From: Antedon mediterranea
Taxonomy: Eukaryota > Echinodermata > Crinoidea > Comatulida > Antedonidae
Direction of reading: 5' to 3'
Assembly (NCBI RefSeq): GCF_964355755.1
Contig: NC_092679.1
Coordinates: forward strand, 17,226,932 to 17,290,931
Length of the DNA stretch: 64,000 bases
The position numbers were made by a program, and so were the translations under genes. The notes under the pieces are model-generated. The model was given only the letters and a program-made list of their open reading frames with translations, did no database searches and was not told the origin of the DNA. Shown piece after piece: positions 1-64,000 of this stretch; positions within the stretch are counted from its first letter, which is position 1, and each line of letters begins with the position of its first letter.

Positions 1-736
1 ATTGTCTGAGAGAATCCCAATTCAGCCCGTTTTACTTTATTTGGGACGGAATATAACCAGCTTTCATCTCTATCTAGTACATAGACCTCTAATGGCATAT
101 TATATCGTGGAAATTTGCACGTGTAGTGTTCGTGTTTTGAATTTTAAAGTCGGCCCGGTGTTTACTCAAGAAATAATAGATTCCTGCGATTGTTGTGTGT
201 CTACTTGTAGTTAGTATTTTTAATCGCTTTTCAACATTTGTATAGTATTTTCTTGTTCATCTTCATGTATAATTTTTTCTGAAATACACAGTGTAAGCAG
301 AACCTGACCTGCGAGTTTATGTATACTATATTCCATATATTTTCGATCAATAACAAATGATTACAAAAAAAGGAAAATGTGGACTAGCGCCACCAAGTTG
401 GTTTGAAAGTTAAGTTACAGAAATAACTTCTTACCAACAAACGCATTTGTGCTTGTTCAAACGTGACACTATGTCTACATAACGATGCTTTTCAACTCGG
501 TTACAATTGATATCATGATAATATAATTTTATAAACACACTGTAACACATTATATCCTTCAAACACAATATGTACAAACGTTTTTACTGTTTAAATATTT
601 TTTCCATACGTGTTAATCAATGTTATCATTGAAACTTTAAATGGCTATAAAGCAAGTAATACATGGAAAACATCTTATAATGGAAAACAATGTACAGTTA
701 ATTACTTTTTTACATCATGCTGATTGGAAAAAAATC

Positions 737-767
<31 letters not shown>

Positions 768-1247
768 CCCATTGTCAGAAGTTTACAAGTGGTTGTTTAC
801 CACAAGAGGAAAAAAGAACATAGATTAATTTGCGGATAAGACAACTATTGCTACTTCCGCCAGAATTGCGAGAGGTTATGTGATCGATCTCGTGTGTTTG
901 TGTTTCTTTCTTTCTATATGTTAGTTAGCAGGATTACTCAAAAAGTTATATGCCTGATTTTAAAGGAGGGTTTTATGGGAACAAGTTTTTAAATGTTCAT
1001 GCATGAGCGACGATCTGCGCGCTCTGAGTGCGCTTCTAGTTTAATTTATGTCTTAATTCATTAAACTTTAATCATTGTCTGTATCTAAAGCTAAATGTTT
1101 GGAGCAAACGTTAGTGTATTGAATTGATCTTGAATGGTTTTTTTTTTTTCGTTTAATAGTAGATTAAAGATTGATCTTGCTTTGGTCGTTTTTTTTTTAC
1201 TTTGTTAATGGCGGGCTACTTACTATTGAATGTAAATTGAAATAAAT
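1..1247. other. 5' flank without a recognised gene
   Basis: No convincing coding region was seen on either strand. The open frames are short and lack protein-like composition. A (TA)n microsatellite lies at about 740-767. The stretch is presumably intergenic or promoter-distal sequence of the plus-strand single-C2 gene that starts at 1704. Confidence 0.5.
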
Positions 1248-1308
1248 AAGTGCTTACAGCAAGTGAGACATGCCATGCTGTAGGCCTACGAATGTTCTAC
1301 TGAATAAC
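1248..1308 (-). pseudogene. Inverted partial copy of exon 1 of the single-C2 gene
   Basis: Positions 1248-1289 are the exact reverse complement of 1691-1732, a 42-bp perfect inverted repeat that includes the start codon and first nine codons of the downstream gene. Similarity continues with mismatches and small indels to about 1308 versus about 1672. Read on the minus strand, the copy begins with ATG at 1274 and encodes MACLTCCKH, then diverges and stops after 16 codons. It is either a broken divergent duplicate of the first exon or a structured antisense element upstream of it. The two arms are about 400 bp apart. Confidence 0.75.
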
Positions 1309-1703
1309 TAATAAGTTTTCAGAATGAAAAGAAAAAGATTATAGTCAACCTCAAACTAATGTCAGGGGTTATGACTTAAAAAGTAGTCCTTGACTTTTAA
1401 ACAGTGACAAGTTCAGAATGCAACTTAGTATGAATAAAAACTCAGTAACCGAACCATAATCACGATTGTGCAGTGCTTCAGTAATTTTGTAGAGAAATTT
1501 GCATGAGCCATTGTTTAAATTGTAAAGAAAGTATTAGGCAGCTAGAAACCATGTCGTAAAGAATAAAGAGATTTAACAATCGCACAACGTTCGATGACGG
1601 GGTCAATGAGACTTATTTGAGATTTACGAAATAGTTTCGTATAAGTAGAGGTTGTTGAGATTCGGTAAACTTTTATTCAGTATAACATTTGTAGGCCTAC
1701 AGC

Positions 1704-2016
1704 ATGGCATGTCTCACTTGCTGTAAGCACTTCCCACTAGGTTTCGAAGGTTTGTCCATATTTGGTAAGAAATCAACAACGGTGCGTAAACGAGCTGCTA
1801 GGCCTAGATCTGATGATTCTGATTCAGATGGTACCGAAATTAACTTAGAAAGTTGGATAGTGGAACCACCGTTTGAGCTTGATAATCCGGCATTGTTAAA
1901 AGACGAAGACGAGGAGGAGAAGGTGTCAATCGCTACCAGTAAAGATTCAGGTCATTTTGAAGGCACGGTAGACCCGGTTACAGAGGCTACCACATCCTTT
2001 GCAGAGGACGCGTCAG
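1704..2016 (+). CDS. Exon 1 of single-C2 gene (Cys-cluster anchor)
   Basis: 313 nt ending in phase 1 before GTAATC. The first residues MACLTCCKHFPLGFEG align with MGCLSCCANFSFGQPG of exon E in the minus-strand gene, and the two coding exons have the same length. It is followed by a basic patch and a strongly acidic stretch rich in Asp, Glu and Ser. The N-terminal Cys residues probably anchor the protein to membranes by palmitoylation (inference). Confidence 0.82.
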
Positions 2017-5000
2017 GTAATCGTAATGTTTTACTTTTTAAGAGACATTTGATATTTTAGACGGTTTAGGACTATACAAATAATACTTTCGTCTTATTCA
2101 GAAAGAAAACGGCATATACCTTAGGATAGGGGCGCGCGTACACACCCCCTTTTGACAGCTAAAATAAAATTAGATATAAATCTATATTTGACAGACTATC
2201 AATATTGAATTGTAAGCTCCCGTTTAAAAATCCTGGATCCGCCTCCGTGTATTACGCACGGCCGGGGCTATAATACTTTCAACTTGACGCTAAAACAGTT
2301 TTAACCACATTGTGCTAAGCCTAATTGTTTCTTATAAAAACAAAACAACCTTCTTATGCCTATATTTCCAATAAATATTTAAGACAATAGTACGTTTTGC
2401 AGTCCTAGAAATGAACAACAATCACGTGCGATGAGACACGACAGGCCTACGTACTAAACATTTAAGAGAAAGTTATATTTCGTTGTTCTGAACAAAATTG
2501 AACTTAACGTATAGAAGTGACAGCGGAGGCATCTTTCCAATACTGTATTTACCTATAGAGATCTGCTTTCATTAATCCTATACAAATATCTATAGTGATA
2601 TCCTTAAATAAAGTATAATGATATTGAATTATTAATGGATAAACAGCTCGCATTATTGTATCTACGAAAAGAAATATTTGAACTGAATTCATTTGCAAGG
2701 CCATGGTACTTTCTATTAAATAAAAACTATTTGTCTAGTTGGCAGACGGTTCGGCTCAATAAGAGTTTAAATAATAACCGTAAATGCCAGAGCCTCTGCG
2801 GTTCATATCCCGCATTGTTGTTTTTTTCAAATCCAAAAGTCACTTTGAACACAATGACCAAACTTAAGTAATACATGCTGAGTTGACGCAGTATTAACTA
2901 TACTAACGTGAATAAATGAAAAGACGTTTACTGATAAATAAAAACAACAATATTTTCGTTCGATTTATCAGTTTTAGGAATCGTTAAAAAAACATTAAGC
3001 ATAGGCCTATCAAAGCAAACAAACGACCACCTTCTGCGTAAATGTCACCGAACTATCACCAAACTGTAAATGTCACAAGACTATATCACCGAACTGTAAA
3101 TGTCACCAAACTGTAAATGTCACCAAACTGTAAATGTCACCAAACTGTAAATGTCACCAAACTGTAAATATCACCAAACTGTAAATGTCACCAAACTGTA
3201 AATGTCACCAAACTGTAAATGTCACCAAACTGTAAATGTCACCAAACTGTAAATGTCACCAAACTGTAAATGTCACCAAACTGTAAATGCCACCAAACTG
3301 TAAATATCACCAAACTGTAAATGTCACCAAACTGTAAATGTCACCAAACTGTAAATGTCACCAAACTGTAAATATTACCAAACTATATCACCAAACGGTA
3401 AATGTCAAATTCTCACCAAATTATAAACGTCACCACCAAACTTTAAATGTCGCTAAACTGTAAATGTCGCCAACCTATATCCCCAAAATGTAAATGTCAC
3501 CAAACTACATCACCAAACTGTAAATATCACTAAAATCTCACCAATAATTATAAATGTTGCCAAACTTTAAATGTCACCAAACTATATCACCAAACTGTAA
3601 ATGTCACTAAACTGTAAATGTTACCAAACTATATCACCAAACTGTAAATGTTACCAAACTATATCACCAAACTGTAAATGTCACTAAACTGTAAATGTTA
3701 CCAAACTATATCACCAAACTGTAAATGTTACCAAACTATATCACCAAACTGTAAATGTCACTAAATTATATCACCAAACTGTAAATGTCACCAAACTATA
3801 TCACCAAACTGTAAATGTCACTAAATTATATCACCAAACTGTAAATGTCACCAAACTGTAAATGTCACTAAATTATATCACCAAACTGTAAATGTCACCA
3901 AACTACATCACCAAACTGTAAATGTTGCTAAACTGTAAATGTCACTAAATTATATCACCTAACTGTAAATGTCACTAAATTATATCACCTAACTGTAATT
4001 GTCACCAAACTGTAAATGTCACCAAACTGTAAATGTCGCTAAACTGTAAATGTTACCAAACTAAATCACCAAACTGTAAATGTCATTGACTTATATCACC
4101 TAACTGTACCATAAATGTCACCAAACTTTGTCACAAATTTGTAAATATCACCAATCTACTATATGTCCCCAATACAAATTATACTGTCTTTTTGCTCATA
4201 CAATGTTTTTGGTAATTTATTTTTTGTACCACAGCGACTGAAATAGAACCACAAGCAAGACCTCGAAGTGAAACCATTAGCACCAGTACGCCGAGTTCTG
4301 AAATTACCCATAAGCCACCGGTAAGGACCTCTAATCCAATTTTACACTAAAATGAACATTCGTTCTTAAGCTCTGTCTACATCATCAAAATTTATCAAAA
4401 AAGTATCAAATAAAATTTGATGAAACAATATCGTCAAAATACATCAATAATTTGATGCACTTTGATGAAACGTAATTAACAAATCTGATTGGTTGGTATG
4501 ACTTTTAGTGTTTTTTTATTGGTCAAAAGGTGTTTCATAATTTTAAACGTCTACACTATCAAATTTTTTAATATCAAATTTAATCAAATAGTAGAAAGAT
4601 GGAGCAGGAGAAGGTGGCTGCTGTGTGTCTCATTACTGGTATTATGTTAAAAAGAAAGAGAGAGAATGAAGAAAAGAAAAAAGAAAAGAGGATGTGGATT
4701 AAACCTTGGCTTGCGAGAAGAAATGAATTGGGAGCATGCGAGACACTAATGAGAGAGTTAAGAACGGAAGACAGAAAAGGGTTTGAGAATTATATACGAA
4801 TGGATCACATACTATTTGATCACTTATTGAAACTTGTGGGGCCTACTATTAGTAGGAAGGACACAGTCTTTCGGGAAGCAATCCCAGCACACCATCGTTT
4901 AAGTGTAACTTTGAGGTTCCTGGCCACTGGTAAGTATTAATTTTATTATAAAATAGTAATAATGGCCAATCCTCTACTTCAGTTTAATCTGTTACCTGGC

Positions 5001-8000
5001 GTAGTTGCTTCATTGTATAACTTTTAGTACTTTACATTAATATTTTATTTCAGGAGAATCTTACACAAGCTTGGCCTATCAACATCGCATTTCTAAGCAG
5101 TCTATCAGCAAGTTGATACCTGAAGTATGCGAGGCAATATATGACAGCCTAAAAGATGAGTACATGAAGGTAAGCCATCGCTTTCAAAAAAACTGTCAAA
5201 CACATTAAAAAATATCTACTTTCTCAATACTGTATGATAAAGTCATCATGGTAGTACAATAAAACAGAACACCTATAATGTGCAAAAACACTTTATTGAC
5301 GCATTCCATAAAAATAACATTTTTATCAATTTATTGCACTCCACCCTTACCTGTTCTCATTAAATACTTTAAAATAAAATTAATAATTAAGAAGTCGAAT
5401 TTGTTAAAGACACTTTCACTGCAACTTATATTTAAAAACTTATTTAAAAACCTTAAACCAGATCATTTCCTTTACGATATCACACCAAGTGGGTGTATCA
5501 CAGAAGCAAAACAAAGATATCTATCTACGCGCAATGCATGCTTGTATTTATAGCAGACTATTAAAATCAACTTATTTTTCAAATTTTGTAATAGGCTCAT
5601 ATTGTATTTTTTAACAAAAACCCCATATTCTGACAGACAAATTGACTATTTTTTGCTTTAAATTACAGTTTTTTCAGGTAAAACACTTTTTTTGGCCAAA
5701 GGGAATAACTATTATGTAATATTAAAATGGCATGGGGACAATATATCTTTAAAATTAGATTAAAAAAATTTAGTAAAAAGTGTCTTTAATTTATTATATT
5801 AGTCTTCGGATTGACAAATAATTTCCTGAATTTTTAATTTAATTAGGTTAATTTTTTTGCGATCTCCAATTCTCTTAAGTTCAGCGGCCACATAGCTTCC
5901 AAAACGTTCTTCTGGACCATTATTATCAGCTGACAGCAAGACTTGAAGTGATTTATTTATTAGTTCATCATCTTGATTTGACCTTTTTTCTTTTTTGGAT
6001 TTTTTTAATGGAGGGGGAATTGCTGAAACTGGTGGTAGGAGGGACAATTCTGGTAGAGAGGGAAGTTCTGATAGAGGGAGAAATTCTGATAGAGGGGGAA
6101 ATTCTTGTAGAGGGGGAAATTCTTGTAGAGGGGAATCTGAATTAAGTTGTTCCTGGCTTGGCTCTGAGATACATGGGTTCATCTAAAAATAAAATATATT
6201 AATAATAATACATTCTGTATACATTTTAATTTTAATCTTTTTTTAGACTCCATCAACACAAGATGAGTGGAGAAAAGTTTCCAATGACTATTTCCAAAAA
6301 TGGCAGTTTCCCAATTGTATTGGGTCCATCGATGGAAAGCATATCACTATGCAGTGTCCTCCCAAGTCTGGTTCATTCTATTATAATTACAAGGGGACCC
6401 ACTCTATCGTCTTGATGGCATTAGTGGATGCTAACTATAGATTTCTATACATTGATGTTGGATGCAACGGAAGGATAAGTGATGGCGGTGTGCTGCGAAA
6501 TTCAACGCTTTGGCAGGCACTGACATCGGAAAGCAACATGCTAAATATTCCAGAACCTTGCAAGTTGCCAGGATCTGACATAGTAACACCTCATGTCATA
6601 CTTGCCGATGATGCCTTTCCTCTACACAGGAACATCATGAAGCCATACCCTCAAAGAGGATTATCAAGGGAGAAGAGAGCCTACAATTACAGGTTAAGCC
6701 GGGGCCGCCGAGTAGTAGAGAATGTATTTGGACATCTTGCTAACCGATTCAGAATCTTTCACTCTAAAATAATGCTAGTCCCGTCTAATTGCCAGAAGGT
6801 TGTGCTATGCACATGTGTGCTGCACAATTACTTAAGGGCAAATGGGGAGGAAATGTCAGCGGAAGCAGTATCAAAGCTTCAGAACTTAGATAGTCAAGGC
6901 AGCAATAATAGTACATCAATTGCTAAAGATATTAGAGAACAATTTTGTCACTATGTAAATGAAGTGCAACCTCTTCCATGGCAATATAATTGACCATTAA
7001 AAACTTTAAGGACCAATCTTAACCCTCACCTATAAAAAAAAAACAACTTACAGATGATGTTGATTTTCTTGGAGTTACATGATCTGCCAAGAAGGATAGG
7101 CTTGTAAAAAAGGGCCATCTTGATGTGTAGCAATTTAACGACCCACTCCCACTAGTCTTGCTTTCTTTCTCTTTTCTTTTCTCACACCGATAATATGTCC
7201 GCAGTGCGTTGATTTTGTTTTTTACTTCAGTTTCTGTGAATAAAAAAATGTAATAAATGTGGTAAATATGATGTTATAGTAGGCCTACTATTCATTTATT
7301 TATATATTAGCCTAATTATTAATCATTATTCACATTCATATATTTTCCTTCATACAGTACATACATACTAGATTAAACATTTAATAAACAGGGAATAAAC
7401 ATATGGTCTTACCTAGATAATAAAGTTAAGTCCTTACATACTATATAATAATTTATAGGCCCTACTTATACTAACTAGTAACTAGGCTACTTTCTTGGGC
7501 CTAAAAAAAAGAGGCCTACTCTAGCCTAGTAGTTATTAGGTAAAATTAGGCCTAGGCCTACTCTAATTAATTAAAACATAGGCCCTAAGTCCTTACATGT
7601 TAATAATAATTAATAGGCCCTACTTATAGTATATACTAACTAGGCTACTTTCTTAGGCCTAAAAAAAGAGGCCTACTCTAGTAGTCGTTATTTAGAGTGA
7701 GTAGTAGTTTAGAAGTAGGAGTAGTAGTTATTATAATAATTAAATTAGGCCTAGCCCAGTATAATAAATAACTATAAATATTATTCACTCATATAATCAT
7801 TCCTAGCTAAGCATACCCTATCTAGTTAGGCCTAGGCTAGCCCTAGTAGACCAAGCCTACTATATAGCCTAGTCTAGGCCCTACCGCCGTATTTCTCCTT
7901 GTTAAAAGAGAGTCTCTAACGCGGGGAATACTGTAACTCTGTAAGTAGGGCCTAGCCTACTAAGTAATACTAGGCCCTAGCTAGGCCTAGCCTAGTTTGT

Positions 8001-10450
8001 TGGATTCATAATGGAAAAAAAAAATCAATCTAGGCCTAGCCTAGGCCCTAGCCTAGCTAGCCTAGCTAGGCCTCTAGCCTAGGCTAGGCCTATTACTCCT
8101 GATCAGATTAGGCTAGCCTAGGCCTAGTTGGCGAATGGTCCTGGAGGAATTATTTTAAAATATTTTGAAATAATTCCTCCATGCATGGTAATACGTAGGC
8201 TAGCTAGGCCCTAGGCTAGAGAGTATATAGATAGGCGGCCTAGGCCTAGCTAGTGTTCCGCGTGTGGTGTAGCTTGCGAGAGAGGAGGCAATGCGATGCT
8301 TTATCCCACCACCGCCGTCGGAAGAATAAATTGATATGCGTGCAAGGTCGCAGGTCGAACGTCAAGGGTGGTTGACCTATTTATGGGTCGTCGCGGGGCG
8401 GAGCGTACTCTAGGGACGTACGTGTACTTAGTTACGTAACTAATGTATCGAGAGCTAGGGGCTAAGCCTACTATGCGCTATCTGTATAATGACTAAATAA
8501 AATAGTGTTTACCAGGCATTTCCGGATCAAATTGTTTTCCAATTTGTTGGACAGCTTGCTGTCGTTTGACCCTATCATGGTAGGCCCTGCATTTGGTATC
8601 CCACAAACAGGGGGAACCAAATAGCAGGGAAATAAACTTTTCATTTTCTTCGGTTGACAATCGTCGCGAAGACATTTTTTCAAGAAACAAAAATACGGAG
8701 AGAGCGAGCTCGATTTAATAAATTTGATCAAAAAAATAACACACTGTGATTGGTCAATATAAAAATTTGACAACTTTTTGATAGACTACATCAAAAAAAG
8801 TTGAACATGTTCAACTTTTTTTTATACAATTTGATGATGTGTGGTATGATGTCATCATATCCATATATGGGCACATCAAATTTTTTTGTCACATAAAGTT
8901 TGATGATGTAGACAGAGCTTTACAGCTGATAATGAACTTTGCATCCTCTAACGACGTTTCACCATTTATTACAGGAACCAGAAATTGTTGGAGACTTGGA
9001 AATCAAACTTGCGTATAAAGAGAAAAAGAAACGCTTAAGTGTTGCAATAATAAAGGCCACTGGTTTGCCAGCAAAAGAACATGGAGGTGCACTGGGTGTG
9101 AGGATCCAGATAGCTCTCCTACCAGATAAACTACAGCGGGGAAAGACAAGGATACGCCTGGGACAAGACGTTTTATTCAACGAAGTGTTCCGCTTCACTA
9201 ACTTGACGCCGGCGATGTTGCAGACGTACGCGTTACGGTTTAGGTTATTCGGAAAAGACAAATCCCGTCAGCAGCTTAGGATCATTGGAGAGAAGGTTTT
9301 TGATTTATCTTGCATCGACAAAGATTTGGCCTCACAGCTAATGTGTTTGAAATTAAATGCAAAGAGTGCTATTGTAAGTATATATGTCAGTCTGCCGTAT
9401 CTTTATCTTATAAATCAATTGTATAAGCTTGGTTCCCATGGCACGACGCAAGGAAGTAAGCGCTACGCAAGAAATTTTACTTGATTTGACCAATCCCGAC
9501 ACGATGAATCATCTGGACTGTCGCTTGTTATTGGTGAACTCACTTCTTACGCGTAATCACTTATGCTATTATACGTTTAAAAGCTTGGTTCCCACTAGAG
9601 ACGCAACGCAAACGCAAGGACGTAAACGCAACGCAAGTGAATTTACCAATCACAAGCGATGGCTTATTCGGGTTTGATTGCCAATTGTCTATGTCTATAA
9701 CTTCGCTTGTCATTGGTTAAAACGCTTGCGTTGCGTTTACGTCCTTGCGTTACGTTCTAGTGGGAACCAAGTTTTAAGCGTGGTTTCCAATAGAACGCAA
9801 CGCAACGTAACGCACCGACGTATCGACGCAAAGTGTTGTATTGCGTAATCACAAGTTGGAACCGACGATGCAATAGTGCTGCAAACATCGAAGGTTTGAT
9901 TTCACGCAGGCGGGGGCAAACACAATGATTGAAAGGGCATTTTCTAACGTTGCGTAGGTTGCGTTACGTTACGTCGCTTGGTTTCCACTAGAACGTAACG
10001 CAAGGACGTAGACGCAACGCAAGCGAGGTGACCAATGACAAGCGACAGTTAGAATAACCCATCGCTTGTGATTGGTCAAATTCTCACGTTGCGTTACGTC
10101 GTTATGGTGCGTCTCTAGTGGGAACCTCGCATAAAGAGCTTGGTTCAATTCCCACTAGATTTGATCAATCACAAGCGATGGATTATTCAGTCACTTGTCA
10201 TTGGTCAACTCGCTTGCGTTGCGTCTACGTCATTGTCGTCACATTATTTTCTCTTTTACAGTCTGAACCAGTTCATCCATCGAGAAGATCCTTCTTTAAG
10301 AAGAGAACAGGTTCATTGGATAATGATAACTCATCGTTGAAGATCAATAAAGATCCACGAAAGGCGCGCAAGTTGAGTACAGAGACGATTAAAACAACCG
10401 GGCAAGTAGCAAGTTTGGTGGGCAATAATTTCGGAAAGGGTGTGTTATAA
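1704..10450 (+). CDS. Single-C2 synaptotagmin-14/16-like protein, four exons
   Basis: The exons are 1704-2016, 4235-4320, 8975-9373 and 10262-10450, all with GT-AG borders and compatible phases (1, 0, 0). They join into 987 nt, or 328 aa plus stop. The N-terminus MACLTCCKHF has a Cys cluster suited to S-palmitoylation, followed by an acidic Ser-rich linker. Exon 3 encodes one C2 domain with the SYT14/16 hallmark of a basic KTRI strand and an FRFTN/RFRLFG core. The loop positions that carry Ca-binding Asp in classical C2 domains lack Asp pairs, so Ca-independent binding is expected. Exon 4 gives a short basic Ser-rich tail instead of a second C2. The gene converges tail to tail on the double-C2 syt14/16 gene and shares its exon phases, so it is inferred to be an inverted, truncated duplicate. 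Start choice: first ATG of an open exon, homologous to exon E of the paralogue. Confidence 0.82.
3040..4160. repeat. 17-bp minisatellite with a compound 30-bp form
   Basis: More than 40 tandem units of CCAAACTGTAAATGTCA fill about 1.1 kb of intron 1 of the single-C2 gene. From about 3380 the array becomes irregular. The 17-mer then alternates with a 13-bp spacer (CCAAACTATATCA), giving a 30-bp compound repeat. No coding potential was seen. Confidence 0.95.
4235..4320 (+). CDS. Exon 2 of single-C2 gene (linker)
   Basis: 86 nt between an ACCACAG acceptor and a GTAAGG donor, entering in phase 1 and leaving in phase 0. It encodes a Ser/Thr/Pro-rich linker of about 29 residues without a recognised domain. 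Its phase matches the common exon (26875-26754) of the minus-strand paralogue, although the sequences no longer align clearly. Confidence 0.72.
4599..6993 (+). CDS. Harbinger transposase (HARBI1/DDE_Tnp_4 type), three exons
   Basis: The exons 4599-4929, 5054-5169 and 6247-6993 have GT-AG borders and join in frame to 397 aa. The N-terminal part holds a helix-turn-helix-like region (AYQHRISKQSISKLI). The DDE nuclease carries GSIDGKH for the first Asp, DVGCNGRISDGG, LADDAFPL for the second catalytic Asp, and VVENVFGHL for the Glu. Length is slightly above vertebrate HARBI1 (about 350 aa). No stop or frameshift breaks the joined frame, so the gene could be functional. Exon 3 lies inside an intron of the opposite-strand MADF gene. 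Confidence 0.92.
5799..8675 (-). CDS. Harbinger accessory MADF/Myb-like protein, three exons
   Basis: Minus-strand exons 8675-8513, 7233-7052 and 6182-5799 join in frame (phases 1 and 0) to 242 aa. Exons 1 and 2 encode a MADF/SANT-like DNA-binding domain: LSTEENEKFISLLFGSPCLW, then KINALRTYYRCEKRKEKES and WPFFTSLSFL. Exon 3 begins with repeated Pro-Leu-Glu-Phe pentads and ends in a basic, BESS-like C-terminus. In this superfamily the protein binds the transposon ends and carries the transposase into the nucleus (family knowledge). An in-frame ATG at 8690 is an alternative start. Exon 3 lies within intron 2 of the transposase gene. Confidence 0.82.
7440..8260. repeat. Stretch dense in the palindrome TAGGCCTA/CTAGGCCTAG
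   Basis: The words AGGCCTA, CTAGG and CCTAGCC recur dozens of times with irregular spacing inside the Harbinger element, in the first intron of its MADF gene. The same word occurs singly across the window. A perfect hairpin near 8142-8182 (GGAGGAATTATTT and its complement) lies within the stretch. It is not a regular tandem array. Confidence 0.8.
8975..9373 (+). CDS. Exon 3 of single-C2 gene (C2 domain)
   Basis: 399 nt, phase 0 on both sides, 133 codons, between TTATTACAG and GTAAGT. It encodes a C2 domain close to SYT14/16 C2A: GDLEIKLAY first strand, LSVAIIKATGLP, a basic GKTRIR strand, VLFNEVFRFTNL and ALRFRLFG. The homologous exon in the minus-strand paralogue (18304-17891) is 414 nt with the same phases. 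The Harbinger element ends 55 bp upstream of this exon. Confidence 0.88.
9423..10245. mobile_element. Cluster of palindromic TTAA-type MITE copies
   Basis: At least five complete or broken copies of one fold-back element lie head to tail in intron 3 of the single-C2 gene. The ends read AAGCTTGGTTCCCACTAG, followed by runs built from ACGCAACGCAAGGACGTAA and an inner segment ACCAATCACAAGCGATGGC, mirrored in the second half. The clearest copy is about 9582-9773. Other copies lie at 36590-36768, 45202-45377 and 52945-53073. No coding capacity. Confidence 0.88.
10262..10450 (+). CDS. Exon 4 of single-C2 gene (basic tail and stop)
   Basis: 189 nt starting after CTCTTTTACAG and ending at TAA (10448-10450). 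It encodes a 62-residue tail that starts SEPVHPSRRSFFKKR and is rich in Lys, Arg and Ser. It has no similarity to the linker/C2B exon that occupies the same place in the paralogue. A cluster of TTAA-type MITE copies ends just before the acceptor. Confidence 0.72.
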   Translation, partial: SEPVHPSRRSFFKKRTGSLDNDNSSLKINKDPRKARKLSTETIKTTGQVASLVGNNFGKGVL

Positions 10451-10680
10451 GAACAGCATTCTGATGACGTAACACGGGGCATGCAACTGTGTATCACCAC
10501 ATCATACTATACTGGTTATATAGTTATATTTATATAACACCTATATAAATTCCTGTCATTTGATTGGACGAATGTGGGTCACATGGCGTGCAATAGTACG
10601 CACTATTCAACGATCGTTAAATAGTACTTTTTGAAACATTTTTGTGTACGAAAAAAAAACGTCTAGATGTTATATAAAAC

Positions 10681-10838
10681 AAATAATGAATGTTTTGTAT
10701 TCGTGTAATGGTACAAATAATGGCACTTGGTGAATGATGAAAGGTTATATCAACTCGGCTTTGCCTCGTTGATATAACCTTTCATCATTCACCTCGTGCC
10801 ATTATTTGTACCATTGCACTCATAAACATTCATTATTT
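10681..10838. repeat. Large near-perfect hairpin, MITE-like
   Basis: Arms 10681-10754 and 10768-10838 are nearly perfect inverted repeats with a 13-bp loop (TCGGCTTTGCCTC). The arms carry ATGGTACAAATAATGGCAC and GTGAATGATGAAAGGTTATA. It lies downstream of the single-C2 gene's stop. It could be a fold-back element or a hairpin at the transcript's 3' end. Confidence 0.85.
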
Positions 10839-10870
10839 GTATAATATTATATACCAATAGGCAGATTATA

Positions 10871-13256
10871 AACAATACGGTGAATAATATCTTAGATGAT
10901 ATCTTAATAACGAGTTTTAATTTGTCAGATCATGGAGAAATCAGTTAGATTGCCATACCTGCATATTGAACGGTAGAAAACTTATTACTGTACCGTATAC
11001 AAACTATTGAATATAGACCTACTTGACGTAGTATCAATTACAACAATGTATTGCTTATTAGTGTGCACTCAATATCATTAATTCAATATAAATATGTTAT
11101 ACATTAATGTTATTATTTATGTACATTACAATGAATGGCCGAATAGACAATCGAAGTACATTGTTATAGTACATAAACTAAATTTCATAGCGCGTGTTTC
11201 TACGAGCAGGAGAATACGGATTTAAAATACCGTATAAAAAAAACCATGTTTTCTTAATCTTGCCAGCAGAACGACCGATTTTAAAATACGGGTTTAAAAC
11301 CCTCCAATGTTAAACTGCAACGCGATCTTTTTATGAAAACGGTTTGGAAGAAAACTTCTTTCCAATTTTTTCAGCAGAACAGCTGGCCTATAAAACTCAG
11401 AGGGGTTGGTGAATGAAAGAGGTAGAGCTATAATTTAAGTATTTGAGTGGGGAGGGTGGTTGCCAGATCACGCGATGATCAAGATGGCTAAATTCACAGA
11501 TAGCGCGCGAACGATCTTGAATTGTTTACCGATCTGGTGTTAATGGTGGATGAGAGAGGTGGGGGGGGGGGGGGGGGGAAGAGGGGGGGGGGGGGTGGAG
11601 ATTGACATCTTTGATATGTATATAATAACCAATATGATCTTCAAATTTCTCATAGCTATTTAATTATCTAAGTTGTGTAATTTTATAATGGCCAGCTAGA
11701 ATAAAATTATAAATTGTATATATTATTATAAGAATAGAAAAAATCTAAATTGCGAATTATAGCCTTCGGTGTAAAAGGAATTCACAGAAATATTTTATTT
11801 ATATTATCCAGATATTATTCTCAAACTTGCCCTGTTTTTGATATGTGTTATGTGCTTTTATACAGTATGGCATTATCTTATAAATGTTTTTTAGAATTAT
11901 TAGATTGTAAATCTGTTACATTTATCGCCGATATTAAAGGTCGTCTATATCAACCTTCATTTACGGTAACTGGTAATTCGACAGGAACACAAAAATAACA
12001 TGATTTTTAAAATATAGTACAAGAAGGGGCAGTATTTAACATGTTAAAATAGTGTAAACGTATTGTATTTATATTATAGTTTTTATACGGTGTCCCACCA
12101 AATTAAAAACCACGATTTTAAAGATGGTATTTAATTTGATGGAAACCTGTATCGATAAATTCAGGTTAGGCCTATACTATTTTTTTTTGTGATATCAATT
12201 TAATGATGATACAATTTCAATTTATTCTTAATTTTGTATTTTACTTTTGATAAGTCGAATATAAGCAAAAATATATATTGTACATATCAAGGTTGAATTT
12301 GCAAATTTGTTAACAAACCTATCGGTATAAAATAAAGACCCGGATGGTAAAAATTACATTCATTCATTCATTCATTCATATACACATTTATTCAGTTATT
12401 ATATGACAACAACAACTGGGGCCCTCATTGATATATGAATGTTCTTCTTGAAGTCTGTTAAAAAGAAATTGTTAAATTAATTTATTAATCTTGAGAATTA
12501 TAATATTATTACATTAAATGATTATTTCAGATTAACTTCACTCTTCAATATTATAATAAGTGAAGAAAAAATCTCACTCCGATCACACGCCCTCACCACA
12601 CCAACAACTTACGCGTCACAATTTTCTCGGCTTTGCTATATCGATAAAACACGGCTGCGGGTTAAAATCCTTTAGGGAATTATTTGTTAAACCGAGCATT
12701 AGAGTATAATGATGACATTAACATCGTATTCCTCCAATATGTACTATATTATAGCCAAGATCTTTGCTTTTAGTACATGATTCATTCACACTATCGAGAA
12801 AATGGGAAGTAGGCCTCCAGTCTGATTCGAACGATTTACACAATCAATGCGTTACCGATAATCCCTTTGAAATGTGTTAAAAATCAATGTATTTATTCGA
12901 ATTTACTTTAGTTAGGTTTTAGCTTGTTGTCGGCTGGCCAATCGATAATTGAAGAACTACACCCATATTAAGCTTTTTGCTAGCAATTTGAATTTGAAGG
13001 GAAATTGTATGGAAAACCGCGCTCCGTCTAGGAGGATCAAAATAGTGACCGCAATTGAAATTGAATACTAAAACTAACAGGGATACAAAGATCGTTCCCA
13101 ATCAATCAAACTATATCGGTTCAAACATAAATATTCGCAGTAACAATTAAAATACACAATGCAAACAAAGACAGTTATATTTCCCAATAAAAGTTATGAA
13201 CAAAATGATGGTATTCGAGCGTCAGTCTGAAGACTAAAAGCTCCGTCTCAAACTAG
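10871..13256. other. Intergenic stretch between the convergent C2 genes
   Basis: No gene was recognised. A G-rich tract at about 11559-11597 (runs of 20 and 13 G) may form quadruplex DNA. A (ATTC)n run lies at about 12357-12379. The open frames present lack family similarity or spliceable context. Confidence 0.55.
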
Positions 13257-13365
13257 TTTGACAAAAAGTGTGATGTGCCTAAATGTGGTAGTGATATGTC
13301 CATATATGGGCACATCACATTTGTTGTCACATAAAGTTTGATAGTCACTACACAGAGGTTTGGAA
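13257..13365. mobile_element. Degenerate Harbinger-type MITE
   Basis: It contains the inner words AGTTTGACAAAAAGTGTGATG, CCATATATGGGCACATCACA and TTTGTCACATAAAGTTTGAT that are shared with the ends of the Harbinger element at 4369-8919 and with the MITE at 13738. The terminal bases are eroded and no target duplication can be assigned. Confidence 0.65.
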
Positions 13366-13737
13366 TCATGTCCGCCACGACACCACTACTTGCAGAGTTT
13401 GAATCCATATTAAATGTAGGCCTATGGCGATAGTGATCTCAGCTCATTATAACTTTACAATCATTTGTGACAATCCTATCCCCCTGGAGAGATAAATAAT
13501 TTCAGATCAAACATCGCATCCTCATAAGAATCCATAACACCGTACATACCGTATGTAGTTATAATAATTTAATAAATCGCCACATATTACAAGTTAGAAA
13601 CTGCATATACATATTCAGTGTATTATTATTAATACAGTCATTAATGATACATACTATCTTACTGTACACAGTGAAGCTGTATGTATGAGGCACCTGAATA
13701 AAAAGGAAACGTGGGCTTTGATATAACTACCTTATTA

Positions 13738-13883
13738 AGCCTTGTCTACACTTTCAAAAAAATGTGATATGCCCATATATAGACATGATGTCATACCACG
13801 ACCATATTTGGGTATATCACTACCATATTTGGGTACATCACACTTTTTTTTTGTCAAACTAGTTTGATAGTGTAGACAGAGCT
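13738..13883. mobile_element. Harbinger-type MITE, 146 bp, TTA target duplication
   Basis: The ends AGCCTTGTCTACACT and AGTGTAGACAGAGCT are inverted repeats like those of the full Harbinger element. TTA flanks both sides (13735-13737, 13884-13886). The interior repeats the word CATATTTGGGTA. It is non-coding and was probably mobilised by a Harbinger transposase. Confidence 0.88.
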
Positions 13884-15460
13884 TTAGGAAGTACAGTAAC
13901 TGGAAGGTTAACCCTTAAAATATTCACCAATATAATATTACAAAATTCCGTAAGCCAAATTTACTTGAATATTTCTTAACTAGTTTGATTAACTCTTCCC
14001 TGTCTATGCTTGGTGGTTGAGATGCTCGGCTACCAAACCCAAAGTCCTGAGTCCAACTCTTGTCAGACGTCAGAACTGTTTGTTCAACCACAAAAGACTA
14101 TTTAAGACTTTCTTTCATCTTGTAATTTGCCACCTTTAATAAGGAGTCAAAAAAAAGCAAATAAATATTAAAAACTTTGATTGTAACTCGTTGAATTTAT
14201 GCAAAAAAAACAAACAAATTCTAATTTTAAAATCTATACCTTAAAATCTTTTTAACCAAAACATTATCTACTAACCCAAATATTGACTTTGAATTGAAAG
14301 ATAAAACTTTTTAAAACACTTTTTACAAAACTAAATGAATGTAAAATATAAAGAATATGTATAAAACAATTTTTGGTATAGAATAAACACAAATACAAGT
14401 AATAAAAATAAGTTTAAATATGTAAATAAATTTCTAAATGGTATTTAGAAAACAATGATTTTATAAGTTCCGGGTAAAATATTTTCAAACCATTATATCT
14501 TTCTACGTTATTATATTAATCAATAAATATTTTTGTACAAATTTATAAATACATTTTTAAAAACTGTTTGATCCTATCCATGGTATTAACCAAAAGCTTT
14601 AGTAATTTACTCTAAATTTCTGTTAATACACAAAATGTGTCTGTAACAACTAAACACACATCTTCGCATGATGGTAATAGACGTATATGATTGGTTGCTT
14701 ACAAGCTCCTCAAAACGCTTGTAAAAAACATACCTACTTGCAGTGCTCGTGTAGAAACAACGAAGAGTCCGATGAGCTAGAAGACTTTAAAACAAACCTA
14801 CTGTAAAGCTGCAGTTACTACACACAACGATGAAACAAGTTTCGGAATTGTCAAAAATTTCCCCATTAACGATTGACCGTGATTTTACCGTGTCAGAGAA
14901 AAAGGACACAAAATTATTAAATCCGACCAATCCTTTGCATGTACAATTTGGTTAAAGTCGGATCTTGTGCAAGTACACAACGATGACAATTTTTTATTTT
15001 TTTTTTCCGAACGCTGGCAATGTGCGCGTTTACGTATTTATAAATACGTCAATTTATATGATTGAGGATTGGAAAAAATAAATCATAAAATTTTCAACCG
15101 ACATGCACAACCTGGCTATGTTTATATTGTTAGGTTGTGTGTTCTCATAAACTTACTACTTGCTGTGCATGTAGCAGTAAGTGCTCAACTTATTCCTCAA
15201 TTACTCTCCATCTCAAATTTGTTAAAATATTGGTACACAAACAAATACGAACATTTCCCAATTCTTATACTACAAAACAAAAACAAAATACTGCCTATAT
15301 GAAGAAGGGTGGGAATAGGAAATTGATTTGATAAACTTTCACCTTTGACCTCAAGTGTTAAGTAACAGTTATTGGGTATGAACTATGACCTTCACCATCA
15401 AAGGGTAAAGTATGTTATGGATATTTTAAAGCACATTTTTGGTTGTAGCACATGGCCTTT
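13884..15460. other. Intergenic stretch downstream of syt14/16
   Basis: No gene was seen. A degenerate tRNA-like head at about 13999-14070 (GGTGGTTGAGATGCTCGGC, then GAGTCCAACTC) may be an old SINE. The remainder is AT-rich. It should include the 3' end of the syt14/16 transcript, whose coding part ends at 15511. Confidence 0.45.
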
Positions 15461-15510
15461 GAACTTATGGTTCAAGGACACGTTAACTGCATACTTGATG
15501 ACCTTTGACC

Positions 15511-15824
15511 TTATGGTTCAAGAAGGGCGTGCCACCTGCACACTTGATGACCTTTAGAGTCTCGCATCTCATTCCAATGTGCCAACTCTTCCTCGCTGCT
15601 ATTCTGCAGACCCATTGAGAACCAGCCTAAAGTCTCTTTACGCTTCATTGCACGTTTGTTGAAGACTGTGTAGAGTAACGTGACGTCAGGAAGCTGAAAT
15701 TGAGCCACTTGAAAGATGAACGTCTCTTTGAATGTCGGGTTAGGCTGGCCTCGTCGTATCGACGTCTTGCTCTTGGTCATCTCAAACCCACTCGACGACA
15801 TCAGTGACACACGCACATACGAAT
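15511..15824 (-). CDS. syt14/16-like: syt14/16 C2B end and stop
   Basis: 314 nt, entering in phase 1 after ATTAAG and ending at TAA (15513-15511). It encodes the C2B strands SKTSIRRGQPNPTFKETFIF, VTLLYTVFNKRAMKRKETLG, and the family C-terminus RDSKGHQVCRWHALLEP. The last 14 codons with the stop are followed by a decayed tandem copy in the 3' UTR (15506 to about 15461). Confidence 0.94.
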
Positions 15825-18800
15825 CTTAATATAATAAACAGTTTACAGTTTAATTGTATATAAAATTGATTGGATTGGAACTTAAAACTATAAAGAATAC
15901 GCCTACCAATTTAAAAAACAAAAAAAGACTTATCTAAGTGAAAGGCTCTCAATTTCTTTATGATACATACTGTGACATATTACAGTACCATGTGCTACCC
16001 TTCTACCCAGCATATTTCATTTAATAATCACTTAAAATATCACTTTGTGACCAACATGTGACTTAAAACGCCTATATTTCACTAACAAACTTCAAGTACA
16101 AAGTACAACACATACTTAAATTAAATATGTCGTACTTACTATTCTAAGTTATTGAAGATTAATAAATAAACCATCAAACATTGTTCGATGACGACAAAGG
16201 GAGTCAGACAACAAAGAGGTAAATAATGCAGTTATTTTAATAGCATTATGAGATGGCAATAATAGTTACACAAATTAACTGGCAATATGAATCAGGCATT
16301 TATGCATAAAAGTAGTGTAGAGGTAGCGTGGTGGTTAACATGCTTGCCTTCCAATCCCAAGGTCCAGGGTTCAATCCTGACCTATTGGTCTTTTAACTCC
16401 ACTTCTTAAGCCTCAAATGAGACTTATTCTATAAGCATGATAAACTATAAAATAGTTTATCCATCCTTTAATTAGCGAGTTTGTGCTCGCTGTTGGATGA
16501 GTATGAAATAAAAACTAAATAATTAAAAAAAAACTTACACAAATTAAAAACATTGTTGTAAAAATTTTAAAAATATTTACCTGGTGCACGGCCTGCAGCC
16601 AAATTCTTGAAATGGCTGCCTTTGAGAATTTCAACTGATAATCGGCCAGTCGTTGAGTTATAAGAAAGTCCGACTAAAAGTTCCGGCATACCGCCATGTT
16701 GCAACGACTGCAATGACGAGTTGCTTTCACTGTGTGATAGATCTGATGAACTAGAATATGGCGATGATGAACCACTCTGTATAAGAATAAAATGTTGAAT
16801 TTTACAGAAGGAAAGTAGAATATGAAATAACAAATAAGTAAATTATACCCGATTAACGCACACAACAAAAAATGTAACTTTTACATATATATTTCCTAAT
16901 TTTATCCAGTTATAATAACATATACACAATTCAAACAAGTAAAATGTAAATGCTGTTAAAACACGTACATTAGAACAATATGTACATATGTGCAGATATG
17001 GCTGAGCTACCGTACCTCGAATAGCTTGTTCACATATGCACAGATATGGCTGAGCTACCTCGAATAGCTTGTTCACATATGTGCAGATATGACTGAGCTA
17101 CCTCAAATAGCTTGTTCACATATGCGCAGATATGACTGAGCTACCTCGAATAGCTTGTTCACATATGCACAGATATGGTTGAGCTACCTCGAATAGCTTG
17201 TTCACATATGTGCAGATATGACTGAGCTACCTCAAATAGCTTGTTCACATATGCACAGATATGGCTGAGCTACCTCGAATAGCTTGTTCACATATGTGCA
17301 GATATGACTAAGCTACCTCGAATAGCTTGTTCACATATGCGCAGATATGACTGAGCTACCTCGAATAGCTTGTTCACATATGCGCAGATATGACTAAGCT
17401 ACCTCGAATAGCTTGTTCACATATGCGCAGATATGACTGAGCTACCTCGAATAGCTTGTTCACATATGCGCAGATATGACTGAGCTACCTTGAATAGCTT
17501 GTTCACATATGCGCAGATATGACTGAGCTACCTCGAATAGCTTGTTCACATATGCGCAGATATGACTAAGCTACCTCGAATAGCTTGTTCACATATGCGC
17601 AGATATGACTGAGCTACCTTGAATAGCTTGTTCACATATGCGCAGATATGACTGAGCTACCTCGAATAGCTTGTTCACATATGCGCAGATATGACTGAGC
17701 TACCTTGAATAGCTTGTTCACATATGCGCAGATATGACTGAGCTACCTTGAATAGCTTGTTCAGAGATTTTACATTGAGGTAACACAGAAAAGCTTTCAC
17801 ACATTTGTACCAAGTAAAAGATTTTTGTATGTGAATTTGGTATACGCTGTATTAACTAACTGCTATAATGTTCGCCTTGATTTTACTTACAGTATCGCTC
17901 CTGGCCAGGATTGGTATTGTAATTGTCTGCGTCGTTGTTGTATTGGTATTTAGAGACGAGAACTTTGTCACACATTCGCCAATTAACTGTTCCTTTCGCA
18001 TTTTCTCGGTCCCGAATAACCGAAACCTCATTGATGTGCTTGCTAATTCATGCGGAAAGAGGCGTGTGAAGCGAAATAGTTCTTTGAATTCTGGATTCTC
18101 ACCCTCGCGAATCCTTGTCTTTGCCCTTTGTCTCTTACTGGGCATGAGTGCCAAACGGACACGACAGCTTCCTGGGCCTCCTCGATCTTTAGAGGGTACG
18201 TCTGAAACTTTAACGACTGTGATATTCATCCTGCGTGCCTCTCCACTGTATGAGAATGCAACTTCCAATTTTCCGACTGTTGGTGGGGGTTCTCGAGGTT
18301 TTACCTGTCAAAAATTATATACAAGTCATTAATTATTCCATATTTTATAACTCCTAATGCTAGTGTTAGTGTAATAATAGCAAAAAAGTTTACTCTTTTA
18401 CTATGGTAATAAAAAAACAGTAATTATCATATCATATACCATATTTGGACGTATCCACAAATTGGGCTAAGCTTAGTTTTTAACCAAAATGATATAATTG
18501 GTATAAACTCACTTTGAGATACAAACACCTTATATGGATCTGGAGTGTTTTTTTGTGCTCTATTGGTCCTTGTTAAAGTGTGCGCCCTCTATTGTTGTGG
18601 TATTTGTACACTTATATGCAAATTATGCTTGTACACTACTGTATAATGCCAATCACGTAAAACGGCATTGAAAGGGACATTGTGGTCGAAGGCGGTGTTA
18701 TGTGCGAGGCCTTACAATTTATTATCAGTGTTTCCAGGATATGTATTGTAGTATCATACGTTATTGAAAGAATAAACCCTGCATAAAAATTAAGCCTTCG

Positions 18801-21800
18801 TGTACGAGTTATTAATAAAGTGTCGCTTTATTACAATAATAAATTGTGCCGTTATAGGAAGTACCTATAAGTCATTGAAGCCACTGTAGTTGATTGCGAA
18901 GTCCGCCATTGTTTTTTGAGTTGCAGAAACTGATCAGGACTGTATAATAATTGATTGCTAATTGTTACAAAATAATTTGGTGATCTAGGTTGTCTCTGTG
19001 TTGCGGAGGCCGCCATTGTTATCTGCGTTGCGGAAACTAATCGAATTTGTTAACCCAATTGTTTATTCTGTGTTGCGGAATGGAAGACGATTCGAAGTTT
19101 GGTTTAGGTGGATACAATTTGAGGAAGGTGCCCGCTCAAACTGAAAAAGGAAACCAATACAGGAAGGAGTTGGCACAGGAAAATCGGTATTCATCTAGAA
19201 ATTCATCTCGTTCATTTGGAACAAGTGCAGCCAGCAAATCTACGCGGTCTATGCGAACTCGTTCTTCTGCTAGAAGTTCAAGATTTGACATAAAGGAGAA
19301 ATTATTGAACTTGGAAGAACAAAAGGTGTCCGTTAAAGTGGAGCTGGAATTTGCGGAAGAAGAAATGCGGTTGAAACATTTGCACCTTGATAATGAAACA
19401 AAATTAATGAAACTTCAGCAGGAAAAGGAACTTGCCAAGGTGGACGCCGTTCTAAGTAAGGTAAAACAATTAGATTCTAAATCCGTTACCTCATTTATGG
19501 AGTACTTAGACGAATTACCTACACAATCTACAGATGATATTCAACAATATGTTGATAACATTCCCGAGAAGAACGTTGAACGTAATTCAGTTGATGCTAC
19601 GTTTGCAACACAACATTACAATACGTATAAACGGCCAACAACGGTATCTTCATTTGGGCAGTATGCGCCAATACCTGGGGTTGTTACGTCGTCGATTGCA
19701 TCTACTTCATATATGACAGTTCCTACTATATCATTGCCAATAATTACCGCACCTGAAGCTATGACAATTCCTGTACCGACGTGTGTTTTTGCTCAAATAC
19801 CGGTACCTACAATGACTAAGAATACTAACTCTATGCCTGTTCGGGCAACGTCATCTTTGTTGCTTCCGTCGACATTTGTGCCAGTTAGAGTAACATCCAC
19901 AATATCGTTTACTCCATCTCAACACATTACAGTTCCATCATCGTTTACTCCATATTCACTTGTTACTTCATTACCACCACAGCGTGTGGAGTCTCAATTC
20001 TTGATTCCAGTTTCATCACAAAATATGAACTTTCAGATTGCACCATCACTTGCTACTACGTTACCACCACAGCGTGTTGCATGTCAAGCCACGACGCCAG
20101 TCTCATCACAAAACTTTCCGATTTCGTCACCATTTGTGCAACCTTCACTGTTTAATCAGCCACAGTTTAATCAGCCACAGTTTAATCAGCCACAAGCACC
20201 GGTTATGAAAGAGTTAATAGATTCATTACGATTACCAACAGTAAGGGTGGAAAGGTTTGATGGAAACCCTTTAAAATACCCCATGTGGGAATGTGCATTT
20301 ACCTCTTTAATTGAATCTAAAGCCGTATCAGTGAATGAAAAGTTGAACTTACTAAGTCAACATCTGTCAGGAGAGCCGCTAGCTATGATAAGTAACTATA
20401 TGTTACTGCAGTCGGAAGAAGGTTATTATCGTGCACGTAGTGAACTTAAAAATAGATATGGTAACAATGCTGTTATTTCTAAGGCGTTTTTGTACAAGTT
20501 AGAAAGTTGGCCAAAGATCCAACCAAGAGATGCGCCTGGTCTTAGAGTATTTTCAGATTTTCTTAACGAAATCGTGGTAGCTAAACAAAAGATTCCGGAT
20601 TTGGGAGTTTTAGATTACCCTCAAGAGAACCTTAAACTAATAAAGAAGGTACCTTATTTCATAGAAAATAAGTGGCGAAATATTGTACAATCGTATGCTA
20701 ATGTTGACTCTTTTCCAAGTTTTGAAATATTTACAGGTTTTGTCAGAGCAAGGGCTGATGAAGCCAATATACCAATGTTTATTCAACAACCAACCGTACC
20801 ACGGATCGATGAACCAGAGAAGAAGCATCAACGCCGACAAACATCTCAATCATTTGCCACCAAAGTGAACATGCTCTGTACGTATTGCACTAAGGACCAT
20901 CATATAGATGACTGCGAAGGTTTTAATAAGCTGACAAGACGTGATCGAAAGCAGTATCTGTGTGAACACAAGTTATGTTACGGATGTGGTATGACTAATG
21001 AACATCTAGCATACCAGTGCTCTAATGCTATAACATGTAAACATTGTAAAAACAAACATTTATCAAGCTTGCATATTTTTAAGCAAAACGATAAACGCAC
21101 TGTTAATACGTCTTTGTGCACCTCCGTTACAAGTAAATCATCAAATACTTCTATGATAGTGCCTGTTTGGTTTCGAAGTTCTCGATGCCCACAGAATGAA
21201 ATTCTAATCTATTGTATTTTGGACCCCCAGTCTAATACTTGTTTTATTTCAGATAGCATTGCTGAGAAACTGAAGTTGGAGGGGAATAAAACCAATCTAC
21301 TTCTGTCAACTATGCATAGCAAATCATCCGTGTCATGTCGCAAGTTTAGCCACATGGAAGTTGTTAGCTTTGACCGAAAGACTGTGATACCAATTCCTAC
21401 AGTTTTTTCTAGAGATCAAATTCCAGCCACCAGGTCCCAAATTCCTACTCCAGCTGTTGCAAGTAAGTGGACTCACTTGAACCGCATTTCATCTGTTATT
21501 GTTCCTTATATGCAGAATGTGCCGATAGCAATGTTAATAGGAAACAATGTTCCAAATGCCATTAGACCTAGAGACATAATAGCTGGTGGAGAAGATGAAC
21601 CATACGGACAACTATCAGCTCTTGGATGGGGTGTCGTGGGCACCATGTGCCAAAGGGTTCCGGAAGTGTCGGTGTCTAATCACATGGTTGCTTCGGAAAA
21701 AGACTCGATTGTATCACCGAAGAATCGTTTGGTTAATCAAACTAATGCCAAAGAGATGATTTTGATAATGTATGAACTAGATTTTAATGACGATAAGCCT

Positions 21801-24800
21801 GGTCAATCTGCAATGTCAGCCGATGATCGTAAATTCATGGATATCATGGAATCAAATGTAGTTCAGCGTACAGATGATCACTACGAAATGCCTCTGCCCT
21901 TTAAGATAAGAGAAGGTATGCCGAATAATCGTAACATGGCTTTAAAGCGTCTAAAACAGCTTAAACACAAACTAAATCATAATTCAACCTTTAAGAATGA
22001 CTACATGAACTTTATGGTAGATGTTCTTGAGAACTGTTCAGAGAAGGTTCCTGTAAACGAACTGGACATGCGTAATGGTGAAATTAATTACGTTCCCCAT
22101 CATGGTGTATATCACCCGAAAAAGAAAAAACTTCGTGTGGTATTCGATTGTTCAGCCGAGTATGCTGGAACATCATTAAATAAACGTTTATTACAGGGGC
22201 CCGATATGATTAACAATTTATTTGGAGTCTTAACTCGTTTCAGAAAGGAACCAATTGCTATTCAAGCCGATGTGAAAGGAATGTTTCACCAGTTTTTCGT
22301 TTCAGAGCCTGATCGTAACTTTCTTCGATTTCTATGGTGGAAGGACGGTTCTGAAGAAATAGTCGAACATAGGATGACTGTTCATCTGTTTGGCGCTGTG
22401 AGTTCGCCTGCAGTCGCTAACTTCGGCCTACGAAAGGCTGCTGATGATGGTGAATCTCAATACGGTAAACCAGTTGCTGACTTCATACGTAATGACTTTT
22501 ACGTCGACGACGGTTTGAAATCTCTTCCATCGGAAGCTGATGCAATTCAATTGATCGACTCTTCTACTAAGATGTGTGCTAAGGCAGGTTTAACATTGCA
22601 TAAATGGGTAACTAACAATAGACAAGTGTTAAATTCAATTCCCACAGATTTGAGAGCAACCGACTGGAAGGAGATTTCTTTACACGACCAGTTACCTATT
22701 GAACGTGCTCTTGGTGTTGTTTGGTGCGTGGAAACGGATACGTTCGAGTTTCGAATGGAATTTAAAGATAATCCTGTCACTCGCCGTGGGATTCTCTCTA
22801 CTTTAAGTGCAGTATACGATCCGTTTGGTTTCCTGGCACCTGTATTGATTGTTGGAAAACTGATTCTACGAGAGTTGTGTATGTCTCAGCTTGATTGGGA
22901 CGATCCACTTTCAGACGAGATGTATCATAAGTGGGCCAAATGGCGAAATGATATAATATCAGGAATCGAGAACATTAAGGTCAAACGATGTTTTAAACCG
23001 GTTGATTTTGGTTCCGTGAGCAAGGCAGAAATGCATTTTTTCTCAGACGCAAGTGAATTTGCTTATGCTCAATCATCTTACATCAGACTAATTAACACTC
23101 TAGGACAGGTGTCCGTATCTTTTCTTTTAGGTAAATCCAGGATTGTACCAAAAACCAAAACCACTACCATTCCAAGGTTGGAACTTGTTGCCGCAGCCTT
23201 ATCAGCACGTATGAGTGGATTGATAACGAGAGAACTGGCTTACGATGCTACACATTATTATTGGTGTGACAGCAAAGTTGTTCTGGGGTATATCCGAAAT
23301 GAAGCAAGAAAGTTCAAGGTATTTGTATCTAACCGCATACAACAAATTCATGACCACTCCAGTACCAATGATTGGCATTACGTTCCATCCGCATCTAATC
23401 CAAGTGACTCTGGTACAAGGGGAGTGAGTATTGTTCAGCTGACGAACTCTACATGGTTAAATGGACCGCCCTTCTTGCATACTAATGAGCCATTACCGAC
23501 TGCTGAATCTTGTGTGGAAACTGCTGATGTTGACATTTCAGACGAGATGCGGAAGACTACTTGTGTATTTTCTACTTGCATATCTTTAGATTTGTTTCAG
23601 AAATGGTTTATTAATTTATGCAATAATTTCTCATCATGGACCAGGTTGCGCAGGGTAATCGCTAGATGTCTGATGTGGAAGAAACGACTGATGGACGCTG
23701 CTAAAGTTAATATAAAAGAGGGTAGCATGTTTAAATCGATTTCTTCTGACTGTACCATACCTTGCGTAGATGACATTCAAGTAAGTGAGAAGTTAATATT
23801 GAAACATGTTCAAGATCAACACTTCTACGATGAGAAAGTATTACTAAGTAAGCTGTTAAACACGAATAGTTTAGAGGATCGTAAATCAGATGTTCAGCTG
23901 AAAAGATCAAGTTTTCTATATGGACTAGATCCGTTTTTAGATGAAAACCAACTTATAAGAGTTGGGGGAAGAGTAAAACGTTCCAAGTTTGCATTTGATG
24001 TTAAGCATCCCTTGATCTTACCGAAAAGGTGTCATTTAACTAATCTTATTATCTCACATTTTCATGAGCAGATGAACCATGCTGGGAAAGTTTCAACCTT
24101 AAATGAAGTCCGACAACGAGGCTATTGGATAATCCACGGTCTATCTACAGTTGGCGAATTGGTTCATCGTTGTGTAATCTGCCGCAAGTTAAGGGGTAAA
24201 TTATCGAACCAGAAGATGGCAGACCTACCAATTGAGAGGATTTCAGATGCTGCACCGTTTACCTACAGTGGAGTAGATTTATTTGGACCTTTTAACATAA
24301 AAGAAAGAAGAAGCCTCGTAAAAAGGTACGGAGTACTTTTCGTTTGTTTATCATCGAAGGCTATACATTTAGAGTCGGCAAATACGTTGGAAACAAATTC
24401 GTTCATTAACGCATTAAGACGGTTCGTTAGTGTTCGTGGACCAGTCAGACAACTACATTCGGATAGGGGAACCAATCTTGTCGGTACCAGAAATGAATGG
24501 CAAAACGTAAATGAAGACGAGGTCAAGAAATATCTTGTGGGCCAAGGTTGTGATATCCATTTCAAATTTAACTTCCCGTCCGCCAGCCATATGGGAGGAA
24601 TTTGGGAACGCCAAATTCGTACTGTGAGAAATGCTTTGGCTCCTCTACTCAACATACATGGTAGCCAGTTGGGTGATGAATGTTTTCGTACGTTGCTTTC
24701 CGAAGTCATGAACATTGTAAATTCCAGGCCCCTTACTGTTAACAACTTAAATGACCCAAATTCAATGGAACCGCTAACACCTAATCACATTCTAACCTTA

Positions 24801-27800
24801 AAACATAAAGTTGTAGTTCCTCCACCAGGTATCTTTCAGAATGCTGATATGTACTGTAGACGGCGATGGAGACGAGTGCAACACTTATCCAACGAGTTTT
24901 GGTGTAGATGGCGAAAAGAATACTTATCGTCAATGCAGTCACGGTCAAAGTGGACGTCACCAAAGAGCAACTTCAAAGTTGGCGACGTAGTGCTTTTGAA
25001 GGGAGACAACGTTCCACGTAACATCTGGGAATTAGCCAAGGTTATTGCACTGCATCCAAGCGACGACGGGCTCGTAAGAAAGGTTTCAGTCTTCGTTGGA
25101 CGACGACAATCCGTGCTGGAAAGACCTGTGCACAAACTAGTGCAGTTGGTGCCAGTTGATTGAACTTATGAACTTGATAATACTAGAATCATGGTTAGCC
25201 ATGCTCTTTTATAAAATGTATTGCGAATAATATGGATTTTGGCGATTCGCCTATACTGATGATAATCTTTGATTGAATAGACCTTAAGTCTTAATCATAA
25301 GTAATTTCATTATTGTTTCAAATCCCCGTCAGTGGAGCCTTTATAACTTGATCGTGCTGTTTAATGTTTGTAATATGTTATTATATTTTATGTTTTGCAA
25401 AGATCTCTAGTATCGTTTGCAAGGGAGCCATGTTAAAGTGTGCGCCCTCTATTGTTGTGGTATTTGTACACTTATATGCAAATTATGCTTGTACACTACT
25501 GTATAATGCCAATCACGTAAAACGGCATTGAAAGGGACATTGTGGTCGAAGGCGGTGTTATGTGCGAGGCCTTACAATTTATTATCAGTGTTTCCAGGAT
25601 ATGTATTGTAGTATCATACGTTATTGAAAGAATAAACCCTGCATAAAAATTAAGCCTTCGTGTACGAGTTATTAATAAAGTGTCGCTTTATTACAGTCCT
25701 CATGAGTAATAATAGTTATGACCCCTTTAAGATCCTACAAAGTGTACCCTTAAATAGTTGTTAGTCATAGTGTTAACAAAATATATAGTCCTTCACTTCT
25801 TTCATAGGAGTGTATTACCTTAGGGGTGTCACCTGAAAAGGATTTCCCAAAGGAGGGGATTTGTACTGGAATCTACTTTATTGTACTCTACAGGGATTCT
25901 GTTGGGTTTTCCCCAAATGTCAAGGTTTAAAAATAGCATTTATCATGTTCTTGAATGTTATAGCTATAATTAGCATTGACAGTTGTTATTCATTAACACA
26001 ATACCAGGTAGTTAATATTATACATCTTTTATTGTCAGATACCTGTATTATAGTGGATACACCACAGATACCCACATATTAAATTATTATTATGAGATAC
26101 CTTCATATTCATAAAGGTCATAATACTGCTACTAACTGTAAGGTTCATTAAACATTGTATCAGTGTAAACATGCCAAAAAGAAGTTCTTTTTGTATAGAT
26201 AATCCTAGCTATTAAATATAACAATACTTGTGGCCACTGTTTGAATATGTATTCTTTAGTACTATGGTTTCATTTTAGGATAAGATTAAACAAATGTTTT
26301 ATGTATCAAAGAACTCAGTTGTCTCAGTATTGTACTTTGCTTTCCCATTATGTATCTATACTTTAAATACTATATTTCCAGTTTTAAAATATGGATACAC
26401 CCATCCTCACTACTATCTACATAACCATTGTAACCCTTTAAAACAACTTTGAAAGTTGATGGTCTCATATACAGCTATGTAAATGGTATAACACGAGTGG
26501 TGTAACGCAGAGACATGACGCCCCTGGTTTAGGGACGCAAGTGGTCCTCCATCGCTGGAGACCATCAGCGTTTTAATTTTTTTCGACATATTTTAATGCA
26601 TGTTTTCTTCTTCTGGGCCTGCTCCGGGGCCCCTGGGTTTAGCAAGTGAGCGCTCATAGCCGTTACTTTATCCCCATCTGGTTACCCTTAAAACAACTTA
26701 AAAGTTAATGGTTCCATACATGTTTGTATCTCTCTCAATCTAAATAAATTTACCTCTCCTCCCTCTAAACCAATTGTATCGTTTTCATCATCCTGGTCAA
26801 AGAGTCCAGCAGAAGAACCAAAACTACCGCTGCCTACGGTGCCTTGTTCTACATCACCAAGATCTTCAGTGTGTACTGCGAAAAATATCAAAAAATAAAA
26901 CGTTTAAAATAAAGGACACAACACAACAATGAAGATTATGTTAAACAAGAGATTAAAAAAACAACAGTCAATTAAATTTTCAATTAAAAATTCAGCTGAA
27001 CAATATTTCACAGAAATCCATCCCCATCCACCTCCTCCGCACCAGAAGAATAAGCTTCTGCATTTTTTGTTCAAACTGATTGGTGCAAAAGTATTCTCGA
27101 TTATAACATAACAGACACAGAGTGCATCCTTGCCATTCAGTACAGTACTACTATTATACGGAAAAGTGATATTCAATGATGATTTTTAATGGTACTATTG
27201 TACGATGATTTTAAGAATTTTGTGAGAACATGTACTACTACTGTTCTATTCTATGTACACAATATGAGCACTACCTTTTGAATGGTATAGCATTTGATAT
27301 TGATAGTGGAGTCTGTTAGGGCTGAAATAAGGGAGAATATATCCCTGACATACTCCACTATAATTAAAGATAGAAGGAGCAGATTAACTGAATATAAGTT
27401 TACTTTAAAGCTCGGTCTACACTATCAAAGTAGTATGACAAAAAAAGTGTGATGTGCTCAAATATAATATGACATCATCATTTCCATATATGGGCACATC
27501 ATATTTTTTGTCACATAAGGTTTGATAGTGTAGACAAGGCTTTGAAAAAGATTTGGTGTGTTATAAAGAAAAAAACATTCCTCCTATTTAACTCAGAATC
27601 ATTCATTATTTGTTGAAAATGTTGTGGAGGAAAACAATTTATTCACTAAAATATTTGTTCAATCTTCCTGCAAGTGCTGAATTGATCTTTTCCCGAACTC
27701 AAATTTACTTTAAAAGCACATGTATCAGAAAAATATTTGTTTATACCAGCAACAGTAAATTATGCTAATTGTAAATTATATGCATATGGCATAACAAGGC

Positions 27801-30800
27801 AATATATTAATACAGTAGTATGCATTGTGTATAAATAACCTATTTCCGAGAATAATAACAATACTGTTAATTAAACATTGTTGTTGTTGTTATGTTAGTA
27901 TATAATTGCCATTTATAGTTCAGATATTAAATAGTGCATCTCAAATGGGGTTGGTGACATGTTCCTAACCACCAAACCATAGGCCTTTACAAAACAATTT
28001 ACAAAATAAAATAATCATTTTCCTTCCTAAAAAAACTTTGAAACCATCGTAAAACTATCTAATACATCATTTGAAAAAAAAACCCACAAAAAATAATTTC
28101 CATTACAACAATCAATGCAATGGATTTAGATTTCACAGTAAATTTGAACTACATGCTTCTTCCTTGTCCAAGACAGTGGCTGTGTGAACTAATACACCCC
28201 GAGGTAACTCTCTACTTGTCTTGTAAGATGTACTACTGTAGGTTCCTTTTGAATACACAATATTATCTGGGATGTATAACTCTAAAATTATGATAGATAC
28301 AAATCAATCATATAGTGGTCACCATATTATTTATTGCTGATCTACTGATCTAGTTAAAGATAGTATGAAGATATTATATTGACTTGTGATATAAAAAATG
28401 ACATAATAAAAGTCAAGTCTATTTCCAGAATAGAATAATCTATTGAAAGAAAGAATGACTATCTAAAGAAATAATTCACATATTTATAAATTCTAAAATA
28501 AACCACTTCATATTTGAAAGGGTCAAATTAACAATGGCATAATTATCTATAAAACTAGATAAAAGTATTATGATTCAAAAAGTATATAAAGATTGTGGTA
28601 TTAATTTTACTACTTAAATAGGCTGTTTGGCCATGAACTGGAAGGAACCGCAAGCCACATCGGGTAATCATGTTTTGAAAGTCTGATTTTTCCCCATAAA
28701 AGTCGACAGTTGGTAATCTTGTCAGACACACAATCAGTCATTCCTGGTCAAATCCATCAGTACTAATACCAGTCGCTGTCCAATCATTGAAACTTCAAAA
28801 GAATCCCTCCTTTTCAAACTAGATGCCAGCAGCATAAAGTTATACTAGTAGTTATAAATTGTGGTTACGATACAAGCTTACTTCACTTAAGAAAGTGACC
28901 CGTGGTAGTTCATGAAACCTTGGTTTAAGTTTTATAATACAACATTTTGATAAAAAAGACCTAGATTCCGCAACTGGGTTCATACAGCATGTAAAAAATT
29001 AATATAGTAGTTTTAGTCTTTGGGCTAGTTTACTGTATTTTATGGCAATATGCATAATAAACAATCATATATTTATATTTCAAATACGGTAATAATAAAG
29101 ATGATTGACAGCGATGACCATGCTGTACTAGCTTTAATAAACACTAAGTGTACTGGTAGGCTAAGCCAATATGCTAAAACAAGTATAACACATTAAAAGC
29201 CCCAATGGTGAGTGACTCATAATCACATAACAAAAACATATAATTGAAAATGACATACATAGATTTTGTTCATTCCGTATTCTCACGCAAAGTTCGGGCC
29301 TACCGAGTTATGGTTTTGTATCATACACAACAATATACAACTGAACTAGGAAGAGATTAGTGGAAGCCACCATTTACGACACTGACCTTTTGTTTGTTAC
29401 GAAATCTATGGGTACAAAATTAATGTATATTGCTTATGATATGAAAGTCATACACCAACAATTTTGCCCACCTCATCCCCCTCCCGCAACTACTGTTCTG
29501 CGAAACATCAATAAAAATAAACGTTAATCAAGTTGAACACTTTGCAGTTACGATACTAAACGTGAACTGGTTTACGATACAAAAGCGTAACAATCTATCT
29601 GAACATACTTTATTCTAAAAACAACAAACTGACAGCAAATCTTTTAAGGACATCATTAATACTCATAAATCATAAAATCAATAAACAATCCAGATATATT
29701 GTGTTTTACCTCTGTATACATATCCTGACCTCTCCGAACTTGTCCACGTACTACTACAAATTGACGAATCATCAGAATAATTAAAAGCAAAGCCAGCTAG
29801 TCCTGCGTGATTTTGAAGAAATGATGGATTGTTTTGTAGTCCTGTTTTACTACTGGCACTTATATACTCGTCCTGTTGTTCGTCCAAAATGTTATTTACC
29901 TCTTCGGCGGTATTCACGTTAACAGAACCATTTGCCTTCGTTTCATTTGATTTCCAAAAGGTGAAAATTCCAAAGCCAGGCTGTCCAAAACTAAAATTTG
30001 CACAACAACTCAAGCAACCCATGCTTTTAAGCTAACTATTCACACACAAATGAAAGAATCAGTGAATCGAGTTAAAGTCAATATGCAAATACTAGCAGGT
30101 CACATAAATTGACCTTGAATGAATTCAACCATTGTAAAGTTGAGAAAACTAAAAGCCTGTGGTATATGGCTTTTAACTGAGATAATATGGGTTTATGAAA
30201 TGTACAGAAACGAGCTTAAATTTGAGATTATGTTCTAATTATCAACTCAAAAGTTCATAATCATAAAACTAGATTTTCTAAACCTAGAAACTCAATTCAT
30301 AATAAAACACTATCTGATAATGTCCGTATACATAACAGACTCAATTATTGATACCACTAATGTTCAATATAAAACTCATGAGAAGGAAGTCTTGATTTAA
30401 CGTTTTGATCTCTTCCTTTCAACCATTATAAATATGAACTGAAAATTATTGACAAATGAGGTCTATGATTTAAACAAATCTGGTGTTTTTTAATTATATA
30501 AAAATCCTTTTTTTCTTGATCAAATATATTATTCTGTTAAATATTTTTAAGGTGTTTCATAAGGACCAAAGTAGAAATATGTTTGGCAGGGTTATAGAGT
30601 TACTCTAAAACTAACCACGACACTCAGAAAGTGTTTTCCATTTATTTAAACATTATTATTTGATAAAATATTTGTAGAAATTAAAATGATTTCAATTTGA
30701 AAACATTCTAAAACATTTAATTTTGTTCATTAAAAAGCAATTAAAAAGTAAATATACGGTTGAATTGCATTCAAATTTCTTCAAAATATCAAATTTGTTT

Positions 30801-33800
30801 TGTTAAAATACAGTTTACTATTCATTTCATTTCTCTTGTTTTTATTTCAGACTACATATCCATAAACTGTATATATCCACAAACTGTATAAATAGGCCTA
30901 CTGTGCATGTGTTTAAATTAAATAAAATGACAAACACTTTCCATTTTCTAAAAGAACCTTTGACTATAATATAATATATGATAATTATATGCTTATAAAC
31001 AAAAGACCAGAAAAATAATACAGAAATGGTTCACAAACCATGAATACTAATTGAGAATTATGAATACCTAATTAGTTGAAAAAGCAATTTATATATTTAT
31101 ATTCATGTGAACACAATCAAGCACACAATGTTAATATTCTAATGTATATTGTATGGCATGATCATTACATTATCAACTGGATTTATCCAAGATGATCTCA
31201 TTATCTTGTCATTGGTTGTAATGAATCACCAATCATTCATCTTTTTGACACAGCTCAGATGTACCATGTTAGTTCACTGGGGAAAAGCAGCTTTCACACT
31301 GCGCCCGGATTGGGAAAAATATAAAAATCATGAAATATTGTGGAAAATGGGTTCAGTGGAAGATCGTTCACACCAAATTTGTATGATTTGAATCTGTACC
31401 TGATTTGGGCTCCAAATTTGTAGCGATGGATCAAAAGCTTTGTTTTCTGAAATCATACAATTGTTTTCTTTTGTCCAATCAGCAGTGAGCATGAATGACC
31501 TCGCTTGACAACAAATAACCGAATTTGTGCATAATGTGAAGGCACGCTCGCTATATTTTTATAAGAGCGCCGGACCGAATCCGGCGTAATATGATGGCCA
31601 CATGTGTACACTGGACCTCCATCCCACCCTCTGATATTTCACCCTATGATTTACTATAATTATATGTGAAACTCAAATTCTACATCCTAAACCCAATTGT
31701 AAGCCTGTCTGTTCAAGGTAAGGCAATTGTACCCAAGTCATTGCTGATGTATTAACATTGAAGAATTATCCAAATGATGTAAGTGTAAGCAACTTTGACC
31801 TCCTACTTTCAATGTTCAAACCAATCCTAATCTAATATTTCCATAAAAAACAACGATTTTTAAAAATCAAGGCAATGCAAGGTCTTAAAAACCATTGTCA
31901 CAACTGTATGCATAGAATGCCCACTGATGACAAAAGGTAATCCTTATGCACATACACAAGTTTAAACCTCTTTATTTGTTAAAGATTAAAGAGACTGATA
32001 TAGGACATATAAGATTAAGAGGAGACCACTGAATAAAACTACATTACAACAGCAAGTGATATGGGCCAGTGAAAACCATAAAGCACCTAAAAGCTGGAAC
32101 CAACCATCTTCATCTATCTGTTATTATGAATATCTACAACTTTGTGAAACTTTTCTAAACTTCTTTCAAAGACTATAAACATTACAATCTTAAATTTCAC
32201 CTTTTACACTGCTAATTTTGATGATTTTTTTTTACTGTAAATAGTTTATATATTTTCAGTTAAGGGTCACAGTTGTTGTTACGGATTTGGTTTACTTTTG
32301 TGTCCGCTGACTATCATCTCAATCTGTTTTTTGTTTGTCTATTCAATGTTTTTGTCATGGTAATAAAGTACGACAATAAAAAAAAAAGAGTGAAAGCTAC
32401 CAATTGTATGTACCTAAGCAGCATTTGTTACATAGCAAAAAGTCTATTTTGGTTTACCAAAGGAAAAAATACAAACATAAATCATTTGAAACCAGATGAA
32501 TTTTTTTAGAACATTTCTTAAATGTTTGACATAAGCTTCACCAATAACTACTTACAATCTTCAGAACTTGTTTGAAAGTTTACAATTTTGTGCAAAAATC
32601 CGAGAGTGAGTACTGCACCACCATTCATTTCAGCTGAAGAATCCTTGTCTACTTTTGGGCTAAGTAATGCAGATTTTGCTAAACTTGTCCACATATTTTC
32701 CTTCTTTTTTGATTCAGTTACCAAGTTGCTTGTTTCCATTTTGTTATCTTCCGGGTTGTGATGCGAAAAATCTGGAGAAGCTTCCGTGCCATCATTCAAC
32801 TCAGCTGAAGAGTCTTTGTTGCCTTTTGACCTATGTAATGCCGATTTTCCTAGACTTTTCCAATTATTTTTCTTCTTTTTTGAATCAGTTACTAAGTGGC
32901 TCATTTCCATATTGTCATCTTCTGGTGCGTGATGCAAAAAACCGCAGCATCTTAAAATCCAATTAATCATTTTTGTTGCTGGTACTTTCCACTTTTCACC
33001 ACAACACCAACATATACTGTACCTTGTAAACTTAATGTCACCATGAAATGAAAGACAAACTAATAAAAAACAGCAAAATAATTGACAATATGGCATGTCT
33101 CTAGGTATACAAACAACACAATGCTGGCAATAAAATGTTACCACAATGTGTATGGCCCTACATTTTTACAAATGAAGAACATCGACAAATACACTAACTG
33201 TATGGCAAAATAGTTGACTTTGACAAATTTACGCCTCGAATCAGTAGACCAAGTTCATATTAACAAAACTATACTAATCTACATTTGTATAAAAGAGTGT
33301 ATCTAAACTTAGTTTAATATAATAGGCTTTGTATTTACCATTGACACTTCTTTTTGGAATAGCCCATTTTTTAACCTTTGCTATTTTAATTAAACAAAGT
33401 AATTGAAATTAGAATTTTTTTAATTCTGATTGTGAATAGTTGGTTTAGTTTAATGCCTTTACACCGAGTAGTCTTCTGACCACTTCACCTGGGCTGCTTT
33501 GGTGAGGTTGCAGATGAGATCTTATTATTAGTAACAATGCACCCAAAAATAATGGTAAAATTCTTACTTTAGTGGCCATATATAATTACCTATAGAAATG
33601 TATTAATATGATTTATACTGCAATTGGATTGTACTGCTTATGATTGTTTTTATTGTAATTTTCATTTCTGTGTATAATATATATATTTTTGATTGCTTTT
33701 GTCCGTTTTTGTTTTGGCATCTCTGACACAAGCATTTGCTTTCTTGGTGCCGCCACCATTATTTGGAAATAAATGTTATTTTGATTGATTGATTGATTTA

Positions 33801-36800
33801 ACTAATACCGAAAATACAACTACAGGATAGAATAATTTCGCTGAAGACCTCTTTGAGATCAGAGGTTGGAATCTATAGCTCACCACTTTATGAATGAACA
33901 TCGAGGTATTGATGAACTACATGCTATACATGGAAATAGAAATAAAAAGAACAGAAATAGGGTCAGCATCGCTTATTTGCATCAGCATTTTTCACCAGGA
34001 TCACTATTTTATTAAAGAGCTCCTAAGGAGGTTGGAACCACTTAGCTCACCACTTTAGTAGCAGTATGCCTACAATTTCCATTCAGAAAGTTAATATACT
34101 GTACAGTATGTTACTTTATGAAGTTCATTCTATTGAATTTACCTTGAAATTAAGGCTAAAGCAAATTGCTTATTCGCCTCTCTGGAATTACACATCTCTT
34201 ACATACGGCTGAAACTTTTGGTGGTGGTTCAATGACTTTGACTCTACTACAACTCTCGGCAAAGCGTTCCAATCGTTAACTACCCTTGCTCCAAAATTAT
34301 TTGATCCCCATTTAGTTTTGACCCGCAGCTTTGATAGTTTGAAAGAATGACCTCTAGCCTGTCTAGGTTTAGCTTTATCTTTCGCACCATGTTTATCACC
34401 GCCGCCGGTAGCCATGATTGTACTACGATGAATAAATATAGGCCTATGTGACAACAGTAGGCTAAGAATTTTAATCTCGAAAAATAAACTCAATCCTAAT
34501 CCTTAAAAACCCACAACTCAGATTTCAGTAACCTGTTCATGCAATTATTTAGAACGTTCTTTTTGTGGATAACCATACACTGTAACTGCTTCATAAACTT
34601 GTACATTGAAACAAATTAAAATTGTACGGAATCAAAGTAATGAGCAATCCAACTAGCAAACAGAAAATTTGTTTAATAAATCAAATAAAGTCTAAAATTA
34701 CAGTAAGTTGAATTTACAGATATTGGCAGATCACGTATCAAGTACATTTGCTAGACTAAAAAGTAAAGATGGTTACATTAGCTAGTTTTGAAATTATAAA
34801 AAGGTAAATTTCTAGTACTGCTGCTGCAAACAATTACAAACATTTTAGCACCATCATGTATGGTGACAAAATACCAAATCATCTCTTTTAGATTTGAAAA
34901 CATTTAACCATAGAAATATTATATAGTGGATATCTCTATGATTAAACTAATAATTCATCTATCAATAATACATACCAGATTCTGAATCATTACCAAAAAA
35001 AGACACCGGAGAAAATGCATTGAAGAAGCTTTTTGGTGCTTGTTTGGTAGGTGGTAAACTAGATTCTTCTGAACTATTGCTTAAGGAATGTGTACTTTCA
35101 TAGCTTTTTGCTAAAGACTTGCTGCTATTGCTGTTTATCAATTTATTGATTTCCACTGATTCTTCATCAGATTGTGGTGTACATTTACAACAAAAATGGA
35201 ACAACCACTCCATTGATGATACTTCTCTCAAAATATATGTAAAGTTTACTTAGGAGAAACAGTTTCTTGGATGTAATTGGTCAAAGTACTGTATATAAAT
35301 TCAAAAGGAGCAATTAAAATTCAGTCACCAACATTACCATGAGGCAACTCTTCTTGGTAAAAAAAGGAAAAAGTACTTGGGAATACACATCAACTTCAAG
35401 ACAGAATCCAATGGAATGCTTTTAAAGAAAAAGTTTCTTCAGTTAAAGTACTGCATATAAGATTGAGTAAACAGCAATTCAATGCAGTCACCAACAATAC
35501 CATGAGGCAACTCTTGTAGCTAAAAATTATTATCAGGTACTGTAATATTCTAGTTTTAAATTCACACTCTAAAAGTCAATGGCAGGGTTCCTTCCTGCAA
35601 CAGATATTCCAGAATGATTTGTGAAACCTGAATTTTAATCTCGTCAGAAGTTTCCTGATTGACTTATTACAATAAGTAAAAACTTCCAAATTGTCGATGT
35701 GAGCAATTATTTCTTGATAGAATATTTTCAAAAATACATTTCAACTTTAGAAAAATAATTTAGAAGCATACTCTATGTGTAGTACACTTTATCAATAATA
35801 GAAAAGCAAAATTAAAACTATAGCTACTGCATCAAATTGTAGACATTTTCCAAGTCCATTTGGTGACTGTATAAATTTACTTCAGATGTTTCCGAATAAA
35901 ATAACTTTTAATCAAAACTGTTTGCTGCAACAACAATACTACATATAATTAGAATAATAAGCAGTAATAATTATAGTTTAGACAATAATCAATCCGACTT
36001 TGAGTTAAAACACCAATTCTAGTGAAATAATACTGAAAACAGCAGGTGTCAATTGTTCTTGCAGTTTGAATGGAATCTCTAAAAAGTAAACCACAAATGG
36101 AATTTTTTTCCACCTTACAGTGAGTTAATAATAACAACCTTGAATAGGACCAATTTTAAATGCATCAATAGTTTAAAAATGTACAATCATATCAACACTA
36201 TTTATTTTTAGTATTAGTATATACAAATTGTGTACAATGAATTGTATGGTCTATAGCAATACCAATGATGGAAGAAGAAGAAAGGTCATTAGTTCAAGTT
36301 GGCTTATTATTTGTCAGCAGCCAGTTGGTGACCATAATCTCAAGTCTGGTTTTAGTAGAATCACTACAGATAAATTATATTATGTAAGTAAGTTCAAATG
36401 AGAAATGAACACTAGTAAAGTTAAGTTTGGGTTACACCATGTGATTACAAAAAATAGAGTAAGGTTGAGAATGTTCTTCTTCAATCATCTTCTGGAAAAT
36501 GGTGCAACTAATGACTAATCAAAATATGATAAAGAGAATCATTCACATAGAAATCCAATTATTATCTATTTATTCTGATGAGTTGTTAAAGCGTGGTTCC
36601 CACTAGCGACGCAACGCAAGGATGTAACGCAACGCAAGTGAATTGACCAATCCCAAGCGATGGCTTATTCGCTTGTGATTGCTAACTGTCTATAACTTCG
36701 CTTTTCATTGGTTAAAACGCTTGCGTTGCGTTTACGTCCTTGCGTTACGTTCTAGTGGGAACCAAGCTTTAATGTCGTATGAGCCTATAACTTTTGCTAC

Positions 36801-39800
36801 CGATGGGTGTGACCATGATCTTTCTAGGGAGTTGGTAGAAGAGTTTCAAATATCCATTGCGAGTGAGTTGTGGCTAGCCTAAACTTCAATAAATAAATAT
36901 TTAATCAAGTTACAGTTAGTAAAAAGCCAAAAAAATATAATAAAATAAAATATGGACAAAAAGGAAGGAGAGAAAAGGCAACTACTGTACATGCATATTG
37001 AGCTAACTTCCATTTAACAAGGCCGGCTGAAATCGCGTGCTCAAATTTGAGTTAGTGTTTACCGACCGACCGACATAGTGAGATGTAGAGTCGCGTGCAA
37101 ACGTGTGAGGAAGTACTTACCACCAGAGCAAAAACTACTGTCAACTGTGTAAGTAAAAGTTGGAATCTTTTTAGCGGGAGTGCAACTAGATCCATAGGAG
37201 TAACTTGTTGATGTTGATGAGCATTCTGAAGAATTTAACTTTGATGATTTTTGTTCTTTTGCCTTTAGTAGTAACTGGCTATTTTCCAAGCATTCATCTT
37301 CAGAATCCAACTGTTCTGAACAACAACATTTTAGCACATAGCACACCATTGCATCTGGTGACAATTTAATTATACCAATCTCAATGGTAAATAATCCAAA
37401 ATTAATTTTATTATATATTTGACAACGCACAAAGCCTCAATATTGAAATTTATAATCTTCACTTAAAAAGTAACAGAGTATGTTTATGTTCAAATTTGCA
37501 GTAAACCATCTGGAGTATAATCTTAACTTAAACAGTAAATATATCTTTAAATAAAAGTCCAAATTGGAGACAAATTTTCTATACAGTATATTCCATAGTA
37601 GGGAAAGTACTGCACTACTACTACAGTACCGTATACAACATCTAAGAATCCAACCGAAGCAACAAAGTGATCACAAGAGATTGTACTGGTAGCTGCAACG
37701 ATATTATGAACATCTGGAAGGATCATAAAATCTTTAAACTGTCCATTTAGAAATCAACTGCTAACAACGCTGGTATCAATTTACCTTTGGTATATTGCAC
37801 CAAGATACAATAAAAAAGTTATTGATGCACTTTACTACTTTTACTTAGCATCAGTGAAAATGTATTACAGGATAGAAATATACCATTAAAACTGTCCTTC
37901 TAGAATACTGCAGAATGGATAAGTTTGGTGCCTCACAAGCACATAGAAAACCATACATACCCCACACAAAAATGTACACACAAATGCCAAAAAGTATACA
38001 GTATGGTCTTACTTGTGTATTTCAAAAGAGCTGTGATCATTCATATAATCTTATTCATTGTTCTTCTAAAAATAGTGTTAAATACAAGCCAACATGTATT
38101 CACTTTAAAACAAAAGGTATTGCTAGGCATAATTAATTGCTAAAATAAAAGCCACTACAGTATGTTAAATTATAAACTCTCTGAAAAGGATTGAATATAC
38201 ATATATTCTAAAGTCAGTCAGGGGATATTTGGTTTTGCAACATTATGGCAAGTTGAAACTGTAATGTGATATTCTACAGTAGTGTTTTCAACAGGAACAA
38301 AGGTCTATAGCAAATAGACATTTTATTTATAGGAATATGTGTGCAAATATATATTTTATTTATAGGAAAATGTGTGCAAATAATCTAAGTTTAATGACAT
38401 ACATACAGTAGTCGATAACATTAATCGCTTTATTCTAGATAGTAGGTATGATGTATACTATTGGTGAAATAAGGAAGATGTAATTTTGTTATGTTTTATT
38501 AATGTTATGGTTGATAAGTTGATTAATATTTTAGACCTAAAATAGATTTAAATAAATTTGTAGAGAATGTTTTACCTGCTCTTTCTGGTTCCACGTTTGG
38601 TTCAACGTTTTGTTCACCTTTGACATTTGTTGGGTAGAATTCCTCTGTACCTGCACTTTTAACTGACGAGGGCCTTCTAGAATGCTCATAGTCTCTCACG
38701 CTTGGAGATCTTGAACGTCGGATCTCTTCATCTGGAATGTCTTGTGCATCGTAAGGAAAGTCAGCTAATGACCCTTTCCGATAATCTAAATCCCCAGGTT
38801 GTGCAAACTCACTGGTTGCTCCCCTGATAACAAGCTCATCGTCAATAAGGTATTCTCCCTCATTATTTGGATCATTCTTTATTTCTACTAATCCATCTTG
38901 TTCATCATTGTTGTTATTATTCTCTCCATTTTCTTCTGGTTTTGGCTCTTTCTTTTCCAAACCAAAGAATGAGGTCACAGATGTGAAAGAATCTCCGACA
39001 GAGTCTCCTATTGAAGTGACCGTTGAAGAAACACTGTCGCCGATGGAACTAAACTTTCCACCAACCGTAGAAAAAAGATCGTCCAACGGCATAATGATGA
39101 TCACAAAGTTAAAAACATTTAATAAAACACAACTGTCCTACTCAAAACAATAACCAAGACTATCATAGTTCCAACAGATAATGATGCGTCAGTATGCTTC
39201 CAACAAATCGGCAACAAAATTCCATATGAACAGAAATTTACATCGACAGAGGTGTGAAAAATCTATAAAGTTTAACTGAATCTGTTCCAAAAGGTAAATA
39301 CAGGTTTGGTACTCTTCTCTAACAGATGTTCATTCCCAAGGAGACTACAGACTATAAGACCTGAAGCTTTGCTATCTACATGCATATAATACCTGCAATC
39401 AATTAACTAGAATATTAATATGACCATGGACCATGACGTAATCATGGATAAATAAATAGTTAGATAATGAACAAAAAAAACATTGGGAGTAGTACGAACA
39501 CATAAAAAAAAGTTCAAATATATATACGGTACTTTCAAAGTTATTATTTTCATAATGTTTTTAGTTTGTTTTCAGAAAAATAAAAAATTTAAAAGGTGAA
39601 TGATTAATGATACATAAAAAATGTCAAATTATTCAGATATGACGGATCAATGAATATACTGTACATGCAGTTATTTAAATTATCAGATCTTTTGAATGTC
39701 AAAAAATGCATATAAAATAATTTAAATTATCAGATTTTTGAATGTCATAAAATGCAATAAAATAATTTAAATTATCAGATCTTTTGAATGCCATAAAATT

Positions 39801-42800
39801 ACATAAAAATTAGGTCAGGTAGTGTTATTCTATTTTACCTAACTTTAAAATGTATGAGTTAAACTATACTAAACAGAAAACTAATTTTCAAATACTCAAA
39901 AGTTCCTTCAATTGTTTTTCTTTAAATCATCCTTATAGTGATCATTCAATGTATCAGAAAACTCAAGGAAGGAAAACCCTGGAACGAGTTACCAGATGAA
40001 GTGTTAAACACCAAACTGTACTGGAACAAGTTACAAAATGAAGCGTTAAAACACCAAACAGTACTGGAACAAGTTACAAAATGAAGCGTTAAAACACCAA
40101 ACAGTACTGGAACAAGTTACAAAATGAAGCGTTAAAACACCAAACAGTACTGGAACAAGTTACAAAATGAAGCGTTAAAACACCAAACAGTACTGGAACA
40201 AGTTACAAAATGAAGCGTTAAAACACCAAACAGTACTGGAACAAGTTACAAAATGAAGCGTTAAAACACCAAACAGTACTGGAACAAGTTGGAATAAGTT
40301 ATGTTAAAGATGCAACTTCACCAGAATTGCTGCACACAAGTAACATTTACAATTGGAATCAAAAGCTTTTTCAGATTAATGTTTGTAGATCAGTTCCATT
40401 TTACGATATATCTTCATCCATGGGACACTTTTAGAAAATTATACTCCTAATAAGCGTACATGTTTCAATAAACATTCAAACACAGATAGAACTTTAACAA
40501 ATTGTTGATGGTTCAGTACTTATTTCAAGTCTCAACTACAACTTCTTGAAATTACATATCACATGTAGATTAGAAACCGAGACAACGTGTATTCATGTTT
40601 GTTCTCTAAAGGCGTGCAGAGAACAAACAGCCAATCAATGATAAAGTATAAAACACAACAAAAGGATAAGGACAGAGAATCAATATTAGTTTGGAAAACA
40701 AACCGTTTATATAGTTCTTTACTGAACTTGAAAGCAAAACAAGTTGTAAGTTTACATAATGTTTGAATCATTGAAGGCGTGTTTATGTTGATTGTTGAGT
40801 CGTGTGACGTGATCTAAGTTGGATCGGCTGGTGCAAAGTATGCATAAAGAGTGGAGAACTTTAATTCAAAGAATATGGGAATTGGTCATGTTAAAATAGT
40901 CTATTTTGGATCTGTTGGGGGAGTGCACAATATTGGGAATACACGTTTAACATTCAATTGATCCTATGTTTCCTGTACTCTGACATAATTTTACTATAAA
41001 AAAAAAATTCAGGTAATTCAGGGGCATGACATAAACCCATGACGTTCACTAGCCTGGTGATCCTACCTATAGACCACCAATCTTTCTCTAATAGGTTCAA
41101 GCGATAGATTCAAGCCAGGAAAATTTAAAATAAATTTACTTATGTATTGAAACGAAAGAGGCCTCAAGAGGCCTAATGGTGGAAGTACCATATTTCATAT
41201 TTAACGCAATTCACAATTGGCTTATAAAATCATTTATTGACTTGATTGATTTTCCCTCCCTCCCTAATATCCACTACATGTGCCTATTATTGTATACATT
41301 TTAAGTTTAACAATTACAAAGTGTCATAATCAATATTAATATTGATTTGCCATCTAGTATATCACAAATGATACAATGCCGTAAACACACCAAAACTTTA
41401 TTATTATTATTATTGGCAGTACTATATGTCCCATTTATTTGTATCAACAGAATATATATACAGTATTTTTTTTCAAGAATATTTCTATAAGTTTAATCTA
41501 AATCATAATTAATGGAAAACGTATTTGATACAAAACGGATATGCAATGAGCCGAAGCACATTACCCTATAATACCGATACCGATATCTAATTAGCAAATA
41601 AAACAAAATTAAAAATAGAAATAAAATGTTAGCCCAATTTTTGTTTTATCGATACATTTTCAACTTGTAGAATTTAAGATTAATAAAATAATTGACAGTG
41701 TAGTTAAACAACAAGCTGTCGCTCAACTATTTTCAGCAAAATCCTGTAGGCAGGATGTTCACAGGAGATTATTTTCCGCAAAAGTGGCAAAAATTGTCAC
41801 AAGCCATGCAAAAGCAAATGCTAAGCTATTTGAAAAGGGCATTTCAGGCAAAGAGGCAACTGGTTACGAGCTTCAGCGATATTTTCAACTATTTGTGCTC
41901 ACGTTCAACCTAGTGACTGGTTCGTACAACGGCAATCAACATTGAATTTGTCACAACACAGAGAAACTCAATAAAACAAGTGATTAAAAGAGTTTAAATT
42001 TAAAAATTAAATTTACTTATTCAGGATAAGTTGGAAGCAAATTGTAACAAAAATTTAAAATAAAACCAAAATGTATTATATAATATCTAAAATTCTTGTG
42101 ACAATATAATATATTAAGAAATAACTTTAATAACTATGTACATTCTTGGTTTTTAAATATTAAATCAAATAAAAACATACTACTCTAAAAATGAAATTAT
42201 ATTTCATAATAAATAAGTACCATAATATTTATGCATAGTCAAATAAAAAGAATTGCACTATAATTTACAACATAATATATTTTTTTATTACTCCTGTCAT
42301 TCAAAAACTTACTTTTTTATATGATTAATATTTATCAATAGGACACAAATAATTTGTATAACACTACTTCCCTACTTAGCCTAAAGATGGAATGGTTGGA
42401 AATACACGATTTTAGTAATTGTATAACTCGGCACCTCTATTTATACGTCGTCTCAAGACCATTCTTTTTATCCAGTAGTTTGAGTATTGTTAGGCGATCT
42501 GTCATATAAACGCTTAATGATAGTAATAATAATATATAACAACAGATCTTTTTTAATAAACTATTCAGAATTTTTTTTTCTCAATAGGAGACTTTATAAT
42601 TTGTTAAAACTGTATACACACTTTCTTCTTTATTGTTTTTTTCTCGATTTGGTTTTTTTTTCTCCAACAATAAAAGAGTTTCAATTAATCTGCAAAAAAA
42701 AAAAAAAAAACATTTATAACACTGTATATGATAACATTAATTTCTACTTGAGGTAATATAATAATATACAAGATACTGTATAACAGAGTAACTTTAAACA

Positions 42801-45800
42801 TTTACTACAGATGTAATTAATTAATATAACTGTACATAATTGTAATATAACTGTACATAACTGTAATGTAACTGTACATAACTGTAATATAACTGTACAT
42901 AACTGTAATATAACTGTACATAACTGTAATATAACTGTACATATTCAAATTACTTTATTTAAACATTTTGACTAATAATCTAATTGTATGCACTGCAAAT
43001 ATAATTACAGTAATAATGCTATACCTAACATTACATTAATATTATTTCCTCAATAAAGGATAACTATTGTAGTATTAATTTAATATGTAATTTAATATTA
43101 TTAACTAAAATTATCAAAAAAACTCAACAATTAAAATATGCAATAAAGAATAAAAAAAATCCCCTTTCTAATGACCTTTTTTGAATATGTATAAAAATAT
43201 TAATATATGTAAATATTATGCAGTTGGTGGTTATATTATGAGCCATAGCAAAGACCATTAAAATGCTAACATATGTTATAAAATAAATGCTATTTTACAA
43301 ATTCTAAACAACCAATCGTAAAAAGGTGCAAAAGGAAAAAAAAAGAACCAAGCAAATGGATACTTACACAAATTGACATGCAAAAATGGTTGATAAGCAT
43401 GATGATTGTGATGATGGATGAATGGTGCTCTACAAAATGCTACAAAAAAGTTGTAAAATCTTCATCCAAAAAAACGCATGCAATCCACGCGGTATCACAA
43501 TGTGTGGAAAAAGATGCAAAAGAGAGTAAAATGTTTGTATCTTTAAACAATTAAATTTGTTTATAATCTTGATGTCTTTTAAAAGCTATTTAGAATTTGA
43601 AAAATATTTTATGAAATGATCCACTATATAAATTATAGCGGACAATACCATTGTACATTTCACAGTGTACAGTTTTGTTCAAATTCAAAAAATGAATTTG
43701 AGAAACTTTTATATAAAAATCATCTATTTGAAATAAAAAGAAGTATTTTGATTATTTAATATAAAGAAAAACTCACATGTAAATACATCTGTTATATAAA
43801 GAATATTTGAAAAAAAGAAGAATATTTTAAGTTGTATTAGAAATATAGTAAAATTAGTATGTGATATACTGTATAATAAAGTATCCATGCATTTATCAGA
43901 GTATATAAGGAAGGGTCTGTTCAGACTTAAGTTATTTACCCAGGTAAGTTGGTTTCATATGCACAGTAGGTATAGAAACCAACTTTACTCTGATACAAAT
44001 AACTACAGTAGGCCTACAATAACCCTGAATTTACATAAAGTCAAATGTTGTGATAAATGGTTAATATTACATATAAATATTAGCATACAGCAATGCAAGA
44101 ATATAGTATTAGTGCAAAAGATAAAGTCACATGACCATTAATACAATAAAAGCAAACATAAATATTAATATGAAGTTTTTATTTCGATAATATTATTTTA
44201 ATGACTTGTTTTTGTATCACTGTATTTTCACTCTCTCTCAAATGATGAGCCTAGTACCCAGTGTATTTTGCATTGAATACTATGTCGGTGTCAAAAGTCT
44301 GAAGGGCTGAAACAGGTACACAGGGAGACTGTTTACATACTATAAACCTACATATCACATACAATTCATATACAGTAACAGTAGTACTAATAGTAGGCCT
44401 AATCCAAAAGACTTGTTTCATCTACAACTTGAGCCTCCAATAGGTCACTTGACGCTGCTGTATCCCAACAACTCAATTGTTGATGCTATCGATTTTCTTA
44501 GGCCTCTGTCATCCTTTGGAACGGTTTACTCATCTTTATCTGTCAGGCTACCTCAATCGCTTAGTTTAAGCCTGCTCTGAAAACTCACCCTTTTCTCTTA
44601 TTTTTCAGATTTTTATTTATTTTGTTATGCGCAATGCTTTGCATTGTGCGCTATATAAGCCCATTTATTATTATTATGTTTTATTATCGTTTAATATACT
44701 ATTAGTTTAAACAATTTTTTTAATACAGTACTATCCAATGCAACTCCTGATAATATTAATAGTATTTAAAATATTTTGTGCATTACCATACTGATTCAAC
44801 TATAAGGTTACCCTGAGCCACATTCCCCTCCCCCTTACCCAAACTTGACCCCGATAATTGGTGTCGGAGAGGTCATGGAGCATGACCCTATAATTTAGTC
44901 AGTATGGTTGTAGTTGTTATCACTGCAAGCTTACTTCTTGATTAGTATCCTTTTAAAACTTAATTATTTTGATGTTACCTGCAATGTAAACTTTGGACTC
45001 TGTGGTTTTTTTAAGAAGGTTATAAAAACTTGATTCTGAAATGATTGCATTTTTATAATGGTATAAACAATGAACATAATGAATAGACAACACGAACCAG
45101 AGTGGTGCTGGTGCTGGTGCTGGGTGGTCTATACCTGCTGTTTAACTGGATAAACCAACATATGCCGTTTCCTCACAAAAGGGAGAACATAACTTTCCTA
45201 AAGCGTGGTTCCCACTAGCGACGCACCACAAGGACGTAACGCAACGCAAGTGAATTGACCAATCACAAGCGATGGCTTATTCGCTTGTGATTGCTAACTG
45301 TCTATAACGCTTGTCATTGGTTAAAACGCTTGCGTTGCGTTTATGTCCTTGCGTTACGTTCTAGTGGGAACCAAGCTTTAACAACTTTGAACGCCTGTTT
45401 AACACAGTGGTATAGCCCATGAGCCATGGTGGCAAACTTTACCATTTGAATGTGAATAAATTATTAATGAGGAAAACTTTCCAAAAAGAAAATGATATTG
45501 GACAAATTTTGATACAGTATGAAGAATTACATGATCCATATGTAATGTAAATAAATATAACACGCCAGCTTAATGAAAAACAGTGAGTCAATGTTTGTAC
45601 TTGTATCCCAATAAAATCCACAAAAATGGGAATGTCTTATTGAACAATAAGAATATCCGTATGATATGGACCTAAGACTTACTTTCAGAGGGCACTCTTG
45701 ATGCAGCTGCTACAGACTTCTTCTTATAACCACTTATGCTAGGCTGACGAGAAAGGCGACCGAAGCTGAGAGACTGCTGGTACTTCAGTAACATCTCATC

Positions 45801-48800
45801 ATCACTGTCTGATGACGATTCATCTTCATCATAGCCATAGCTTCCTTCTAAAGAATAAAATGATTAAACAATTTAGCTTTGACTGAATCAGTTTGTTTAT
45901 TAAGTGTAGGTTTCAGTTCTTTGATCCAAAGCATTTCCTTAATTAAACAATCAAATTTGAAACTTTTAATCATTTCAGGATATTGTCTATAAATCCAAAT
46001 TTGATTTGACTTAATAAACAAACAGAATAAAATGATTAAAGAATGAAATGAAGAATAAAATGATTGAAGAATTAAATGATTAAAGGACTAAATGATTGAA
46101 AAATATGAAATGAAGAATAAAATGACATGATACACTGTAAATGTCCGGGGTTCAAATCTTGATAATCTTTACAGTGCCAAAAAACACTGCTACTGATATT
46201 TATTCTACTTCAGTTATTGCTGCAGTAATAAACGTAATACAGCAATAATAATGTTAGTTTACTGCAATAACTGCAGTAGTATAATTTTCACGAAATCCCA
46301 AGCTTTTTAATGAGAATTATATTCGATTTATGTGTTTAGTATTTTATTCTACAAACAAGTGGAGTAAACTTGATGTGAGATATGTGCTAAAATTCAAAAT
46401 AAAGTTACTATAATTATCATACCCAAGCCTTGTTTTTGTTTTTTCTCTTTCTCCTTTTTCCCTTCCTCCATGCATGGACATCCTCCGCAATTGGCAAAAC
46501 ATAGTGACTTACTTAGGTACAAGAAGAACAAGATGACCATGAATAGAAGGACGACCACTACAGTGAGGAACACGATAGCCTGGTCAGGAACTGAAAATAA
46601 ATTATTATTATTATTATTTTAATAAAAATAGGAATTTTCTTTATTGAGGTTTTATTTATGCACTGCAGTAATCTGAAAGGCTATTTGGGTCATTCCATGT
46701 CAGATCACCCAATGGTAAACACCCTACTGACTCGGATTTTAATGAAAATTGGTACAGGTGGTTATTAGCCTAAAAAAAGCTTAAATATAAAATTTTACGT
46801 AATTCAGAAAAACAGATTAAAAGTTACGGGCTGGACAAATTGTGGAAAAAACGCAAAAAACCGTAAAAATGGGTGCGGCCGCCAATTTTCAAAAGGCCAT
46901 AAAACAAGAACTACAAGTCCAATTAAAAAAAAATAAACAGTATGGGAAAGGAAATGCCCCAAATATTCCAAATTTGTTATCAGAATTGTAGTAGAATGTC
47001 TTAAAATATATTTGACCTTTTGATATATAAAATGACCCCCGGTTTGACCTTGTGGAACGTATATTTTTTTAATGTCATTACTTTTTTTTTAAACTATAAA
47101 GTGGTATTTATAACATATGTAAAATGCTAAGATGTCTTTTACCTCATTTAGAAGATATAGTTATATCATGTTGTCTGGGTTTGTGTTTTGTATCAATCTA
47201 TGTGTTAATTGATATACCAGGAGGATATTGATGAAGTAGAATACTGTACAACAAGCAATGGGTAACAACAGACCGCACAACATTAATAATGGTGAAAAAG
47301 TATTGAAGAATGCGGTGATGAGCTACTGTAGCTGACCAAATGAAGCTAACAAGGCACCAGTTACTGTTGCTGAAGCTCAGGGGTCATTTATCCTTTGCAG
47401 GAGATGATTTTGCTGAAAATTACGCTTTTGTCATCCAAGATGAAATAAAAAGCTTTCACTGGAAAAACAAACAGGCAACACTGCATCCATTTGTAGCATA
47501 CAGATGTGAGATGGATGGAAATTTATCTAATTGCAATACACTCAACAACAGTGTGGACTTTCCAAAAAGTTGTTTTAAATCATTTGAAGGGTAAATTTTA
47601 CGAAATAAAGAAGGTTCACTACTTTACCGATGGATGCGCAGGTCAATATAAAAATAAGTCCAATTTTATCAATCTATGCAATCACAAACATGATTTTGAT
47701 TTAAATGCCGAGTGGAACTTTTTCGCCACATCACATGGGAAAAGTGAATGCGATGGAATTGGGGGGACATTACAACGACTGGTAACCAAAAAGAGTCTAA
47801 AACGTCCATATCATAATCAACTACTAACATCAATAGACATGTTTAATTTCTGTGTTGAAAACATTCCTGGTATCATTTTTTTTCATTTATGGGAAATGAC
47901 TGTTTTACCTTTCTATTTACTTATATTGTTCTATGTAAAAGGGTCCTACAAAAAAACAAAGCTACAGCTTTTTTATGCAGGATCCCTGTTATCAGTTGTA
48001 TTGCAATTATGTTGTAATTGATGACTAAATAAATGTGGAATAAATTGAAATTTCATCCGAAGAAATTAAAGAATCTGTAGCCCGACTGAAATCTCGATTT
48101 TCTGAAGCCAAAACCATCAAAGGCACCCTTCAACTGCACAGATTTGTACCGCAACAAGATGGTTCTCTTATGGTATACAAGTGCACAAAAAGATGAACCA
48201 AGGAAAGTAAACGTAACAAGCTGCCCATCAACATCTACTACATTTGCACGAGAAGTTCCACAATATGCAATTTCTCAAAATCATTTTGTGGCGTGTTTGT
48301 ATGATGGTGTGTGGTGGATTGGGATGGTGCTGGATGTCATTTCAGCTGAATTTGGTGACTAAACAGTACTTTAAATCATTTATGCATCATCCTGGTCCTT
48401 CAAAAAATGTCCATTGGCCAGATAAAGCTGATGGATTGAAGAATCAAGTGACCTATGTCTTATTGATGCACCATCACTAACATCATCATCAAGTAGGAAT
48501 TTACAGTATATCAAAACAAGAAGAAGATGCAATATTGACTACTTTCAACAGGAATGATATCTTTCAATAAAACATTTATAGAGGCAATGTAAAATATAAC
48601 TGATTAAACATGTTAAACGCTGTTTTTCACATAGAATTTGTTTGATGTGCAATTTTGAAAGCCTATAAAATAGAACTGGTACAAAAGACATCTTAGCTTT
48701 ATCTAACATTTTACAGGCAAGAAGTGTGAAAATATAAAAATTAATATTTAAACATTATAATTTTTGTTCCACAAGGTCATGGCAAAGGTCAAATTATAGG

Positions 48801-51800
48801 TCAATAGAACATTTTAAGGGAAATTTATAAGAGTTAATTCTGATTGCAGATTTGGAATCCTCCTTAAATGGCCATTAATTTGTTACTTGTTTCATTAAAA
48901 TCGGACTAGTAGTTTTGAAAATATTCACGTTTTAAAATCGACAGTCTCGCGATATTTTGCTCTTTTTAACGATTTTCGGCCATTTTAAATTGCCCGTAAC
49001 TTTTTAACGGTTTGTCAGATTTGAATAAAATTTGAAATTTTGGAATTTTTCATAGTGATTACCATATATTTCAAATTTGATCAAAATCTGAGATGGTGAG
49101 GTGTAAATTTTGGTTTTTTTTGGGTGATTTGACATGGAATGACCCATTTATAAGAATTTACCCTTTGATTGTAACATGTAGGTGGGAGAGGGAGGGAGAG
49201 AGATGGGGAAGGGAGGGAGAGAGGTGGGGGAAAGGAGAGAGGTGAGGAAGGGAGGGAGGGAGGGAGAGAGAGGTGGGGAAGGGAGGGAGAGAGGTAGGGA
49301 ATGAAGAAAGAAAGGAGAAGAGGGAAAGAGGAGAAGGAAGAGAGGAGGAGGAGGAAGAGAGCAAGAGGAGGGAGAGGAGGAGGAGGAAGAGAGGTGGGGA
49401 AAGGGAGGAAGAGAGGTGGGAAAGGGAAGGAGAGAGGTGGGGAATTGAGGAAGAAAGGAGAGGAGGGAAAGAGGAGGAGAAGGAAGAGAGGAGGAGGAGG
49501 AGGAGGAGGAGGAAGAGAGGATGAGGAGGAAGGAAGGAGGGGAGGGTGAGATGAGGGATAAAAGTGGGGAGGTAGTAATAACCTCATTGACATGAATTTG
49601 ATAATTAAAATTAGATTTACTGTAATTCCCCTACAATGACTGGTTATAAATTCTACTACAGTACATGTTTTTAGGGTACAGTATAACATGCATTATGAAA
49701 TGGGGAAGAACTTCTCTGATTGGTAGGCCTTCTCTATCAGAAAATATATAACATACCGATATAATTTGAAAGGGGAAAAGGGATTTGATATTATAGAAAA
49801 TAAAATGGACCAAATAGGTAAAGACATTGAACAACAAAACAGTCCTAACTACATACCACCAACATTAACTAGGTACAGGCTAGCTTACATTATAAAAGAA
49901 ATATTGAATATCATTATCAAATGACTAAGTTGTACATTACAGCACATTAATAATAGACGTGTTCTATAGTATTAGGAAATGACTGAACTAAACAATCTTA
50001 AATTTGGTCAAACAACAATCACAACATTTATTTATTTAGTTCACTTAAAATGATGCAGAATCTCTGTAGAACAAGAACAAAAAACACCCAATAAAAAAAT
50101 TACACTGGATAACAACACTGAAAATTACTGTACATGTACAGTAGTAAAATATCAAGAAAATCCATTCTAAAATACTTACGTGAAAAATCTATATTTTTGA
50201 ATGCGGAGAGGAAAAAACAAATTTTTATATTCTTTCTTTCAGTACAATTCAGGAGTACACGTTTGAATATTAGACAAATTGAAAAAGGGCTGATCTGTTA
50301 CTAAATTTAAGCAGAGCAGAAATTGAATATTTTTATACTGTACTGTCATAATTACTAATACAGTATACTTTATTCATCATTCAACACTGCAAAAAGCCTG
50401 GCAATTTTACTAATGTTGATAATTACTTTGATTTAACATCTGATGTACAAAGTGTAGCATTAAATAGTTTTTTTACAATCAAACAGATGGCAAAAATAAA
50501 TTGGTTTCAGTATTGTATGCATGTTTATTTCTAAAATTTAAAGTAAAAATAAGGCCTTTTTTAAAAATAAAATTGTAGGTGTGCTACAAATTGCACTCCT
50601 CAATACATTCAGGGATGCTGTAGGTGTGCAGTTTGTATTTTGGTGTGTAGAAGTTTACCAAATTTAAGTTTGTTGAAAATCGCACTCCTCAAGGGCAGTT
50701 TAGGAGTGTGTTAGGTGAGTGATTGCACTCGCTCACCTTAAAAGAAAAGGCCTGATAAATAATTAAATTTACTATTTACTATTAATTTATGGATTTGTTA
50801 TGAATGGTGATACAGTAGTAAAGTAGTTTTAGACTTAAATTATAACCAACAATCTTGAACTAAAGTAACCAAGCAAATACTTTATACTAAAAAATATCCA
50901 AAAAAATAATTTGTTTGATACAAAAACAGTGAAAACATCCTACCTTTTCGATACATTTGACTAGCATATGTTTGCTGTAGTGTAATCTTACTAACGATAC
51001 ACAGGACATTTTTATTATTAGACACCAGTGATGCATATTATCTAGATGGACTTATACTTTTACTCTCATTACTGGCCCATCATATTATAAGTAGTAGTAA
51101 TAAATATGCAATTATTGCTACGGATACTTGTACTATGCTTGTACACAGTTTAAAGGGGGATTCTGGGTTTAAAATTGCTTTTAAATATCGTTTATTTATT
51201 AAATAAAAAATATTATAACAATATAGACATGTCAGAATGAAGAAGTAATAACGAGAAATTAAAAAAATTAAATTTCATATACATTTTAGGGTAAATTCAT
51301 GGAAAGTCTGTTTTTCAGCAGCTTAGGGAAGCTCATTAATATTCATGAGATATTCACAAAATCACGTCACCAGTGGATTCCAAACTCGCGACGTCATGTA
51401 CGTTGTGTTTGTCAACTAATTTACATCTCTCTCCCCTGTCAAACGACGACCACCCGATCATTGTGAAATACATTTTTTGTAGATTTTCTAAGCTAGGCCT
51501 AAAGTGTAATAATAACAGTAGTAGCATATATTTATTTGACATTTAATGAAATACAAAATTTAGTACAGATACGGAGTCATAAATTATACTATTTTTATAC
51601 CTCTATAGTACAGATCGTATTATCGGCTTCACGTACAATACTACTCTAGGCCTAGCCTAATAATAATATGGGCGAGAGCCATTCTGACTAGGGATTCCAT
51701 GCCACGATGGCTAGGTTAAAACAATGGGGCCCATGGGCCTAGCTAGCCTACTACTAAACGATTGGCCCATAAATAACAAAACCCATCCTATCAACCAAAC

Positions 51801-54800
51801 TCCTAAACAATCTAAACCTAAAACGTTCTACAAAATCGGCTGTAAATATTGAAGCAAAACAAGGTCCGATCGCCGTCCACACGACGTATGGTGTCCCGAT
51901 CGTCTAAGTAGGCCTAAAATAAAATAGGCTTAGTTTACTCTCCAAAAAAGCGGATACTCATGCATCAAGCAAGTAGACCAGGTAGTAGGAAGGAGACCTA
52001 GCCGATCCGGCCCAGTTAAAAATTGAGCTAGCTAGTGTAGTAGACCCTATGCGAATTGATACTACCAGGCCTTTTACTATAGGCTGCACTACACAAATAT
52101 TCCAACTCTCTCATTCGAGCTATATTATCTATACCATTCCGGTAGGTCAAGTCGACCTTCAATCAAATACTGTACATCGTTCATGTTGTGATTATAGACG
52201 GGGTATACTCGACCCGACCAGTTTGGTATTGTATACTGTATCTGCTTATCACGTGACGATGCCAGGCATGGGCAGCAGAGAGAGCACGTGTATCGTCGTC
52301 TCCTCGATCCTCAGCAGGAATGTACAGTATACGTTACGCTTCATTGATTTTGATTTTTCCCTAAGTCGGTGCGAAAATCGGCAAACGTAAAGTGCAAACA
52401 TATCTAATTTTTCACTGTTTTGATGAATTTTCATAAAAAATTGACTTTATAAATGGGAAGACCGACTAAAATTACATCAGATAAGTATAATTTTCCAAAA
52501 GTAATTGATATGGTTTATGATAACGAGTCGTCGGAAGATGGACCATTTCACGAATTTCCTATTTTGTAACCACAGTGTGATTTTGCCGTAGCTGCACTTG
52601 TAATCTGGCCTGATTTCACAGCCTTCGTTCTGCTTCACTGGGCGCTTATATAAATTGAAACTTTTACCGTTCAAGAGACAAACAAATATATTTTACATTT
52701 TTTACTATTCATTTTAAACCCGGAACCCCCCTTTAAACAAAAGAAATTTATAGGCTGTAAAGTTAAAATTTAATTGTAAAATCAAATGTTTAGCTGTGTT
52801 TATTCATTGAAATTAACTAAAAAAATGTATTTTGTGAATGAAGTTCCAATCATACAGCTACAAGAAATTTCTCTAATGGTTTACAAAAACTCAGAAGAAT
52901 CTGGGAAACTGCCCTTTTCTGTCTATGGTATTCTAATAATACTAGAACGTAACGCAAGGACGTAAACGCAACGCAAGCATTTTAACCAATGACAAGCGAA
53001 GTTATAGTTAGAAATCACAAGCGAATAAGCCATCGCTTGTGATTGGTCAATTCACTTGCATCGCTATTGTACAACACTGGGGTTGAAAGTAATTTCAATT
53101 ATTATTAAATATTACATTCAAAAATTCAGAGTCTAGATTTGTTTTGAAAATTAATCGAAAAAGTGCCCTGATCTTTACGAAAATATAATTGTCACAGTAT
53201 AAAAAAAAATTATAGAAAATTTGAAAGAACTAGAAAAAAAATCGTAAAGCATTTAGTTTTCTGAAAAGTATAATTAATATTCTATTTTTCAGCAACTAAA
53301 GAAACAAAATAAATGTATAAAAAAACAGGTCAAAAAATACTTTTTATCACTATATGCTGATTAACAACACCTTTGTTTATTTAAGTTCTATATACTTGTT
53401 CTTATGTAAAAGGGTCCTACAAAAAAACGAAGCTACAGCTTTTTTATGCAGGATCCCTGTTTTCAGTTGTACTGTAATTATGATGTACTGTAATTGATGA
53501 CTAAATAAATGTGGAATAAATAAATAAATGCTGAAGGCGCTGAAGGCACTGTAGGCCTATAACTCCCTGCCTATACTATCAATGACCACAAAGGAACCAA
53601 TTTAGTGCATGTTATCCTAGCAGAGGTACGGTTGCACTACCATATGGTTGGCACTCCTTCACATAATCCTATTTAATATTTAAAAACTAATATTAAATAA
53701 TATCTATAGTACTCACAATCACTATTTTCTATGGTTACCATAATTCCTCAAAGGTGAAGAAAAATCCCTATGAAGGTATTTCATATGAGTACCATGTAAT
53801 AATATTGAATACCACCATTAGTTTTTGGTGGTTCAATAAACATAAAACTGTGTTATTATTTTGTTCATTCTTTTGAATTCAACAAGTGGAAGGCAAACAT
53901 AGGAATCTTCCATTTTATAATAGGTGTTCATAAAGAAATTTTAAATGGGATAAAGCAGTAATACTGTAGAAAGTAGTTTTTCTGTATTTCAAAAGTCTTG
54001 TTCATCGCCCTGTTTTTATGTTCCATGCAATGCCCAGTGTAAGCAAGCTGAATGCGACCTAGGATTCTATGTACAGTTGAATGTACAATGCAAGCATAGA
54101 TAAGACTAAGAGGCGAGTATGGTTTAATATATGTGAGTAAAAAATGTAGACAAAATGGGCAGATGGATGGTGAGTTGGTTATTGGCACTTGAGAGGTTGA
54201 GTGATGGCTGGCATGTGGATAGATGGGCATCTTTTATCTATTTATTTTTATTTTAACCATATTTAATGAGGGTGATCCATCCAGCATTTGCTGATCATTT
54301 GGGACCCTCATTGTGTATAAATGATAGATACAATAGTACCGTAAATCTTCTAATTGTAACCCTGGGTTATTATTCTTTGATTGTTTTTTAGGGCGGGTTA
54401 CTATTAGAAGTAGTGGGTTACTATTAGAGTGTGGGTTACTATTAGAAGGGGGGTTACTATTAGAGTGTGGGTTACTATTAGAGTGTGGGTTACTATTGGA
54501 GTGTGGGTTACTATTGGAGTGTGGGTTACTATTGGAGTGTGGGTTACTATTGGAGTGTGGGTTACTATTAGAGTGTGGGTTACTATTAGAGTGTGGGTTA
54601 CTATTAGAGTGTGGGTTACTATTAGAGTGTGGGTTACTATTGGAGTGTGGGTTACTATTGGAGTGTGGGTTACTATTGGAGTGTGGGTTACTATTGGAGT
54701 GTGGGTTACTATTAGAGTGTGGGTTACTATTAGAGTGTGGGTTACTATTAGAGTGTGGGTTACTATTAGAGTGTGGGTTACTATTAGAAGATTTACGGTA

Positions 54801-56913
54801 GTTGTGGAAAAATGAACCATAATGGGATGATGGCGGCAATATTTGTTACTGTCCTCAATATAAAATGGATGGGAGAAAATGAATTGAAGATGGAAAAGAA
54901 TGAATAGGTATGATGGGTACTGTACAGTACAGTAAAGAGAAGATACTGTACTGTAGTGTAATAATTTTCTAGACTAGATTTAAATAAAAATTGATAATTT
55001 ATTGTATTTGGATTAATTAATTAATATTATTGGGTTCTTACAGTATACTGTACTGTAGATACACAGGAGGTATAACTGATTTTGTATTGTGAAATATGTA
55101 TTTGTGGAAATCTATTATTATCAAACGATTTATTTTTTCAACAAAACAGTTGATACTATTTTTATAGAGTACCTCAAACAGCATAATAAATTATGTGAAG
55201 AAAGTCCTACTGTAGGACTTGTTTCCTGTCAAGTGGATTTTTTTTTTCTGGGAAAAGAAAAAATTGTTGGGGGATTTCACCAATCATTTTACCAGACAGG
55301 TTTTTTTGTAATTGGCCCCGATCGTCTGTTCACCCCTACAATCCAAATAAAAAGGCACAATATCAGAATTTTATGTTACAGTATATCAAATTACAGTTTT
55401 ACCTGTCTGTTGTTGGATGTAATTTTAAGTTTTTTTTAAATTATAAATAATACGCTGCTGAAAAAAATATATAAACAAAATTATTAATATTATATTATTA
55501 AAATTATGAACAAAAATCATAAATATTAAAATTCAAAATGTTTTAGCTAGCTAGGCCAAATACAGATCACTCCGGCCGCGCTTCACTCCGGCCGCGATTC
55601 ATTCCGGCCGCAGCTATGGAGCGCCCAATGAGTCTTTTACAACCGAGACAAGTTTTTTTGTAGAGAATCAAAATAAATATTTGTAATCATACAGTATATT
55701 TTTTCTCTTTCAGGATCACAACAACATCGCAAGTGTTTTAAATTAGGTCTAATGCTAAAACAAAATAATTTATGTGTTGTATCCAATTAAATGTAATAGG
55801 CTAGTATATTAATTGTAATGTGATTAATTAATGTAATTTATTGCAATGTACCCTATATGTCATATTATTGTTATCATATATAAATTAAAATATAAAATCA
55901 TTGTAAATTGGACTGTACAAAAATAATATATTAATTCTTGATACAATTCCAGGTAACATTAATTACACGGATATTTGATTATTTGAAATAAATAAATTAA
56001 TATTTTACATATTGTTATTAACTATAACAAACATCAATAATAATTGATTATTTGAAATAAATAAATTAATATTTTACATATTGTTATTAACTATAATTAG
56101 TAAGTATGGGTACTGGCAAGATAAAGTGTTATAAAAATAAGGGTTTTAACAAATTTTTAATGTTAATAAATGTAAAGCTATAAAAATAAATGTACATAGA
56201 AAGAAATTAAATAGTGTTAACTGTTATTCAAGCATTAATTAGACGGGTATTTGATTATTATTTTTTTATTGAATTTAATTAAGTTAAGTTTAGTTTGAAA
56301 GAAAAAGCAGTTCCAACTTCTTTGAATGTTATTGTTAATGAAAAAAGTAAAATTGTTGCTAATAAATATTCAACTAGTTCCATTTAAATTCACCAAGAAT
56401 TTGTTATAACACTGAACAGTATAGAAAACGTATATATGGGCGCTCCATACTAACGGCCCCTTTGCACAGGAAGTCGAATTGAATAGCGGCCGGAGTGCAT
56501 ATATATAGGTAACTTTATTCCAAAAAATGTAACAAAACCACGCACTGCCAGAGTGCATACCATCGCGCTAAACTGATACGGCGGCCGGAGTGAAGCGCGG
56601 CCGGAGTGATTGGCTACCGCTAGGCCTAGGCTAGGCTACCTGTTAAAATATCACTTTTCTTAAGTAGGCCTTTTCACAGTCTCTATTTATTCTACATTAA
56701 TTTTAAAATCTTTTGCAATACTGCTAGGCCTTGTAGGTCCTACTGGGTGGGTGGTACCCAATCGTATTACCATGGAGTAAAGGGTATTACACTACACTCA
56801 CTCACTTCGAACTAGCAGACGACAATTTTCTAGGCCCCTAAAACTAACTATCCAGTCATTTACTTACCGTTTGCTACGTTTTCTGTTGCTGTTGTTGGTG
56901 CTACATCAGCCAT
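15511..56913 (-). CDS. syt14/16-like: Double-C2 synaptotagmin 14/16, with alternative N-terminal exons
   Basis: The common 3' exons are 26875-26754 (acidic linker), 18304-17891 (C2A), 16776-16581 (linker and C2B start) and 15824-15511 (C2B end and stop). The transmembrane form adds 56913-56868, 46590-46423 and 45847-45683, giving 474 aa. Diagnostic SYT14/16 words are KGSHFKNLAAGR, KTSIRRGQPNP, NKRAMKRKETLGW and the C-terminal VCRWHALLE. Neither C2 shows the Asp set for Ca binding, so this should be a Ca-independent membrane-trafficking adaptor, as known for the vertebrate proteins. Five further first-exon candidates (A-E) join the common exon in the same phase. A BEL element, Harbinger-type and TTAA-type MITEs, a Sola-like element and several minisatellites lie in the introns. 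Confidence 0.93.
15825..16580. other. Intron of syt14/16 with a tRNA-derived SINE
   Basis: This is intron sequence between the two C2B exons. Apart from the SINE at 16318-16530 nothing further was recognised. Confidence 0.6.
16318..16530 (+). mobile_element. tRNA-derived SINE
   Basis: The head has a Pol III A box (TAGCGTGGTGG, 16324-16334) and B box (GGTTCAATCC, 16369-16378) at tRNA-like spacing. A non-tRNA body with a short hairpin (GCGAG..CTCGC) and an A-rich AAATAAA-type tail follow. It has no cloverleaf 3' half, so it is not a functional tRNA gene. Confidence 0.72.
16581..16776 (-). CDS. syt14/16-like: syt14/16 linker and start of C2B
   Basis: 196 nt, phase 0 to 1. A Ser-rich linker (SGSSSPYSSSSDLSHSESNS, then LQSLQHGG) leads into MPELLVGLSYNSTTGRLSVE and ILKGSHFKNLAAGRAP, the highly conserved first strands of SYT14/16 C2B. 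Confidence 0.93.
16985..17765. repeat. 43-bp minisatellite, about 18 copies
   Basis: The unit reads GCAGATATGACTGAGCTACC then TCGAATAGCTTGTTCACATATGC, with single-base variants and one unit carrying an extra insertion. It lies in the intron between the C2A and C2B exons of syt14/16. The unit contains the palindrome-like CATATG. Confidence 0.95.
17891..18304 (-). CDS. syt14/16-like: syt14/16 C2A exon
   Basis: 414 nt, phase 0 to 0, 138 codons. It begins VKPREPPPTVGKLEVAFSYS and includes MNITVVKVSDVPSKDRGG, LALMPSKRQRAKTRIREGEN, FKELFRFTRL and MRFRLFG. The KRQRAKT motif is shared with SYT14/16. The Ca-binding Asp residues of classical C2A loops are not seen. Confidence 0.92.
18571..18835 (+). 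repeat. 5' LTR of BEL/Pao element
   Basis: 265 bp, TG...CA ends, with AATAAA near 18770-18776 as a candidate polyadenylation signal. No difference from the 3' LTR was seen on base-by-base reading. Confidence 0.96.
18836..19079 (+). other. Untranslated leader of BEL/Pao element
   Basis: The 244-bp leader contains two or three related copies of a segment with CCGCCATTGTT and GTTGCGGAAACTGATC-like words. The primer-binding site should lie directly after the LTR, but I could not match it to a specific tRNA. Confidence 0.6.
19080..25163 (+). CDS. BEL/Pao gag-pol polyprotein
   Basis: 2027 aa from the ATG at 19080; the frame is open from 19047 but begins there with TTG. Domains in order with approximate residues: coiled coil (70-140); Ser/Thr/Pro-rich spacer; DUF1759-like gag (LRLPTVRVERFDGNPLKYPM, about 380); Cys/His zinc knuckles (600-660); A17-type aspartic protease (ILDPQSNTCFI, about 715); reverse transcriptase (KLRVVFDCSAEY and the YVDD catalytic box, 1015-1145); RNase H (FFSDASEFAYA, about 1320); integrase with HHCC finger (about 1660-1705) and a DDE core (SGVDLFGPF, LHSDRGTN, WERQIRT); DUF5641-like C-terminus. 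No stop or frameshift was seen, so it may be active. Confidence 0.96.
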   Translation: MEDDSKFGLGGYNLRKVPAQTEKGNQYRKELAQENRYSSRNSSRSFGTSAASKSTRSMRTRSSARSSRFDIKEKLLNLEEQKVSVKVELEFAEEEMRLKHLHLDNETKLMKLQQEKELAKVDAVLSKVKQLDSKSVTSFMEYLDELPTQSTDDIQQYVDNIPEKNVERNSVDATFATQHYNTYKRPTTVSSFGQYAPIPGVVTSSIASTSYMTVPTISLPIITAPEAMTIPVPTCVFAQIPVPTMTKNTNSMPVRATSSLLLPSTFVPVRVTSTISFTPSQHITVPSSFTPYSLVTSLPPQRVESQFLIPVSSQNMNFQIAPSLATTLPPQRVACQATTPVSSQNFPISSPFVQPSLFNQPQFNQPQFNQPQAPVMKELIDSLRLPTVRVERFDGNPLKYPMWECAFTSLIESKAVSVNEKLNLLSQHLSGEPLAMISNYMLLQSEEGYYRARSELKNRYGNNAVISKAFLYKLESWPKIQPRDAPGLRVFSDFLNEIVVAKQKIPDLGVLDYPQENLKLIKKVPYFIENKWRNIVQSYANVDSFPSFEIFTGFVRARADEANIPMFIQQPTVPRIDEPEKKHQRRQTSQSFATKVNMLCTYCTKDHHIDDCEGFNKLTRRDRKQYLCEHKLCYGCGMTNEHLAYQCSNAITCKHCKNKHLSSLHIFKQNDKRTVNTSLCTSVTSKSSNTSMIVPVWFRSSRCPQNEILIYCILDPQSNTCFISDSIAEKLKLEGNKTNLLLSTMHSKSSVSCRKFSHMEVVSFDRKTVIPIPTVFSRDQIPATRSQIPTPAVASKWTHLNRISSVIVPYMQNVPIAMLIGNNVPNAIRPRDIIAGGEDEPYGQLSALGWGVVGTMCQRVPEVSVSNHMVASEKDSIVSPKNRLVNQTNAKEMILIMYELDFNDDKPGQSAMSADDRKFMDIMESNVVQRTDDHYEMPLPFKIREGMPNNRNMALKRLKQLKHKLNHNSTFKNDYMNFMVDVLENCSEKVPVNELDMRNGEINYVPHHGVYHPKKKKLRVVFDCSAEYAGTSLNKRLLQGPDMINNLFGVLTRFRKEPIAIQADVKGMFHQFFVSEPDRNFLRFLWWKDGSEEIVEHRMTVHLFGAVSSPAVANFGLRKAADDGESQYGKPVADFIRNDFYVDDGLKSLPSEADAIQLIDSSTKMCAKAGLTLHKWVTNNRQVLNSIPTDLRATDWKEISLHDQLPIERALGVVWCVETDTFEFRMEFKDNPVTRRGILSTLSAVYDPFGFLAPVLIVGKLILRELCMSQLDWDDPLSDEMYHKWAKWRNDIISGIENIKVKRCFKPVDFGSVSKAEMHFFSDASEFAYAQSSYIRLINTLGQVSVSFLLGKSRIVPKTKTTTIPRLELVAAALSARMSGLITRELAYDATHYYWCDSKVVLGYIRNEARKFKVFVSNRIQQIHDHSSTNDWHYVPSASNPSDSGTRGVSIVQLTNSTWLNGPPFLHTNEPLPTAESCVETADVDISDEMRKTTCVFSTCISLDLFQKWFINLCNNFSSWTRLRRVIARCLMWKKRLMDAAKVNIKEGSMFKSISSDCTIPCVDDIQVSEKLILKHVQDQHFYDEKVLLSKLLNTNSLEDRKSDVQLKRSSFLYGLDPFLDENQLIRVGGRVKRSKFAFDVKHPLILPKRCHLTNLIISHFHEQMNHAGKVSTLNEVRQRGYWIIHGLSTVGELVHRCVICRKLRGKLSNQKMADLPIERISDAAPFTYSGVDLFGPFNIKERRSLVKRYGVLFVCLSSKAIHLESANTLETNSFINALRRFVSVRGPVRQLHSDRGTNLVGTRNEWQNVNEDEVKKYLVGQGCDIHFKFNFPSASHMGGIWERQIRTVRNALAPLLNIHGSQLGDECFRTLLSEVMNIVNSRPLTVNNLNDPNSMEPLTPNHILTLKHKVVVPPPGIFQNADMYCRRRWRRVQHLSNEFWCRWRKEYLSSMQSRSKWTSPKSNFKVGDVVLLKGDNVPRNIWELAKVIALHPSDDGLVRKVSVFVGRRQSVLERPVHKLVQLVPVD
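25431..25695 (+). repeat. 3' LTR of BEL/Pao element
   Basis: 265 bp, identical to the 5' LTR on reading, followed directly by the GTCCT target duplication. Confidence 0.96.
25701..26753. other. syt14/16 intron, no gene
   Basis: Nothing coding was recognised. Two imperfect copies of ACCCTTTAAAACAACTTTGA and following bases (about 26427-26470 and 26685-26725) flank roughly 220 bp that include a GC-richer block, possibly an old insertion. Confidence 0.5.
26754..26875 (-). CDS. syt14/16-like: syt14/16 common exon (acidic linker)
   Basis: 122 nt between TTTTTCGCAG and GTAAAT, entering in phase 1 and leaving in phase 0. It encodes VHTEDLGDVEQGTVGSGSFG and then SSAGLFDQDDENDTIGLEGG plus one Glu. 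The phase-1 entry fits every upstream N-terminal exon, so it is the acceptor on which they all converge. Confidence 0.8.
27409..27541. mobile_element. Harbinger-type MITE, 133 bp
   Basis: The ends AGCTCGGTCTACACTATCAAA and TTTGATAGTGTAGACAAGGCT are inverted repeats. The interior has GTGTGATGTGCTC and CCATATATGGGCACATCA, as in the MITEs at 13257 and 13738. The flanks (TAA/TTG) are not a clean duplication. Confidence 0.85.
27545..29709. other. syt14/16 intron, no gene recognised
   Basis: AT-rich intron between the common exon and first exon E. No coding region, RNA gene or clear repeat array was found. Confidence 0.5.
29710..30022 (-). CDS. syt14/16-like: syt14/16 alternative first exon E (MGC head)
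   Basis: 313 nt from ATG, donor GTAAAA in phase 1. The head MGCLSCCANFSFGQPGFGIF has Gly2 and Cys3, as in doubly acylated proteins, although residue 6 is Cys and not the Ser/Thr preferred by N-myristoyltransferase. It is homologous to exon 1 of the plus-strand single-C2 gene and has exactly the same coding length. Confidence 0.8.
30023..32555. other. syt14/16 region between first exons E and D
   Basis: This region presumably includes the promoter of exon E (just above 30022). No gene was recognised. Around 31290-31620 a GC-richer block (GCGCCCGGATT to GAATCCGGCG) may be a MITE, but its ends could not be defined. Confidence 0.45.
32556..32970 (-). CDS. syt14/16-like: syt14/16 alternative first exon D (Cys head, duplicated body)
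   Basis: 415 nt from ATG, donor GTAAGT in phase 1. The head is MINWILRCCGFLHHAPED. The body is a tandem duplication of about 58 residues: HLVTDSKKKKNNWKSLGKSA is echoed by NLVTESKKKENMWTSLAKSA, and KDSSAELNDG by KDSSAEMNGG. The frame extends upstream to about 33144 with further Cys and hydrophobic residues, so a longer start cannot be excluded. Confidence 0.74.
33690..33800. repeat. LINE-like 3' tail with (GATT)n
   Basis: A sequence ending AATAAATGTTATTTTGATTG then repeated GATT units resembles the microsatellite tails left by CR1-type LINE insertions. Too short to classify. Confidence 0.5.
34200..34450 (-). pseudogene. LINE ORF2 3' fragment
   Basis: On minus, the frame encodes RQARGHSFKLSKLRVKTKW and FGARVVNDWNALPRVVVESK, the RGH..KL...R...F..RVVNDWNSLP signature of the C-terminal end of LINE reverse-transcriptase proteins. 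Only the last 70-80 codons remain, between first exons D and C of syt14/16. Confidence 0.75.
34976..35213 (-). CDS. syt14/16-like: syt14/16 alternative first exon C (Cys-cluster head)
   Basis: 238 nt from ATG, donor GTATGT in phase 1. The head MEWLFHFCCKCTPQSDEESV joins a hydrophobic start with CCKC, then a Ser-rich region ending FNAFSPVSFFGNDSES. A roughly 100-bp imperfect direct repeat lies just upstream (35250-35524). Confidence 0.75.
35250..35524. repeat. Imperfect direct repeat upstream of first exon C
   Basis: About 35250-35362 and 35425-35524 share GTTTCTT, CAAAGTACTG(T/C)ATATAA, AGCAATT, TCAGTCACCAACA and TACCATGAGGCAACTCTT in the same order. The pair lies within 40-310 bp upstream (minus sense) of the exon C start, where its promoter is expected. 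Confidence 0.75.
35530..37120. other. syt14/16 region between first exons C and B
   Basis: Apart from the MITE at 36590-36768 no feature was recognised. Confidence 0.5.
36590..36768. mobile_element. TTAA-type palindromic MITE, 179 bp
   Basis: The ends AGCGTGGTTCCCACTAG and CTAGTGGGAACCAAGCT are inverted repeats within a nearly full-length palindrome. TTAA flanks both sides (36586-36589, 36769-36772). The interior is ACGCAACGCAAG-rich, as in the cluster at 9423. Confidence 0.9.
37121..37349 (-). CDS. syt14/16-like: syt14/16 alternative first exon B (Cys-cluster head)
   Basis: 229 nt from ATG, donor GTAAGT in phase 1. The head is MVCYVLKCCCSEQLDSEDEC, followed by a Ser/Thr-rich part ending VDSSFCSGG. 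Four Cys lie within the first ten residues, suggesting palmitoylation. The reading frame continues upstream without an ATG, so this ATG is the best start. Confidence 0.75.
38576..39092 (-). CDS. syt14/16-like: syt14/16 alternative first exon A (amphipathic head)
   Basis: 517 nt from ATG, ending GCAG before GTAAAA in phase 1. The head MPLDDLFSTVGGKFSSIGDS continues with repeated SIGDSV, TSIGDSVGDS and TSVTSFFG words, an amphipathic pattern able to bind membrane. Then come an acidic Asn-rich part and an Arg/Ser-rich part. It is the only candidate first exon without a Cys cluster. Open upstream codons extend to 39104, but the first ATG is at 39092. Confidence 0.72.
39660..39800. repeat. Tandem repeat of about 50 bp, three copies
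   Basis: Three units of ATTTAAATTATCAGATCTTT followed by TGAATGTCATAAAATGCA and AATAA. It lies upstream of first exon A of syt14/16. Confidence 0.85.
40019..40290. repeat. 43-bp minisatellite, about six copies
   Basis: The unit begins TACTGGAACAAGTTACAAAA and continues TGAAGCGTTAAAACACCAAACAG, with near-perfect copies. It lies in the syt14/16 region between exons A and T3. It is unrelated in sequence to the 43-bp array at 16985. Confidence 0.95.
41640..41944 (+). other. Open frame without ATG, possible transposon fragment
   Basis: One plus frame stays open for about 100 codons and has protein-like composition: AVAQLFSAKSCRQDVHRRLF, VAKIVTSHAKANAKLFEKG, GKEATGYELQRYFQLF, then stop at 41944. 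I do not recognise the family. It stands out from the stop-rich intron around it and may be an exon or a decayed mobile-element gene. Confidence 0.35.
42830..42945. repeat. About 20-bp tandem repeat
   Basis: Six units of TAATATAACTGTACATAACTG with small length variants. Confidence 0.85.
42950..45200. other. syt14/16 intron, largely featureless
   Basis: AT-rich intron. The only recognisable part is a LINE-like 3' end at about 44470-44665: WNRL/RLPQSLS-like codons, then GTGCGCTATATAAGCCCATT and a (TTA)n tail, typical of degenerate CR1-type 3' termini. Confidence 0.5.
45202..45377. mobile_element. TTAA-type palindromic MITE, 176 bp
   Basis: Same family as 36590-36768, with ends AGCGTGGTTCCCACTAGCG and CTAGTGGGAACCAAGCT. 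The flanks are CTAA and TTAA, so one base of the duplication has changed. It lies 306 bp downstream of exon T3 in transcript sense. Confidence 0.88.
45683..45847 (-). CDS. syt14/16-like: syt14/16 exon T3 (acidic cytoplasmic linker)
   Basis: 165 nt, phase 1 to phase 1. It encodes GSYGYDEDESSSDSDDEMLL, then KYQQSLSFGRLSRQPS and a basic end. The DE-rich, DSDDE.LLKYQ-like segment matches the region after the membrane segment in vertebrate SYT14. It presumably joins directly to the common exon at 26875. Confidence 0.84.
46423..46590 (-). CDS. syt14/16-like: syt14/16 exon T2 (transmembrane segment)
   Basis: 168 nt, phase 1 on both sides. It encodes VPDQAIVFLTVVVVLLFMVI, a hydrophobic run of about 22 residues (to LFFLYL), then SKSLCFANCGGCPCMEE and a Lys/Glu-rich stretch. 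The Cys residues just inside the membrane resemble the palmitoylated juxtamembrane Cys of synaptotagmins. A Sola-like transposon ends about 97 bp upstream. Confidence 0.86.
47340..48480 (+). pseudogene. Broken transposase of the Sola-like element
   Basis: Pieces in shifting frames encode FAENYAFVIQDEIKSFHWKN..ATLHPFVAY, then YFTDGCAGQYKNKSNFINLC, then NFFATSHGKSECDGIGGTLQ, and finally YDGVWWIGMVLDV and HHPGPSKNVHWPDKADGL. These are the recognisable core of a transposase family common in marine invertebrates. A frameshift near 47580, a LINE/SINE tail inserted at about 47910-48045, and stops near 48200 and 48360 inactivate it. The N-terminal part is missing. Confidence 0.72.
47910..48045 (+). 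mobile_element. LINE/SINE 3' tail, copy 1
   Basis: It shares CTATGTAAAAGGGTCCTACA, AGCTACAGCTTTTTTATGCA, GGATCCCTGTT and TTGATGACTAAATAAATGTG with 53386-53529 and ends in an AATAAA-type tail. It interrupts the transposase reading frame, so it inserted after the DNA transposon. Confidence 0.75.
49165..49565. repeat. 400-bp polypurine GA/GGA minisatellite
   Basis: Almost only A and G on plus, built from GGAGGGAGAGAGGTGGGG and GAGGAGGAGGAAGA units. Long open frames on both strands are by-products of low complexity. The tract could adopt triplex DNA. It adjoins the right end of the Sola-like element. Confidence 0.95.
49590..51149. other. syt14/16 first intron, no gene
   Basis: No coding region or RNA gene seen. 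Around 50570-50760, GGTGTG and CACTCCTCA words recur (TTGCACTCCTCAATAC, TCGCACTCCTCAAGG), a weak local repeat. Confidence 0.45.
51154..52732. mobile_element. Non-autonomous DNA transposon with TTAA duplication, 1579 bp
   Basis: The termini AGGGGGATTCTGGGTTTAAA and the complement of AGGGGGGTTCCGGGTTTAAA are inverted repeats with two differences. TTAA flanks both (51150-51153, 52733-52736), which fits piggyBac or Kolobok. Only short open frames occur inside, such as MGRPTKITSDKYNFPK at about 52454. No transposase was recognised. Confidence 0.82.
52945..53073. mobile_element. Partial TTAA-type palindromic MITE
   Basis: It contains CTAGAACGTAACGCAAGGAC, GCATTTTAACCAATGACAAGC and ATCGCTTGTGATTGGTCAA, the interior and one arm of the family at 36590. 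Both outer ends are missing. Confidence 0.82.
53386..53529 (+). mobile_element. LINE/SINE 3' tail, copy 2
   Basis: Same family as 47910-48045, with a longer tail (AATAAATAAATAAATG). Confidence 0.75.
53530..54380. other. syt14/16 first intron, no gene
   Basis: No supported gene or RNA; short open frames only. Confidence 0.45.
54382..54797. repeat. 18-bp minisatellite with higher-order pattern
   Basis: About 22 units of GGGTTACTATTAGAGTGT. An A/G variant (TTAGAG or TTGGAG) comes in blocks: four G units, four A, four G, then five A, so an eight-unit (144-bp) higher-order repeat is present. Because 18 is divisible by 3, all frames stay open and yield spurious repeat proteins. Confidence 0.95.
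54800..55565. other. syt14/16 first intron, no gene
   Basis: AT-rich sequence without a recognised feature. An open frame of 116 codons at 55089-55439 has no family similarity that I can see. Confidence 0.4.
55566..56610. mobile_element. Non-autonomous element with GC-rich CACTCCGGCCGC ends
   Basis: A perfect 30-bp terminal inverted repeat is built from two copies of CACTCCGGCCGC, and further copies lie just inside both ends (CATTCCGGCCGC, GCGGCCGGAGTGC). GGAGCGCCCA and its complement TGGGCGCTCC mark the inner ends. The core is AT-rich and holds a direct repeat of about 52 bp (55976-56028 and 56044-56096). The CACT start resembles CMC/Chapaev ends, but no transposase or clear target duplication is present. 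Confidence 0.8.
56868..56913 (-). CDS. syt14/16-like: syt14/16 exon T1, start of the transmembrane form
   Basis: 46 nt from ATG, encoding MADVAPTTATENVAN, then a GTAAGTA donor in phase 1. Spliced to exon T2 it gives a 15-residue lumenal or extracellular head before the membrane segment. The start lies 432 bp from the OPA3 start on the other strand. Confidence 0.8.
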
Positions 56914-57344
56914 TTTGTTTTTCTTTTTTCAATCCCACTTTTCTACTACGATATACAATGCTTATGGTACCCAAACCAAAAACAGGTACTACTGAATACC
57001 CACAAAATCGAATTTTAAAACGATCGAACATCTTCACACGATTTTCTCCTGTCATGCAAATTTCCCTCGCACGTTGTTTCTTTTCATTGAGGAGACAGAA
57101 GAGACATGACAAGGTCATCAAAAGTATAATTTTTTGGCATTAAATAAAATATTTAATACAAATAAAATATGGAATTATTATTAAAATGTGGTTTTCCTTT
57201 ATTATTAGTTATTGTTCTTATATTAAACATATTATTTATGAACGTAACGAATAAATGCATTAATATTAAAAACAATTTCATCATCCTCGACCTCATCACA
57301 CAAAAAAACAACAAAAACGGAGAGACTCACTGGTTTTTAAAAAA
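56914..57344. promoter_or_regulatory. Probable bidirectional promoter, syt14/16 and OPA3
   Basis: The start codons of the transmembrane form of syt14/16 (minus, 56913) and of OPA3 (plus, 57345) are 431 bp apart and face away from each other. Both 5' UTRs and promoters must fit in or start from this interval. I cannot identify specific elements. A 64-codon frame at 57169-57363 overlaps the OPA3 start and is read as 5' UTR. Confidence 0.6.
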
Positions 57345-58200
57345 ATGGTTGCATTTCCGATGATAAAATTAGTCTCTTTGGCTATGAAACAAATTAGTAA
57401 ACCTCTTGCTAAACGTATTCAGGTTTCAGCAAAGAACAATAGTTTTGTAAGACGATATATATGTATGCCACCAGCTCAATGTAAGCCATTTCATTTTGTC
57501 AGGCTATCGTGACCTAGGCGTAATACCATATTTTGTTTTCTAGTGTTACACCATCCAAGACCATCGGCAGGTTATATCAGCAAATCAAAGTCAATTCGTA
57601 CCAATCAATTTAATGTAGGCCGATTCCGTCCCAGTGTTTTTAATTAAGTTTATATTAGGGGTTGCCCACTTTTAAGATGGTTGAAAAAAAATTAGTTGAT
57701 TTTTATATCCATTTTTTCCTGCAGCAATAAAAAAAAGACAATTTTAGGACAAACTTTACTTTATTCCAACTTTGTCATGAAAAGTCAAAGTGTTTACAGT
57801 GATTTTGTGTTTTAAAAAATGTTAGGTACTCTACATTGTCATTGTTGATCTGTTTATTTTTCTAGTACACCATTGGTTAGAAGTAAACTTAAAGATGAGA
57901 TCTCTAGGCCTAGGAAACCCAAAGAATGTAAAGCCTTTACCAGAAGAAGCTGCTGTAGAACTTGGAGCTGAGATGCTCGGTGAGGGCATCGTCTTTTCCG
58001 TGGCTGTTGGAACAATTGTCTTTGAATATTGGCGGCAGTCGAGGAAGGAGGAGCAAAAAGAGGACGTGCAAACAGAAGGAATTAGATCATTAAATGAACG
58101 AGTTTCAGAATTGGAAATATTATTAGAACAGCAAGATGCGAGGTTACGAGAAATGAACAGAATAGTTGTTGCGTTACCGTCCTCATCACCCAAAAAGTGA
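57345..58200 (+). CDS. opa3: OPA3 family mitochondrial protein, two exons
   Basis: Exons 57345-57480 and 57866-58200 (GTAAGC donor, TTTTTCTAG acceptor, phase 1) join to 156 aa. It starts MVAFPMIKLVSLAMKQISKP, then VRRYICMPPAQ joined to LHHWLEVNLKMRSLGLG, EEAAVELGAEMLGEGIVFSV, and a C-terminal coiled coil (LNERVSELEILLEQQDARL). This matches the OPA3 layout: N-terminal mitochondrial targeting region, conserved PPAQL.HW, EEAA.ELGAE.LGE and a hydrophobic segment. Human OPA3 is 179 aa and affects mitochondrial morphology and lipid metabolism. The exon border splits the conserved Leu codon of PPAQL. Confidence 0.93.
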
Positions 58201-59990
58201 AGTGAAAGATTTAAACAAAACCTAAGGCTGTGTTCAGACTAGCGTATAAATCGTAAAGCGGGACGTGTTTGCACCAATTGTCAGATAATGTATACTGTAG
58301 CATTGATTTACAAAACAGAAATTTGAAAGAAACACAAAAACATATTAATATCCCGTTCTAAACAGTTAGAACATTTGCTGAATATGTTTTGAATCAATGA
58401 AATATAATTTAAAAATAGGATGATGAAATATAAATTTATAACAAAAGCAAGAACCAAGAGATGGTGGAAATTAAAGTTAGTTTAAATGGTGTGTACAGTG
58501 GTACTGTATATTGCAGACAATATACAGTAGTGCAGTTCAACAAATTTGCAATACAGAACTGTTGATGATGTGCTGTATTAGGGACTATTTTATGTAATAA
58601 AATATTTATAATAAACAATTTTGTAAATGTTGTCTGCATCATGTGTTTTTCATTTCAGCCATGTCACTCAAAATTTTTTTCTTGTATCTGTATTTATTAA
58701 AAACTTTAGACTTTAATCTATTTATAGAAAATTATTAAATAACCATGCTCATTTATACTGATTTTATGATTCGTGCATGACCGATTTCACTATAATAATC
58801 CATCAGGTAATATTGACCAGGTCAATGTTTAATGCAGCTTTGTGTGTGCAATGCCCAGGTCAGCATTACGTGACAGAGGTGTCAAAGTGACAATTTTTTG
58901 GGATATACTGTAGCCTTGTTAGACTTGGCCATTGTCTTTTTTTTTTATTTATTTGTTTTTATTTAGATTTTTTTCTGAAAATCAAGTAGTATACGTATGA
59001 AACGCCATATGTGCCAAAATATTTATCCGTTTTACTAATATTAAGACAGAACCCAGACTATAGCCTTGCCAATGGTTTGTTCAAACTAATAAATAATGGT
59101 ATGTTTGGAAGTATGACATTACAAAATGCCATTTTGATAAAATACTTTATAAAATAATATTTTCCCCATAAATTACTATTATTGTTACACTAACTAATAA
59201 TTAAAATAAAAAAATTAATTAAAATATTAAAATGTTTCTCATTTGGGGATGTGTATAGAATAGGGCTTGCTATAAAAACATGGAAATGGTGAGAGAGTAC
59301 CTTTGAAACAACACGTACTGACCAGAGGCCTAAACCGCTAATTATTAGATTATGAGTTCTTATACTATAAAACCCAATCAAGGGCTCCACATTGACACTA
59401 GTAATAAATATATGCAACAACTTCAGACAGACAATAGTTTCAACAAGTTCTGTCATTTTCCCACACAAATATTAGTTCCGTTTGAATTCATTGGAATTTT
59501 ATTGATTTTATCCAAACTCAATGTCAGACTAATTGAGGGAGCTATTTATTGGAGTACTGTATTTAGTGGTTTATGTAGAGGGCATTGGCTTTAATTCAAT
59601 TCGTCAATTCAAATTAATAAACCAGAATCTACTGCAAGGCCCATTTTGCATTTACTGTATGCAGACATAAAATATGCAAATGTGGTTTGTATTTGCATCA
59701 AAAAAGTAACTTTAAGGTCATCTAACTAGCTTACATGTGGGTATGCAAAGTAGTAGATGATGGAATATAAGGTCTAAACATTTGTTACTTCTACTTGGTG
59801 TAAAGAGCTACAGAAGTCCAGAAAAATCTGACCTTGTGAAGAGGTCATCTGAGGTCAAATTAGATGGAGCTAGAAAAAACTTAGGGCAGATGTCAAGATC
59901 TGTAAACAGAAAATTCCACATGAGACCAATCAATGAAAAAATACATTTTACAAAGTACAAAAAAAAAATGAATGTTACCATCAATCTTAT
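58201..59990. other. Intergenic stretch downstream of OPA3
   Basis: It holds the OPA3 3' UTR. No other gene was recognised. GGCTGTGTTCAGACTAGCG at about 58226 resembles a transposon terminus, but no partner end was found nearby. Confidence 0.45.
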
Positions 59991-59992
59991 TG

Positions 59993-60096
59993 GACAAAAA
60001 AGTGTGACATATATGGACATGATGATGTCATATCAATACCATATTTGTGCACATCACACTTTTTTGTCAAACTAGTTTGATAGTGTAGACAGGGCT
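59993..60096. mobile_element. Harbinger-type MITE, 5' end lost
   Basis: It carries GGACATGATGATGTCATATC, TGTGCACATCACACTTTTTT and the intact 3' end AGTTTGATAGTGTAGACAGG GCT followed by TTA. The left terminus is not recognisable. A shorter relative lies at 60826-60899 (ATGCCCATGATGATGATAC, GGCACATCACACTTTTTTGT). Confidence 0.8.
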
Positions 60097-60623
60097 TTAT
60101 GCATGGATGGATGGAGGTTATTAAAACTAGCATCAGTTATAACAATTTTTTGAAAAGATGGGGAATAAAAAAGGTCTCATGTGACCCAGATATATATATT
60201 AGGTTGGTTGGAATACTTTAGTTTTGGTAAAACTTCACACCACAAACATTCAATAGTCTCTGATAACACACAAAATGGTAAGAAATATATCTGCAAAAAA
60301 AATATTTAAAATATTATATTTACACATTGTTACCTCACTACATTGTATTACAACTTTGTTAAATGTCAGAAAATATATTTACAATTTCTACAAATTGATA
60401 AAATTCAAAATAGTTACAGAAGAAATTATGTACAAGTCTTGCATTATGGTTTCATATATGAAATGACTGTACAGATTTTCCAGGCTTATTTGCCATCTTG
60501 AATGAATGAAATGTTGCGAAACACGTCCATGCACCTTCCACTCTGCGTCAATAGCAGTATGAGAAACGTGGTGTTTGTTTTGCTTGGTTTTCAATCGGAG
60601 AGACTTGAGTAGGGTTCTCTTTA

Positions 60624-61611
60624 TCAATCAATGTTGGTTTTCATGAATTCTTGCAGAGCTACCAACCTTGCATCAATGTCAGACATCTCAGCAGTTCTGT
60701 CGTAATAATCATCTGTAGATAAATGAATTAACTGATTTATTTTTTTCATTTTATTTAAATTCAAACTCTACAACCACTTAAGGAATGGAATACATATAGA
60801 AATACGAGACAACATGAACATCGACAAAAGGAGATATATATGCCCATGATGATGATACTATATTTTGGCACATCACACTTTTTTGTCAAACTAGTTTTCT
60901 AATGAAAGAAAAATGTCCTAAATTACGCAAAAAATTAAATAAAACATTTTAAACCAAATAAATTATTTAAAACTGAACAATAAAGAATTAACACCACAAT
61001 AGTTAATTTAATGTCTTACATTTTCAAAGGCATTAAACATTTACATTATATTTATTTTAATAACTATCACCATACGTTACAGCATTGCCATAAGAACACA
61101 TAGAAAACAAATAAAACACAAAATATAAGTGTTTACAAAAAATGATATGAATATAACCAAAATCAGACTTTATTCATACAAAATTTATTATATAGTTTGG
61201 AACATATTTCATCATAATCAATAAATCAATCAATCGTTCGATTTATATAGCGCCATTCCAACATTCATTGCTCATGGCGCTGTAAAAAAAAAATCTGAAA
61301 AGGTGAGTTTTGAGTAATGACTTAAAGTGACTCAATAATGATGTGTGTTTAATGTTCAAGGGTAGCTGGTTCCAGAGCCTAGGTCCAGCAACACTGAATG
61401 TCCGATCTCCCCAACTACATTTTAATAGAAAGTGAAGCTCAAACCAAGAAACAGTGATAAACCATAGATGAAAAATGACCACATATTATTCCTTTAGGTT
61501 TTAAAAGCGTAAAATTGTAGACTTACCATGATAAGTTTTCCGTGTATTGCTTGTATCAGCAAGTGGCTTACGTAACCTTACGTGATCACTCTCTGGGTTT
61601 GGTGTACTCAT
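60624..61611 (-). CDS. Possible small coiled-coil protein or C-terminal exons of a larger gene
   Basis: Minus exons 61611-61527 and 60712-60624 join in phase 1 (GTAAGT donor, ATCTACAG acceptor) to 57 aa: MSTPNPESDHVRLRKPLADT, then SNTRKTYHDDYYDRTAEMS and DIDARLVALQEFMKTNID, stop. The end is a short amphipathic helix. The composition and clean splice sites support a real gene. The first ATG follows a possible acceptor (AATACAG at about 61613), so these may be the last exons of a longer gene extending right, beneath or beyond the LINE. The end is faintly like C-termini of centriolar coiled-coil proteins, but I cannot name it. Confidence 0.5.
61197..61482 (-). pseudogene. LINE ORF2 3' fragment with (GATT)n tail
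   Basis: On minus, SWGDRTFSVAGPRLWNQLP, then HTSLLSHFKSLLKTHLFR is the conserved end of CR1/Rex-type reverse-transcriptase proteins. Downstream, GGCGCTATATAAATCGAACG and GATTGATTGATTTATTGATT form the usual 3' tail. It is truncated on the 5' side and lies inside the intron of the small gene at 60624-61611. Confidence 0.82.
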
Positions 61612-61912
61612 TACTGTATTACTATGTTAAGTTTATTCCACATGTATACTGTCTCATGTAATACCTATACCCATCTATCAAATTTATGATAACTATAAGC
61701 AAAATATATATACCATGCTTAGAGTCTTTGATTACAATGAACTCTCTGTGTCCTTATTCTGATCTAGAGAAAATGGCAGCGATCTATCAAACACAAAATT
61801 AAACTGTTACAAAGAAATTGGTCAAAAAGCAAAAAAACATTTTTTAAATGGGGGTTAGCGCTATTATTATTATTATTATTACTATTATTAAAGAACAACT
61901 CGACTCGACACA

Positions 61913-62656
61913 ATGAACACCGACGTATTTTTGCTCTGTTGTGTCTGGTTTATTTCATTTACTTTCTCGTTTACCCCAACACAATATCCCTTTAATGATG
62001 ATCACGAAGTGTTTTGGAGTGGTTATGGATGCAATTGTAACAACAATTTTTACCAATCTTTGTTCAAATACGTGAATTTTAGCACAATAAACCTAGGCCG
62101 GCAGAGCGAATTTCAAAGAATAGCATTACCGGTGTGTGAAAGGGTCTGTGTAGTCAGCTGTCCAGGTCAGTATGCAAATGTTAAATGGAGCCAAGTTGAA
62201 ATGGAATATACAAAGCGTTCTATGAACAACTTTGTGCAATATTTTTTCTACTATTTTACTGATGCAGTCTACATTCGATTTATTCTTGACGACGATTTTC
62301 ATCCGATACCATTTTATTATTCAAAATGTGCAATAACCAGCTGTCCAGGTCAATATGCACATGTTAAGTGGAACCAGGTAGAAATGGAACTTACACAACG
62401 TTCTATGAACAACTTTGTGCAATATTTTTTCTACTATTTTAATGATGCTGTTTACATTGACGACGATTTTCATCCGATACCTATTTATTATTCAAAATGT
62501 GCAATATCAATAACTGGCCTTACATCATTACAAGTACGAAAGAAATCGAAGGTTAAATTCCTTGGCAGGGCTGTGTCATACTATTCAAATTCGGTTAGTA
62601 CTCTACGTATTTGGTCTGTTGTACTTGGAGGGGACATAGAAGTCAATCCTGGCCCA
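61913..62656 (+). other. Secreted-like leader protein of the LINE, released by 2A
   Basis: If the 2A motif acts, the ribosome would skip between Gly (62651-62653) and Pro (62654-62656). That would release a 247-residue leader (through the NPG Gly) with a signal-peptide-like start, paired Cys residues (VCERVCVVSCPGQ) and the tandemly duplicated aromatic-rich domain. I do not recognise the duplicated domain. The endonuclease-RT part would begin with Pro and remain cytosolic. The skip and the targeting are inference from the motif. Confidence 0.65.
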
Positions 62657-64000
62657 AATGCTACTAATTCGAATAATAAAAGTAGCTCTTTAAAGGTGTA
62701 CTACCAAAACGTTCGTAGTGTAAAAAATAAAATAGAATCGTATAAATCGGAATTGTTTAGTCACATGTGCACAAGATACATAGACGTTGTAGCACTAACT
62801 GAAACCTGGTTAAATAACACTGTAATTGATTGTGAACTGTCTTTAGATGGCTTTAATCTATATCGCAGGGACCGGCAAGAGGACAAGAGAGGAGGTGGAG
62901 TTTTAATCTTAATTAACAACAAATACAGGTCGTGTCGTCTCATTAAGTTTGAAGATGAAAGTCAAGAACTAATGTGGGTTAAAATTCAACTGTCTAGAAA
63001 AAAATGTTTAATTATTGGTATATATTATCGCCCACCATCGGCACCTAAATCTCAAATCGATCGTCTCTGTGAGTCTATAAACAATGTGCAATATGAATTT
63101 CAGGGCTTCAATCATGACGTTATGTTATTAGGAGATTTTAATCTACCTGAGATAAAATGGCGTTTGAATAGTTATAATAAGTGCAATATTGTAGAATGTG
63201 AAGCTCCCGACAACTCTAATGGCAAATTTTTTATAGATAATATTTTACAGGGCAATAATTTTAATCAATTTGTATATTTTCCGACATGTGCCGATCACAC
63301 TCTTGATCTTGTCTTGTGCAATACTATATGCCATGAAGTTTCATCCGGTGAAGATATTTTCACTTCTGACCACTGTGCAATAAATTTTAAATATCCTATA
63401 GAGTTTAACAAACACCTTATCAATAATGACGATCGATTGTTACATAACTTTAAAAAACTTAACAAATTAGATTTTATACAAACGCTTTCTCCTATTCCTT
63501 GGCATTTACTTGATCTTGCCGTTGACATTGATGAGGCAGTTAATTTATTTTATGATTTTATTTTTGCTGCTATCAAAGATCTTGTCCCTGTTTTTAGACC
63601 TAAGAGAAAACTCCCACCATGGTTTGATAATGAGCTCTACACTGCTCTGAAATCTAAAGAATCATATTTTAGAGAAAAAAAACGTAATCCAAATAGGTTA
63701 AATATTGAAAATTTTCGATTTGCTAGGTCAAATTTTAAACGACTTTGTAGATTTAAGTATCGAACCTATGTTAATTCATTATGTTGTAATTTAAGTTGTA
63801 ATCCGAAACGTTTTTGGTCTTGGATAAAATCCTCAAGAAAAAATAATAATAACATCCCTTCAGAACTTCATTTTAATAATCAGTCAGCTTACACTGTAAA
63901 AGACAAAGCAAACTTACTTAATCAGTTTTTTTATTCTGTTTTTAGTCCTATTAACAACGATTTGGATATTCCTAATCTTCCTGAATATCCCATTGATTGC
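61913..64000 (+). CDS. CR1-like LINE ORF: signal peptide, duplicated domain, 2A, endonuclease (runs off window)
   Basis: From ATG at 61913 the frame is open for 696 codons to the window edge. Residues 1-21 (MNTDVFLLCCVWFISFTFSF) look like a signal peptide. Two tandem copies of about 58 residues follow (SCPGQYANVKWSQVEME and SCPGQYAHVKWNQVEME, each with RSMNNFVQYFFYYF and DDDFHPIP). Then GGDIEVNPGP, a canonical 2A ribosome-skipping motif, lies at 62627-62656. Next is an AP-type endonuclease: YYQNVRSVKNKI, VALTETWL, IYYRPP, MLLGDFNLP, DHTLDLVL, TSDHCAI. The linker region (PPWFDNEL.., FWSWIKSS) precedes the reverse transcriptase, which lies beyond the window. 2A motifs in APE-type LINEs of sea urchin and other marine invertebrates are known. 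Confidence 0.9.
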   Translation, partial: MNTDVFLLCCVWFISFTFSFTPTQYPFNDDHEVFWSGYGCNCNNNFYQSLFKYVNFSTINLGRQSEFQRIALPVCERVCVVSCPGQYANVKWSQVEMEYTKRSMNNFVQYFFYYFTDAVYIRFILDDDFHPIPFYYSKCAITSCPGQYAHVKWNQVEMELTQRSMNNFVQYFFYYFNDAVYIDDDFHPIPIYYSKCAISITGLTSLQVRKKSKVKFLGRAVSYYSNSVSTLRIWSVVLGGDIEVNPGPNATNSNNKSSSLKVYYQNVRSVKNKIESYKSELFSHMCTRYIDVVALTETWLNNTVIDCELSLDGFNLYRRDRQEDKRGGGVLILINNKYRSCRLIKFEDESQELMWVKIQLSRKKCLIIGIYYRPPSAPKSQIDRLCESINNVQYEFQGFNHDVMLLGDFNLPEIKWRLNSYNKCNIVECEAPDNSNGKFFIDNILQGNNFNQFVYFPTCADHTLDLVLCNTICHEVSSGEDIFTSDHCAINFKYPIEFNKHLINNDDRLLHNFKKLNKLDFIQTLSPIPWHLLDLAVDIDEAVNLFYDFIFAAIKDLVPVFRPKRKLPPWFDNELYTALKSKESYFREKKRNPNRLNIENFRFARSNFKRLCRFKYRTYVNSLCCNLSCNPKRFWSWIKSSRKNNNNIPSELHFNNQSAYTVKDKANLLNQFFYSVFSPINNDLDIPNLPEYPIDC

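Follow-up and report, generated by a model that had tools for sequence, protein, structure and literature searches.

SYT14/16-like genes at the locus

The 64,000-nucleotide stretch of the Antedon mediterranea genome that we analysed (the window; forward strand of contig NC_092679.1, positions 17,226,932 to 17,290,931) contains on its minus strand a gene, here called gene A, whose product ends in a tandem of C2 domains, C2A-C2B. In window coordinates, the part shared by all predicted forms of the gene consists of a common exon of 122 nt at 26754-26875 (acceptor in phase 1, 9.54 bits; donor in phase 0), the C2A exon at 17891-18304, an exon at 16581-16776 encoding the linker and the start of C2B, and the C2B exon with the stop codon at 15511-15824. 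The Pfam C2 family was matched in both the C2A and the C2B exon. In a search against solved structures the best relative of the gene A body was C2AB of Syt1, and the 27 sequences retrieved at E values up to 1e-10 came from Syt1, Syt7, Syt3, Syt4, Doc2-beta and rabphilin; no SYT14/16 entry was among these results. The name SYT14/16 is one that we assume from the sequence resemblance of the transmembrane (TM), acidic and C2B exons, together with the C2 family matches. Within the synaptotagmins, SYT14 and SYT16 are relatively poorly understood.

In the alignment of gene A to Syt1, of the 10 Asp positions that we take to be the Ca ligands of Syt1, 8 carry another residue in gene A, which in two cases is Glu. 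Since most of the ligands are missing in its C2 domains, the body is likely to be a Ca-independent membrane or protein binder, in agreement with the initial annotation of the locus, which had described a Ca-independent C2 tandem.

The form of gene A with a transmembrane segment would start with a coding exon of 46 nt at 56868-56913 (minus strand; MADVAPTTATENVAN; phase-1 donor of 10.46 bits). This is followed by the TM exon at 46423-46590 (168 nt, phase 1-1), which encodes the juxtamembrane Cys cluster LCFANCGGCPC and has weak splice scores (acceptor 0.1, donor 4.05), and by an acidic exon (DDEMLLKYQQ...) at 45683-45847 (165 nt, phase 1-1). All three exons of the TM start have donors in phase 1. 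Divergent from the first of them, and a few hundred bases from its ATG, an OPA3 gene lies on the plus strand at 57270-58200, so arranged that a promoter shared between OPA3 and the start of the TM form is plausible. The intron between the common and C2A exons harbours a plus-strand LTR retroelement with one long open frame (19041-25163), presumably BEL/Pao-like, and the stretches flanking it at about 25700 and 18840 appear similar by eye. A minisatellite-like array, also recognised by eye, occupies about 17050-17780 in the interval between the C2A and linker exons.

The cluster includes two further SYT14/16-like genes, unmentioned in the initial annotation. Gene B (plus strand, 1704-10450) was modelled with 328 residues and a single C2 domain. 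It comprises a first exon beginning MACLTCC at 1704-2016 (MACLTCCKHFPLG...; 313 nt, phase 1), a short exon at 4235-4320 with the phases of the gene A common exon (phase 1 in, 0 out), a C2A exon at 8975-9373 and a last modelled exon with stop at 10262-10450; C2B is absent from the model. Gene C, a SYT14/16-like gene of 575 aa on the minus strand, lies just upstream of the window at -880 to about -3945 and consists of a 172-nt phase-1 Cys first exon (MSLVCFKNCRESAMLL...), followed by a long exon rich in Ser and by a single C2. Using C2A of gene A as a query, we obtained 8 matches in the genome at E values up to 0.01, with gene B (41% identity) ranking second after gene A itself and gene C (34% identity) fifth. 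Judged by these identities, genes B and C are paralogs with a gene A-like C2A; the models of both end after one C2, and a tandem C2 was found in neither. Genes A and B converge and genes B and C diverge, and in each of the three modelled genes of the cluster an N-terminal-Cys first exon is joined to a phase-1 acceptor. Within gene B, intron 1 contains a minisatellite-like array at about 3060-4130 (by eye), and a DDE_Tnp_4 transposase (6247-6990), which we take to be of Harbinger type, lies in an intron together with companion open frames (4584-6990 on the plus and 5799-6182 on the minus strand).

Six or more predicted N-termini for one C2 body

The initial annotation had listed five single exons of gene A that begin with an ATG, end in a phase-1 GT donor and have coding lengths of 1 modulo 3. 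We verified all five in the sequence of the minus strand and labelled them, from 5' to 3', GDSV (38576-39092), cys1 (37121-37349), cys2 (34976-35213), cys3 (32556-32970) and cys4 (29710-30022); their lengths are 517, 229, 238, 415 and 313 nt, respectively. The common exon, starting at 26875, accepts exactly their phase, as had also been annotated. Joined to the common exon and the C2 exons, each of the six N-termini gives a frame that is open to the end of C2B, without an internal stop, with products of 474 (TM), 520 (GDSV), 424 (cys1), 427 (cys2), 486 (cys3) and 452 (cys4) aa. A seventh open N-terminus results when the GDSV exon is spliced from an alternative donor at 38813, the frame again reaching the end of C2B. 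Several ATG exons with a single donor phase and one common acceptor form the arrangement of alternative first exons, and gene A is accordingly predicted to have N-terminal variants with TM (through the exon at 46423-46590) and without it (through the five TM-less starts). In our view gene A is probably a synaptotagmin of the SYT14/16 type in which the C2A-C2B body would carry any one of six or more alternative N-termini. An additional exon-like open stretch at 28285-28139 (minus strand; LYIPDNIVYSKGTYSSTSY...), preceded by AG and ending in TGA, could take phase-1 donors as an alternative last exon; this candidate terminal exon had no similarity within the 104 kb searched and is without support.

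For comparison with chance expectation, the minus strand from 56800 to 26900 (29.9 kb) was scanned for ATG frames that run for 229 nt or more into a phase-1 donor scoring 5.4 bits or higher. Exactly five phase-1 frames passed, and they were the five exons, GDSV being counted by its inner donor at 38813 and cys3 from an in-frame upstream ATG at 33096, which is a possible earlier start of that exon. Among 200 sequences generated from a third-order Markov intron model the mean was 0.065 and the maximum 1, in a test that is partly circular and flatters the result, as the five exons had themselves supplied the thresholds; the donor weights were consensus values. The same scan in the other phases yielded 1 frame each in phases 0 and 2 of the minus strand, and on the opposite strand 0 in phase 1 and 2 and 3 in phases 0 and 2, which indicates that real DNA holds more long frames than the Markov model. 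The outstanding feature of the scan is the agreement in phase. The outer donors of GDSV, cys1, cys2, cys3 and cys4 score 6.38, 9.79, 7.69, 5.69 and 5.5 bits, respectively, against a donor background whose 95th percentile is 4.6 and whose 99th is 7.65 bits under the same consensus weights.

A codon-usage measure was trained on 9,274 codons from the longest frames at 22 GPCR loci. By this measure the five exons (-0.052 to +0.010 per codon) could not be told apart from random intronic frames, of which 31 were scored (-0.180 to +0.101). Even the established C2A exon of gene A reaches just +0.011 per codon, and codon usage is uninformative in this genome.

Four of the five exons open with Cys clusters, as the initial annotation had noted: cys1 (MVCYVLKCCC...ENSQLL), cys2 (MEWLFHFCCKC...EINKLI), cys3 (MINWILRCCG...EMSHLV) and cys4 (MGCLSCC..., MGCLSCCANFSFG...). 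Within residues 1-15 lie 12 of their 17 Cys, a clustering at the N-terminus that would be expected of S-acylated proteins. Pfam, searched at E values up to 0.1, returned nothing for the GDSV exon or for the Cys exons of either gene A or gene B. Among the 28 exon pairs assessed by shuffling, similarity is beyond doubt for just two, cys1-cys3 and cys4-gene B. The score of cys1 against cys3 was reached by 0 of 1000 shuffles (z 5.5) and that of cys1 against cys2 by 10 of 1000; cys2 against cys3 (69 of 1000) was not significant. The alignment of the three has 10 invariant columns, including M1, C9, E22 and L26 in cys1 numbering. Thus cys1 and cys3 look like duplicates of each other, and cys2, less surely, like a duplicate too.

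The homology of cys4 lies with the first exon of gene B. None of 1000 shuffles reached the score of this pair (z 7.1), and both exons are 313 nt long and in phase 1. When 104 kb were searched in translation with E values up to 0.5, each exon matched nothing but itself and its partner (E 0.004, with 20 residues aligned at 50% identity). Genome searches with either exon returned only the query itself, a result that excludes close copies only, since these searches also missed the similarity of the two exons to each other. Because it is homologous in the two genes, the cys4-type exon is probably older than the A/B duplication. The first exon of gene C showed no significant similarity to any other exon compared in the shuffle test. 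The MGCLSCC start of cys4, with Gly2 and Cys3, Cys6 and Cys7, resembles the arrangement of Gly2 and Cys in dual-acylated kinases of the Fyn type, and by this analogy cys4 is perhaps myristoylated as well as S-acylated. For MACLTCC of gene B, which has no Gly2, only S-acylation could be possible.

Within cys3 a tandem repeat of 57 codons (32593-32934, minus strand) provides a measure of constraint. Its copies differ by 42 bases. The pN/pS is 0.52 in the coding frame (Fisher p 0.013), and in the five remaining frames it ranges from 0.60 to 1.09, with p values between 0.059 and 0.708. Non-synonymous changes per site are fewer than synonymous ones, significantly so in the coding frame only.

The GDSV exon encodes no Cys and opens with a predicted S/T/G-rich amphipathic helix of 40 residues. 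For residues 4-43 the hydrophobic moment at 100 degrees is 0.457, a value reached in 0 of 5000 shuffles, and the mean hydrophobicity is 0.41; the initial annotation had described an amphipathic GDSV-repeat at this place. AlphaFold, run on the single sequence, placed a helix at residues 3-42 with low confidence (pLDDT 61-64). Ser, Thr and Gly together account for 7-11 of 18 residues in windows within residues 1-45, and the net charge of the helix is 0 to -3 per 18 residues. An S/T-rich, weakly charged amphipathic helix of this kind would be ALPS-like. In the available part of a report on ALPS motifs (PMC13394108), these are likewise Ser/Thr-rich amphipathic helices with bulky hydrophobic residues; the GDSV helix is about twice as long as the 19-residue Piccolino ALPS motif described there and differs from ALPS motifs in its net charge. 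The inner phase-1 donor at 38813, which would give an exon of 280 nt, beats the outer one (8.02 vs 6.38 bits), and its use would keep the helix with the loss of 79 residues. A genome search with the GDSV exon gave no second match, which excludes close copies only. A minisatellite-like array, seen by eye, is located just above this exon at about 40020-40290.

That some of the five exons are never-used relics or fortuitous frames would be consistent with their codon usage, which is that of random frames, and with the fact that similarity is strongly supported for cys1, cys3 and cys4 only. We nevertheless consider this unlikely, given a count of frames far above the null (5 vs 0.065), the constraint on the coding frame of cys3, the 100-degree periodicity of the GDSV helix and the clustering of Cys at the N-termini.

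First exons, cassettes and promoters

Of the 11 acceptors in our gene models, 9 score 5.3-10.4 bits, the two exceptions being 0.1 and -2.77. For GDSV, cys1, cys2 and cys4, no in-phase acceptor above 0.71 bits was found in the open frame above the ATG. In-frame cassette use is thus hard to envisage for these four, and their serial use as cassettes was rejected on this ground. For cys3, an in-phase acceptor of 5.34 bits at 33059 would permit an in-frame internal exon. A single long transcript from the promoter at 56913, with the Cys exons as phase-1 cassettes and not as separate starts, can thus draw on this moderate acceptor and on the symmetrical phase 1-1 of the TM and acidic exons, by which cassettes are possible in gene A. 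It appears very unlikely in view of the weak acceptors of the other four exons, the position of the Cys clusters directly after the ATG, which fits an N-terminus best, and gene B, where the homologous exon is the only start identified.

The five ATG exons, if used as mutually exclusive coding first exons, may be served by one promoter each or by fewer. An acceptor of 9.99 bits lies 139 nt above cys2, and above GDSV acceptors score 5.84 bits at 45 nt (out of phase) and 6.76 bits at 300 nt. These sites would fit spliced non-coding 5' exons, and the true transcription starts may therefore lie elsewhere. No 8-mer was shared by at least four of the five upstream stretches of 400 bp (null mean 0.475), a search in which a degenerate element could be missed, and a TATA-like match was present upstream of cys1 only. 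The initial annotation had envisaged a protocadherin-like bank of lipid anchors, each with the presumed use of its own promoter; in the clustered protocadherins a bank of variable 5' exons is spliced to common exons. Gene A is similar in its variable 5' exons and common exons and differs in that these exons encode short anchors, not ectodomains, and in that no shared promoter element was found, so that promoters of the protocadherin type are not supported. With one or a few upstream promoters and non-coding 5' exons spliced to the coding first exons, gene A would have a bank of start codons and not of promoters. This arrangement, to which the candidate UTR acceptors above cys2 and GDSV as well as the lack of a shared upstream word and the single TATA-like match would conform, is in our estimate rather unlikely: the exon at 56913 already has an ATG, and no non-coding exon was identified, though without a systematic search.

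It is also conceivable that the exons are small nested genes of their own, unjoined to the C2 body, since each has its own ATG. We regard this as extremely improbable; another candidate acceptor gene on the strand was not seen in the lists of open reading frames, and the first exons of genes B and C join C2 genes in the same phase.

Proposed membrane anchors, putative sorting signals and related systems

In the preferred reading, with alternative coding first exons, transcripts starting at 56913 would include the TM and acidic exons, and in transcripts starting downstream one of the five single first exons, each coding, would be joined in phase 1 to the common exon that begins at 26875. The five first exons would all be transcribed, and the isoforms would differ at the N-terminus, carrying a TM segment with juxtamembrane Cys, one of four Cys-cluster ends or an amphipathic helix. 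If the Cys N-termini are S-acylated and the GDSV helix binds lipid-packing defects, these anchors could place one Ca-independent C2 body on different membranes.

The dileucine-type motif [DE]xxxL[LI] is present in 6 of 8 N-termini (the TM form, GDSV, cys1, cys2, gene B and gene C), against 0.91 expected from shuffles (P 3e-5), a motif chosen after inspection as the sole clear excess among ten types tried, in a test that treats the N-termini as independent where cys1 and cys2 may share one inherited motif. It occurs in 0 of 8 other segments of proteins A, B and C and in 0 of 21 random frames. Exon cys3 has only a weaker ExxxLV, and cys4 has no dileucine-type motif. With such motifs in most N-termini, the anchor may bring adaptor-mediated sorting along with it.

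The proposal of the initial annotation, a bank of anchor exons for a single C2 tandem, is retained as regards mutually exclusive coding first exons feeding one tandem-C2 body, for which phases, open frames, N-terminal Cys, two neighbouring paralogs with a first exon of this kind and the replacement of most Ca ligands argue; its premise of a single N-terminus in SYT14/16 is not, nor are protocadherin-like promoters. A more far-reaching version, which we put forward tentatively and hold to be somewhat less than an even chance, is a bank of address labels in which one N-terminus would span the membrane, four would be lipid-anchored and one would sense curvature, the majority bearing a clathrin-adaptor dileucine signal, so that one Ca-independent tether could be placed on six membranes and recycled; the Cys-type exons would predate the local duplication and would also have given rise to two free-standing single-C2 genes. 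If one gene gives six anchors, membrane address and not the response to Ca would be the regulated feature of this branch of synaptotagmins. Moreover, identical bodies that differ in the anchor alone would, if true, offer a clean experimental comparison.

The initial annotation had taken vertebrate SYT14/16 to be proteins with a single N-terminus, which published TM-less alternative N-termini contradict. Transcripts of Syt16 with different N-termini lacking the TM have been described in two Ciona species and in S. purpuratus (Craxton 2010, PMC2823689), and the available part of the same paper lists vertebrate Syt16 sequences with and without TM and TM-less forms of human SYT14. These variants are alike in gene family and in their TM-less alternative N-termini; that part of the text describes neither an array of five nor Cys anchors, and neither an amphipathic helix nor paralogs with a single C2. 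The sea urchin Syt16 variant may be of the cys4 exon type. The accessible portion of a paper on honeybee Syt14 does not mention splice, isoform, transmembrane or variant. Among the matches listed in the open-licence literature, we found no array of this size, none of these anchor types as a set and no single-C2 sister genes. TM-less alternative N-termini in the SYT14/16 family are thus already known, and gene A is an unusually rich variant.

The closest mechanism, as far as the available text of PMC3973911 extends, is that of the KChIPs, whose N-terminal variants are cytoplasmic, myristoylated, palmitoylated or transmembrane and differ in localisation. The KChIP core is an unrelated Ca sensor and is encoded by four genes in mammals, and function was tested there, whereas for gene A it is inferred. 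DPP6 and DPP10, treated in the same source, resemble gene A in placing alternative first exons on one common body and, unlike it, have the membrane anchor in the common part, with only the cytoplasmic end variable. According to that text, exon 1a of DPP6/DPP10 probably predates the split of the two genes. The MxCLxCC exon likewise appears older than the separation of genes A and B, and its conservation in both predicts the kind of TM-less N-terminus that other animals may have.
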